DNA from: Asterochloris sp. CNOR1
Lineage: Eukaryota; Chlorophyta; Trebouxiophyceae; Trebouxiales; Trebouxiaceae
DNA length: 64,000 nt
Reading direction: 5' to 3'
NCBI GenBank assembly: GCA_963969365.1
Contig: OZ017746.1
Coordinates: 62,001 to 126,000 of the forward strand
A model generated the notes under the pieces. It saw only the letters and a list, made by a program, of their open reading frames with translations. It did no database searches and was not told the origin of the DNA. Both the position numbers and the translations under genes were made by a program. Of this stretch, positions 1 to 64,000 are shown piece after piece. Numbering within the stretch: position 1 is the first letter of the stretch; each line of letters opens with the position of its first letter.

Positions 1-228
1 GACAGAGGTTCATGCCAGTGATCATGGCTGCTGGTGGTGAGGGCAGGTGTGCTGTGCGGGCGCTGCTGCTGTATGCTGCAAGGATGGCAGCCCAGAAACT
101 GCTGGCAGCTTCTGCTGAGACATGCACTTTTCGATAATTCTTGCACACCTGAGGACCTCAGAGTTGGCTGCAAGTGTGAGAGAGTTCACCTGCACCGCAG
201 GCGAGAGGGTGGATGACTCAGGCTGGGC

Positions 229-655
229 TCAGCCCTCCAACAGCAGATGAACAATAGACCCAGGACCCACATGCAGGGTCAGGACCGGCTCGTCGCTGGC
301 CAAGCCCTTGACGCCTGCCTGTCGCTCATGAAAGATGAGCAGCGTGCGATCGCTGTAGTAGGGATGGTTGAACCTGCGGGCAGGGACAGATACGCATGGC
401 TAGCTGCTCTGTAAGAGCTGCAATTGGCTTGCACGACGGGCCTTGTAGGAGACCCCACAGCGTCAGTCAGGCTGGTGCCAGGGGTTACCCAGTACAATTT
501 CAAGAATGGGTTTGGTGACATCTCATGCTGCTTGGGAAGCAGCAGACCAGCCTTTCACAGACCTCTCTCCCCAACTCACCCAAAGGAAGTGTTTGCGCCC
601 TGGAAGCCAGTACTCTGGCTCCTGTTGCGTCTGTGTGACCCAGTACCGATATAGT
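229..655 (-). CDS. 3'-terminal exons of an unrecognised gene
   Basis: Two minus-strand exons join in phase: 580-655 (acceptor CAG, donor GTGAGT) and the terminal exon 229-373, which stops at 229-231. The spliced frame reads as ordinary protein, including segments FNHPYYSDRTLLIFHERQ and LHVGPGSIVHLLLEG before the stop. I do not recognise the family. Upstream exons should lie above 655, but I could not follow them past about 1 kb, where plus-strand exon-like blocks begin. What is seen is an open frame with good splice sites; gene identity and 5' extent are unknown. Confidence 0.4.
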
Positions 656-1437
656 CTGCGCCTGGAGGAGAGCACGGCTCTCCAGGTGCCACTCCTGTTG
701 CGGATCTAGCAGACTTCAAGCTAGCCATGTCTGTCAGGTCAGGCAGTCATGTAGGCTCAAGGCTAGTCTAAATCAGGCGGTCATGTGCTTGCCTGCCTCA
801 GCAGTTGCAGGTCTGACCTGTTGCCGCAGATATGCCACCGCTGCACTTGCCTTCTGCCTTTAACATTATCATTAGACGGTCAACCATCAAAGCGCCGTCT
901 TACATGGCTCTGGCACAGTTAAAGCCTTGACCACTGTGGCGGAGACTAGAAACATGCAGGCCGTCCTCAAACAATCAGCGGTGAGCACGATGAGATGCCC
1001 GCACTGGGATACCTGCGGCGTTGTTGCACTGGTCTTCATCAGGAAGAGCACTGCATGCAGGGTTCTGGCCGCTCAACACCACAACAACGAAGTTCACGGG
1101 ACGACATGTGCAAGGCCCATCTTCACCTGCCCCCATGGCTGAGATGCCCCGCCCAGTGGCTGCTACGGTGGGCCTCAAGCAGCTCTGCCTTGGACCCCCA
1201 GCCACCCAGTTGTTTACATCACTGCAGCACCTTGGCTGGCCTAGTGCAGCCTTCTTGCATGGCAGACTCTGCTGCATGAGCATGTGTAGTGCCAACACAT
1301 GCCCAGCCACAGCAGCATGGCAGAGGCCAACCCCCTGGGGGCTTGCTGTGCAGGGGTCTGACATGGCCACAGTCCAGGCCTGGGCGGATGGCGGCCTGGT
1401 GACAGGGGCAATACTGTTCAGGGCTGTGTTCCTGCAG

Positions 1438-4400
1438 CCCCACATGCCACTCGCCGGGATTGAGATCTTCGGGCCAGGCTACAAGGCAGTGCTCTTCATG
1501 CCAGGGTAAGGCTTGTCCGAAACACTTCAGCCTCAAGTGGACAGTTCTGCAGCATGCATGAATGTTGCTGTTGCGCTGGCATGGCCTGCCGGCTCACCTG
1601 CAAGCTGCGTGCTGTTGCTCACCAATATCCTGCGCGCCACAAACCTGCAGCTGACTCTTGCCCATCTCCACCTGAACTCTATCGCTGCTAGGTTCACAGA
1701 GGTTCCACCTGCCACAGTGGGCTGAAGATCCTCCCCGACCCAGGCACTTGAGAGAGCTTTGGCTGCCAAGCCGCACGTCGAAATGGCACCACTCCCGTCT
1801 GTACTGCTGATAAGCAAGATCCACCCCGCCCCAAGAAAGCCGCCCTCCATCTCCCCTTGGGCTCCCTCCTCACCCCCCCCCCCGGCCCCCCCCGGCCCCC
1901 TGGGCTTTCCCCCTCCAAGGCACCCTGCCCGACATTCTGCTCAGATGATGGAGTGTTGGCCAACTTGCTTGTGGCTTGCCCACCCCAGCCAGGACTTGCT
2001 TGCCTTCAACCCAGTCTTCATGCGCATCAGACCAAGGGCAGCACTCCACCCTGGGCAGCGAGTGCTCAAGTGACACATACAAGGTGGTTCTGGTCAAACT
2101 TCAAGCCTCATTGCTGAGCCTGCCTGACTGCTGCACTGCAGGGCACCACTCCTGGCTGAGCCCAACGCAGCTGAGGCTGGCGAGGCGCTTGTCGTCACCC
2201 ATGCGGGCAGGCGCGTGGCGGCCAGCGCCCTGCAGTCGGTGCCAACGGGCTTTGGGTTCATCAGGGGCGTCGTTGCGCTGGACGCTGCCACTCCCCTGTC
2301 GGTGCTGCTGCAGAGCTGCACGCTGCGGAAGGTGAGCTGTGGTGTAGTGATGAGTCGTGCTGACAAGGGCATGCTGCTTCTGTGCCCCCGGCAGAGCGCT
2401 GCAGAGCGGGGAGCTGAGGGTGGTAGACTTGACGTAAGCAGCGACTTGTGCTGACAAAGGGGGTGCACAGGATGCGGGTCTGTCTGCTGCCACTCCCTTG
2501 GCAGACCTGTTGCAGAGCATGGAGTCAAGATCAGAAGCTGTGGTGGCGTGCGTGGAATGGCATACTGCAGTCCCTGTGCCTGGGTGCCCCCCAACCCCGT
2601 TGGTAGCACTGCTGTAGCCAAAACCCTCAGGCAGGTTCATGTCACAGCTGTGAGAGCCCCTGTGCCTGGGTGCCCCCCAACTCCTTGGTAGCACTGCTGT
2701 GGGCAAAACCCTCAGGCAGGTTACGTTACAGCTGTGAGTTTGGATCTCCTGCTGATGGGCATCTTGCTTGACAAAGGGGGGACTCAGCATGTTGCTGCTA
2801 CTCAGCTTGCAGCTTGCAGCTCTGCCAAAGGGGCAATGGCAAATGCCCTCTGACGCTAGGTGCCGGACAAGTGAAAGTGCCTACAGGCTGAAGCTGGCAC
2901 ATAGCTTGCAGCCAGTCGCATGAGTCACTGGCATGCTGTGCACATCAATCGCCTGTGTTCAACTGTGAGTACAAGCTGCAAGTTGGCAAATGACGTTGCG
3001 CCATGGCCTCACTGAGGAGCCAACACCTGATGTACCTCAGCACACAGGGCCAGCAGCAGTTGACGCATAGCAGCAATACTGGCGGCTCTCAGGCATCATC
3101 GCACAACTGCCTGAGCATCTTGTGCAGGCCCGCTTTGCGGCTGCAAGACTGCACTCTGGTTCAGGAGTGAAAGTCAAGCAGACCTACATGCTCAAGCAGC
3201 CCTGCTGGTGACTCGTCTGCAGGAGCTGGCCACACAAGTGCCGGCTGCATGCTGCGACCTGCTGGCAATGACAGCTGGCAACGCATATTTCCCAGCCAGC
3301 TTCAAGGCGCAGCTGCTGTGGCAGCACTGCCAGAAGCTGCTGCTCCGGCAGCTGGTCTGGCAAGATTGCCAGAGGCTGCTGGGCCGAAATGCTGTTCATG
3401 GAGACCAACACAGCCGCCAGCTTGCGGGGCTGGTCAGGTGAGCTCCTGACCTAGCGCTTTGAGGGCTGCTTTCCAGTGCTGGGATACGCACAACCATTGA
3501 GCTGAAGGCTCAGTTGGTCTGCATGCCTGGCATGTCCAGCCTGCTCTCTCACAGAGTCTGCCTGCCACCCTTTTTGCAGTGACAGGAAATGTAGCAGGTG
3601 TTGTCTCATCTAAAAAGATCTCCCCCGCTTCTGCATCAGCCAGTGATCCGAAGTTGGGTCTGGGAAGCAAATCCCCTTGCTGCATTCATGCGTTTATGCG
3701 CTGCTCGCGTGGCTGATCTTTGCCTGACGCCTGCAGATCAGGTCGACGTGCATGCCAACTGCATCGAAGTAGCCCCTCGCCCCCCATACACACCCTCAGA
3801 CACTCACGTTCTAGTGTGCTTTGTGTGTGTCATGCAGTTTCCCATTGTCAGGCGACTGGGAGAGCCAGCAGAGGTGGGCACCCTGCAGGAGTATGTGGCC
3901 GCAATGAAGCCCAACCAGCCAGGCATTTTCTACGAGGAAGGCCTCAAGACCCTGCCCTGCTCAAAGAGCTGGGAGCTGCTAATGTGGCTTTCAGGTGGGC
4001 TCAGCTGAGGCTCTCATGTGAGGTCTGACTGAAGCTGATAAGCTGAGGAGCGAGGCATGGCAGGCTGGGTCTCCTCACAGAGGTGCTGCCATGGAGGCTC
4101 GCGATGTCTCAACTGAGGGGAAAGGGGTGTGAATGGAGCAGGAAACGGGCTGGGGAGGGACAGCCAGGCCGCATTGCGGTGGGTCCTGATGTGATGCTCC
4201 TGCTCCGTGACCAGCACTGTAAGCTGCTGCCCTGCCCTGGAAGCTTCAGATGGGCGCAGATGCATGGTCGCGCCTCCTCAGTCTCTTCTCAGCTTCTCAG
4301 GTTCACTGCACAGCAACACCCAAGTTTACACTGTCGGCCAATGACCGTCAAAAGCCCCGGGGCCCAGGCTCGCAGTGCGTCCACTTCGGCTTGGCACCCC

Positions 4401-4956
4401 ATCTTGGCACAGGGCATGTGGCCACATCAAGCTGAGAGCCCTGCTGCCAGGGTCTGGAGGGTGGCCAATTCCATGCTTGTATGTGATGCTGGCAGGCCAT
4501 GGCCCGCCATGTGTCTTCTGCTGCTGTACCTTGTGCATACCTGCCCACATCATGCCTGATGTCTCAAGGCCCTGCAGCAGTGGCAGGCTGCAGGGCCTTT
4601 GTGCTCACCGCCCATGCCCCTCCCCGAGTCACAGGAATGCCCTTCTGCACAGTCCCACTCCCCTGGCGTACAGCACCAGCGCGCTGCGCTGCGTCCTCAG
4701 CAGTGGCCACCTGTCGATCCCCTGCATGTCTGCAGGAGGTGGACCTGCAGACAGGCCCTGCAGGCACAGGCACGCTCTGCTGCACACTCCAGACAAGCCC
4801 TGGCGCAACGCACCTGAGCTCTCCGTTGCGACCCCAGCAGCGCATACCTTTTGCTGCATGCAGGTCGTGGACCTGCAGCCAGGCTCCATGAACACAGTGG
4901 TACTGGAGTTGGAGGAGGTCCTCGGGCACCGCTTCATTGAGGTCAACAGCCCAGAG
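1438..4956 (+). CDS. Exon-like blocks of an unrecognised plus-strand gene
   Basis: Protein-like blocks bounded by CTGCAG acceptors and GTRAG-type donors lie at about 1438-1505 (frame containing GIEIFGPGYKAVLF), 2142-2331 (GEALVVTHAGRRVAASAL), 3223-3437, 3838-3994 (TLQEYVAAMKPNQPGIFYEE) and 4864-4956 (VVDLQPGSMNTVVLELEE). Phases between blocks do not all join cleanly, so some boundaries or frames are wrong. I considered HSP90 for the 3838 block because of its EYVAAMK-like string, but the neighbouring blocks do not fit that family. No function is assigned. A decayed copy of the 4864 exon start occurs upstream near 4736. Confidence 0.3.
2571..2740 (+). repeat. Tandem repeat, two copies of about 86 bp
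   Basis: Two nearly identical units, each starting CCCTGTGCCTGGGTG, lie at about 2571-2656 and 2657-2740. They are in a non-coding stretch between exon-like blocks. Few differences between them suggest a recent duplication. Confidence 0.75.
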
Positions 4957-5296
4957 GCAAGCAGTTGCTGCCTTGGGGCACCATGTTTAGATGGTTGACG
5001 TTTGTCAGCTGGGCTGCCAGATCTAGGGAGGGCATGTTGGCACCTTGCTCTGCTGGTGACAGTGGTGTGCAGGCTTTGCAGCAGCTAACTTAGGCAATCA
5101 TCTCAGGTCACCACGGGAGCTTGTTTTTACTGCATCAGGCTGACAGTTTGTTGATTCCCTGCAGCCCTGTGTGGTCGTGCAATGACCACTGCGCTTGCGG
5201 CTGACCTGCAATGCAGCCTGATAAGCCATCTGCACCCTGTCCAGGCACTCTCCCTTTGCTTGAGCAGGTCATGACGTTTGCTCTCTGCCGTTGCAG

Positions 5297-8200
5297 GCGG
5301 CTGCCCTGCTGCAGTGGCCGGCTGACCACTCTGCGGTGTGGCCATTCAGCTGCTCTGACGAGTGTGAACCGCCCACCAATGGGAATCATGAGGCTGCGCA
5401 GCCCGAGGTGCCTGCCCTGGAGGCAGCGACAGTATCCAGTGATGCCGCAGTGGGTGTGCTTGTCCCCAGGCAGCCTGCAGTAGCACTGCCAGCAGAGCAG
5501 CCTGCAGCAGGCCAGAAGGCAGCGCAGCGTGCAACCAGCGCAAAGGCAGCGCGGCCTGCAGCCGGCATGAAGGCAGGTCAGCCTGCAGCAGGCCAGAAGG
5601 CAGCGCAGCGTGCCACCGCCGCAAAGGCAGCGCGGCCTGCAGCTGGCACAAGGGCAGGTCAGCCTGCAGCAGGCCAGAAGGCAGCGCACCCTGCAGCAGG
5701 CGACAAGGCAGCGCAGCGGGCCACCGGCACAAAGGCAGCGCAGCCAGCATCCGGCGCAAGGGCAGCTCAGCCTGCAGCAGGCCACAAGGCAGCGCAGCCT
5801 GCAGCGGGCCTGACGACGGGGTCGGCCTCTGGCGCTGGTCGTGCCAAGGTGCGCACAGCTTCACGGTCTTGTCTGCAGCAGCAGTTCACCTCAGCTGGGT
5901 CTGCAGCACCCAGCATGGCTACCTGAGATCACGTTGTTGCCTCGCTTTCTAACTTGCAGAGTTGTCCAGGCGCAGTATGATGAGGCACTGCTACCACGCT
6001 GGCCGCAGCCTGCTGCAGCTGTAAGGGCTCTCCAGCACGCTGCGCAGAGCTTGACGGCTGACTGCAAGATGCCTGCAGGAGAACCTCCTGGTGGGGTTGG
6101 CTTCCAAGACGCGGCCGCTCTGCGATGCTGCCAGGCCGCCCAAGCACGGCACGCCAGCCAAGTCAAACCAGGTGAAGCTGATGGTGAGCCCATGCTGTCA
6201 GCCATCTTGCAGGCACTGTGTGTTCTGTAAAGCATATCTGCATGCAATGCCAGCTGACAACCATTGTAACCAGCTGCAACGTGCTATACAAGCTGCTAGC
6301 TGTGGCTTGGCTGCACATTCCTCGCCTCTGCCGCAGGTGCATGAGCACTTTGCTGACTGGCCCCTGGGCCACAGCACACCATTGCTTGACTGATCTCAGC
6401 CCCACACACTTCTTGGCATGTGCAGGAGCAGCAGGGTGCTGCAAAGGCCAGCCACGAGGGGCGCGACGCGCCAGCTGCGGTTGCAGCCATCGACATTGAC
6501 ACTGACAAATACCAAGCAACCCCACAGGTGCAAAGGGTTGAGCGTAGACGGCAGGCCCCTGGTCCCCTGCATCACAGCACACTGCCTGGGGCCAGAAGGA
6601 TGACCTGCACGAGGTCTTGTGAAGCGACATCCATAATTGCAGCATGGGTCAGGAAGGCCTACATTGCCTCGCCGCAGCTTGCAAACGAGTCTGTCGACAG
6701 CAATGAAGCAGACAGTTCCACCCTGCCTGCAGGTGGGGCAGCCCTTTGAGGAGCAGCCCTCTGAGGAGCAGCAGGCAACTGTTGTGGCTGTGGTGGTCCA
6801 CAAGGCGGCAGGCCCAGGCACCGCCCCTGACTCAGCGCTGTCCTGTCCTGGAGTTGCAGATGCCCTCAGCGCTGAGCGCCAGGCTGCCGGGCTCCACGCC
6901 GAGCAGGAGCTGGCAGCGCTGCAGGCCACGTTCCAGAAGGCGGAGAGCGCCCGCCAGCTGAAGGTGGCGGCCCTGCAGGGTGGCGCGCCGCTGGGGGCTG
7001 CAGCCCGCCAGGCTCCCCGACGCCAGCTGCAGCTGCAGGTCGCGGCGCAGCGCCGGCGCCACCAGGAGGCCTGCATCGCAGAGCTCTGCGCCCAGCACAG
7101 GCTCGCCCTGGCAGAGGCGACCGTGGACGGGCGCCCGGCCCGCGCAGGCGAGCAGCCCCCCCGCTTTGGCGCTGCCGCCCGCAAGGTCTGGCAGGTGCTG
7201 CCCGAGGGCATTCCCTTTGACCCCTACATAGCCCACCGGGTCAAAGTGCTGACCCAGGGCCCCAGCAACCGCTCCAGGCCAGCATGGCAGAACGGCAGCC
7301 TGCCCAAGTCCAGGTTTCGGCCCGGCCCAGCTGCAGCTGAGCGGCCCCGCCCAGCAGGCAGCGCAGCCCCTGGCTGCCCCGCCAGTGCAGGGGCCCCGCA
7401 GACGCCCCTGGCTGCCACCCACAGGCTGCCAGCCCAGCCGGGCACCACCCCAGGGCAGCCGTCTCGCATCAGTAGGGCAGATGGGCAGCAGCAGCCAGTC
7501 CCTGCGGCTCACAGCATTCTGCGGCAGAAGGACGGACTGCGCGCAGAGGTGAACGCTCAGGTCTGCCTTGCTGCTTCTTCTGCCATTGGTCACACAGGAT
7601 GTCGCAAGCCGCCCTGCAGAGGACATCCATCACCTGTTGCGGTCCCTTGCAGCTGCGCTGACAAGGCACCTCAGGAGCATTGTGCCTGCCCTGGCGTGTG
7701 ACAGTCGCTTCTGCACTTGATGGCCTGCTCTAATGCTGCCTGCTGCCCAGCCACCTGCATGCCATGACTGCAGCCTGTCTGGGAATGGCAGCACCAAGAG
7801 CAGGCCTGAAGCCTGTTGGCTCTCTGCTGCAGAGTCCCTTGCCAGGCACCACCAAGAGCGCCACCAGGGCTTCCCACACCACGTCCAACTTCAAGAAAGC
7901 TGCCACACCTGCATCCCCAGGGCAGACCCGCCAGCACCTGCATGAGGTAGCTTGTCGTAGCATGCTCAAGGGTGTTCAGTATTGCATGGTGTCCAATGGC
8001 CTTTGCAGTGCATTTTTGACGTCCTCATGGTGAGGAAGGGCCACAACCTGAGGGCTGCGCCCATGTCCTGCCCGCCAACACACGTGTGTTGCGCCTCAGT
8101 AAGGTCAAAAGCATGCTGCCACAGCACATGGCACCCGCACGCATCAATCCTGAGTGGAAGCACACTCAAGCAGCAGGCAATGGGATTCGTTCATTTCGTA

Positions 8201-9982
8201 CATTGTCGAAGTGTGCTGCTATTGCACTGCAGGGCCAGGGTGGCCTGGCGGCGTCTGCTGCCTCCACCAGCAACGCCAGTCAGCCCCTGCACCTGAACCC
8301 TGCCAGGGTTGAGCCCTCTGCGACAGCAACAGAGGCCCGCGGCTCCCGCAAGTCAGGCAAGACGTCCCTGCTCAGGCGTCTGGTGCCCAGGTGCCTGGAG
8401 AGCTGCCAGCCCCCAGCGCCAGCCCCTGCTGCCAAGGCGCCAAGTCCCGAGGTGGGCAGCCCCAACATCTGCTGCCTTGCTGCCTGGCAGCATTGTGCGC
8501 CTCTGTGGGATGGCACTGTGGCAGCAAAGGCAGAAAGTGTGCCCGTGTGTCTGTGGGACAGCACTGTGGCAACAATGGCAGAAAGTGTGCCCTTGTGGAC
8601 CTGGCGGTGAGTGATGCACCTTAGTGGCAGCATATAGGAGGCAGCGCAGGTCTGCATGGCTGCCTCGCAAAGGGGGTGGGGCTGTAGGCTGTCTCCACAT
8701 GCCTGCATGCCCTGCCTGACAGACAGCTGAGGCTGTGAGCACCTGCATGGCTGAAGTTTGGCCCGCATGCCCGATGTGACAGCCTGGGTGGTGGGGTTCG
8801 AAGCACGGCTCTGCCAGGGAGCAGCACTGGCCTGCATGCCCTGCCTGGCAGACACATGGGGACGTGAGACACAGCATGGCTGCATGTGTGGCGGCGTCAT
8901 CGCCAGCATGCCCCACCTGACAAGTGGTTTGCAGAGTGCATCGGCATGGCTCTGCAGCGGGGCAGCACTAGCCTGCATGCCCTGCCTGGCCGAGCACCTG
9001 AGGGGCGCATGCACCTGTATGGTCGCTGAAGGAGGCCTCCTTGGCCTGCCGGGCCTGCATGCCCTGCCTGGCCGAGCACCTGAGGGGCGCATGCACCTGT
9101 ATGGTCGCACATGGAGGCATCCCTTGGCCTGCACACCCATCCCTGGCTGCAGCCCTGACTAATTCTGCAGGCTCTGCCCAAGCCCCCTATGCTGGCGCCT
9201 CCACCCAAGCGCTGCACGGGAGCCTCAGGCGCTGGCAGGCGGCCGCAGAAGAGGCCAGCCTCTCAGCGCAGGCCCACATCTGACATCGTTGCGCCGCCTC
9301 AGTCAAGGAGGACGGTGCGTTGACCACCCTTCCGCGGTCCAGGGGTACAGACCTGCACCATATAATTTTTACAATGTACCGCGGGGAGGTGGCTGGGAAC
9401 AGGCACTTGTTGCCAGCAATGCGTGGAGGGAGAACCACAGCCAAAGGGCTGACACTGCTCTCAAGGTTTTGGGCTCCACAAGCCATATTCCCTACCTTGC
9501 GTGCAGGCTGCTTGCAACCATTTCTTGCTTTGCCTGCAGGGCCAACATCATGCAGGTAAGACTGGCAACGCTGGTACTGGTCAGGGCACTGGCAACGCCT
9601 ATAGCCAGAAGTCTGGCAACACAAGCTATGAGCAGGTTAGTCATTGGCCAATTTGTTGCACAACCTGGGCCCAGCAGTTGTACAACCGCCCAGAACTTTT
9701 CAACTGCACAAATCCTGACTGAGGTGCCTCAGACATTGGCTATTGCTGCTGCAGGGCAGCACCCAGGGTGCTGTGACAGGCACTGGTGGCAGTGGCCAGG
9801 GTGGTGGCCAGCAGGGTGGCCAGCAGGTGTGTTTGGCAGGCCATGCTCTTTCCTGAAGCTGCCTGCCTGCTTCTGGCAGGATGGGGTAAGCACATCAAGT
9901 TCCACTCACTGGTGCTGCAGGCTGTGATTGCAGGAGGCTGCTTTGGGCGCCTGAACCGCAGCCAGCTCCCAGATGGGACCTG
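5297..9982 (+). CDS. Exon-like blocks encoding basic, low-complexity protein (unrecognised)
   Basis: Open, splice-flanked blocks: 5297-5848, containing two levels of repeats rich in QPAAGQKAAQRAT-type Ala/Gln/Lys units; 6733-7548, an Ala/Gln/Arg-rich helical, probably coiled-coil stretch followed by a Pro/Ala-rich basic tail; 7833-7946; 8233-8451; 9171-9314 (Pro/Lys/Arg-rich); 9541-9637 and about 9756-9829 (Gly/Gln/Asn-rich); and 9919-9982. The composition suggests a nucleic-acid- or cytoskeleton-binding scaffold, but that is inference from composition only. It may continue the 1.4-4.9 kb gene or be separate. No family is recognised and the 3' end was not found. Confidence 0.35.
5488..5810 (+). 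repeat. Coding tandem repeat, Ala/Gln/Lys-rich
   Basis: Units built on GCAGCCTGCAGCAGGCCAG and AAGGCAGCGC recur with small changes and stay open in the plus frame, giving alternating AAGQKAAQRAT and AKAARPAAG motifs. The opposite strand is also open, giving a Cys-rich 216-residue shadow ORF that I do not consider real. Confidence 0.7.
8690..9115 (+). repeat. Minisatellite built on CTGCATGCCCTGCCTG
   Basis: The core CTGCATGCCCTGCCTG recurs near 8704, 8832, 8975 and 9056. The last two sit in a near-identical 78-bp duplication (about 8972-9030 and 9050-9112). It lies between the exon-like blocks at 8451 and 9171, so it is probably intronic. Confidence 0.7.
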
Positions 9983-9999
9983 GTGAGAAGAGCTGCTTA

Positions 10000-12225
10000 A
10001 TAGTAATTGCTCGTGCTTGGGACATGGACTGTCAGCCCAAGTCACGCTGCAAGCCCAGTTGGCAGCATCCACCCTGTTCAAATTCTCTCTTGCACTGCCG
10101 CTTGGTTTGAGCAATGCTGATATGGCCCCTCTGGCTGCTGCAGGCAGCTACTGCCGTTCTCGACACTACCTTGAGCATTTATGGCTAAGAGTCAGCTCAG
10201 GTCCACCATTGATGTTGCCTCACCAAGATCTTTTGCGCATGATGCATTCCAGACTGCCGTGAGCATGGAGACATGATGTTAGCTGTACAGAACAATGAAC
10301 TGAAACATTGCGACTCATCATGATCTGAGAGGCTGCAGTACATTGAAGCTGGTCTGGTGGGGGGCTAGCATGTCACAAGTGCCCCTCCACCAAAGGTTTG
10401 TAGGTGGACAGCAGGTGATTGCTGGCTTGGAGATCTGTATCAGGGCTGCTAATGACCTAGCAGGGGGCAGAGCACACCTGTGATGTGTCTGCCGCCTGGC
10501 GCCTGGCCCTGCAGGTTGCTATTCAGCAATTTGAGTGTGGCTGGCTGAGAGAGCGACCACAGCACTGGTGTGTCCTTCTGTCTCGTGAACTATGGCAGGA
10601 CAGTGCCAAGTGAACTTGCAGCTGCTTGCTGCCCCCAATAAACAACAGCCTGGAGGTGCTGCAATGAAAGATCCCTCCAGCAGAGGTACCATTCAGAGTC
10701 GATGACTTTCTGCCAATTGCTGGCTGCCATGTCAAGCTCATGGGCACCTGCACAGATCCACCTGCAGCTGGCGGCTGGACACAACAACTATCTGGTGAGT
10801 TGCTGCCTGCATGACAGAGCAGGTTATTTGTGCTCCAATTGTGATGTCTGTGATGAAGAGCCTACCTGTCCCCAGACATGGCAAAGGTGGGGCAACTTCT
10901 ACATGAGCACCCCGTTGCCCCACCAGGTAGTTAAGAGGCAGGGCAGCTTGGCCAGGCCTGCTGCCAGCGGGATTGCCTCTGGAAGGCCCCTTCCAGACCT
11001 TCTCCAGGCTGGTGAGTTGCTGTGCCTGCAGCCATCACATCTGAAAGTCCTCCAGCGCAAGCGGCTGCGCCCTGAAGGTGCTCCATTATGCAAACAGATC
11101 GGCATGTTCGAATGGCGTCACGTCCACTGCACATGTGAGCAGCATGGAGAGCTTATACCTGCAGAGTAGATGACGTATGCTGTGCGCCTCATGCATGTGG
11201 CAACAGCTGCTTATTCTTTAGAGACTAAGGGCACAGAGCATTTATGCCTGGGAGGTCTACCACCTGCAGAGTGATGCAGAGACTTACATCTGCAGTCTGG
11301 GCTCACAAGAAGGGCATAGAGTTGGTGCAGATCATGCCAAATCAGGTGATGTAGCTGAAACACCAGGGCCAAGGTGATGGTGTCAGTTACAGTTGGTGAG
11401 ACCAGGTGAATTGCCTAGGCAGAGTCCATCAGGCTTGCAGGAAGTTTATGATACCTCTGAGCCCTGGCAATGGGTCCTGACGTAGATGGTGTGTGCTTGA
11501 TAACCATCAGTCAGTACAGAGATGGCGGATGCAGGAGCAAAATCAAACCTTAGTTCACTGCAAGCAGGGTCATGCCACAACACAACCAATGTCTCAAGAC
11601 CCCCCATATATGCAAAAATGATGGCCGATCCGAAGGCAACTTCCTTTCTTTGAGCCTCCTCACAATGACTTGCACACCTTGAGGCACCTCAGAAGGGTTG
11701 CATGCGTCTGGCTCATTTCTTGCAGCAGCTTGCTCTCAGTTTGTGAGTTTTGAGTGCGTGAACCAAGGTTCAGGCGCAACAAGCCACCTGGCCTGCTGTG
11801 TGATTCCTGAGCAGGTGGCTCAGCACACGTCATATTCACCGCACTGGTTGGAGTATACATAGCTCAGCTGTAACACATCTAAGACCAGCCAGACCAACAA
11901 CTTGCTGGGAGATTATGGTCAGTGAGGCAGTATGCCATTGGGTGGTCTCGTTTGAGCTCCTCAATGCATTTTGCTATGCTGCATCCAAGCTCCTTTGCCC
12001 CTGCAGGCTACAGCAGAGTCCTGACCAGCAGCGCAGCTGTCCTGCAGCTGCGTGACAAGTCTCTGCCGCCTTTGACGTTCCTGTCAAGTCCCCCTGGACG
12101 CCAGCGGTGAGATCCAGGTTACCTCGAAACAATCCAGTGCCAGCACACTTGCCCGCCCCGAAGCGGCTGCTCCTGTAGCCTGCAGTCCCTGCTGGATTCG
12201 CTCGAGTGTCCTCTGTCTGCAGGTC
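10000..12225. other. Stretch with no supportable gene
   Basis: Several short open frames occur (for example 10702-11169 plus), but I could not link them by splice sites into a convincing protein. The last part should contain the promoter and 5' untranslated region of the diacylglycerol lipase. An acceptor-like TCTGTCTGCAG ends 4 bases before that gene's ATG, suggesting a 5' UTR intron in this stretch. Confidence 0.4.
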
Positions 12226-15200
12226 ATGCCGGCGCTTGTCTTTTTTGGGCGGCGATGGCACATGGCCTCAGACATGCTGCCTATCCCCGGCATTTGTGGG
12301 GCTGTCGTCCACGTGATCTGGATCATCGTGTTTGGCGCGCTGGTTGGGCGCTACAAGATCCTCAGCGAGGACTGCGTCCTGAAGACTGGAGCCAGGCAGG
12401 GGGGCATACAGCTGCAGGTGAGGGACGCTTGGGTCCTGACAAAGAGCAGCAGCAGACCCTGCTGCTGGTCAGGCCCTGCTGAAGAGCATGGCAGGCAGCG
12501 GTCATGCAAGCTGAGTGCTACAGTGGGCAGCTGTGGATGTCGCTGCTGCTTTCTCCGCTGCCCAGCACAAAGTGAAGCGTCAATCAGTCTCAGGTAACCG
12601 TTGCTGCTGCTGATGAGGAATCCGATCCACTTTGGTCAGAGCATGTTTGGAAGAGCAGGACCACACACCAGCTTTGCCGGCAGGCAATCTCTGCGCCCGA
12701 ATTGGGCTGCTGAGCGCTGCAGGCAGGGGCTGAACAGCTGCCGAAGGATCAGGTGCCCAGGCTGCCTGGCTGTGGGGGCTGCTTCGAAGCGATGACGTTG
12801 CTGTCTATGCTGTGGGGCTGCCTGTGGCCCACGCAGCTGCTGCGAAGCCCTTGAGAGTAAGCAGCACTCCCGGTGCTAGACTGCTAAGCACATCCTGAGA
12901 AGGGGCATGGCCCCACAGACAGAAGCGAGTATTGCTTCACACAATCATTCGCAGCATGGCTGCATGTGTGGGTGTGAAGCCCTGCTGGTGCAGCTGCCAG
13001 TGGTCCATGCAGCTGCTGGCAGCCGTCGAAAGGAAGCAGCACAACTGGTGCTGAGGGATGTCTGAGCATGCTTGCTCTGTCGCCTCCGCCCGACTGCACA
13101 ACTGTCATCTGACCACCTGACCACCTGACTGCACGATTGTCATCTGACCACCCGACAAAGGCTGGTCTGCCACCCCCAGCTTCAATGCAAGCTGGGCCTG
13201 CTTAGGGCGGAGGCATGCATGGTGGGAGGCTGCAGCTCCAGCGAGGTGCTCTTGCTCTGTGACCTGCACATGGGTTTTGGCTGCTCCTGCAGGTAGTGGC
13301 GGGCGCCTTCATGGCAATCTATGCAGCCAGCCTGCTGGGGGAGATTGCACTGACGTGGGTAGGGTTTCAGGGTGAGCCTACGTCTGCATGCCTTGCTCCA
13401 ACCTTGCATGAGTCTCCCTGTCTCACCGAGTGCTGCCGATGTCTGGCCGAGCTTGCACCTTGTACAATAGCACCAGGTGGTGGTCAGCCTGTTGTTGTTT
13501 TGATTGAACTCAGCTAATTGGCTTCAAGGGCTCCTGACTGCCTGCCTCGCAAGTGGAGGCATCAATCAACCCACAGCCACCACACCAGCATCAGATCTCT
13601 GCCAAACTTGGCCGCAAACTTTCACTCAAAAGGACAGGCATCCTGCAGGCCCTTGTCATGCCTGCTCAGCACGTGTGACCCCTGGCTCCCAATGCTGCAG
13701 GGACGCCGCTGGAAGTCCGCAAGCGCCGCGCAGCCACCCCGCTGCTGTACGTCATGACTGTGCTCTGGATCCTGCAAGTGGTCTTCATGAGTGAGCCTGA
13801 GCTGAGCTGTTTCCTTCTTGTCTGCCCAGACCTCAACTCTGCCCAGACGTCGTTCTGTCCAGTCCTCACTCTGCCCAGACCTCACTACCCAGACCTCAAG
13901 CCTGCCTGCCAGCCTGTGCCTGTCTTGACCTGCTAGCTGTTGCTTTCCTCTGCTCCCTGGACTGACCCATCACGTACTCTCTGCTGCGCAGTCTATGGCA
14001 CAGTTGTGGCTCACACCGTCTACCCTAGCTGCTGGGACGGGTCCTATGCGCGCTACATCCCCCGAGTCATCAAGGCCATGGTGTACTCCACCTGGATCTT
14101 TTCAGTCTTGCTAGCGTGAGCATGCCTGCCTTTGCAGAGCCACTGGCGGAATGTGTGCTGCAGGGAGGCTCAAAGCCAGGCTGCTTGCCAACAGATGTGT
14201 GCCTGCATGGCATGCAAGCTGAGCAGACGAGTGCAAATGTAGTCTGCCAGCACATCCTAAGGCCATGGCCTGCTCCGCTTGGAGCTGCCTTTGTTGTTGG
14301 CCAGAGCAGGACTGCAGCTAAAATGTAGTTTGTGTTCAGTCTGGCAGCATTCCCACCAAGCAAGCTGTCTGTGCATTGTACTGCTACATGTTGTTGTGGA
14401 GCTGGGAACCCAGGCCCCTGGGGCAGCCTCTTGGTGGCAGCGCTGCTGGTTCAGGCAGGCAGCATGCAGTTTGCAAGATGCGCTGTCTGTGCATTGTACT
14501 GCTACATGTCGTTGTGGAGCTGGGAATCCAGGCCCCTGGGGCAGCCTCATGGTGGCAGCGCTGCTGGTCCAGGCACTGCAGGTTGCAGTTTGCAAGATGC
14601 GCTGCATGCTGCCTGCCTGCACACATGGCTCCTACAGCCTTCGGGGATGCGCTGCAGCCAGATGGGTTCCCTCTGCCCCTGACAAATTGTCAAGTTGCAG
14701 CCCTTCATGTGCATCTTGTTTTGTATTGCTACATGAATAGGCTGGGAGGCCTGCACAACCACTACCATGCTCAGGATTATGTGACCGCTGCCCTGCAGGC
14801 TGTGCCTGCTGCTCATCTACAACGCCTATCCAGACCATGACAAAGTCCAGAACTGGGAACGGCGCTGCGGCTGCGTTGCCCACCTGTGTGGGTGCTACAA
14901 AACAATGACGTCCAAGGTCGAGGACAGGTCAGTCTAGTGAGAGCTGCTACGCCTGTGACAGAAGCAGGCTCTGTTGCCTGCCACTTGTGAAGCGTAGCAG
15001 ACGGCGACAGCTGCAAGCCAATATTTGCTGAGGCTGCCTACGGTCCTGCACCTCTGACCAAATGCTTACATCTCTGGTCCAAACAAACAATTACGTCTCT
15101 TTTCCAACTGTGGGGCTGTCATGCAATGCCTGGAAGACCAGCAGCTCCATGCCACCAAGAAGAGCACACTCATATGGTCAAGCAGCATTGCATGGCCCTG

Positions 15201-18200
15201 TGTGTGGCCATGTGCTGGATCCATAGGCTCCCTCATCTTGCCTGCTGCTAACCATGCTGCTGTCTCCAAGGAGCTATTACCTGCCACCACCTGTGCACCC
15301 ATCTCCTGTCAAGGATCACCCCTGCCCAGCTTGCATTTGAGCATTGAGCGCATGCCAGAACAAGGCTGCTGTCAAACCTGCTTTTTGCTGAAGCCTGTCT
15401 GCTGTCGCCTGCCACAGTCTGCTCCGCCTCTGCCTGCAGGGCCGCCCCCCTGCCCAGCATTGCCCAGTGGGTGTCGGGCATCATGGGCGGCATTGACCTC
15501 GCCCCATCTGACATCACCTGCGCCCTGGTTCTGGCCGCCGCAGCCCAGCAGCGGCGCCGCAGGATGCGCATCAAGCGCGCTCTGGAGCCCGTGCTGGAGA
15601 GGGCCACCACAGACCTGTCCTCGACTGTGTCAAAGAGCTCGCGGTCTGTGCGCCCCACAGACATGGACAGTGACATTGACGACGAGACAGGTGGGCTTCG
15701 CTGTGCGCCCTACAGATGTAGAGGATGAAAGTGACAACGAGACAGGTGGGTTGCTTTGTGAGCCCCGCAGACATGAAAAGCGAAGGTGACAACAAAACAG
15801 GTGGGCTGCTCTTTCCGCCGCACAGAAGTGGACAGCAAAGTGGATGTCGAGACAGGTGCGCTGCTGCGTGGCTTGGAGTTGTTGTTTATTCAGCAATGCC
15901 TCATCTTCACATGTGCCTCCAGAAGATGTGGCATTCAAGGACAGGTGAGGCAAGGCAGCCACATGGTTGTCATGGACCTGTGGCTTGGAACTGAGGTCTT
16001 CAAATCAGCCTCACTAGGCTCCAATGGGTGTCATTCTCGAGCAACAGATGTGCTGTTGCTTGATCCGGTCTCAAGGTTGTTCAAGGCTGGATTCTTCAGC
16101 AACACGTTTGTGCCCGACTGATTGGCTTTGAGTCAAGTCCCTGAACGAGGCTGAATAGGATCAGGTGTGGCTGAGGCTGGCATGCCTCCTGTATGCACAA
16201 CCGAGCCATGTCTTGAGGCAGAGGATGCAGTGCAACAGCATGGCATGCCGCTGCAGAAGGGAGCGTGATGAGTGACGACACAGACAACGCCCCTAATTTG
16301 AGGGATGTGACGATGCGGGACGGGGAGCTCACCCCCACAGGAACAGGTCAGTTGTCTGTTTCAAATGAAACTCCTAGTGCACAGGAAGTACGAGAAGGGT
16401 GGGGACGGAGAGCCTTGCTCCTTCTGCTGCACCTGCATGCCTGGCTGCAGGGGTTGTCTTGATGCACAGCTGCAGCACTGGGTGTCTGCCATGCAGTGCC
16501 TTCCAAAGTGCATTCAGCAGGATGGCAGTTAGGTTCTACATGCAGTAATGGGTGTCACAGCACGAGGCTTGCCAGGCCAGCTGCCATGTGTATGATGTGA
16601 AGGCTGAAGCCACAGTGCATTTGGCAGGTCGCTCGCAGTGGCAGGGGAGATGGTGAAGGCACTGCCACCCACCCCTGGCAGGCATCATCATCATCCTTGT
16701 TGCTTCTCTCCATGTAGGTCATCACTTGCCCCTGCCTGCAGAGGAAGCTCCAGTGGCGCTGCCAGCCAACTACCCTGAGAAGTGGAGGCAGGCAGCCACC
16801 ACGCAGTACCAGGACGCAGCTGAGGCCATGGAGGCCGGGCAGCTGAAGCGGCCCTCCAGCACCCCCAGCAGCCACCCCAGCAACCCTAGCAGCCGCCCTA
16901 GCCACCCGCAGGTCCCAGACTCAGACAGATGCCCTCTTCCGTCAAGACAGGACATCGAGATGGCCAATCGGGCCCAGGTAGAGCAGGACCAGAAAGGGCC
17001 GCCCTCAGCCACCTCAGAGGCTGCCTCTGATGGGCATGGAGACCCGGAGGAGTTGTCGAAAGACCGGCGACCGAGCGGGTCGCCCCGCACGCCCCCTGTG
17101 AAGAACAACAGTGGGCCCCAGCTGTCCAAGCACACGGATGGAATGGAGACAGGGGTCTTGGACGATGACTCGGCCTCTGCGTGCTCCATCGGGGACACCC
17201 CCTTTGCAGCGCTGGCCAACCAGCCGCTGTCGCCACTTTCGGGGCACTCCAGCCCGGTGAGGTGCCTGGATGTCTGCCATGTGGGCACGGCCAGTCCGTG
17301 GAAAAGTCGGGGGTGTGTGCACTACCAGTCATTTGTGCCAGGTCCAGCACTGAGAAGCCCAACCCCTTCCACCGGTTTTGGTGCAGGGCAGCCCCAATGT
17401 CAGCTGCTCAATGCTTGAGTGGCAGTCAGTGTGATACAGTGGAGTCACTGCTTACTGATTTTCAGGAGGGCCTGTCCACAAAGCTTGTGGAGTCACCTCC
17501 AGGGCATGTTCTGTCTGGGAGGTTGTCCAGCTCAAGCGCTCTGTGGGCTCTTTTGATCAGTTTGGCACTGACGGGCAGGTTCCTGTGATTCAGTGCTTGT
17601 GCACTGGCAGTTGCTGCCCACCAGCCCAACAATGCAAGAGCCCTGCCCACTGTGGCTGTTTCCTATCCCACGTTGTGCTGGCTGCAGATTGCTCAGGGCA
17701 GGTGACCAACTTGGCAGCCCTGCCCTCCAGCGTAACAGCACATTAGCCCTGTGGATGCTTTGTGCGGCATGATGTCCTCCAGAGCCACTGCCAGTCCCAT
17801 GTCCTCCTGGCTGCAGGGTGCTCATGGCGTGAAGGTGATCAGCCTGGCGGACCTGTCCTCTGGAATGCTGAACAACACAGAAGAGGCTCACGCAGCAGGG
17901 CAGGCAGCCGAGCACCAGCAGGCTGCTGCAAGGGCTGAGTCCTTTGTGACGGCTGATGAGGCACGAGACACAGTGGCTCCCCTGGACACGCCGCCTCAGA
18001 CAGGTCAGCACCCCATCCGAGAAGGGCGTCAGGCAGCATGGCAGTCAGGGAGTTGGATTGTCAGATGGCTAATCAGGCACGAAGCGCTGTGGCACCTTCA
18101 GCACATGCCAGCTCAGACGGGTCAGCTCCTTCTCCTGGGTTGTGAAGAGGGACATATCATAGTGACCTTTGGCTTTGGCACAGCATGGCCTGCTGGCTCT

Positions 18201-21200
18201 GTTGGGGGCAAGATGGTCAGCTTCAGGTGGACCTGTGTGGTGAAGCATGTGACAAAGGGTTGTTGTGGTGAGGCAGACGCAACAAGTGACCAAAGACTTT
18301 GCACCAGGGACACAGGCAGGTTGAGGCACTTGATGCGTCAAACAAGGCAGGCATCCTGGCGGTGGAGGTGCAGGTCCGTGCAGCGCGGTGTAGTCATGGG
18401 CATGGCTGGTGCACCTGCCTGCTTCTTTGAGGGATCAGCTCACAATTTGGTGTGCTTGCTGTGCACCTGTGGCGGCCAGCCAGATGCTATCATGTGTGAG
18501 CGGGGGCTCGGCAGGTGCGGCACACAACTGCCCCTTGAGAGGCTGCGCCCTGCCTCATTGCGGGATCGCATCTCCACCAAAGGTCTTATTGCCTGCAGGG
18601 CTGCTGCAGAAGGGCTTGAATGAGCCAGGCGGCCTCCTGGGAGCGCCTTCTGAGCTCAGCCTGGCCAACGTCACCAGAAGCGGCAGGGTGAGCTTGAAGG
18701 GCCATTGCAGAATCTGATGGCCAGATTCTGGTGGCCTGCTGCCCCCCACAATGCATCACCCGCTCGAAGGTCTTAGCTGTGCTTAGTGCATGGTGCCTCT
18801 CTGAGGAGCTGCTCACGACCTGCTGGGTCAGACACCAGTGTCGGCATGGTGGGCAGGCAGCTTGCAATCTCAGCTGCAGGCCCTCTAACCCCAGCCATCA
18901 GGGCAGCAAGCTGATTGTGCGGATGGTGCTCCAGCACTTGTGCCCGACAGAGAGCTGCAAGGGGGATGCTGAATGGATAAACGCCAGCATTGCTTTTTCT
19001 CACAGCACTATGGCCTGGCAGAATGGTTGCGAAGGCATCAGGAAGTCTCTTGCAGCGATCGCAGTCCTGACTGCGCCTGCCTCATACCCCTGTGCAGGCA
19101 GTGGACGAGCACAACATGTCTTTTGGTAAGCAAGAAGCTCTGGCAACCTGCAGGGGCTCAACTTTTGGAGCACGTTCAACTCGGCACCTTACCTTGCAGA
19201 TTGTGGACAACCACGGCGTGCCCATCAGGGAGTCTGGGGACCCAGAGCTTCAGCGCTCCTTGGAGCTACAGGCGGGGCCAGCACGCTCGCGCCTCTCGCT
19301 GGAGGGTGTCCCTCTGGAGCGCCAGATTTCCGTAAAGTTCCCGACCATCATCACCCCCAGCGCTGAGGCTGAGCAGATCCGCATCGACATCCCGGGCGTC
19401 AGCGCCCAGGAGGCTGCCCAGTCCTATGTCGGTGAGCTCAGGGAATAGAGCTTAGGGTTTGCCTGAGCCATGGCTGCGCTGCACAAGTGTGCTGTCTGCA
19501 GTGATGCGCTCCTGTGTGTGGTTTGGGAGCTTAGGGTTCAGGGTTTCCCTGAGCCATGCTGTGCTGCCAATGGGTGCTGTCTGCAGTGACGCTCTCCTGT
19601 GTGGCGCTTGAATCCCCAGGAGCTCCGCAGCTGCAGATGGGTGGGTTTACTTGAATGGCCGTGCTGCCCAAGCTTGTACACCATCATTCTGCTTGACTGC
19701 CCCAAAGACTGTGGGACCTGCTGTGCCTCGCACAGCATCTGATCACTGGTGGCCACTCAGTAATCTAGCTTCAGCACTCAGCCAAGGCTGCACAGCCCGG
19801 TCTGACCGGCGTGCTGCAAGGACGGGTGCTTCTGTCTCTGCAGCACATGCTTGTTTACACTCCCACTGCATTTTTGCAATGTGTGTGGTTGGCCTTCGCC
19901 TTTGTGGTTGGCCTTTGAGTTTAAGCAGTTGCCCAAATGCTCACCAGCTGTTTGCCACTGCTGGTAGCTGCTGCTGGCCTGAAGGGCAGGGCTGCATGTT
20001 GCTTCAGACAAGCGTACAGTGGGCAGCCAAGCATGGTACAGTTAGGGTCCTTTCCAAGCTGTTGCAAGCGTGTCAGGCACTTGAACTAGATACTGCTGCC
20101 GGCTGTGGCACCCTGGCTTTGCGGGCAGCAGGCACTTGAGTACACCAGTGGTGCTGGCCCTGCACTTTATTATTGCAGAGGCAGCAGGCAGCTGAGTATA
20201 ACACTGCTGGCAACCATGCAGGGGACAAGCCCCCTGTAGACCTGGAGACTCTGGAGGAGGCCTTGGAGTACACAAAGTATGCTGTGGCAGTCTACGCGGT
20301 GCAGACCCTCACCGACCGCCCCGATCGCAGGTAAGTCAATGGCCTAAAAGGACGGAGGGAGTCCAGGGGGAGATGGGTCACCTGTGCGAGTCACACGCCA
20401 TGTGCTCAGCCCACATAAAGTGCCCCCTTAAAGGCAGCCCTACCTCCCAGCTGCAGCTCTCTGCTCCTGCCTATGCTGGTACCACCTCCAAGATGTCAGG
20501 GACCTGCTGCATCACCCGAATGCCATCACAAACTGGTGCACTGATCCTAGATGGTGAGGGAATGGCACCTTGGAAGTGGTGCACTGATGGTGTGACCTCT
20601 CCTGCAGCGGCAACCTCGAGGTGCCTCCTGAGCCCTACCGCTCACTTGCTGGTCTTGCTGTGTGCACCTGCCCTGCAGACCTGTACACAGGCAAGGACAT
20701 CCCAGACGACATCTTGAAGCGCTGCCTGTCACCAGGCACCTTGTTGGGGCATCCCTCGTGCTTCACTGAGGCAGCTTCATCACACAGCTGTGATTTGAGC
20801 TGGGGGTTTGGGACCCTGGCCAACATGTTGTAATGCTGCTTGTCACCAGGCACATTACCTGCTCATGCTTCCCTGAGGCAGCTGACACGCACAGCAGGAT
20901 CATGAGCTCAGCTCCTGGGATCGCGGTCCGCGCGGAATGCTCAAGGCCAACATCACACAGGCAGCGCTGCTGACCGTTATGTTGTTGTGCAGTCGCTGTG
21001 CGCGCGCGCCCTGCACCTGCGGCCTGTGCGCGGGAAAGGTCATCACGAGCGACAGCATCACCAGCGAGATCATGCAGCTCACAGGGCTGCCGGAGGAGGA
21101 CGTGCTGTTCTGGAGCCACGACAACACCGCCCTCACCCACATCCCCTACATGATCTGCCTCGACAGGTGACCATTGTGGGTGTTGCAACCTAGACTGCCC

Positions 21201-24200
21201 TGCCTGACTGAGAAGCCATACTGACTTCTTGTCCCCTGACTGACTGAGGACAATTTTGCTTGGACAGGTAAGCTTGAGCAACTCTGCCACCTGCACTGCC
21301 TGCACTGACTGACTGCAAGATCATGACATTGACTTCCCTGGTTGGGAGTTACTCAATGGGCTCTGAACCCTACACTTTGCATCCTACCTGCCTGCCTGCC
21401 TGACTGCCGGAGTCCCGATGTGTCTGCTTGTCGCCCACCCATTCGCTGCCTGGAGGCTGAGTTGGCTCTGTGTGCCAAAAGGAAGGGGAACTTGCTGCTG
21501 TCATCGTCACTGCCTGCTGCTGGGCGTTTAATGGCACCAGTAACTCAGCCTGGCCTGCTGTGGCCAGATCGATGTGTGGCCACCCTGCTCTGCTGTTGCG
21601 TGGGCCAGGCCAGCCATGCACTCTACTGAGCCTGTCTTATGGGCTGCAGGAAGCTGAAGAAGATCATCCTAGCTTTGAGGGGGACCATGACGGTGGCAGA
21701 CCTGGTCACAGATGCAGTGTGCCACCCCGAGCCCCTGGACAGCTGGCTGCCAGACGTGACTGCTGCATAGCGCGCTGATGTGCTCCACTCTGCTACGTGG
21801 CTTCACCTCACTCCTGCACCTATTTGTGGGGTTATGCAGCCCCGCCCCCCCCCCCCCCCCCCCCCCTCGTCCTCTTGCTGGCTGAGGGCTGTGTGCTGGA
21901 TGCACACAGTGCTGCAGGAGGGCCAGCCTGCGTTGTGTGCTACCTGCACCACTGCGTTTTAGGGTGGCAAATGTTGGCTATGGCTGCACCCTGTGAGCAG
22001 CATTGACATGTGCTCGCTCATCAACATTGCTTGTCCTGCTGCAGGAGGTGGTGGAGCAGAATGAGCGTCTGCGCAATGCCTTCGGTCATGGCGGCATGGT
22101 GTCTGCTGCTGAGAACATCTTCAGGGATCTGGATGAAAATGGCATCCTGCGTACGCTCATTCACGGCGCTGACTACAATAGCCAGAGGTGGGTGGGCACA
22201 GCTGCGCCTGGCGGCCTCCTCAGAGGCCCACTTCAGTCAGAAGCAGGCATGCACAAAGCAGAGGGAGCTGACATCCTGGTGCAGCCCTGCGACAACAGGC
22301 TCCCTGCAACAACAGGGGATCTATTCTGCAACTCACAGACATGAGGCCTTTGCCTGTGTCACACCCTGCCTGTGCCGTGCATTGAGGAGCTGACCGGCCA
22401 GGCTCCCTGCAACAACTGGGGCTCTGTGCTGCAACTGACAGACATGCAGCCTTCGCCTCTGTCACACCCTGCCTGTGCCGTGCAGTGAGGAGCTGACCGG
22501 CCAGGGCGTTGGGGCCAAGATGGAGAGGGCCCTGGACGCCAGAGGGTATGGGCTTGTGGTGACAGGACACTCCCTGGGAGCGGGGACGGCTGCCCTCATC
22601 TCCCTGAAGCTGAAGGAGAGGTTCCCAGGCAAGTCTGCCCGCATGGCTGTGCCTGTGTGATAAATCCCCCAATGAGGGCTACGCTCATCTCCCTGAAGCT
22701 GAAGGCGAGGGTTTCCGGCAAGCCTGCCCCGCATGGCTGCCTGCGTGGAGGGCACCCTCATAGCCTACCTGACGCTGCTGGACCTGCAATGTCAGGCACC
22801 CTTTTGATGCCTCCCCTTGTGTCATGAGCATCTTGCAGTCTTGAGCCACTGGCTTGCCTTTGGGGTCTGAGAGTCAGCTTTGCTTTCAGCCCGTCAGCTT
22901 GCTTGTGCGCACCTGTGGGGCCATCTCTTTGACAGTCCCCATACAGCCCACCACTCCGACCTGACCCTGGTCCCATGTCCACCCCGCAGGCGTCAAGTGC
23001 TGGGCATTCAACCCCCCTGGGGGCCTAGTCAGCCGCAACGTGAACAAGGTCATGGACGCCTTCTGCACCAGCATTGTCGTGGGCAAAGACGCCGTCAGTC
23101 GGGGTTCCGTCAATAACCTCAGCCGCCTGATGGACGAAATGGTCACCGCCCTGGCGCGCTGCAGGTCAGTGTCACAGGTCTTGTGGTGGCTGGCTTGCTC
23201 AGTCAGGAACATCTGCAGGGACATCACCAGCCAGGCCTCAGTCAGCAAGCTGAGCCGCCTTATCCCCTTTTGAGAGAGCAAGACTGGGCTCTGTCCACCT
23301 CTGGCATGCTGCAGGCCAGCGCTTCTGCTTGGGGCTGCACTGATTGTGACACACACAAATGTCTGGTGGAGGACTCAGGTGGTTGTGAAGGGCTGTCTGG
23401 ACGGACTCCACCCCTTTCATCTGCAGTATGGCCTCCTGCTCCTCATGCACCAGTGGCTGAGGAGCTGTGTCATCCTGGCAGCGCTGCACAGCAGGTTGCT
23501 GCCAATTTGACCTTTGGTGTGGTGAAAAAACATGATCATCCACAAAGCACTGCCCGTCAGGTGTTTTGAGTGCACGAGTCAGCTCCTTGGAAGATTTTCT
23601 AACCTCTGACCCCAGCACTGGTCTGGCCCCAGCGGCAGCTCATTGGGAGAGATGGACAGGCGGCGCAGCGTGGCTGTCAGCCCTGTTGCCATGCACCGCA
23701 AAACGCCTTCTGTCCAACATTTGCCCTTCTTTTTGCCATCTGCCTGCCCAGGGCTGCCGTCTCTCAGCTTCATTCTGCCATTTGCCTGCCCAGGGCTGGC
23801 GTTGCTCAGCCTTCAGTCTGATTACTGCACCCTTGAACCCTGTAGGTACCACAAGCTGCATGTGCTGTTCAGCGGCTTCTGGTGGAAGGACCGGCGACCA
23901 GCCCCTGACAAGCTGTTCTGCTCATACAAACGCATTCCCAGAGAGGCCAAGGGCATGCTCGAGAGGTGAGCTGCTTCAGTCTCAGAGAGACCAGAAATGA
24001 CCCATATCTGCAGACGCACATGGGCCAGACTGCTCTGCAGCAGTGAAGGTGGTCAGCATCACCTGCTCCCATCTGGCCCCTCCAGCGTGGTAGATGCAAT
24101 GCATGGTATGGGAAGCTTGCAGCAGCTGAAGGCTGACAGCTCTACCTCTGGGCTCCTGTTGGCACCGATGACATAGTCCTTGGCTGCTGCGCTGCGGGCT

Positions 24201-25634
24201 CAGGATTCAGGGGTTTGCTGCGGGGTAGCCATGCTGCGAACACACATGACTGGAGAGGGTTGCAACAACCTGGCAGCTGGTGTGCTGCTGTTGGGAGGTG
24301 GGAGTCGCTCGAGATTGCTGCCCTGCACACCTATGTCTGCTGCTTCTGGGAGAGGCACAGGTGGGAAAGGGCAGCATCAGCAGGCCCAGCTCCTCCACAT
24401 CTGTGACTGCTGCTGCCAAAGCTGCCACCTCCCTCCATGTATAGCTGATGTGTGCGCAGAGGCAGCAATGCTGCCGAGGCGTTTGCTTCAGGCACCTGGT
24501 GCCATGGGGTGGCTGTGGCACAGGTGGGCAGGGGCAGCTTCAGCAGGCCCAGCTCCTCCACATCTGTGACTGCTGCTGCCAAGGTTGCCCCTGTCTCGAC
24601 AGGAGTGCAGCTGTTATACACCTGCCCATCTGCAGGTACCACATGGCGCAGGATAGAAAGGGGCGCGGGCTGAACATGTATCCCCCCGGGAAGGTCATCT
24701 TCATGCGCCCCCTCAAGGTGCTCAAAAGGGGCAGGGAAGGGGGGGACAGCTACAGAAAGAAGTGGGACGCTGTGTGGGTCAGCCCCCGGGAGGTCATCGG
24801 CGAAGGCATCCTGGTGTCCAAGCGGGTGAGTGGGGGCCGGGGGTTTGCTTGGAAAAGGGTAGGGGTTTTCAGCAACCCTGGTGGCGGCCAGAGAGCGTTG
24901 TGGGTCAGCCCCTGCAAAGGTTGCCTTTCAGATTGAGTGGTGCTCAGCACCCCCGGTGGTGGCCAGAAAGCATGCGCTTGCCTTCTCAGCCTGCGCCAGT
25001 GATCGTGGCTCCTAGCAGGGTCAGCTGGCTTGCACATGGGGCCACCATGCACTTGTGAAGTCAGTCTATACCTTATGATCCCTACAGCAAAACATCAGGC
25101 TTTCACCGCACTTGGTTGCCATGCACGGGAATGCTGCCTGGGGCGCTCATGAGATGTGGGGTAGACAGGGCTTGCAGCTGGGTGTTGGTGAGCTGGTGGC
25201 GCAGCAAGAGGGCCTGCGAGCCTTGAGCCAAGTGAGTAACTGGGAGCATGGCCGTGAGTGGGGCGTCAATCTCCTCCTGTCCACACTCCTACTGCGACAT
25301 GAGGGGTGCCGCCATGAGAAGTGGTGCTGGACTCTGGTTGGGCGAGCTATGAGATCACAGCTTGGGCTTGCCAGGCGCTTCTGTGTGTTGGTGCGCAAAT
25401 GGCCCCGAAGCCCCACACACAGAGCCTGCTGCTGACTACAGCTGCTGCGCACTGCAGATGATGGAGGACCACCTGAGTGACAGAGCGCTGGTGCCAGCAC
25501 TGCGCTTTGCCACAGAGCACCACCCCACGCGCCTGAGCAAGCCCTCCAAAGAGAAGGCACGCAAGAAGGAGGACGGGGACCGGCTTCAGAATAATGCATC
25601 ACAGGTGCTGGACCCTCTTCAGCCCCTACAGTGA
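12226..25634 (+). CDS. DAGL: sn-1-specific diacylglycerol lipase, multi-exon
   Basis: Membrane serine hydrolase that would cleave diacylglycerol at sn-1 to give 2-monoacylglycerol and a fatty acid. Twenty exons join in phase: 12226-12417, 13293-13371, 13701-13790, 13992-14115, 14799-14927, 15440-15690, 16257-16346, 16742-17256, 17817-18003, 18599-18687, 19200-19431, 20222-20330, 20993-21166, 21650-21755, 22045-22187, 22486-22628, 22990-23164, 23846-23965, 24636-24825, 25458-25634; about 1,104 residues. The N-terminus MPALVFFGRRWHMASD and following hydrophobic helices match the animal DAGL membrane domain, as do the WERRC and LAPSDITCALVL motifs. Residues ~289-660 are a Ser/Pro/acidic low-complexity insert. 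The lipase domain has YTKYAVAVYA, ALRGTMTVADLVTDA, nucleophile GHSLG (Ser ~866), VVGKDAV (Asp ~918) and EDHLSDRALVPAL (His ~1051), a complete triad. The intron after exon 16 starts GC. An additional exon near 20609 is possible. Confidence 0.9.
14362..14605 (+). repeat. Tandem repeat, two copies of about 122 bp, intronic
   Basis: Two highly similar units beginning CTGTCTGTGCATTGTACTGC (about 14365 and 14487) lie in the DAGL intron between exons at 13992-14115 and 14799-14927. They are non-coding and appear recently duplicated. Confidence 0.8.
15636..15855 (+). repeat. 55-bp tandem array at a DAGL exon end (4 copies)
   Basis: Exact 55-bp period. The first copy is the coding end of exon 15440-15690. 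Copies two to four follow it. Each copy has a 30-nt part (15661-15690, 15716-15745, 15771-15800, 15826-15855) ending ACAG, and 25-nt spacers (15691-15715, 15746-15770, 15801-15825) that start GTGGG and end CAG. The 30-nt parts encode DMDSDIDDET, DVEDESDNET, DMKSEGDNKT and EVDSKVDVET in the same phase. Reading straight through instead hits a stop at 15728. They may be intronic relics or tiny exons. Confidence 0.85.
21845..21868 (+). repeat. 24-base poly(C) tract
   Basis: Uninterrupted C run in the DAGL intron between exons at 21650-21755 and 22045-22187. A similar run of 17 C occurs at 52288-52304 in a PRORP intron. Confidence 0.9.
24350..24610 (+). repeat. Tandem repeat of about 178 bp, intronic
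   Basis: A stretch containing CAGGCCCAGCTCCTCCACAT followed by a CTGTGACTGCTGCTGCCAA stretch occurs at about 24380 and 24548, with similar flanks (GGCACAGGTGGG before each). It lies just upstream of the DAGL exon that begins at 24636. Confidence 0.7.
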
Positions 25635-26257
25635 ATCACTTAATGGCACCACTTTGCTGTGCCCGCGGGACCTCAGTACGTGCTATGGACTCAGCACAAA
25701 CGCCTCAGCACACCCGTCTCAGCATTGCGTTGAGCAACGTATGTCGCAGTTCAGCGCTACCCTCTATGCCCATTGCGAATATTTGCCCCGCCCTCAGGTT
25801 AACAATCCCTCCTGTGACTGCTAAGCTCCTCCTTCACCTTGCTATTGCTCATGCACTTGATGAACAGTGATGCAGCATCTGAAATTCCCACCTCAGCTGT
25901 GTACTGGAAGTCTGATGAAGCTGACTACCTTTGTGGGCAGTTTTAAGCAGATGCAGCTTGCGATACAGGAATTGCCAGCTTTTTATCTTGTAAGGGAATC
26001 AGCTGGCTGAGTGTTGGCTCTCAGCGAATGGTGTCGCATAGGAGTGCTAGTAACCTACGTATGCTTTGCAGCTGCTCTGCGCACTCAGCAACAAGCTGTT
26101 GTAGTTTTCTGCAGAGGACACAGTGTTAGGGTAGGAGCAATTGCCAGGGTGCGTATCTCAGGCGGAGGTGCATGTGCTGCAGTGGTCTTTCCCCATTGCA
26201 GCCCTGCCAAGAGAGTGCTGAGCACCTTGCAGCAATCCCATCGTGCAGGCTACATTC
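25635..26257. other. Intergenic region DAGL-aquaporin
   Basis: No gene seen. TGTAA at 25989-25993 is the chlorophyte-type polyadenylation motif and could end the DAGL transcript about 355 bases after its stop. The end of the stretch holds the aquaporin promoter. A TCGTGCAG acceptor-like site ends at 26248, ten bases before the aquaporin ATG. Confidence 0.45.
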
Positions 26258-29200
26258 ATGGCAGGCCATTCGGACCAGGGCTTTGCAGAGTCAGAAAATG
26301 CCAGCTTCCTCCAGCCAGCCGTGGAGTGGGGCACCAAGCCTGTCAGCAGCTTCCTCGAGATGGCTGCTGAGCCAGTGCTGTCCACACAGGTCAGCTGGCC
26401 GGCCGTGGACACCCTGCACATGCACCACACAGGCAAGCTGCGTGAACCATGGGGCATCCTCTCCAGCCTTGCTGAGCTTGGCGGCCCTGCCAGCAAGCCA
26501 TCTAATGCTGCAGACAGCTAAAAGTAGATGGGAAAGCGTCCGTATGCATTTCAGTGCTTGACCTTCACTGCTGTGCAGGATTTAGCGGAGGAAGCTGTTG
26601 ACAGGCCTGGGGACCTCTTTGCACCCTTCAAGGCGAGCTCTCTGTCTGCACAGCTGCTGTGCTCAACAGCCATCAGGACAGCTGTGCCTCTAAGTTGCAT
26701 GACACTTGTGATGATGCTGCAGCAGCATCATGCAGTGTGAGCAATCTGAGGCCCTTGCAGTGGGTCATACAGCATTGCTCTGCTGCTGACACATGTGCTG
26801 TACACCTAGCAGGGTGTTCTCCTGGCTGACACACGTCCCGTGTAGGTCACGACTTGGAGCCGCAAGCTGTGGGCGGCCCTGCTGGCCGAGTTCATTGGGA
26901 TGGCCATCTTCCAGATCTATGGAGGCAATGCACCCGACTCTGTGGCTGCCTACGGCAACGGCATCACATTGGCCATCCTGGGTGAGGCCCTCTAATTAGA
27001 CTGCACGAGCCTGCTGACCTGAGGCAGCCTGCTTGCACCCAGTCCAACTGGATATCAGCCATCAAGCCTGAAGCCCTTAGCTCTGTGACCAGGATCCTGC
27101 GAGGTGTTAGTCGTCTAAGGTGCTGGCTTACACTGTGTCACGCTGCAGAACCATGCTTGCCAGGCTCAAGGGCGTGCCCTGTGCAGAGGCTGTGCACATC
27201 AAGCAGCGTGGTGCCTCCCTGCCTTTGTCCGTTGCTAATCTGTCGCAGCCGGTGCCTGGCCGGCCAAGAACTCGTCAAGCACCTCAAGTGCCCTCTCAGC
27301 ATGCACCTGCCGACCCCTCACTGCGCCCACCTGCCTCTGTTCACTGCCAATCTGTCAGGCTGGTGCCAACATCTCACTCAGCACCTCAGGTGCCCTCTCT
27401 GCATGCACACACTGACATCCATTTTGCCTGCCTGCCTGGCCTGCAGTGTACTGCACAGCCAACGTGTCAGGCGGGCACCTCAACCCTGCCGTCACCTTTG
27501 CCACCTGCCTGACTGGGCACACCTCCTGGGGCAAAGGGCTGCTGTACGCCATCGCCCAGGTCCTGGGTGGGGTCTTTGGTGCCCTGTTTGAGGTGCGAGC
27601 CGTTGCTGCCCCTACTGCTGAGGCTGTGGAGATGCCTGCATCAACTCCCAGCAGTGCCAGCACATGTCAATGGCCTGAGAAGTTGTGACAGCCTTCACTT
27701 GAGCCTGGGAAGCTGATCTGCTGTCTCAAACTTTGGTGCCTGGCGCTGGGCAATTGTCATGTGCAAGGTCAACCCCTTGCTGGAGCGGAGCTCTTAACTC
27801 CTCATGCTGATGCATAGCGGCTCTCTAGCTTTAGCTCCACCTGATGGAACTGCACAGCTCCCCTGCTGGCCTGAGCAGCCAGGTTTTCTCTGCGTCCGAT
27901 TGAGACAGCGCTTCTGGCTGCAGAGCGCGCTGCTGCCTCACGTGCACGTGGGCTCAGGGGATGGCCCTGGCTGCTTCACCCACCTCAAGGGTGTGTATAT
28001 CAATAAGGGCCAGCTGTTCTGGTGGGAGGCGCTGATGACCTTTGTGCTGGTGAGGCACAGACTACACTCCACAAGAGCAGCGATCTGCAGCTCCTGCGAG
28101 CTTGTGGTTTGCAGCCCTGCAGCTTGCAGCAAAACAGAGCTCCCCCAAGGAGACCCTATCAGGGCAGTGCGGACAACAGCAAACCCACTTTGGATTCCAA
28201 GACATGGGCTCCTTTGCAGCTGAAGTGCTATGGCAGCAGACCAGTCTGTGAAGCCAGCTTTGCAGCTAGACTCTCCACAGCTTTCTGTTTGTCGCGCTAA
28301 GCAGGCCCAGCACTCAAAGCCCCAGCTGCACAGTGCGGCAACCAACTCCACGCAGGTGGCAATATCCTTTGCTGCTGCAGGTGTCTGTTGTGTTTGCGGT
28401 GGCAGTCACCAAGCCTGGGCACGGCAATGTGGGCCCTCTCATCGTCGGCTTCTCACTGTTCGCAAGTGCCTTCATCGGTGCGCCTCTGAGTGGTGGCCAT
28501 CACTCAACAGTCTCCAGTGCCCTGTGCTGTGCAGCAGGCTGACACACACGTGCTCTGACTGTGCCCAGGTGGCCAGTTCACAGGAGCAGCTCTGAACCCT
28601 GCACGTGTGCTGGGCCCCGCAATGGTAAGCTGCTGCCGTCCCTCACAGTGCAGCCAGCATGTGTGACTCCATTGCTTGGGGCATGTGTTGCTTGCACAGT
28701 GGAGTGCAAGCACCATGTCTGGCTCAGCTGCTTGGGCCGTGCTTTATGTGCCAAGAAGGCCCAAAGGCAGTGCAACTCCCGGCCACGACATGCTGTCTGC
28801 ACAAAAATGAGACTGCCAGCACCTGCAAGTGGCTGGCCTGGCGTGGCACAGTGTCAGGCTGCCTGACAATCTGTCTGCACTGCACACATCTAGTGCTGCC
28901 AGCCCCTGTAAGCGCTCTGGCTGGTGCCAGCCAGTGTATAGCTGCCCTGATGGGTGCAGGTCTTCCACTGCTACTGGGACACAGCCTTCATCTATGTGTT
29001 TGGGCAGCTCTTTGGGGGGCTCATTGCTGCAGCCATGGTGCTCCCGCTGTACGGCTTTGGCCAGTTTGGCAGCCTCTTTGACACCCGCATGTTCAAGTGG
29101 CTGGGGGTCAAGACGCCCCACCACTTTGCTGGGGGGGAACGCCTGGCCACAGTTGACGCTGGAGCTGCTGAGTTCGCCCCACCCGTGGTGAGTTTGGCTT

Positions 29201-29528
29201 GAACAAAGAAGCACAAATTCCTGGCTTGCTGCATTGCAAGTCACCACTGGCGGGCCCTATGGCATTTGTGGTCAAACATATGTGACCTTATTGCTGACCA
29301 CACCTACCAGGGTTGGAATGTGGCCTAGTCGCTTATCCAGGCACAGATTAATCTATAAAGTTGCTGAACCAAGATACCCAGTGCGTCCTGCAGGCTGCTC
29401 CGCAGCGAGGCTCCAAGCCCAGCCTGTCAGCCCTGGCAGAGCAGGAGGCCCGCCGCCCCCATGCACCACCCTCTGGGGCGCGTGCTCAGCAGGATGCCCA
29501 GCAGTGGCGCCTGAGCAGCCAGGTGTAG
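26258..29528 (+). CDS. Aquaporin / major intrinsic protein
   Basis: Six-helix water or small-solute channel. Eight exons join in phase: 26258-26389, 26846-26981, 27447-27592, 27924-28049, 28381-28477, 28569-28624, 28960-29187, 29394-29528; about 351 residues. Helix 1 is in LWAALLAEFIGMAIFQIYGG. The first pore motif is SGGHLNPAVT (NPA ~102-104) and the second is GGQFTGAALNPAR (NPA ~222-224), with the selectivity-filter Arg directly after it, so both half-helices are canonical. The C-terminal ~70 residues are hydrophilic (Ala/Gln/Arg-rich) and cytosolic by topology. I chose the ATG at 26258 because it opens the exon; codons before it follow a CAG acceptor. Two decayed copies of the start of exon 27447 lie upstream at about 27220 and 27320. 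The substrate (water, glycerol or other) cannot be read from this. Confidence 0.93.
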
Positions 29529-29627
29529 CAGCACCCTCTGGCATGCAAGTCAAGATACAGGGTTCGGCTAGTTTTGAATGGATCTACAGCATGAGGGAGC
29601 CCCTGCAACTCATGTCACATAAACAGA

Positions 29628-29632
29628 TGTAA
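29628..29632 (+). terminator. TGTAA polyadenylation-type signal
   Basis: TGTAA, the usual green-algal poly(A) motif, lies 100 bases after the aquaporin stop codon. Confidence 0.5.
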
Positions 29633-30092
29633 TCGTTCGGCCTTGTCTGGCTGGCCAGGGAGAAAAAAACTTAAAAGTCAGTCTGGAGAGCTTTGAGGAA
29701 GCTGCGACACTAGGAACCGGATACACAGACAGGCAGGGCTCGGCATAGCGCAGAGCAGCTTACAGTGCGGCATCCAATTCGGAATCCAGATCAGACTTTT
29801 ACCACCTCTCGAAGCCGGGCACTGAGCCCAGAACCACGGTGAGGGCTCCCTGTCCGACTCCAGTGAGGCATACTAGCAGTATTCGAGAGAGACACCAACC
29901 TGAGCCAGAACCAGTGGCCCATGGTGGCCTGTCAGAAAGTGCCTGCAGACTGTTCAACCCAACTTGCCCAGTCCCTGTGCCAGCTATTCTGCATGAGGAG
30001 GCCTGTTGAAACATGCCTGGCCACATGCTCCGCGAGGGCTCAGGCCCAGCACAAAGTTGACTAACATTCCCTCTGCTGCAGGTTCTTTCCTC

Positions 30093-33000
30093 ATGGCAGG
30101 CGCAGCTGCTGGAGGGAATGTGCACGGCTACAATGCAGAATTTACCTGGGTGTAAGCAACAATTCCTCGATGGCGTGACCTTGTTTGCCGCCTGCTGATG
30201 CGATCATGCATCATGCAGGTGCTTCTTTTGCTGTCTGACTGCGGCGTCTGGTGGAGCCCTGTTTGGGTGAGCTGCCACTGCTGCATTGCTTACCAACAGC
30301 CACCTCTGCAAACTGACATGGTTGCCATGCTCAGCCGTCATCCCCCTGCTGGCCTATCCCAATCTCACAGCAGTCTTTGAGGGTGTTGACCCGTGCTGCT
30401 GCCCCCACAGCTATGACAATGGTGTGATGGGAGGGGTGGTGTCCTCCTCTGGCTTCTTAACAAAATTCTTCCCCAGCCTTGTCACCAAGACACAAGTCCA
30501 AGTTGGTGAGCATTGCTGGGATGGTCTGCACCAACCTGTTTTAGCACACAGCTCCTTGTGCAATCCAGATGCCTTGGCTGCATTCTGCTCTCAACATGCT
30601 GCTTCATGCCGCTGCAATGCTCTGCTGATGGAGCTAGCTGCTAAATCAAGGGTCAGCAGCTCCCTGTAGCTCCTCAGCACGGCTGCTTCAGCTGGCTGAA
30701 GACTGATGCATCGCTCAGAGGTGCACTTGACAGAGCGGCTCTGGTCACTGATCAGCATTCAGCCGCCGCAGTTTCAGCCAGGCTCTGCTGGTTGCAGGAA
30801 ATTTGTACTGTCAGTACAACTCTGCAACCCTACAACTGATGACCTCGGCGCTGTTCATTGCTGGCGCCATCTGCGAGCTCTCAGGAACCACAGGTGCGCT
30901 GCCTGCCTTCTGGCCTGGGCCTGGCGGGCACCCATTGCCACCACCTAGCGTGGCCAGCACAGCACTGCAGAAGCCGCTGAGCTTGAAAGTGGTTTGCCTG
31001 TCTGCATGCACAGCACGCCAGCCTCTGTGGCAGCACTGAGCTGACCTGCCCCAGGTCTTGGGAGCACCCACGTGTGCCATGCCCCTGCGTATGCCCCCTC
31101 TGCATGCGCTTGTCCTTGTTGTGGCACTCTCGTCTGTTTGGTGGTCTAGGGGTTGGTGGTGGTGGTGTGTACCTGCCTCCAGAAGGCTGTCCTAGGCCAT
31201 GTGTGTCGCACTTCACACAGAACCTGAATCAGAATTCTGGTCTCAGGAGGACCACCAGTGAGCTGCTGCCATGCCCTGCAGCCTGGCTCAACCGGCACAC
31301 AGGGCGGAAGAGGGTCATGCAGCTGTCTGGCCTGGCCTTCATGACTGCTGGTGAGTGGGGCCGCCCTGGACAGCCAGACAGACAATTGCCAAATACATGA
31401 TAGTACGATGAGGCAGCAGGGACTCAAGGCCAGTCATGCCGAGCACAGCCTGCACGTTTCATCGAGCCCCAGAGTAGGGGCTCTGCACGCTGAACACAGC
31501 CTGCCTGCATTCAGCACCACAGCAGAAGCCCTTGGTCATGGCTGAGGCGTGCAACATGAGTTTCTGCGCAGGCTGAGGCAGCAGAGTATATGCAAAGCTG
31601 TAACTGTGTGCCTTTTGAGTCCAAGGAGCTGGTGCGGCTCAACATGTTCAGTGGCAGCCTTGCAGTGGCAGCGTCCCTCATGTCCTTTCAAGCTAGCATG
31701 GCACAAGGACTGCAGATGGCGCAGACCTTGCAGCAGGCTTGGAGTGCCGTGCACTGTGGCTGCGTCAGCCGCAGTGCATCTTAAGCAAAGCACAGGCACA
31801 AAATTACTTGACACTTCCATCCCACCACTGCAGCTGCCAACCATGCGTTTACCCTTTCTTTCCCTTTGCAGCCATTCTCCTTGCTGCTGCCGAGCACATT
31901 GCCATGATCGTGGTAGGGCGCATCCTGCAGGGCATTGCGGTAAGCGGCAACTCTGCTTGCGCTGCACCAGGCTCTGCTGCAGCAGGCCCCTCTGCTGCGA
32001 GGCTGCATCAAGCCGTGCTGCCCCGGACTGTCCTGCATTGGGCCTGCATGAGGCTAGTGAGCAGGCTGTGCTGCACCAGGCTGTCCTGCTTAAGTAATGC
32101 ATGAGGCTGTCCATGCAGCTGCATGGGCAGCCTGCTCAACCACAGATTCTAGACGGCAGCTGCTGACGTTGCCCTCTGCATGCAGATCTCGTTTGCCTCA
32201 GTCTCTGTCCCCATCTACAACAGGCAAGCCAGTCTGACCCGTCCAGCTGTGCATCCTTCTGCGCATGCTGGTGCCTGCATAATGCTGATTTCCTGCACAG
32301 CCTGCTTTGCCCAGCTTTGCAAATGCCAGGACATGAGCCTTTGCCGCGGTATGAAGCAGCCAGTCAACATCAGGCAGCGGACGGCTTGAGCACTCCCCCA
32401 GTCCCCCCGCCTGCCCCCTTCAGTCTTCTTTCATCTTCCTGAACTGCGCATGAGCTACTTTACAAGCAGAGATTGCTCTAGTTTGGATTCAGACCATCAG
32501 CTTGTTCTGACAGAGGTTTGCTGTTGTTAGGCACCTCACAAGTTGGACTGGCCTTCTGCAGTGAGATGGCTCCCCCCCAGCACCGGGGGCGCTTCAACCA
32601 GCTCTTCCAGCTAGTGCTCACCTTCTTTATCCTGGTGGCACAGACCATCAATCTCATTGTGGAGGTCACTGGAGCGTCCCGCTGGGGCTGGTGAGACCAC
32701 CCTGCTGCACTCCACCCTAACTCCACCCTACTGCCTGCAGCCTTTTGCACTCCAGCGCTGCCGCCCAGCTTGCTGGGGAAGAAGTGGGCTGGCGTACCAG
32801 CATCAGCTTCACCATCAGCTTCACGCTCTCACCCCTAAACCCTAGACCCCAAGGGTTGACGGGACGCCACTGCCCTGCAGGCGCCTCTCCCTGGGCTTTG
32901 CCTTTGTGCCGTCTTTCGTCCTCTTCATGGGCGGCACTTTCCTGCCGGACAGCCCCAACTCTCTGCTGGAGCGCGGCTTCAAGCAGCAGGTCAGCTTCAA

Positions 33001-36000
33001 TTGTCTTGGGCCAGTGGATGTTGTTCCTGCCAGGCAGCCCCAGTTCTCTGCTGAAGTTTGGCCACCACAAGCAGCAGGTCGGCTTCAATTGTCTTGGGCC
33101 AGTGAAACTTGATCCTGCCAGGCAGCCCCAGTTCTCTGCTGAAGTTTGGCCACCACAAGCAGCAGGTCGGCTTCAATGGTCTTGGCCAGTGAATGTTTTT
33201 CTCGCCAGGCAGCCCCAGTTCTCTGCTGAAGTTTGGCCACCACAAGCAGCAGGTCGGCTTTCATTGTTTTGGCCAGTGAATGTGTTCCCTGCCAGGCAGC
33301 CCCAGTTCTCTGCTCAAGTTTTGACCACCACAAGCAGCAGGTCGGTTTCCCTGATCTGCCCTGCCTGGGAGTTAGGCTGCTGGTGGCTGCCTAACATGCC
33401 ACTGAGGCTGCTGCTGGAATATGCCCTTCATGCCCTGCCATCATCACTCGCCCTGGTCTGGCTGCAAGCACTTCAAGGATGCCGTCGCTGCTGCAAGCAG
33501 CAGGGCAGGTGTTAGCACATCAGAGCGTGTCTTTCTGGACTTTCTATAGCCAGCAAACGTTTTGACAGCCACAACTGTGATGTAACCCCATGAATCGGTG
33601 CTCCCCGGCAGACTCGCAGGCGCCTGGGGGTGGTCTGTGGCACCAAGATGGCTGCATTCATTAAGTGCATATGTCACCAAAACGGGCTGCAGGGCTTTCA
33701 TTTAGTGCATGTGTCATCAAGGCTGTGCCTGCTGCAGGCCCGCAAGAACCTGGAGCTGGTGCGCGGCACCAAGGATGTGGACAAGGAGTTCGACGACCTG
33801 GTGGAGGCTGCCCGGCTGGCCAACATGTGCCAGCACCAGTGGGCGCGTCTGTTTTCCTGGAAGTACTTTCCCCAGCTGGTGCTCTCGGCCTGCAGCACCT
33901 CCTTCCAGCAGTGGACGGGCATCAACAGTGAGCAGGGGTGCTGCGTGAGAGGCACTGGCTGCATCCATTTGTTGGCTGCCTCGAGCCGTAGGCAAGCATG
34001 AGCTCTGGCGACCACACACAGAGCTGCCTGGCAGCACACTTGAGTTTGACTCGTTTCCTGCTCTCTCAAACAGATATTGCTTGGCCTGGAGCACTGAATC
34101 GCCTCTTTTTGCCGTGCAGTTATCATCTTCTATGGTGAGTAGTCTGGGCGGTCCTTCAGAGGAATTCTGCTGTCAGGCAAAACGCTGCCAATGAGCCATG
34201 TGCAGCATGCATCCAGTGTTGCATTCCAATGTAGCTGCTGAGGTCTCAACAACTGGTGCAGGTCCTCAGATATTCCTAGCTCTGGGAGTGAGTGCTGGAT
34301 GGCCTGCCACAGCTTGCACTCTGTGCTGTACATACTTCGTTTTCTCATCATCACTTCCTCATTTCTGCTCAGCACTGCAACTGCCCTGCCTGTCACTGAG
34401 CTGCACCTGCCTGCCTACAGACCACCAGCACAATTTCTCTGGTTGCGGCCATCATCCTTGGAGCCTGCAACCATGTAAGTGTCCAGCAGAGCCCCACTTT
34501 TGTGATCTAGCACTGCAGCTGCAATCCACGTCTTGTCCTGGCCGGCATCAGCAGTGAGGGCATGGACTTGTTGCTGTATTTTCTCTTTGCATTTCCCAGG
34601 CTCAAGTGTGTAGTATATGATGCGCTTACCTGCACACCATATGAGAGGAGAGGGGGGCCCTAGGCAGCTTGCCTTTCACTGCTCACAGCTATTGGCCTGA
34701 AGGTGGTAGTGCTGTGTGTCATCTGGCCCCTGCTGAGCTGCTGCTTACTTTCTGTGCCTGCAGCTTTCAACGTACCTCAGTTTCATCACAGCCGACATCT
34801 TCGTGAGTGCCCCTTCCTTATGAACTTTGGCGGCCTGCTGCCCATCTGCCATCTGCCGGACAGTCCTGACCTGTGCATCGCACCTGAGCACCCTTGGTGC
34901 ATGTCGCAGGGCCGCAAGCCGCTATTTATTGTGGCTGGCGTCCAGATGACCATTGGCCTCCTCATTATTTGCTTCTCTCTGTACGGCATTGGCGTGGCCG
35001 GCACCTGGCTCGCCTGGTACACTCTGGGCTTCATCTGCTTCTACGACATGTGAGTGGTCGCACCAGGTTGCCTGCTGTGTATGTGGAACCTGCTGCTGCA
35101 CTTGCTCAAGCAATGCCATGCAAGCAGTGACCCCCTTTGAAAAAGCGTGTTTGGCATGCATCAGAGGGATTTCATGCTGCTGTATGGCCCTGCGGATGGA
35201 AGAGGCCTGCACTGCCATGCCTGTTCTGGCAAACCTTGCCTGGCACAAGCCGACTGCTGCACTGCCTCTCTCTTTGTCTCTCATGTGGTTGCAGCGATGC
35301 TGGACTCACATGTCTCGTTTCCCCTGTCTGCAGAGCATGTGAGTCCCCGTCAAGGCCTGACGACCTCCAGGCTGCAGTTTGTCAGCCGTCTTTGCCTGCC
35401 ACAGCTCCAGCACAGCATGCGCTGCTTTCAGTGTTTGCACAGTGCTCAGCATGTCGCAAGCCATTACCCTAAACCCCAAATAGCCAGGGCCACTGGGAGC
35501 CCTGCCTCCACAGCATACGTTGCCTTGAGATCTGCACACTGCTCCAGCATGCAGCAGATGTGCCTTTGTCGTCTGGTTCGCTGGAATCATGGCTGCGCTG
35601 CTTGCATCTCTGCGATGCTTCCCAGCATGCAGCAGGCGTACCATTGCATGCTCTCGTACCCTAGACCATAAACCCTAAAACCCCAGCCGTCCCTGCCCTG
35701 CAGATGCTGCCAGCTACGGCCCCCTGGCCTGGCTGTACCCCTCCGAGATTGCCCCGCTGGAGACACGCAGCGCCTGCCTGGCCGTCGCCTCCTTCTGCAA
35801 CCTGCTGTTCAGCGCCGTCATTGCGCAGACCTTCCTGACCATGCTCTGCTCCCTCAAGGTGGGCCTGCTGCTGCCGTGCATGGTGGTGTCGAGCTGTGTT
35901 TGTGTGGAGCAGTGTGCTGCCTTCAAGGTAGCCCTGCTCCTGATGTTGAGGCATTCTCGACGCCACAATCTTGGTTCACAAAGAATGGTATGCGTGTTTG

Positions 36001-37027
36001 CAACTGCAACATTCTTTCTTGCTCCCCTGCAGCCCTTCACCTTCCTCTTCTTTGCGTGCTGTGTGATCGTGATGACCATCCTGGTGGCCGCGCTGTTCGT
36101 GGAGACCAAGGGCACCCCCATTGAGGAGTGCCCCCTGCTGTTCCGGGAGCACTGGCTCTGGAAGAGGTGATGCCCACCAGTCGGCTGCCTGCTGTGTGGC
36201 TGCATGTTGCTTTCGGGCCAAAATGCTGCCCTTGGGCAGTGTTACAGCGCCCTACTGATCTGGGCATGCTGGCTCTGGAAGAGGTGATGCCACTAGTCGG
36301 CTGCCTGCTGTGTTGGCTGCGTGTTGCTTTTGGGCCAAAATGCTGCCCTTGGGCAGTGTCACAGTGCCCTACAAATCTGGGCATGCTGGCTCTGGAAGAG
36401 GTGATGCCCACCAGTCGGCTGCCTGCTCTTTTGGCTGCGTGTTGCTTGTAGGCTGGAACGCTGCCCTTGGGCAGTGTGAAAGTGCCTCACTGATCTGGGC
36501 ATGCTGGGGTGAGACCACCAGCGGGTCATGCCTTGCTCTTGGGCAGCTTTGAGGTGCAGTCACGCGGCCAGTTGTGGGTGCAGCTACCCTGAGAGTGCTT
36601 TACCAGGAAGATGAGGCCTCAGAACTGCTGGCAGCTGCCTGGTCAGACCTTGTGCTGGGGCAGCTTCATGGTGAAGTTCAGGCGGCTGGTCGTCAGTGCA
36701 GCTGATGCAGATGCGATAGCTCTTGCAGAAAGGCAGCCACGACTTGCCTGCCCACTCACTGCCTCATTCTGCACCTGGCCAGCTTTGAGAACCAAACAAA
36801 CCTGCAGGTTTGCCAACCGCGGCGGCCTGGGCTTCCAGGAGAAGTTGGTCCTGGAGAAGCGTATGGCAGAGGCCAAGGAGCAGGGCAAGCCCATGCCCAA
36901 GGGGTCCAAGGAAGCCATGGCTGCTTACGAGCAGGAGATGGAGATGGGCAATGTGGGCAACGGCAAGGCCCCCATGGGTCATGACGACAAGGAGCTGAGC
37001 GCAGACGGCAGCGAGAGCCTCACCTGA
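30093..37027 (+). CDS. Monosaccharide/H+ symporter (MFS, HUP/STP type)
   Basis: Plasma-membrane sugar uptake carrier of the major facilitator superfamily. Eighteen exons join in phase: 30093-30151, 30219-30266, 30411-30505, 30798-30893, 31282-31350, 31872-31939, 32186-32223, 32562-32690, 32881-32989, 33738-33927, 34120-34134, 34262-34287, 34421-34474, 34764-34802, 34910-35049, 35714-35858, 36033-36166, 36808-37027; about 557 residues. Family motifs in order: GYDNGVMGGV in helix 1, NRHTGRKRVM in the helix 2-3 loop, VVGRILQGIA, EMAPPQHRG, LPDSPNSLLERG, FQQWTGIN, ITADIFGRKPLF, YGPLAWLYPSEI and VETKGTPIEE (usual PETKG). The exon at 34120 is only 15 nt. The exon 35714 acceptor was chosen by phase over a CAG ten bases upstream. 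The intron after 32223 starts GC. The hydrophilic C-terminal tail is long and Lys/Glu-rich. Sugar specificity is not determined. Confidence 0.93.
32925..33350 (+). repeat. Tandem array (~87 bp x5) copying an exon tail and its 5' splice site
   Basis: The first unit is the end of the transporter exon 32881-32989. Four downstream copies (about 33026, 33114, 33201, 33289) repeat a CAGCCCCAGTTCTCTGCTG block and CAAGCAGCAGGTC, matching the exon tail CAGCCCCAACTCTCTGCTGG...CAAGCAGCAG|GTCAGC. The copies are more like one another than like the exon. Confidence 0.88.
36148..36515 (+). repeat. Tandem array (~117 bp) copying an exon tail and its 5' splice site
   Basis: The tail of transporter exon 36033-36166 (CACTGGCTCTGGAAGAG|GTGATG) recurs with its downstream intron at about 36264 and 36381 (GCTGGCTCTGGAAGAGGTGATG), plus a partial fourth unit near 36498. 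The intervening sequence, containing GCCAAAATGCTGCCCTTGGG, is also repeated. Confidence 0.88.
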
Positions 37028-37878
37028 GGCTGGAACCCCCTACATCAAGCTGCGTGCAGAATGACTCTGCATGCTTGAAACCTACTAGGCCCTGAGAGAT
37101 AGCGGTGGGGAGTCCTTGTGTCCCCCTGTATGGCTCCCAGGCGTCTGCAAACCTGTGCCAAAACTAACAGTAGTCACCTGTGGGCCGCCGGGCTTCCAGC
37201 CGCCCCAAGTGATTTCGTAGAGCCAGCAACGCGCCCAGCACTCTCACCCCCCCCTCGTGCAGCACAGCCTGATATGTGATGACATTGGTCTTTCTGCTGC
37301 TGCAAAGCTGTACCTGCAGCGTGTGAGCTGACTGATTTTCCCGCGTCTTTCCCGCAGCAGCGATGTCTATCGTACCTCAACTTTTTTGAACCCTTTTTGA
37401 AGGATGCCTCTTAAATAGACCCACAAGAAAGTCACGCCCTGGCCACATTTTTGATTGCTTAAGTGCCTTGATGAACCTGTACAGTCTGCCCTTACACACC
37501 AATATGACAGAGGATGGATTGTTACCACTTGAGCAGCCTGCCAGCACCAGTATGAGTCCTTCTCAAGTCATAACTCATGCTGGGCTGTGCACAATGCTGT
37601 GTTCTTCACATACTCACCATTTAACCTTTTGGCTCTCCTGCCAGGTGTCTTTCTCAAGTCAAATTTGGCATGTGGGTTTCCCCAAAACCAGTCACCAGCT
37701 TGGAAGCCTGCAAGAGCTGCCTGACGAAGAGAGATGCGTCAGCTCAGCTTGGACGAGGGTGTTCTGCGTTTACAGTACCTCAGCAGGGCATGGTGGGGCT
37801 CAGGATGCGCGCTGCTATCAGGCTGAGCAGGCATGCATGCTATGTTACACCGTTGAGCAGAACAACATCACGGTCCAT
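37028..37878. other. Convergent intergenic region transporter / RPS23
   Basis: Holds the 3' untranslated regions of the plus-strand transporter and the minus-strand RPS23. No gene is supported; the short ORFs here are not protein-like. Confidence 0.5.
37845..37849 (-). terminator. TGTAA polyadenylation-type signal for RPS23
   Basis: Reads TGTAA on the minus strand, 30 bases beyond the RPS23 stop codon. Position and motif fit a green-algal poly(A) signal, giving a short 3' UTR. Confidence 0.4.
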
Positions 37879-40093
<2,215 letters not shown>

Positions 40094-41465
40094 GGTGCCT
40101 GCTCAGCTGGCAGCTAAATGGAGAGGACCTTCAGGTGTAAAGGTTGCGCAAAGCCGCCTGCAGGAAGGGACGTGCTTTAGGTTCGGACCCAAACTGTCAG
40201 ACGATCTGCACGCAATCAAGGCCTCGCTGTGCTAGTGTGTTGTTTGTTGCGTCCCGGAGGGCCAAGCCACCAATCGGCAACGAGTGCATTGAGTCGGCCA
40301 GGACTGGTGCTGAGCACCTGCCCCTGCCATCGTGCTGCTGGACTGCATTTGGAACCGGATGGGCAACAGCCACATGCAGCCTTTTAGTCTTCTGCTGGGC
40401 GTCCAGCAGTGCCACCCTGTGTGTCTACGAGCAGCATGGACAGCATGGACGCAGAATACAGTGCATGGCTTGCTGCATTTCACATGACGGTGGCAGAGGT
40501 TGCTGCGGCTCTCCTGGATGATGGCTGTATCATGATCTCACGCAGCATTTCTTGCACTGGATGAGCAGGGATTTGTCTGAGGCGGCACCCATCACCTTAC
40601 CTGACAGCCAGTGCATGCCCGAACACAGGCCAATGCGAGTGTCCTCTGCATGCTGAGGACACCAATGATAGGCCAAGCCGCGCTTGCAGCGACAACACAA
40701 GAGGGGCCCCACCACCCTCCCTGCAATCAGCTTACATCGAATTCTCCCTGAAGGCAGGTGTTGTGGAGCGCTGCCCATGCCTGATCCCCTGAATCCCATG
40801 CTGATTGCAGCAGCCTGGTGTTGATTTGCAGCCACAATTGCAGCAGTCTGCTCTTGCATAACAGCTATCGTTGCAGCAGTCTGCTCCTGCAACATGGCCA
40901 CCATTGCAGCAAGCAACTGCTGCAGCAGAGCTAATGTTGCAACAGCTTGGCAATAGGCCCATTTTATTTGGCAGCCACACCACTTGTCCCTGCCACATCT
41001 GGGGCCAGCGCACCCGGCGAATTTGATACTGCTGGCCAGCAGCAGATGCTGCTGGCCAGCAGCTTGCCACTGCACTTGCCCGGCTGGCCTCTTTCCATAA
41101 AACCATCTGGCTGGGGAGCCGGGTCAGCTCAGCTGCTTCTAACAGCTTGTTGCCATGGGCAGGCCGCCGTCCGAAGGTGTTTACAAACAGTCTCAGCTTG
41201 TTTCTTGTAATATCTGGCCTCACAAGGATCTTGCAGCATCATATGTGGGCAGGAGCTATGAGATGTAATCAAGGTCAGAGTGTCCCTATCTGACATGGGC
41301 GGATCCTCTAGACAAGACACTGCTTCTGCAGAAGGAAATACTTTTGGTCTGCAACGTCACACTGTGAAACACGCAAAGCATCTGATCTGCGTCACACACC
41401 TGCTCTGATGACTTGGAGATCAAGGCACTAAGGCTGGTCCTTGAACCAGAAACAGAGTTGCTTCC
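40094..41465. other. Divergent intergenic region RPS23 / SLY1, with a repetitive minus-strand ORF
   Basis: Carries the promoters of both flanking genes. A minus-strand frame (about 40740-41075) encodes a short heptad-like repeat, AMLQEQTAATIAVMQEQTAA, resembling low-complexity coiled-coil parts of mobile-element proteins. No start, splice pattern or domain supports it as a gene. A direct repeat GCTGCTGGCCAGCAG lies near 41030-41060. Confidence 0.3.
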
Positions 41466-44400
41466 ATGGTGCTCAACATTCGACAGAAGCAGATTGGTGA
41501 GTAGGGGCGTGTAGGCAGCAATGCTGTCCTTAGCTGCAGCAATGCCATGGGTCACTGCTGACTGAGCTCTAGCACTGAACTGAAATCATTCTGAGCTAAT
41601 CGCCCACCAATGCGCTGAATGCCAAAGCGCCAGCCCCTGCTGCACCTGCAAGCCACGCTTGTTGGTACTGTCAGCCTCTTCTGCACCTCATCTGCTGCAT
41701 GCTGCTGCTCTCCTGCAGATGCTGTTGTGCGCATGCTGCACTTTAATGCTGCGTCGGGCCCAGGCAGCGGGCCAAGCAGCGCGGGCAGCGTCCACAGCCA
41801 GCAGCAGCAGCAGAATGGCCGCGATGAAACCTACAAGGTCCTAGTGCTGGACAGCTTTACCAAGGACATCATTGCCCCGCTGCTCAAGGTGGGAAGGGAG
41901 GTGCAGCTTAGGTGGGGAGAGCAGACAAATCAGTGCTGGGAACACAGACGCAGACGACGCATCTGTGTGTTCTTAGTGCCAATGACGGTGGTCCTGCCAA
42001 AAGAGGAGCTGGTCTCGTTGCACCTCTGCACACGAGTGTGAGAGTAGACTTCTGCACCAGAGTGTGCAGCCTGGCTAGGCTGGGGTGCGCCTGTGCAGCT
42101 GGTTTCAGATCACGCTGAACCTCTCCATGCAGAGTCAGGGTCCGGGCAGTTTGTGTGTTCCTGTCACGCAGTCCACTCAGCCACTGTTGAACCCTGCATC
42201 AAGGCCTGTTCTGCGGGCCTTTTAACAGCGCGCCACCTGCCCAGCGACCACGCAGACATAGGGGCAGCCATCCCTTGTCCTGCCGCCTGCAGGTGGCAGA
42301 GCTGAGGCGGCATGGCGTCACGCTGACGTTGTCGCTGGAAAGACCGCGGGAGCCCATCCCAGACGTGCCAGCGGTGTACTTCCTCACAGCCACCGAGGGC
42401 AACATTGCTGCAGTGGTGAGCTGCACAGTGTGCTGCACGCAGAGCTTGAGCTGTGGTGTGCATGCTGCACATGGTCTGTTTGGGAGGCCGGACAGCGCTG
42501 AATGAGCAGCAGTGGACCTTATGCAGTTTGTGTAATCAGAGGGTGAGTCGTCATTATATGGCTTGTGTCCAGCCCATGGGTCCATCTGCACCTCAGCTAA
42601 GTGCACCTCAGCTAAGCACACCTCAGCTCACCTGAGCTCAGCGATTTGCTGCGTGCAGCTAAGCTGCCTTGGTCATGCCTGCACCACAAGGAATGCTGCA
42701 CAACACGTGGCGGCCCAACATACAACCCTCTCCCTTGCTCCCCAACCACCTGCAGGTCAATTCTGCCAACGATATATCATGTTCATCCAGAGCAATTTGG
42801 CGGCTGCTGAACGCTCCAATGTGAACGCTGCGATGCAGACTGTGTGCTGCTTGGCCGGACAGGAGCAGCTCATTCATGCAGAGCTGCTGTTCGATTGCCT
42901 GCAGGGCACCAAAGCCTCCGTTGGCATCTTTTGACAGCCTGCAGTGCAACCTCAAAGTCTGGCCCCTGGCTTAGGTCTGTGCCCGCACGGACTGCAGGTC
43001 AACAGCCCCGCAGCCTTCATGTGCAACAGCCCGCACGCCAGCTCTCAAACCTGCGTCTGTTCAACATGTGCTCCTCTGTGCCTGCAGGCCACCGCTGCCT
43101 CTGCCCGGCATATCAAAAATGTTGCAGTGCGACCAGCAGTGGCATTTTGCAAGCGCTGATCTGAACTTGAGTGGCTCTCTCTGCTTGCAGGTCATTGGTG
43201 CCTCCTTTGAGTGAAGGGAATGTCTCGTGTTGGTTGTGTTGAGCAAAAGCAAGGAAGCATTTGTACCAGACGTCACCTTGTTTTCGTGTGCCCGGGCAGT
43301 TGCTCATCGCACCCTGCAATTTAGCAGCCTGTACCTCAGCTCTCAAGCCTGCACCTCATCCTTGGCGTGCCCTTGAACCCTCACTCCTGACCCTGATGTG
43401 CCCCCACTCACCTGCAGGTCGCCGACGCCTCTGCCGGCATGTACGACAGCCTGCACCTCAATTTTGCATTCAGCGTCCCCCGCCCCCTGATGGAGAAGCT
43501 GGCCGCCTCCAGCGTGCGCCAGCAGTGCCAGCAGCGCATTGCCAAGGTGCACGACCAATTTCTGGCCTTCCGGGCGCTGGAGGCTGGGCTGTTCAGCCTT
43601 GGGCTGCCCAATGTCTATGTGGACTTGAATGCCCCCGGCGTGCAGGACCACCAGGTTCAGGTGAGACTGCCGAGAAGGGCTGAGAGATGGGCCTGCCGTC
43701 AGCTGCCTGGCATGCAAATTACGTTGTGTTGCACTCCCAGAGCAGCTGTCTTCAGCGATCACGGGCTGGACAATCACAGCTGATGCTGGGCCTGTGATCT
43801 TTAAGACTCCGCACCCCAGACGCCTCTGTTGCACCAGTGCGGCAAGCTGATCGTGCCCTCCGCTGGCTGCTGCAGGCGTGCATCAATTCAGTGGTGGACG
43901 GCCTGTTCAGTGCAGTGGCTACGCTGGGAGTGGTGCCCATCATCAAATGTCCCAAGGTGAGGGCCTGTGCCTCTACCAGGTTACGTTACGGTGTTTCAGT
44001 GCCTCCTGTGTCCAGCTGTTCCCACTGTCAGAGGGGTCACTCAGTCTGCTGTTGCAGCCTTGCAAAGGTGTGGCTCCAGCTCCTGCCTCTGCCTGCAGCC
44101 AGCCATGTCAAGGTTGCTGTCAAGCTCAGGCCTGCCAGCTGCATGCCCCGCTCTGGTACCTTGCTCTGCCGCTGTGCTGGTGTCTACATCAGCCCCAGCT
44201 GCCATGCTGGAGGACCCTGCAACCCTGACCCCTGAAGCCTAAATCCTGCAGAGCGGCGCGGCTGAGCACATAGGGCGTGAGCTGGACACCCGCCTGCGCG
44301 ATCATCTGAGGCAGCGCAGCAACCTATTTGCAGAGGGCACCGGTGGCCTGGGAGCGTCCCTGTCCCGGCCCCTGCTCTGCCTTTTCGAGCGCAACTTTGA

Positions 44401-47400
44401 GCTCTCTGTGGTGAGCAGGACGCCCTCTCCCCAGTTGCTTAGTGGCATTTAAATGTGCATCTTTTATCCTGGACCCCTCGAGGCTAGGGCAGCTTCTGTT
44501 GGCAAACTTTTCAACAGCGCTGCTTGCCTTCACACCTGTGAGGCCTGGCATGCCGCTTGCTGGCTTTGCGCCTGCGGTCTGACAAACATCAATCTTCAGT
44601 GCTGGCACAGTCAATGACAAAACCGTATGCACGCCCAGACATGCTGCTTGATTGCCTCGCACATGCGTTTGTCAAACTCTGGCTCTCCTGCCGGTACAAT
44701 CCCTTGGGCACCATCCTCTTGCTCACGCATTCACGCGCATGCACGTTGCCTGATGGGTTTGCCCGCACAATGCTCTTGTCCTTGCTTGGCACTTGCTGAG
44801 GTTGAAGCTTGCAGCAACACATGCTGTGCTGTGCCTGTGGCAAGCAGCCTTTCCATTGCACAAGGGCGCAAGAAGCACAGCAACTGTTGCTTGGAACACA
44901 CTAAGGCAAGCAATTGCAAACCCTAGATCTGAACCCCACACCCCAAACCTCAGCTCACCTCTCTGCCTGCAGGCTCTGTAGCATACAGAGACATGCAATG
45001 GCAGGCACCTACACCCCGTGTCAAGTTAGTAGGCCCTGAATTCCTTCGTACTATCATTTCTTAGCTCCCCTCTCTGCCTGCAGGCTCTTCAGCACACCTG
45101 GACGTACAAGCCGCTGGTACATGACGTATTGGGCCTGCACTTGAACAGCCTGACCATTGAGGCCCCTGCCGGGCAGCAGCTGATGCCACAGGAGTCCAGA
45201 CGACGCTATGACGTGGGTCCCTCAGCTTTCACCTTGCCATTCTTCTCTGCATGATTCTCAACCGTTCCTTCCCAGCATGCTGTCGTGGTCCTGGGCTGCT
45301 GCATGCTATGGCAACGTGCCATCCACAGTCGAGGAGTGTCATTGCAGCGGGGGGCTTTCTTTCTTTGTGTCTGCACATGGGGCTGCTGCAACCCAGGCAG
45401 CGTGGGTGGCCGCGTGGACAGCTACCAGGATCGCATGTGGTGCTGTGTGGCCGCCACCCCAGCTGTTTGGGAGCCACGCAGTTTAGCGGGAGCGACTCTT
45501 CTGCTGCCCTGCCAACCCCGTTTTGAACCCTCGCACCACTCCTGCCTGCAGGTCGGGGATGGCGACTTCTTCTGGGAGCAGCACGGGCGGGACCAGTTCC
45601 CCAAGGCTGCTGCAGACAGCGACCTCGAGCTCAACAAGTATAAAGCGGTGAGTGTGGCAGCAGCCTTCACAATAGCATGGGGTGTTTATCCTGGTGTCTC
45701 AGGGTGTACGGTCTAAATAACGGTGTTGTGCACCTCTCAAAGGTGACTGCCTGCCTACAGGACGTGCAGGGCCTGAACGGGCATCCTGTGCTCATGCTGT
45801 GTCCATCAATCACACTCAGGCGTCTGACCAGCCCCCGCTCTCGCTCCCTGTTCCTACAGGGACGTGCAGGGCCTACATGGGCGCAAGGGTGCAATATGCT
45901 TATGCTATGTCCATATGACAATCAGGCATCTGACCAGCCGCTCTCTTCCTGTCCCCTGCAGGAGGTGCAGGACCATCAATCACAGCCAGGCATCTGACCA
46001 GCCCTCTCTCCCGGGGTTCAGGGTTTTCTGTCAGGAGGTGCAGGACCTGAGCTGCCAGACAAGCGCCAGCACGAACCTGTCTTGCTGTGCCTGCAGGAGG
46101 TGCAGGATCTGAACCGCCAGACGGGCGCCAGCATGGACCCCGACATCGACCCCAGCTCCCAGATGCAGTCCAACACCCGCCACCTCATGTCGGCGGTCAC
46201 CCGCCTGCCCCAGCTGTCTGAGCGCAAGCGCATCATTGACAAGCACACCAACATCCTGCACGCGCTGCTGGCCGCCATCCAGGGGAGGACCCTGGACAAG
46301 TTCTACACCGCAGAGGAGGCCTGCCTGCTGGGCAAGGGGGACGTGGGCGGCGTCGTCAACCTCTTGCAGGTGGGCTCGTGCTGCACGCCCTCACAACCTT
46401 TGACAGGTGCACGGGCACAGAACAGCCCACATGGTGGTGCACCTCCCCTTCAAAGCTCAGCCACATGTGGCTTCAGATGTGTGGCTGTCTTGCATTGCAC
46501 TGAGTATTGCCTCTCTTTCTGCCCAGAGGATCCCTGCAGGCATCAAGTGCAGGCGCAGATCAAGCGCCACAAGTCATACAAGGGAGGTTTTCACGCAACA
46601 AGAACGGCTAGGATATGTTCAAACCTTCAGGCAACAGTTGCATTGAAGAGCCCCGCTCGCCCTGCAGACCAGCAGGAGCACTTGTGCATTCACACATCTG
46701 AGCATCCATTGCATGAAACCCTGAGGAAACCCCTCTCCATGCTGCAGACCAGCAGGGGCACTCCCACCGACGCGCTGCGCCTGGCCCTGGTGCTCCTGCT
46801 GACCTGCGAGGCCCTGCCAGCAGCTACAGACCTGGAGCGCCTGGCCCAGGCCCTGCAGCAGCGAGGCGCCGACCTGGCCGCCTTCAACTACGTGCGGCGC
46901 ATGCGCAGCCTAAACCTGACGGGGAAGGCCGCGGCGCAGCCGGGGGTGGACGGGCTGGGAGGGGGGAGCTCCTCGCAGAGCCAGCTGCTGACGTGGGCCG
47001 ACAAGGCCTTTGGGCAGGGGCTCAACGCTGTCACCAAAGGTGGGTGGGTGCAGGAGTTTGAGGTCAGGGTGGATTGCTGTGGGCTCCATCTGAGTTCTGT
47101 GGGAAGGACTCAACAGTTGCGCTTGTTTGGGGGCCAGGGCCTCGACGCTATCTCTAAGGGTAGGTGGTTGCACCTTTCAAAAGTCAGTGAATGTTGAGGG
47201 CTCAATCGGACTTCTGAAAGCGGCTGGTTGGTCTTTGCATGTCCCTCTTCCCAAGGAAACTGTGCCGAATGTTACTCCCCAACACGCTGCAGGTGTGAAG
47301 AACCTGATTGCTGGGGAGCAGCGAGCTGCCGTGACGTCTGCTGTTGAGAGCTTGATGGAGGCCAAGGCCACTCCAGAGAACGATGCCTATGTCAGCCTTG

Positions 47401-48069
47401 ACCCCAAGGTGAGGTTGCGGTTCCAAAGAACAACCCATTTCAGCAGCTTGCAGAGCGCACTGTGAAGCAGGCTTTGAGCAGCTTGCAGGGCGCACCGTGA
47501 AGCAGGCTTTAAGCAACTTGCGAAGCGCACCGTGAAGCAGGCATGTGAGGTGGCGCACCCAGCAGCATTTGCCAACTGCACACAGGGGTGGCGGTACTGT
47601 AGTCGAGGTCAAAGGGATGTTGCCTTGCTCGTCTCGTTTGCCGAGAGCTCCCGTAGCGGCCAGAACTGTTTGACACTGGCATCCTGGAAGGGAGCCTTCT
47701 GGGCTTGCGGCCACCTCTGCAGCTGTGCAGAACTTGCTGTGCCATAGTCTGCAATGTGCAGCGTCACTGCATCGGGCAGAGGTGTAGCTGGTTGCTACTG
47801 CCAGTGAAGGTGCTTGTCAGCAGCACTGCAGGCATTGACCCTGTGCCATTGCTGCGCAGGCACCCCTCAACGGCACCAGCAGGGTTGTTGGTCCCTTCAA
47901 GGAGGCCATTGTTTTCATGGTGGGAGGAGGAAACTACTTGGAGTATGAGTCTCTTTCAGGGTGGGCAAGCAGAGCGCAACCACCCAGAAGCATCGTCTAC
48001 GGCGCAACAGAGCTCTTGACCGGCGAGCAGTTCTTGCAGCAGCTGGCCACGCTGGGACAGCAGACTTGA
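41466..48069 (+). CDS. SLY1: SM protein SLY1 (Sec1 family), ER-Golgi fusion
   Basis: Sec1/Munc18-type protein that binds the syntaxin-5/Sed5 SNARE and promotes ER-Golgi vesicle fusion. Twelve exons join in phase: 41466-41496, 41719-41888, 42293-42415, 43418-43660, 43876-43956, 44252-44410, 45084-45212, 45552-45647, 46097-46369, 46748-47039, 47293-47408, 47860-48069; 640 residues, the usual length. Start MVLNIRQKQIDAVVRML matches the SLY1 N-terminus. Further family motifs are KVLVLDSFTKDIIAPLL, EPIPDVPAVYFL, LGVVPIIKCP, ALQHTWTYKPLVHDVL, SERKRIIDKHTNI and EAIVFMVGGGNYLEYESL. Decayed copies of exon boundaries occur in the introns before exons 43418, 45084, 46097 and 46748 and after 47039. Convergent with PRORP, with only 72 bases between stop codons. 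Confidence 0.94.
45745..46100 (+). repeat. Serial decayed copies of a SLY1 acceptor plus exon start
   Basis: The start of exon 46097 (CCTGCAG|GAGGTGCAGGATCTGAACCG) is preceded in the intron by four recognisable copies: CTACAG|GACGTGCAGGGCCTGAACG (~45761), CTACAG|GGACGTGCAGGGCCTAC (~45860), CTGCAG|GAGGTGCAGGACC (~45961) and CAG|GAGGTGCAGGACCTGAGC (~46035). Each keeps an AG acceptor-like dinucleotide. Confidence 0.85.
47440..47545 (+). repeat. Tandem repeat, about 38 bp x3, intronic
   Basis: AGCAGCTTGCAGAGCGCACTGTGAAGCAGGC-like units repeat three times with few changes, just downstream of SLY1 exon 47293-47408. Confidence 0.8.
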
Positions 48070-48141
48070 CTTTGACAGTGTGCAAAAATGAATGTAGTGA
48101 GGGCTTCAATGAAACAAACACATGAAAGGGAGGGGCTGATT

Positions 48142-51100
48142 TCATTTGGCTGCATCCATACATTTCTCCGTTCTGACACATAGCCACTCGTGTCCCTCAG
48201 CGCTTGGGAACATGCAGGACCCATTGGAGAGCTGCTGGACACAGGTGGTGAAGACCGGTGGGTACATCAGCTGGAACCCAGTCTCAGCCACAGTGTACCT
48301 CAACTGCGGCAGCAAAGGATAATCGAAAAGAACACCTCATAGCTCAGACTCACAGCAGGGCTGTGCAAACGCATGTGCAGCAGGTCAGCAAGAAACACTT
48401 CAGGCAGGCCTGAAGTCAGCCCCTGCTTGACTAATATCTATGCACTTTTGCGGCAGTAAGACCAGAAATTGTCAGCAACTAGCGACAAAGACAGGCTTGC
48501 TGCAGACAAGCGTGGCCGACCTGATGGCGCTGCTTCCACTTGTGGAAGTACCGCGGGGCCAGCAACTGAAAGATGTGGTCACGCATCTCATCATTGCTGA
48601 CCATGAAGCCCTTGTGGCCAGCAGCAACGGCTGCATACATCCAGTACCTGTAGGCAGAAGGGAAGGACTCAGTCTTTAAGTGGACCACAACAGCTTGCCA
48701 CATGCTGCACTTGCCAGCCAAGATGTCTCAGGTGCAGGCTGATGTCACTGCACTCAAGTCACATCAACAGAAGCGACGCACGTTACTCAAAGCAACAGGG
48801 TGTAGCTGGCAATGGAAATGCATTCTGAATTACCGCTCTCATGCATGGCCAGAACATGCCAAACGCTATACCCCAACATCACAGCAGCAGGCACTGCCAG
48901 AGCTGTGCTACCTCTCCCAAGCCAGAGGCTGTGTGCCTGCCAATGACTTAGGCGACCCAGCAACAGCAACCGCATCTGCCTGTTTGAACACAGCAACCCA
49001 AAGCACAGCGCAGGCTTTGGCAGTACGTCCTCTTCAAGCATGGCCGTCCCATGCCAGCAGGGCAAGCCGGAGGTCCCCCATCAATTGTTGTCGGGGCCAA
49101 AGTGCATCTAGTACAGGGCTTACAGCTGGGGTACAGCTGGTGAACAGCCTGCAGAGGCACCAGAGCAGCAGGGCAAGCCTGGAGCCCCCCCACCCCCAGT
49201 CCTTGAATAGACAAAGGGCGTGAAACACAGCTGGTGCTCAGCCTGCGGAGGGCATTAAAGCGGCAGGGCAGGCGGAGGCCACCCACCAGTCGTCATTGGA
49301 CCCAAAGGGGGTGGAATACAGCTGGTGCTCAGCCTGCAGCCTCTGCACCAGCAGCGCAGCCCCCGGCTGCTTGGCCAGGGGGTGCTTCAGGCGCGACTGG
49401 TGCAGGAACACCAGGGGCTTGGCCCCCGGCAGGTCCCGCTGCACCAGGTCCAGGCACTGAGCCAGCTGGGCGAAGCTGAAGCCCCCCTCGGCAAAGTTCT
49501 GCCCGTACAGCGCGACGTTGGCGCCATCCACGATCACGTTGTAGGGCCCGTGCTGGGACAGCCAGTCTTGGAAGAGGGCGAAGTCCTTGGGGTGCTTCTC
49601 GCGCTGGCGCGCCAGGTCGGCGATGCCGGCCGCAAAGGTGGCCCACTCGGGGGCCTCCAGGTCGCTGGCCTGCACAGGGCTAGGGTTTGGGACAGGGTTG
49701 AGGCAGGAGCAGGCGTGCGTCTGACCTGGGTGAGGCGTAGTCACCTTGCAAGCTGCTCACAACGAACAACCTCAGAAAAGCTGTCAGCTGTGGCCTCATG
49801 GTCAGATCCATGCCCACGTGGCTGCTCAGCCTGCTGGCTGCAGCTGAGCATCCAGCAGCTCTTTGCTGTGGTGCTGGCGCTGCCAGGCGAGGCCATCAGG
49901 GAGAATGCAGGCGTCTACTTTGGGCCAAGCGGTGGGGATCAAAATAGGCAGAGGTGTGGGCTCACCTGTATGCAGTGCTGGTGCTGCCAGCAAGGCAGCC
50001 AACAAAGCCTGGAGGACAACACACCCAGGGTACACCCTGAAAGTGTCCTCAAAATGAGGGCTGTCTGTCTTTCCACCTCAACAAGTCACCAACCTGCAAC
50101 CGGCCGCCGCAGGCAGAGCAGATCCCGCTGACGTCCACTGAGGCCGAGGTCAGCTCCCATCCATTGCCCTGGCCCGCAAGGGGCCCTCCAGGTGCAAAGG
50201 CAGCTGCAGCAGTCTCCGACCTGCAACACACAGGGCACAACTGCAGAAGTTTGTGAGCTCGTGACAGATCAAGCCCTGCACCATTGCAATCTTACAAATG
50301 GGGGGAGCCATGCGCGGGACTCCATCATGGCCTCTCCTTGACAAGGGCTTGGCTACTCTGACGAGTCGGGCGGCTCTATGTTGCCCATCTCCACCAGTCC
50401 AGTCAGGTGCTTGTGCACTCAGCATGCAACCTGCCCAAGGCAGCGCACACACCACCAGCTGCTCAGACAGGGGCCCTAGCAAATGCGAACCAAGCTCGAG
50501 GCTGACCTGAAGAAGGCCTCCGCTGCTGCAACGGTGCTGGGCTGCAGCGCCGTCAGCTCCCGAGTCATGTCCTGCAGCAGCGCGCTGACCTGCCCCCAGG
50601 TCGCCCCATGCTGGCACCCCTCCAGCAGGACGGCAAAGTCTGTCTCCACCAGGTCCAGGTGCAGCTCTTCGCAGCGCCGCTGCACCTGCACAAAGGCGGG
50701 CTGTCTTCTTACTCCAGCCAGTCAAAGCGCTAGGGGTGAGTCTCTGCTGGACGCTGGGTCTGTGCACCACATGAGCTCATGTGGCTGTCAAAGCTGCAGC
50801 TGGCCGGCGAATACTTGTCCAAAAGACTGTTTTGCGGTCGGTCAAAGCGCTGGAAATGAGTCTCTGCTGACCTCAAAGCCTCTTCACCACATGCTCGGGT
50901 GGCTGAGTGAGCTGCAGTGAGCAAGGCTGCCTGGCTTGCATGACGGCAGCAATACCTGCCACGATGGTCCCTGCAGCGGCCGAGTTTGCCTGGTGCAAAG
51001 TTTGCAATGTGCCAACAGATCATGCCACCAGAAGGTCAATGGCACACACCTGCGGGGCCGCTGTGGGCTGTCCAGCAGCAGCGCAGAGGGGCAGGCACTC

Positions 51101-53404
51101 AGATCAAAGGCGCTCACATCTGCAGGGCTCCATGCGCTATCCAGCAGCTGAGAGGGACATCTCAGCCGACAGCAAGCAGGCGAGTGCATTCACATTCGCA
51201 GAGCATGTGCAGGCTGTCCAGCAGCTGAGAAGGTCATTTCTGGCCGGCAGCAGGCAGGCCAGTGCGCTCACACCTGCAGAGCCTCTGTGGGCTGCCCGGC
51301 AGCTGAGAAGGCCAGCATAGCCGGCTGAAAAGCGCGCAACTTGGGCTGGCAGCCTGCGCGGATGCCGTCCTCTGCAGCCAACAGGGCTTCCCGGGGTTTC
51401 CCCGCAGCCGCGGCCATCCGAGACAGCGCCAGGTAGGCCACCTCGTTGGGCTTGGACCCCGCCCTGTGCTGCTGGTGCAGCTCGCTGAACAGAGCCTGCC
51501 CCCGCGCGTGCAGCTCCTCAGCGGACAGAACGGCCGGCTTCAGCATTGGGGCTGTGGGGTCTCTGGGTGCGCGTGCTTCTGAGGTGGTGGCCTGCCCTGG
51601 TCGGGCTGCTTCTGAGGCAGCGGCAGGCCCTGATGGGGCTGCATTTGAGGCAGCAGCAGACCCTGCTGGGGCTGCTTCTGTGGCAGCAGCAGGCTCTGGT
51701 GAGGCTGCATTTAAGGCAGCAGCAGACCCTGCTCGAGCTGGCGGGTGCCAGCCTGACAAAGCGGCCATGGCGGTGGCAAGCCGGGCGGCCGCCTCCTCGA
51801 GGCGTTCTGGCGTCTCTGCAGCGCACAGGAGGCGCGTGGTTGCATGTGCTTTTGAGACATCAAATGCTTGTAGATCAGAACGCTGTCTGCACTTGTCAGA
51901 AACAATCTTTGTTGAGGGGGCTGACCCTCTGTGTGTTTCCTCTTCCAGGACCGCACCAGAACCGCTCAGTGGAGAGCAGGTGCGTAACAGTGCGCAGTTG
52001 CTGCCTGCCGGCGCTGGAGATGTGTCATGTGAGTTGAAGCATATGCTGCCTCCTGTTACTGCAAAGTGCTGGAGCAGGGTGCAGTTTTCTCTCAGGATGC
52101 CTTTCCTTCCTGACCCCACCTTCCCCCATCCCAGTCAGCGATGCCCGTGCCAGGGCTCCTCCCATTTTTGTGAGCGCTGGGTGCTCCAGGCGGCTGGGGC
52201 ACCCGTCGATCCCTGACCCCCTTTCAGCCCAACCCTGCTAGCAACCTCGCGCCATGAAGTTGCCCCCAAACCTTAAACCCTAGTTGACCCCCCCCCCCCC
52301 CCCCGGCCCTGGCCAGCGGAGGGCAGTGCTCCCCTCACCTTTGGGCGTCTTGTGTGGCACTGACGGCAGGGCGGCCAGCTGCTGCCTGAAGCCTGTGTCC
52401 CAGTCATCCCCGCCAGCGCACAGGTACATCAGAATGTCGTACACGTTGCCGATGATTGGGATGCTGCGAGCGGTGGCTGCGTCATAGGCTGCCAGGCCGG
52501 CGCTGATGTCCCCCAGCTTGGCGGCCTCCTGCACTGCAACGCGCACCTGCAGGGAAGGGCGCGGCAGTGAGGGAGTGCAGGTGCGCCTGAACACCTCCAC
52601 ATAAATAGATAAAAAAGGTCTGACTGGGACACTGGTGAAGTCGCAAAGTGCGTCTGCAGTGCGGCAGGCAGAGTGGGCGCGTGACCGTCAAGGAGTCTAA
52701 CATGATCAATGATGAGCGGGCCAGCGTGATGCTGGCAGCCCTGGCTATCAGAAGAGCCTCTGGGCGGGCAGCGCTGCACCCTAATGCGGTGCTGCAGGTG
52801 TTTGCGACGAGTAAGCTTGACAAGAAGGACTGGGTTGCAGTTGGGGTATTGTGGGGGTTTTGGGCAAGGGTTGGTGTCAGAACAGGATGCATGGCAGGGC
52901 GACTGGCCTAGGCAGCCGTTGTGACGGCCACTTCAGCCCCAGAGGGTGTGCTCAGGGCAGCTGGTGTGCTGTATCAGGTCACCCCTCTTTGTGGCATGCA
53001 TTGATGTCCGAGCCAGAGCTGCAGGGAGTCCGTTCTGAGAGCAGCACAGCAGTCCTGTTCAGCATGTCAACCAAGCATGCTGCGGGCCACCGGTCCTCGG
53101 CACGGCACCCTGCAGTGTACCAGCACCCCTCAAGACAGCAGCACCTCATGGCAGGCACTCAGAGATGCAGCCCACTCACCAGGTGTTCGGGACTGGCCAC
53201 CTGCTGCTTGCGCTTCTTCCCACTCTGCTGCCCGGCAGCGGGCGCCTGTTGCTGCCCTTTGGGGGCCTTAGCTGGGACGGCCTGCTGCCCTGGCTGCTGC
53301 CTGGTCTGTGCGGGGACATGTGGGATTTGGCCAGCAACAGGGGCAGTCTGCTGTGCTGTCCCGTTCTGCAGCTTCAGCTTCTTGGCGGCAGGAGTAGGCT
53401 CCAT
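48142..53404 (-). CDS. PRORP: Protein-only RNase P (PRORP)
   Basis: Endonuclease that removes 5' leaders from tRNA precursors without an RNA subunit. Eight minus-strand exons join in phase: 53180-53404 (in-frame ATG also at 53449), 52339-52546, 51274-51815, 50507-50685, 50094-50220, 49287-49669, 48521-48647, 48142-48303; about 650 residues. Exons 2-4 form the pentatricopeptide helices (AAKLGDISAGLAAYDAA, SKPNEVAYLALSRMAAAAG). Exon 5 has the zinc-site CSACGG. Exons 6-7 are the NYN nuclease, with catalytic acidic residues in VIVDGANVALYG (Asp ~475), GSNDDWYW and VSNDEMRDHIF. The terminal exon HEWLC supplies the remaining zinc ligands. The N-terminus has basic clusters KKLKL and KKRKQQ and no obvious transit peptide, suggesting nuclear location (inference). 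Exon 3 contains an Ala-rich repeat insert. Confidence 0.93.
49040..49345 (-). repeat. Decayed copies of a PRORP exon tail in the next intron
   Basis: The tail of exon 49287-49669 (plus-strand reading ACAGCTGGTGCTCAGCCTGC) recurs at about 49218 (ACAGCTGGTGCTCAGCCTGC again) and 49132 (ACAGCTGGTGAACAGCCTGC), with GCAGGGCAAGCC/GCGG flanks repeated as well. These lie downstream of the exon in the sense of transcription. Confidence 0.75.
50715..50915 (-). repeat. Tandem repeat of about 120 bp, two copies, intronic
   Basis: GTCAAAGCGCT..GAGTCTCTGCTG occurs near 50728 and 50847, followed in both by CACCACATG and AGCTGCAG. It lies in the PRORP intron upstream of exon 50507-50685. Confidence 0.6.
50985..51315 (-). 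repeat. Tandem copies (~70-90 bp) of the PRORP exon 3 tail and donor
   Basis: The end of exon 51274-51815 (minus: CTTCTCAGCTGCCGGGCAGC ... CTCTGCAG|GTGTGAG) is followed in its intron by at least three diverging copies (about 51230-51160, 51150-51100 and 51080-51040) keeping the CAGCTGCTGGA(C/T)AGC core and a G(T/A)GTGAG-like donor. Confidence 0.75.
51590..51745 (-). repeat. Coding 36-bp repeat, Ala-rich insert in PRORP
   Basis: Four to five units of about 36 bp encode variations of AAPSGPAAASEA within PRORP exon 3. The insert separates the first helical repeats from the conserved block beginning PAVLSAEELHARGQ. It probably forms a flexible or helical linker. Confidence 0.75.
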
Positions 53405-53449
53405 ACGCCTCCTTGGCACCTGCAGACCTTGGCATGTGTGAACCTGCAT

Positions 53450-54093
53450 GATGCCGGTGACTCTGACCTGTGCATCACAGGCATGGACTCACATCAGCAG
53501 GGGACCTGGCTGCTGCACAAACGATGGTGCTCTGAGATCGCCACTGTGTATGTGAAAAACTGGCCAGCCATCTGCTCTGCGGTTGTGGAAGCCGATGGCA
53601 ACTCAGCTTCATGCACAGGTCAAGCAACCGCCCTCGCATGCACTACCTGAATGACCTTGAAAGCTCATCTGACAGCGTGATCTGATCATATGATACACGC
53701 TACTCCATCCGGGAGGTCAAAAGCAGCATCGATGATTTGGGCCAGAGGCTCACAAGGCTGTGCATGGAGTTGGGTTTACTCCCCTCAGCTGTGGTTCCAA
53801 GCTGCCCTCCTCAAGAACTAAGGTTGAACATAATCAAGTTGAAGCAGGTGGAGCATGCTTGAGGCCACCCACCTTTCGAGGTGCCATATCCCAGTGGTGC
53901 TGCCAAAGTCATGCATGAGGCACCTGGCACCAAGGCAGCACATGAGGCTCCACCATGCCGCCACACAAGGCAAGGCCTCTCAAGATCAGATCAGTAGCAC
54001 TCAAGGCAAGCACACCTGCATGCCCCATCACCGTTACTGTCCACGACTCTTTCTTGTCAGGGCACAGCAGCACAACACCTGCTTTGTTAACAG
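53450..54093. other. Intergenic region upstream of PRORP and of the zinc-ribbon array
   Basis: No supportable gene from 53450 to about 53840. From 53850 the sequence (ATGCTTGAGGCC ... AAGTCATGCATGAGGC) is the 5' part of the array repeat, recurring at about 56095 and 58710. It may hold a short first exon of the zinc-ribbon gene. Confidence 0.4.
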
Positions 54094-54992
54094 ACAAATC
54101 TGAGGAGCAGGCTGACCCCAACATCTCCCTCCTAGCTCCACACCTGCAGCAGGAATGGGACCATGCGGCCAACGTCCACCTGGGCAAGATCATCGTTAGG
54201 CCCTGGAGCAACAGGAAGGCCTGGTGGAGGAGCGGCATGTGCAAAACTGGGCAGCCACACAGGTGGCAAGCTACGGTCCAACATCGCACAAATGGCACGG
54301 GCTGCCCCTACGATGCTGGCAGAGCAGTGTGCCCTTGCAACGATCTGGCCCACAACTACCCAGAGGTGGCTGCGGAGTGGGACTGGGAGGCCAATGGGGA
54401 CAGGACACCAGAGACTGTCACTGCAAGCAGCGACATCAAGGCAGCCTGGAGGTGTGGCCCCTGTGGGCACAGATGGAGCGCCATTGTGTCTGACAGGAAC
54501 CATCATGGGACTGGATGCCCCCAGTGTGCCGGTGAGGCCCGCCACAGTAAGACAAGGCAGCCCAGCATCAGCAGTGGGGCGCCACACCTGCTGGCAGAGT
54601 GGGACTGGGAAGCCAATGAGAGATGTGGCTGGCACCCAGACCAGGTCACTTCGGGCTCGGACAAGAAGGTGCACTGGGTCGTGCCAAATGAGTGCAAGCT
54701 GGGCCTGATGCACAAATGGCAGGCAACACCAAGTCATCGAGTCCTCAGAAAACAAGGATCTCCTTTCCCATCAGGCAAGGTTGTGTGTGCATGCAACTCC
54801 CTGGCGGTGCAGTGCCCAGAGGCAGCAGACCTGTGGGACTCTCACACAAACGGAGACCTGACTCCTGGTGACGTAGCAGTGCAATCAGGCAAAGTCGTGG
54901 CCTGGAAGGGTCCACATGGCAGCCAGTGGCAGCAGAGGGTGTTTGAAGTTGTCAAACTTGTCAGGAGACATCAATCAAACATGAACAAGTAG
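54094..54992 (+). CDS. Treble-clef/zinc-ribbon (DUF4379-like) repeat protein, unit 1
   Basis: Open exon after a TTTGTTAACAG acceptor (the frame is open from 53955). It encodes four consecutive modules of the pattern (L/V)AAEWDWEANGDRTPETV ... W.CGxCGHRW ... R..HGTGCPQC, as in the probable zinc-ribbon domain DUF4379. Module 2 has both CxxC pairs. Module 1 has a modified first pair (GMCKTGQPHRW). Module 3 keeps only part of its ligands, and module 4 (LWDSHTNGDLTPGDV ... WKGPHGSQW) has lost its cysteines. No nuclease or other domain is attached. Upstream exon(s) are not identified. Function is unknown; members of this group are common in algae and in large algal viruses (family knowledge), so a mobile or viral origin is possible but not shown. 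Confidence 0.75.
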
Positions 54993-55319
54993 TTTCATCT
55001 GTGCAAATCCCAGCTTGGATCATTCGAGCGACGTTGAAATGCTGTTGTCTGTCAGGATGTCGCACATCTCTGCTTTGCGCGCGCGATGTGTCTGCTTTTT
55101 GAAGTGACAGCGCATGAGCGCAGAATGCAGCTGAAAGCAGCCTGCACCTCTTCTTTCATCTGCAAGAACGGTCCTTCAGAAAGCTGTGTGCAACCACTGC
55201 TGACAAAATGACAGAAGACTTTGCCTATCTCGGCCTGAAGCCACAGACCACACCATCACTGCAGCTCTTCCACCAGCCACCTGAAGCATGCACAAGCACT
55301 TGACATGGAACCTATGCTT

Positions 55320-56045
55320 TCAGCTGCAGCTGGTGGCCAGTCTGGCTGGCCACCAGATGGCCACACTGGACGAGGCCTTGCCCACACTGAATGCACCAGA
55401 TTCCAGTGGTGCAGCCAAGGTCATGCATGAGGTACCAAAGCAAAACTTAAACCACAGGGGAGGCTTCATGCAGGGCTACATGGTCACAAGGTGAGGCCAC
55501 GCCAAGGTGTTCAGCATTTCCACTGAAGGCGGACTGTCATTTGAGACCTTAGCGAAGTGTTGCGTGCCTGCCTCAGCATAGCGGCGCAGCATCGGCCATG
55601 CCTGCAGGCAGATTCTGCAGTCTGGGGCAGAACGCCGGCCCCAATGCCAGCCGCCTGAACCCGCACCTGCGGCAGGAGTGGGACCACGCCACCTGGCCAG
55701 GAGCACCAGCACACTTCGTTGTGGGGGAAGGGCTGCCAGACCAGTGGCATTTGTAAGGCAGGGCAGCCGCACAAGCAACAATCTGCCAAAGGACATACGG
55801 CAACAGTCACCCCTCCAAGACTGGCAGAGCAGGATGCCCCTGTGCTGACCTGACCCACGGCCACACAGATGTGGCAGCAAGATGGGACTGGGAGGGCACC
55901 AGGACCAGACACTGGAGACTGTGGCGCCAGGCAGCAACATCAAGGCAGCATGGTGTTGTGGCCTCTGTAACAGTTGCAGCCCTGCTGCAGCCAGTGCATC
56001 CTTCCTGATCCCCTGATGGGCTGTGCATGGGACATGGGTCAGAGG
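55320..56045 (+). pseudogene. Decayed zinc-ribbon unit
   Basis: Fragments of the array protein appear in changing frames: a match to the LRQEWDHATW module start at about 55665, GCPCADLTHGHTDVAARWDWEG at about 55830, and a later module at about 55920, separated by stops and frame changes. It is shorter than the intact units and lacks a continuous frame. Confidence 0.65.
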
Positions 56046-56330
56046 CCCACAGCTGTGGTCCATGCTGCCCTCCTCACAAAGCCATCAGACTGAAGCATGC
56101 TCGAGACCAGTCGATTCTGGAGCAACCCGACCCCAGCTGTGCTCCCAAAGTCACGCATGAGACACCTGACACCAAAGCTGCCGCTTAAGCTGCACAGGAG
56201 GCTCCACCAGGCAGGCACACCAGGCAAGGCCGGTCAGAGAAGAACTCAAGGCGAGCATGCCACCCTGTGCAGCAGTCCCCAATTCATTCCTTGGGTAAGG
56301 ACGGCAGCACAACACCTGCTGTGTCTGCAG

Positions 56331-57226
56331 GCACATCTGCTGAGCAGGTTGGCCCTGACATCAGCCAATTGGCTCCACACCTGCAGCAGGAGTGGGACCA
56401 TGAGGCTAACGCTAACCTGGGCAGCATCACCATCACTCCTCAGAGCGGGAGGAAGGTCTGGTGGAGCAGCGGCATGTGCAAGACTGGGCGGCCGCACAGG
56501 TGGCAGGCAATCATCAGCAATCGCTCAAAGGGCACCAGCTGCCCCTACAAGACTGGCAAAGCAGTTTGCCCCTGCAACGACCTGGCTCACAACCACCCAG
56601 AGGTGGCAGCGGAGTGGGACGGGGAGGCCAATGGGGAAAGGACACCAGAGACTGTGGCAGCAGGCAGTGCAAGCGAGGCGGTCTGGAGGTGTGGCTTCTG
56701 TGGGCACAGCTGGACCGCCCCTGTGTACAGAAGATCGAATCATGGAGCTGGATGCCCCCAATGTGCTAATGAGGCCCGCCGCTCTCAAACAAGGCGGCCC
56801 AGCATCAGTGTTGGAGCACCACACCTTCTGGCTGAGTGGGACTGGGAAGCCAACAACATGCATGGCTGGCACCCAGACCAGGTCACTCTCAGCTCGCACA
56901 AGAAGGTGCACTGGGTCGTGCAAAATGAGTGCAAGCTGGGCTTGGTGCACAGATGGCGGGCATCACCACCTAGTCGCACTGGAAAGAAGTCTGGCTCCCC
57001 ATTCCCTTCTGGCATGGCTGTGTGTGCTTGCAATTCGCTGGCTGTGCAGTGCCCAGAGGCAGCAGACCTGTGGGACCCTCTGTCAAATGGAGACCTCACT
57101 CCTGGTGATGTTGCCAAGCAGTCAAACAAAGTTGTGGCCTGGAAGACTCCAGATGGCAGGAAGTGGCAGCAAAAAGTATATGAAGTTTACATCATTTGTC
57201 AAAGAACATCAAGCAAAATTGCATAA
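56331..57226 (+). CDS. Treble-clef/zinc-ribbon (DUF4379-like) repeat protein, unit 3
   Basis: Paralogue of the 54.1-kb gene, starting after a TGTGTCTGCAG acceptor at the corresponding place. Four modules in the same order: HLQQEWDHEANANLGS with GMCKTGRPHRW; EVAAEWDGEANGERTPETV with WRCGFCGHSW and GAGCPQC; HLLAEWDWEANNMHGW; and LWDPLSNGDLTPGDV ending in WKTPDGRKWQQKVY. A second frame across the same stretch is open for 377 codons, but it lacks the conserved pattern and is taken as a shadow. Uninterrupted modules suggest selection on this copy. Start exon unknown. Confidence 0.75.
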
Positions 57227-57289
57227 GTAGCTTCACCAGTGCAACCTTATCTTGGGTTCTTCGAGCAAGTTATGACATGGTCCGTGCCA

Positions 57290-58620
57290 GGGTCCATACT
57301 GCCATTCCTCTTTGGCCAAGCTGTGTGTGCTTGCAGCTTCCTGACTGTACAGTGCCAGAGGCAGCCGACCTGTGGGACTCTTGTGTAGATGGAAACTTGA
57401 CTCCCAGTCATGTAGCAGTGCTACTGCACAAGTTAGTGGCCTGAAAGGGTCCAGATAGCAGCCAGTGGCACTCAAAGGTTGGTCAAGTTGTTGTCGTTGT
57501 CAAGACATCAAGCAATTTGATTGGCTTCATCAGCGCAATCCCATCTTGCATACTTCAGACAAGGTCAGACATCCTGTTGTCTGTGCCAGGACGAGGCGCA
57601 GCTCCGTTTGCATGCGACATGTGTCTGCCTTCCAACCTGCCCATGCATGATTGCAGCATGCAGCTCACAGCAGCCTGCGATTCTGCTTGCATCTGCAAAA
57701 GGGTCCTTCAGAAGGCTGCGGCCACCACTGTTGACAGGAGTGCCGTGACAGAAGACTTTGCCTTCGACGGTCTGAGCCACAAACCACACAATCACTGCAG
57801 CTGTTCCACATCCCCAGCTGGAGTGTGCACATGCAATTGATGTGTACTACACTCCTTCAGCTGGCCAGCTGAAGGATTGCGGTGCTGTGTCTGACTGGTA
57901 AAGACATGGTCACACTCGAGGCACCAGATCCCAGTGCAGACAGAGTCCTGCATGAGGTACCATGCCAGTCCTCTGCTCCAAGCCACAGAAAACATTTTGC
58001 CTATAAAGGCATCAATACAGACCCACATGGTCACAAGGTGAGGCCCTGGCAGACGTTCAACAGCCCCGCTGAGGGCAGGCCTGTCACCTAGACCTCAGCG
58101 CTGTGTTGCGCACCTGACTCAGCATAGCAGGGGCAGCATCCTGCCATGCCTGTAAGCAGAATCTGCAGCCTGGGCCAGAAGGCTGGCCCCGATGTCAGCT
58201 GTCCTAGCCTGCACCTGCAGCAGGAGTGGGACCATGTCACCTGGGCAGGATCACTAGCATACCTCAGAGTAGGGAAAGGTCGGCTGGAACAGTGCATTTG
58301 CCAGTCAAGCCCACCGCACAGATGGCAAGCAACAACCTGCAAGTGCACACATGGCAACACTGATCCCTCTGAAAGCAGCAGAGGGAAGTGTCCTTGCAAC
58401 GACCTGGCCCACAAAGCATGCAGATGTTGCAGCAGAGTGTGACTGGCAGAGCAATGGCACAAGGGTAAACTAGGAACTGTGGCGCCAGGCAGCGACATCA
58501 AGGCAGCATGGAGGTATGGCCTCTGCGGCCACATCAGGAGTCCCTGGTGCAGCCTTCGTTTCCTGTACATCTGGAAGGTCTGGATGGTCATCACAGAGAA
58601 AAAAGGGGCCACAGGCACTC
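57290..58620 (+). pseudogene. Decayed zinc-ribbon unit(s)
   Basis: Two relics. At 57330-57475 is a copy of the last module (PEAADLWDSCVDGNLTPSHV) interrupted by stops. At 58150-58560 is a copy of the first modules (LHLQQEWDHVTWAG, PPHRWQATTCK, GKCPCNDLAHKA) with a stop at about 58440 and frame changes. Neither has a continuous coding frame. Confidence 0.65.
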
Positions 58621-58953
58621 AAGAGTGGGCTGTGCATGGCATTGGGTCAGGAGGCCCACAGCTGTGGGTCAATGCTGCCCTTCCTGAAGTCGTCAGACTG
58701 AAGCAACTGAAGCATCATGCCCAAGGCCACTTGCCCCTTCTGGAGCGGCCATGGCCCAGCTGCGCTGCTAAGGTCATGCATGAGGCACCTGGCACCAAAG
58801 CTGCATGGGGGGCTACACCAGGCAGCCACACCACCAGGCAAGGCCATGCAGAGACAGATCAGCAGAAGTCATGACAGACATGCCTGATTGATGCAGCTGC
58901 CCTGTCATTTGGTTCCACAAGCAGTGCAGTCAGAACATCTGCTTTGCTTGCAG

Positions 58954-59860
58954 GCTTGCCTGATGCGCAGGCTGGTCCCAACATTAGCCAATTGGCTGCG
59001 CACCTGCAGCAGGCGTGGGACCATGAGGCTAACGCCAATTTGGGCAGCATCACATCACTCCTCAAAGTGGGAGGAAGGTCTGGTGGAGCAGCAGCATGTG
59101 CAAGACTGGGCAGCCGCACTGGTGGCAGGCAATCATCAGCAATCGCACGTTGGGCAGCAGTTGCCCCAACGACATTGGCAGGGCAGTTTGCCCCTGCAAC
59201 AATCTGGCTCACAACCACCCAGAGGTGGCAGCAGAGTGGGACTGGGAGGCCAATGGGGAAAGTACACCAGAGACTGTGAGAGCAAGCAGCAGTACCAGAG
59301 CAGACCGGAGGTGCAGCCTCTGTGGGCACAGATGGAACGCCATTGTGTCTAAAAGAACGAGATTGTATGGGACTGGATGCCCCCGGTGTGAGCGTGAGGC
59401 TAGCCGCTTCCACTATTCACGCCAGCGCAGCATCAGCAGTGGAGCACCACATCTTGTGGTCGAGTGGGACTGGAAAGCCAACGAGACACATAACTGGCGC
59501 CCAGACCAGGTTACTTTGGGCTCAGTCAAGCAGGTGCACTGGGTCGTGCAAGATGAGTGCAAGCTGGGTCTGGTGCATAGATGGCAGGCAGCGCCAAACA
59601 TAAGAATGAAGCATGGATCCCCCTTCCCCTCTGGCCAAGCTGTTTGTGCTTGCAACTCCCTGGCTGTGCAGTGCCCTGAGGCAGCAGCTTTTTGGGACTT
59701 TGCATCTAATGCAGGCCTAACTCCCAGTGATGTAGCAGTACAGTCAGGGAAACGCGTGACTTGGAAGGGTCCAGTCGGTAGGCAGTGGCATCAGAGAGTT
59801 GATATGGTTGTCAACAATGTCAGAAGACAGCAAATCTCTGAAGTGAAACTGCAAAGTTGA
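58954..59860 (+). pseudogene. Zinc-ribbon unit 5, frameshifted near its start
   Basis: Same module order as units 1 and 3, and open from 59096 to 59860 (CKTGQPHWWQ, RCSLCGHRWNAIV, GTGCPRCERE, HLVVEWDWKANETHNW, WKGPVGRQWHQ). At about 59050 it lacks one base relative to unit 3 (GCATCACATCACT against GCATCACCATCACT), which separates LQQAWDHEANANLGSI from the rest. Either a pseudogene, or it uses a different start or splice. A sequencing error is also possible. Confidence 0.65.
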
Positions 59861-60099
59861 CTACTGAGCTCAGTCTTTGGTCACGTCATATTCAAGATTG
59901 TTTTGTCGCTGAGCAACACATGAAGCTTGAATGTTGGCATGACAGATCCCCCTTGCTTCATTGAGTCTCTGGCCTATTGTTGAGCTGGTGTTCTTGCATG
60001 ATGGGCCACTCTCGCCCAGGGTCATACCTGTGCTGTTTCAAGCTTTGCTCGACCCTGTTCAAGGCCAAAATCGGGGCAATACCCAAGCTTCAGGGAGCA

Positions 60100-63000
60100 T
60101 TAGCTGATGTCAACAACCAAGTCATGCATGTCAAGGCGCTGCTCATGGGATATTGGGCAGAGCACAGTGACCTCTGGGAGCTTTTCAGCTCCAGATGCGC
60201 TGCACCTGTAGAGACACATGACGTTGTGGCGGCCACACACATTACACATGAAATCAACCCTCTGCATACTGGCCACTGGCAATGCAGTCCCACCTTGCAG
60301 TGATTCCACATGCAGCACAGTGTCCCCACAGCGCCTGCATCCACTGAGCTCATGCCTCTGCGATCACAAGGGCGGCTTCAGGCAGTGCCACAAAGAGGTT
60401 GCCTGCAACAGCAGCTCTGCGCTGGTGCTGCAGGCTGGCTGATCTCACATGACCCAGCTGCTGAGCTGCTGGAGGGCAATTGCTAGAGGGGCAGGCATGC
60501 GGCTTGCACTGGCTCAGGCACTGGCTGCTTCCCTACCTGTCCGCAACTGCAGTGGGCGCAATCCCAAACCAAGTCCGGTCGGCGAGGTTGCCGCTGCTGC
60601 CAAAGTGAAGGTGCAGCAGGTCCTGGGCTGCACTCTCCTCTGCCTCCATGCTGCAGGCCATGGATGGTGGGTTGACTGGCAAAGGTGGCTTACATGGTAA
60701 GAAGGGCTGACATCTGGCTGCACCAGACAAAGCCTGGCTGGCGGCTGAGTGCTGAACACGACAGGCAAGGCTGACTCGGGCTGTATCTGTTAACAGGCTG
60801 GCTGATGGCTGCAGGCTGCCGCGCAGAGCTGCAGCAGACACCTTGCCCTTCAGGGTTGCTGCCAGGGCTGCACAGCGTCAGGCACAGGTAACAGGCTGCA
60901 TGGCGGCGCCTCACCCCAACTCGACATCAGAGCAAGGGGTGGCATTGGGAATGACAGCAGTGTCTGTGTTGGGATCACTGCCCTGAGCGCTGTCCGGGAT
61001 GACCACGCACTCTGTGTCCACTGTGTCCACCGGCCACTGCGGCTGCTTGACAACACGGCGCCCCTGCAGGCAGCAGGACGGCAGTGTGAGGAGCAGTGAG
61101 CTGAAAATGATGCTGCAACATGGGGGGTTGCCGCCCCTGCAGACAGGGGAACAGGGCCGCTTCAACTCTCACAAAACTGCAGCAGTGTGGCCTCTGCCAG
61201 CAGCAATGCAGCAGACCAGACAGAGCAGGGCAGCTCTTGGTCTGCAGTGGCTGTGGCCGCCTCAATCCGCGGCCCTCTCCGATGCCTGACTCAAATGTGG
61301 GAGAGGCTGTGAGGGCCCACACATGCCAATGCAGCAGATGATGCATCACCTTATACATCCAAACGCAAGATGTACAAATATTGTCAGGTGGGCAAAAGAG
61401 ACTGACATGACGCTGGCCAGGAGGGAAGTCGAGGTCGGCCTTACCACTTGCTCATGTTACATAACAAATGTTGCTTCATGCCGCACAGCGACGGATGCCC
61501 TGATAGAGGGCTCACAGCTCTTTTCGAGGTCAGGGGTGCTCAGCTCACCTCAGGCCTGGCGATGCCCTGTGCTGCCTGTTCTGGGTGGCCTCCCAGTGTG
61601 TGGTGGTCGGTGGTTGCTCCTGCTGTGTCACCAGGCTCGTGGGGGCCACTGTCGTCACTGGGCAGGTAGATGACGTCGTTTTCAGACAGCTCTGAGCTCG
61701 CACGACGGCGCTTGGCCGCATGCTGCTCCTTCTTTGCCTTGTCTGGGTTCTGCAGGCACAGCACTACCTCATGTCACATTCCAAGATTTGGGGTGCCCAG
61801 GCCTAGCAGATGTGCCAAGCTTGCCAACATGCTGCCTGTTGCGCAGGACTACAGAGACAAGTCGACATTGGTGCGCCATGCTGACTGCAGCCTGCAGATG
61901 CCCTCATGTGGTGAGTTTTAAGAAAGTAACAGTGTGACCTGCAGGTCTCTCCTGAGACTTGCTGGAAGTAGGCACCAGGTGCCATTGCTGCAATGCAGAG
62001 GCAGGGTCACATGCAAGTATACTGCTGTCTGCAGTCGGTCGGCCTCCTCTGAGCGCAGCCATGTTGAAGCAATCAGTTCACCTAGCTACACAGCAAAAGC
62101 ACGGAGAGTCGCTTGTTCATTGCAGCCAAGATCTGGTCTGCCTTGCGTACCACTTCTTGTGAGCAGGTCCTGGCAGCCTGCTTGGGGTGTTCAGTGCAGC
62201 ATTTATGCAACATTCATGAGACAGTCCCTTGGGCCCCAGCTGTGGCCTGTCAACGATGACCTTGTCATCAACTCTACATGCAGCCTGCAGGCTGCCTTGG
62301 CCAGCTGCATGACAGTAGAACCCGCAGCTGCAGAGAAGCACGGATCCATTCCTGGCAGGCGTACCAAGCGCGCACGCTCAACTGCGACCTGCCACCAGCA
62401 TATCCCCACGGCAAACAAGCGACCTCACCGGGTAGCCTGGCAGGTGGTCGCGCTTGTACTTGATGCCGCACGCATTGCAGGCGGTCTTCAGGCCGAGAGG
62501 CCCGTCCCTCCACTGGGGCGACGCTGCAGACCAGAAGCAGAGGAGTGACTCAGAGCAGCAGCACCTGGCTTGCAGCAGACGTTGTTTGTGAAGCAGAGGG
62601 CGGACTCAGAGCAGCAGCACCCAGCTTGCAGCAGACAGTGTTGATGGCCCGGTGTTTTTGGGCACAAGGCTGCACAGCAATCGGTCACATGTCTGCGAGT
62701 GCCACAGCTTTGCTCACATTCCCTCTTGGTGTGGATGTCTGTGGAGCGTGAGAAAAACTGACCTTCAACAACAGCGCTGCCCCACCGCAGACACAGAGAC
62801 CGGCCCTGCTGCATGCCAATGTGCAGGCCTTGCAGGGCTACCTGACCAGCTGCCTGCCATTGGCGCAGGCTGTGGGACTGGACCCCCACATTGCTGCTGT
62901 GTAAGCCAAGCTGTGTAGTGAGCACACCTCTCACAGCTGCTTGGCTGATCGCAATCAGTGCAGGCTGTAGTACTGCTTCTGCGGCCGGACCGATTGAGTA

Positions 63001-63675
63001 GCCTCAGCCACAAAGGAGGGGGAGGAGGCCAAGCAACTGGACTGCTTCTCCCATGGGTCTAGCTCATGAATGCAGCCCAATTGCAAGCGGCTGTCAGGCC
63101 AGGCTGAACCATCAGTGGGTCCACCAGCAGAGGGACGGCTGCAGCAGGAACTACAATGCAGGTAACGCAGTTTGAGCATGAATGCGTCAGGTCCAGGCCA
63201 GGCTGCTGCACTGCTGCCCCACCTGTGGCATTGCAGTGAACACAGGGACCACGGTTTCGGTCCCTGGGGTCCCGACTATTGATGTCCTTGGCCAGGCGCG
63301 CAGCCTTCTCGGCATTGTTCAAGGTGATGGCAGGGGACCCCCCCATGTCGCCCTCATGCTGCCTCTTGCGCTTGTTGCCAGGCATGGTTATGGTTGGTTG
63401 TGTGACCTGCAGCAGAGGTGGTGACAGGGACTGCTGCTTCGGGCTGAGGCTGCGCAGTGCACTAGCTTCATGCAGGCGGATCGAGGGCATCCATGAAGAC
63501 ATGCCTGGGGTGTTGGGATCGGGTGAGCGGAAGACGGGCCGGTACTTTGCTTTCTGCTTCAGCAGGTGGACGAGGTGCTGAAAACGGGCAAGTAGCCGGA
63601 AGCAAGGTCGGTTGAACGAGTTGAGACCTGCTCAGCCTGCTGACCTGGAGATCCCGCAGCACCCGATCAAGCTTG
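60100..63675 (-). CDS. GATA-type zinc-finger protein, 5' partial
   Basis: Probable DNA-binding transcription factor. Minus-strand exons in phase: 63645-63675, 63223-63577, 62429-62523, 61549-61749, 60915-61063, 60537-60650, 60100-60355. The finger is split by an intron: CVHCNAT / ASPQWRDGPLGLKTACNACG, a CX2C-X18-CX2C plant-type GATA finger followed by basic IKYKRD. Before it is a basic stretch MPGNKRKRQHEG; after it are KKEQHAAKRRR (likely nuclear signal) and acidic segments. The last exon, in the frame I favour, encodes CRRCG ... MCNVCGRHNVMCLYRC, a possible second metal site. That frame needs acceptor CAGAG|G at 60355; using CAG two bases earlier gives a different open frame to 60090. The first coding exon was not found and may lie above 63.7 kb. 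Confidence 0.8.
62545..62642 (-). repeat. Tandem repeat of about 53 bp, intronic in the GATA gene
   Basis: GACTCAGAGCAGCAGCACC followed by GCTTGCAGCAGACG/AGTGTTG occurs at 62548 and 62601, directly upstream, in the sense of transcription, of the exon carrying the second half of the GATA finger. Confidence 0.75.
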
Positions 63676-64000
63676 CTGCAGACACATGAAATAATGCAGT
63701 GATCAGTCTGGCACTTGGGCAGGCTGCAGACCTCAGGCGGTTTACCATGTCATTCAGGGTGCTTCATGCAGATGCAGTGGGACTGCCCAGTGCCTCTGGC
63801 CATGAAGCAGACTGCATCGTCATTGCAGCATGCAAGCTGGCTCTACCCATGTCAGGCAGGGAGAGCAGGCCTCACCAAGGGGGTTTCAGGCAGAGAGGCC
63901 AAGCGGGTTGACTTGGGGTGATCAACGTGTATCGGCGGACTCCATGTGAATCACTGGATCTCAGAGAGGTGCCCGAGCAGCAAATCTGAGGACCAAATAT

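Follow-up and report, generated by a model that had tools for sequence, protein, structure and literature searches.

Exon-edge copies in introns of the green alga Asterochloris sp. CNOR1 as probable long-lived traces of ordinary local tandem duplication

Genes and duplicated features of the window

The stretch of DNA analysed (hereafter the window) comprises 64 kb of contig 1 of Asterochloris sp. CNOR1 (62001–126000) and starts 62 kb from a contig end; positions in the window are counted from its first base. Searches against solved structures supported the names SLY1, sugar transporter, aquaporin and PRORP given in the initial annotation, the predicted proteins matching 1mqs (best structure match), STP10, aquaporin-4 and PRORP 2, respectively. 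Repeats are also seen within predicted coding sequence. A 27-bp-period array at 5492–5810 translates in frame to an alanine-rich repeat of a predicted protein, and the predicted PRORP gene has an in-frame 33-bp repeat at 51574–51740, upstream of the conserved part. A predicted gene or gene pair at 54020–60442 carries repeated tryptophan- and cysteine-rich modules, and its two halves resemble copies of each other by eye.

The initial annotation had claimed that decayed copies of exon boundaries sit in the adjacent introns, and such copies are real. The boundaries it named were examined by aligning 45 bp of exon plus 15 bp of intron to the 350 bp on the adjacent intron side, the control being 5000 stretches of 350 bp drawn at random from contig 2. 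For 11 of the 15 boundaries, no random stretch was as good (0/5000): all seven donors (15690, 22628, 32989, 36166 and 47039, with 51274 and 49287 on the reverse strand) and four of eight acceptors (4864, 22486, 45084 and 46097). Two acceptors gave weaker results, 11/5000 random stretches being as good at 43418 and 21/5000 at 46748. The copies reported for acceptors 19200 (148/5000) and 27447 (573/5000) were not significant; the best match lay near the reported place in the latter case and elsewhere in the former.

The sugar-transporter exon at 32881–32989 (forward strand; placed by STP10 alignment) has its tail and 5' splice site (32990) duplicated in an 88-bp array of about four copies at 32980–33349 (forward; 0/5000), with CAG/GT, the slash marking the splice site, at 32990, 33078, 33166, 33253 and 33341. 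The consecutive STP10 residues 238 and 239 align to the end of this exon and to a later exon, respectively, so the array is most likely intronic from 32990 on, although the gene models make part of it exonic; the later-exon segment, from residue 239, scores only 4.9 bits alone. A 117-bp array of three copies at 36152–36507 (forward; 0/5000) contains the tail and donor of transporter exon 36033–36166, with AG/GT at 36167, 36284 and 36401, and a 55-bp array from donor 15690 lies at 15646–15870 (forward; 0/5000), with AG/GT at 15691, 15746, 15801 and 15856. Copies of unequal age within one array, as had been proposed, are evident in the transporter, where intron–intron pairs match at 72/73 and 57/57 positions and an exon–copy pair at 49/63.

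Other forward-strand features with 0/5000 are a 103-bp duplication in two copies over acceptor 22486 (22296–22505); a copy (22674–22737) of an exon tail that ends at 22628, a GC donor, or at the alternative donor 22632, either of which gives this result; a copy of the SLY1 exon tail and donor 47039 (47126–47172); and copies of acceptors with their exon starts, for 4864 (4723–4768) and for the SLY1 acceptors 45084 (44958–45010) and 46097 (46028–46077). On the reverse strand, PRORP exon tails with donors 51274 and 49287 are copied at 51181–51236 and 49181–49240 (0/5000 each). The weaker copies of SLY1 acceptors 43418 and 46748 lie at 43081–43126 and 46656–46682, both forward; residues 561–647 of the SLY1 model, before acceptor 46748, have no aligned counterpart in Sly1, and from 648 onwards the aligned segment is weak. 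A strict-scoring scan found two forward-strand copies absent from the initial annotation, of the exon tails with donors 57070 (57302–57416) and 20728 (20823–20883). Purely intronic duplications were found by a repeat scan. The acceptor-flanking unit noticed earlier at RPS23 proved to be a 51-bp tandem repeat at 38500–38609 (reverse strand), entirely within the intron and 11 bases away from the beginning of an exon which, from its motifs, we take to be RPS23-like. Two further tandem duplications in predicted introns, with no strand assigned, are one of 118 bp at 14364–14604, away from exon edges, and one of 82 bp at 8971–9132.

Sample, gene models and scoring

The sample consisted of 344 kb from four contigs, about 0.6% of the 56.38-Mb genome (21 contigs): the window, 200 kb of contig 2 and 40 kb each of contigs 5 and 8. 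Gene models were self-trained, unsupervised predictions with 717 introns of at least 60 bases. The gene-finder transitions were set midway between free values, which gave many tiny exons, and strict ones, at which most introns were lost. The models miscall some coding-like intronic copies as exon (33057–33455 and, in part, 46553–46747), which blurs the counts; other annotations may err alike. The splice signals learned from predicted introns of the four contigs were a CAG/GTGAG donor, with about 4% GC donors, and a strong CTGCAG/G acceptor. Spans of intron duplications and edge copies were taken from strict alignment scoring, permissive scoring having overrun in an unrelated-intron control.

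Local duplication on the sampled contigs

Local direct repeats (score at least 16) numbered 432 at offsets of 30–400, against 14 at 5000–5370; 66 of the 432 were low-complexity repeats and were dropped. The middle half of the offsets, within the 30–400 searched, spans 78–182 bp. Over the four contigs, the edge's own intron contains a copy for 45/1021 exon edges (61/1044 in another count) and an inverted copy for 0/1021, while copies in neighbouring introns stay at chance level (5/5196). The copies are direct, adjacent and mostly head to tail within the same intron. Internal duplication (score at least 85) was found in 13.4% of 614 introns of 100–1000 bases and in 0/1842 unrelated control pairs. 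Collectively, the process occurs on all four sampled contigs and is of a known kind.

Relative to the other sampled regions, the window is richer in duplication by a factor of about 1.6. Its six full 10-kb blocks exceed 28 blocks elsewhere in duplication coverage (p = 0.0017), copies of intron segments are found for 28/437 inside it versus 38/1953 elsewhere, and 30 of 49 high-identity stretches are inside it. The earlier impression that almost every gene is affected suits this rich window but does not extend to the four contigs as a whole, where about 4–6% of exon edges carry a copy.

The locality of the copies bears on two other readings, that they are introners (dispersed mobile introns) and that they result from misassembly, both scarcely credible. 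No support for either was found in the analysis; copies in neighbouring introns are at chance level, and the two arrays searched, 32980–33349 and 36152–36507, each occur at one place in the genome (in a search that skips simple repeats). Further, most copies diverge by 10–30%, unlike assembly error.

Position relative to splice boundaries

A special tie of the duplications to splice boundaries, as first suggested, was not supported. Duplications occur throughout introns, and their coverage is approximately flat over confident boundaries (381 donors and 395 acceptors). For donors and acceptors, respectively, coverage is 0.094 and 0.066 in the last 20 exon bases, 0.076 and 0.068 inside the intron, and 0.035 and 0.034 deep in the exon, giving edge/intron ratios of 1.24 (0.97–1.55) and 0.97 (0.69–1.33).

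The related expectation that edges are copied more often than interior segments stood in the alignment tests, with a 1.5- to 2-fold edge excess, but not in the coverage. In a sensitive alignment test, copies were found for 45/1021 edges and 66/2390 intron segments (odds ratio 1.6, p = 0.015), and outside the window for 34/841 and 38/1953 (odds ratio 2.1, p = 0.0025). In longer introns the ratio is about 2.0 (31/515 edges in introns of at least 270 bases; 41/1348 segments in introns of at least 220). An independent version of the test gave 66/1021 edges and 110/2752 segments, and segments 50–100 bases into the exon had copies in only 4/734 cases. With permissive scoring (z > 4), copies were called for 9.1% of 441 donors and 6.5% of 445 acceptors; the figure was 4–7% for intron segments and did not exceed 1.8% for exon segments whose end lay at least 30 bases from the edge.

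This excess, including its persistence outside the window and in introns of at least 270 bases, is what favours a boundary-linked process that would preferentially duplicate exon edges, whether through breaks at R-loops or through slippage or repair at splice motifs. The tendency of many alignments to end with the splice signal points the same way. Such a process nevertheless appears quite unlikely: coverage is nearly flat, constraint on the parent copy alone predicts both the excess and the stopping point in kind (see below), and duplication ends show no clear enrichment of the proposed CTGCAG and AGGT hotspots over nearby sequence. At 560 intronic-repeat ends, the frequencies at the end and nearby were.059 and.055 for CTGCAG,.173 and.148 for TGCAG, and.116 and.130 for AGGT. 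As the learned acceptor signal is itself CTGCAG/G, it accounts for at least part of the CTGCAG beside copied boundaries. Junction microhomology gave no clear signal in the 12 two-copy arrays among 15 near-complete ones, with the diagonal minus the period running from -12 to 8.

Parent constraint and the prominence of edges

In the exon, identity between copy and parent is about 0.77; it is about 0.73 in the splice signal and falls to 0.51–0.54 just beyond (2 of 61 edge rows, with alignments starting less than 12 bases from the boundary, were dropped). Many edge alignments stop where the splice signal ends. In 28 short edge cases, intron similarity past the signal was weak (mean z 0.51; 3/28 with p < 0.05), 11 of 61 rows with too little room or too few exon columns having been dropped. 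The exon half of each pair was expected to be the better conserved one; permissive scoring showed only a weak contrast between the exon half (.75) and the intron half (.71), and the difference is clear only in the position-by-position identities above.

When position-blind duplication was simulated with constraint on the exon and the splice signal, the same identity step appeared, together with an excess at edges. Runs with 65-bp units and old ages gave identities of about.80/.77/.54 in exon, signal and intron, short and long alignments at 426:363 (21:19 observed) and a reach into exons of.12, as observed. Old-only simulations, however, overpredicted the edge/intron ratio (4.3–5.2, and 11.9 in a narrower age run), which is about 1.45 overall in the data. 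Uniform ages with a constrained exon gave 1.25–1.40 (1.01–1.36 in a smaller trial), with exon identity too high (.86) and too few short alignments, and an unconstrained exon gave 0.91. In these models, no single age distribution fits all the observations; a mixture of ages is needed. Boundary targeting is not needed to account for these figures. The edge excess is of the kind expected from a constrained parent copy and may include a mild true bias, since it is significant outside the window and reaches about 2.0 in longer introns.

Age of the copies and growth of introns

The initial annotation had envisaged an active duplication process, which the age profile does not favour: events become more numerous as divergence increases, and few copies are nearly identical. 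For 212 events of at least 35 bases (of 300), the counts from identity of at least.95 downwards in steps of.05 are 1, 5, 23, 34, 69, 54 and 26, most copies differing by 10–30%. Judged by divergence, most copies look old, with the proviso that gapped extension lowers identity. Duplications that are multiples of three make up 22/32 of the exonic events versus 41/136 of the intronic or intergenic ones.

Regarding the suggested route to intron gain or growth, duplications (score at least 90) become commoner among longer introns, from 2% of 102 introns of 100–150 bp to 31% of 101 introns of 450–1000 bp, a trend also expected from mere extra room in longer introns, and no clear new intron was seen. 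A stronger version would be that this algal lineage long ago passed through an episode of frequent tandem duplication (units of approximately 50–200 bp) which produced a considerable share of its long introns and later slowed down, and that edges carry a mild but real excess; this we regard as unlikely.

Intron gain through duplicated AGGT-bearing exon segments is extremely improbable here. Gain through tandem duplication has been well documented (PMC4974935, PMC3443670, PMC2891723, PMC2812944), the first three making it a known route in other eukaryotes. Donor–acceptor similarity (score at least 12) was also commoner than in shuffles (21/585 introns versus 5.0 expected), and two in-register introns score 13, at 23165–23314 in the window and at 29221–29348 in the contig-8 stretch, a score that shuffles reach too. 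On the other hand, the top-scoring introns (6/585, score at least 16) are all 7–24 bases out of register. The top two, at 22633 and 32990, were rejected as gained introns, being array copies miscalled as exons. In-register end copies above the shuffled control were found in 0/585 introns; decayed old cases would escape this comparison.

Retention of the copied splice sites as functional alternative or decoy sites is very improbable. AG/GT does recur in every copy of three arrays, from 15691 (4), 32990 (5) and 36167 (3). Overall, however, copied splice dinucleotides are retained at about the rate of exon dinucleotides (donors 20/31 and acceptors 15/26, against.59 and.62), and of the three periods, 55 and 88 are not multiples of three, while 117 is. 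The copied GT and AG would appear to drift neutrally.

A position-blind account and its implications

Quite probably, the edge copies are the longest-lived traces of ordinary, position-blind local tandem duplication, with no special process at splice sites. Short stretches anywhere in genes would duplicate in place, giving local head-to-tail copies. Exonic duplications would persist mainly if the frame is kept, and intronic or edge-straddling ones if the exon-side splice site remains in use; the extra copy is then spliced out, so that the duplication survives and the intron lengthens. Both halves of an intron–intron pair would drift afterwards. In an edge-straddling pair, the exon and short splice signal would be nearly fixed and the intron copy alone would drift, and because the parent half is held, the pair would stay recognisable longer. 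We infer exon-side splice-site use, slippage or unequal exchange, neutrality and intron lengthening by this route.

Position-blind duplication offers a simple and testable account of intron lengthening without mobile elements. It suggests that exon-edge copies are over-noticed because selection holds the parent still, and scans for splice-site duplication should correct for parent constraint before a boundary-linked mechanism is inferred. Gene finders can mistake such intronic copies for exons. If the old-episode reading were true, edge-straddling copies, with their fixed parent half, could serve to time intron growth.

Comparison with known systems

Among the literature matches listed, titles and abstract beginnings contained no exon-edge copies in algal introns. 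Tandem duplication within genes, taking in exon sequence and splice motifs, is said to have been described by Rogers in 1989 and Hellsten in 2011, as cited in PMC4974935 and PMC3443670. The duplications reported here likewise lie in genes and include exon sequence and splice motifs, but the copies sit in existing introns and no clear new intron accompanies them. Zhuo in 2007 reportedly traced human introns to tandem arrays. Internal tandem repeats that change the structure of human paralogues are treated as recent events (PMC2812944); both human cases resemble the present one in that arrays cross gene-structure boundaries, whereas the copies here are mostly diverged and come from genome sequence. 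In Drosophila, novel intron positions are attributed to tandem duplication or sliding (PMC2891723). As described there, the likeness lies in a partial duplication beside a splice site, of which one copy becomes intron; here, by contrast, copies decay within existing introns. Similarly, introners as outlined in the abstract (PMC9860276) share with these copies a repeated sequence tied to introns of eukaryotic genes, but the copies described here are local.
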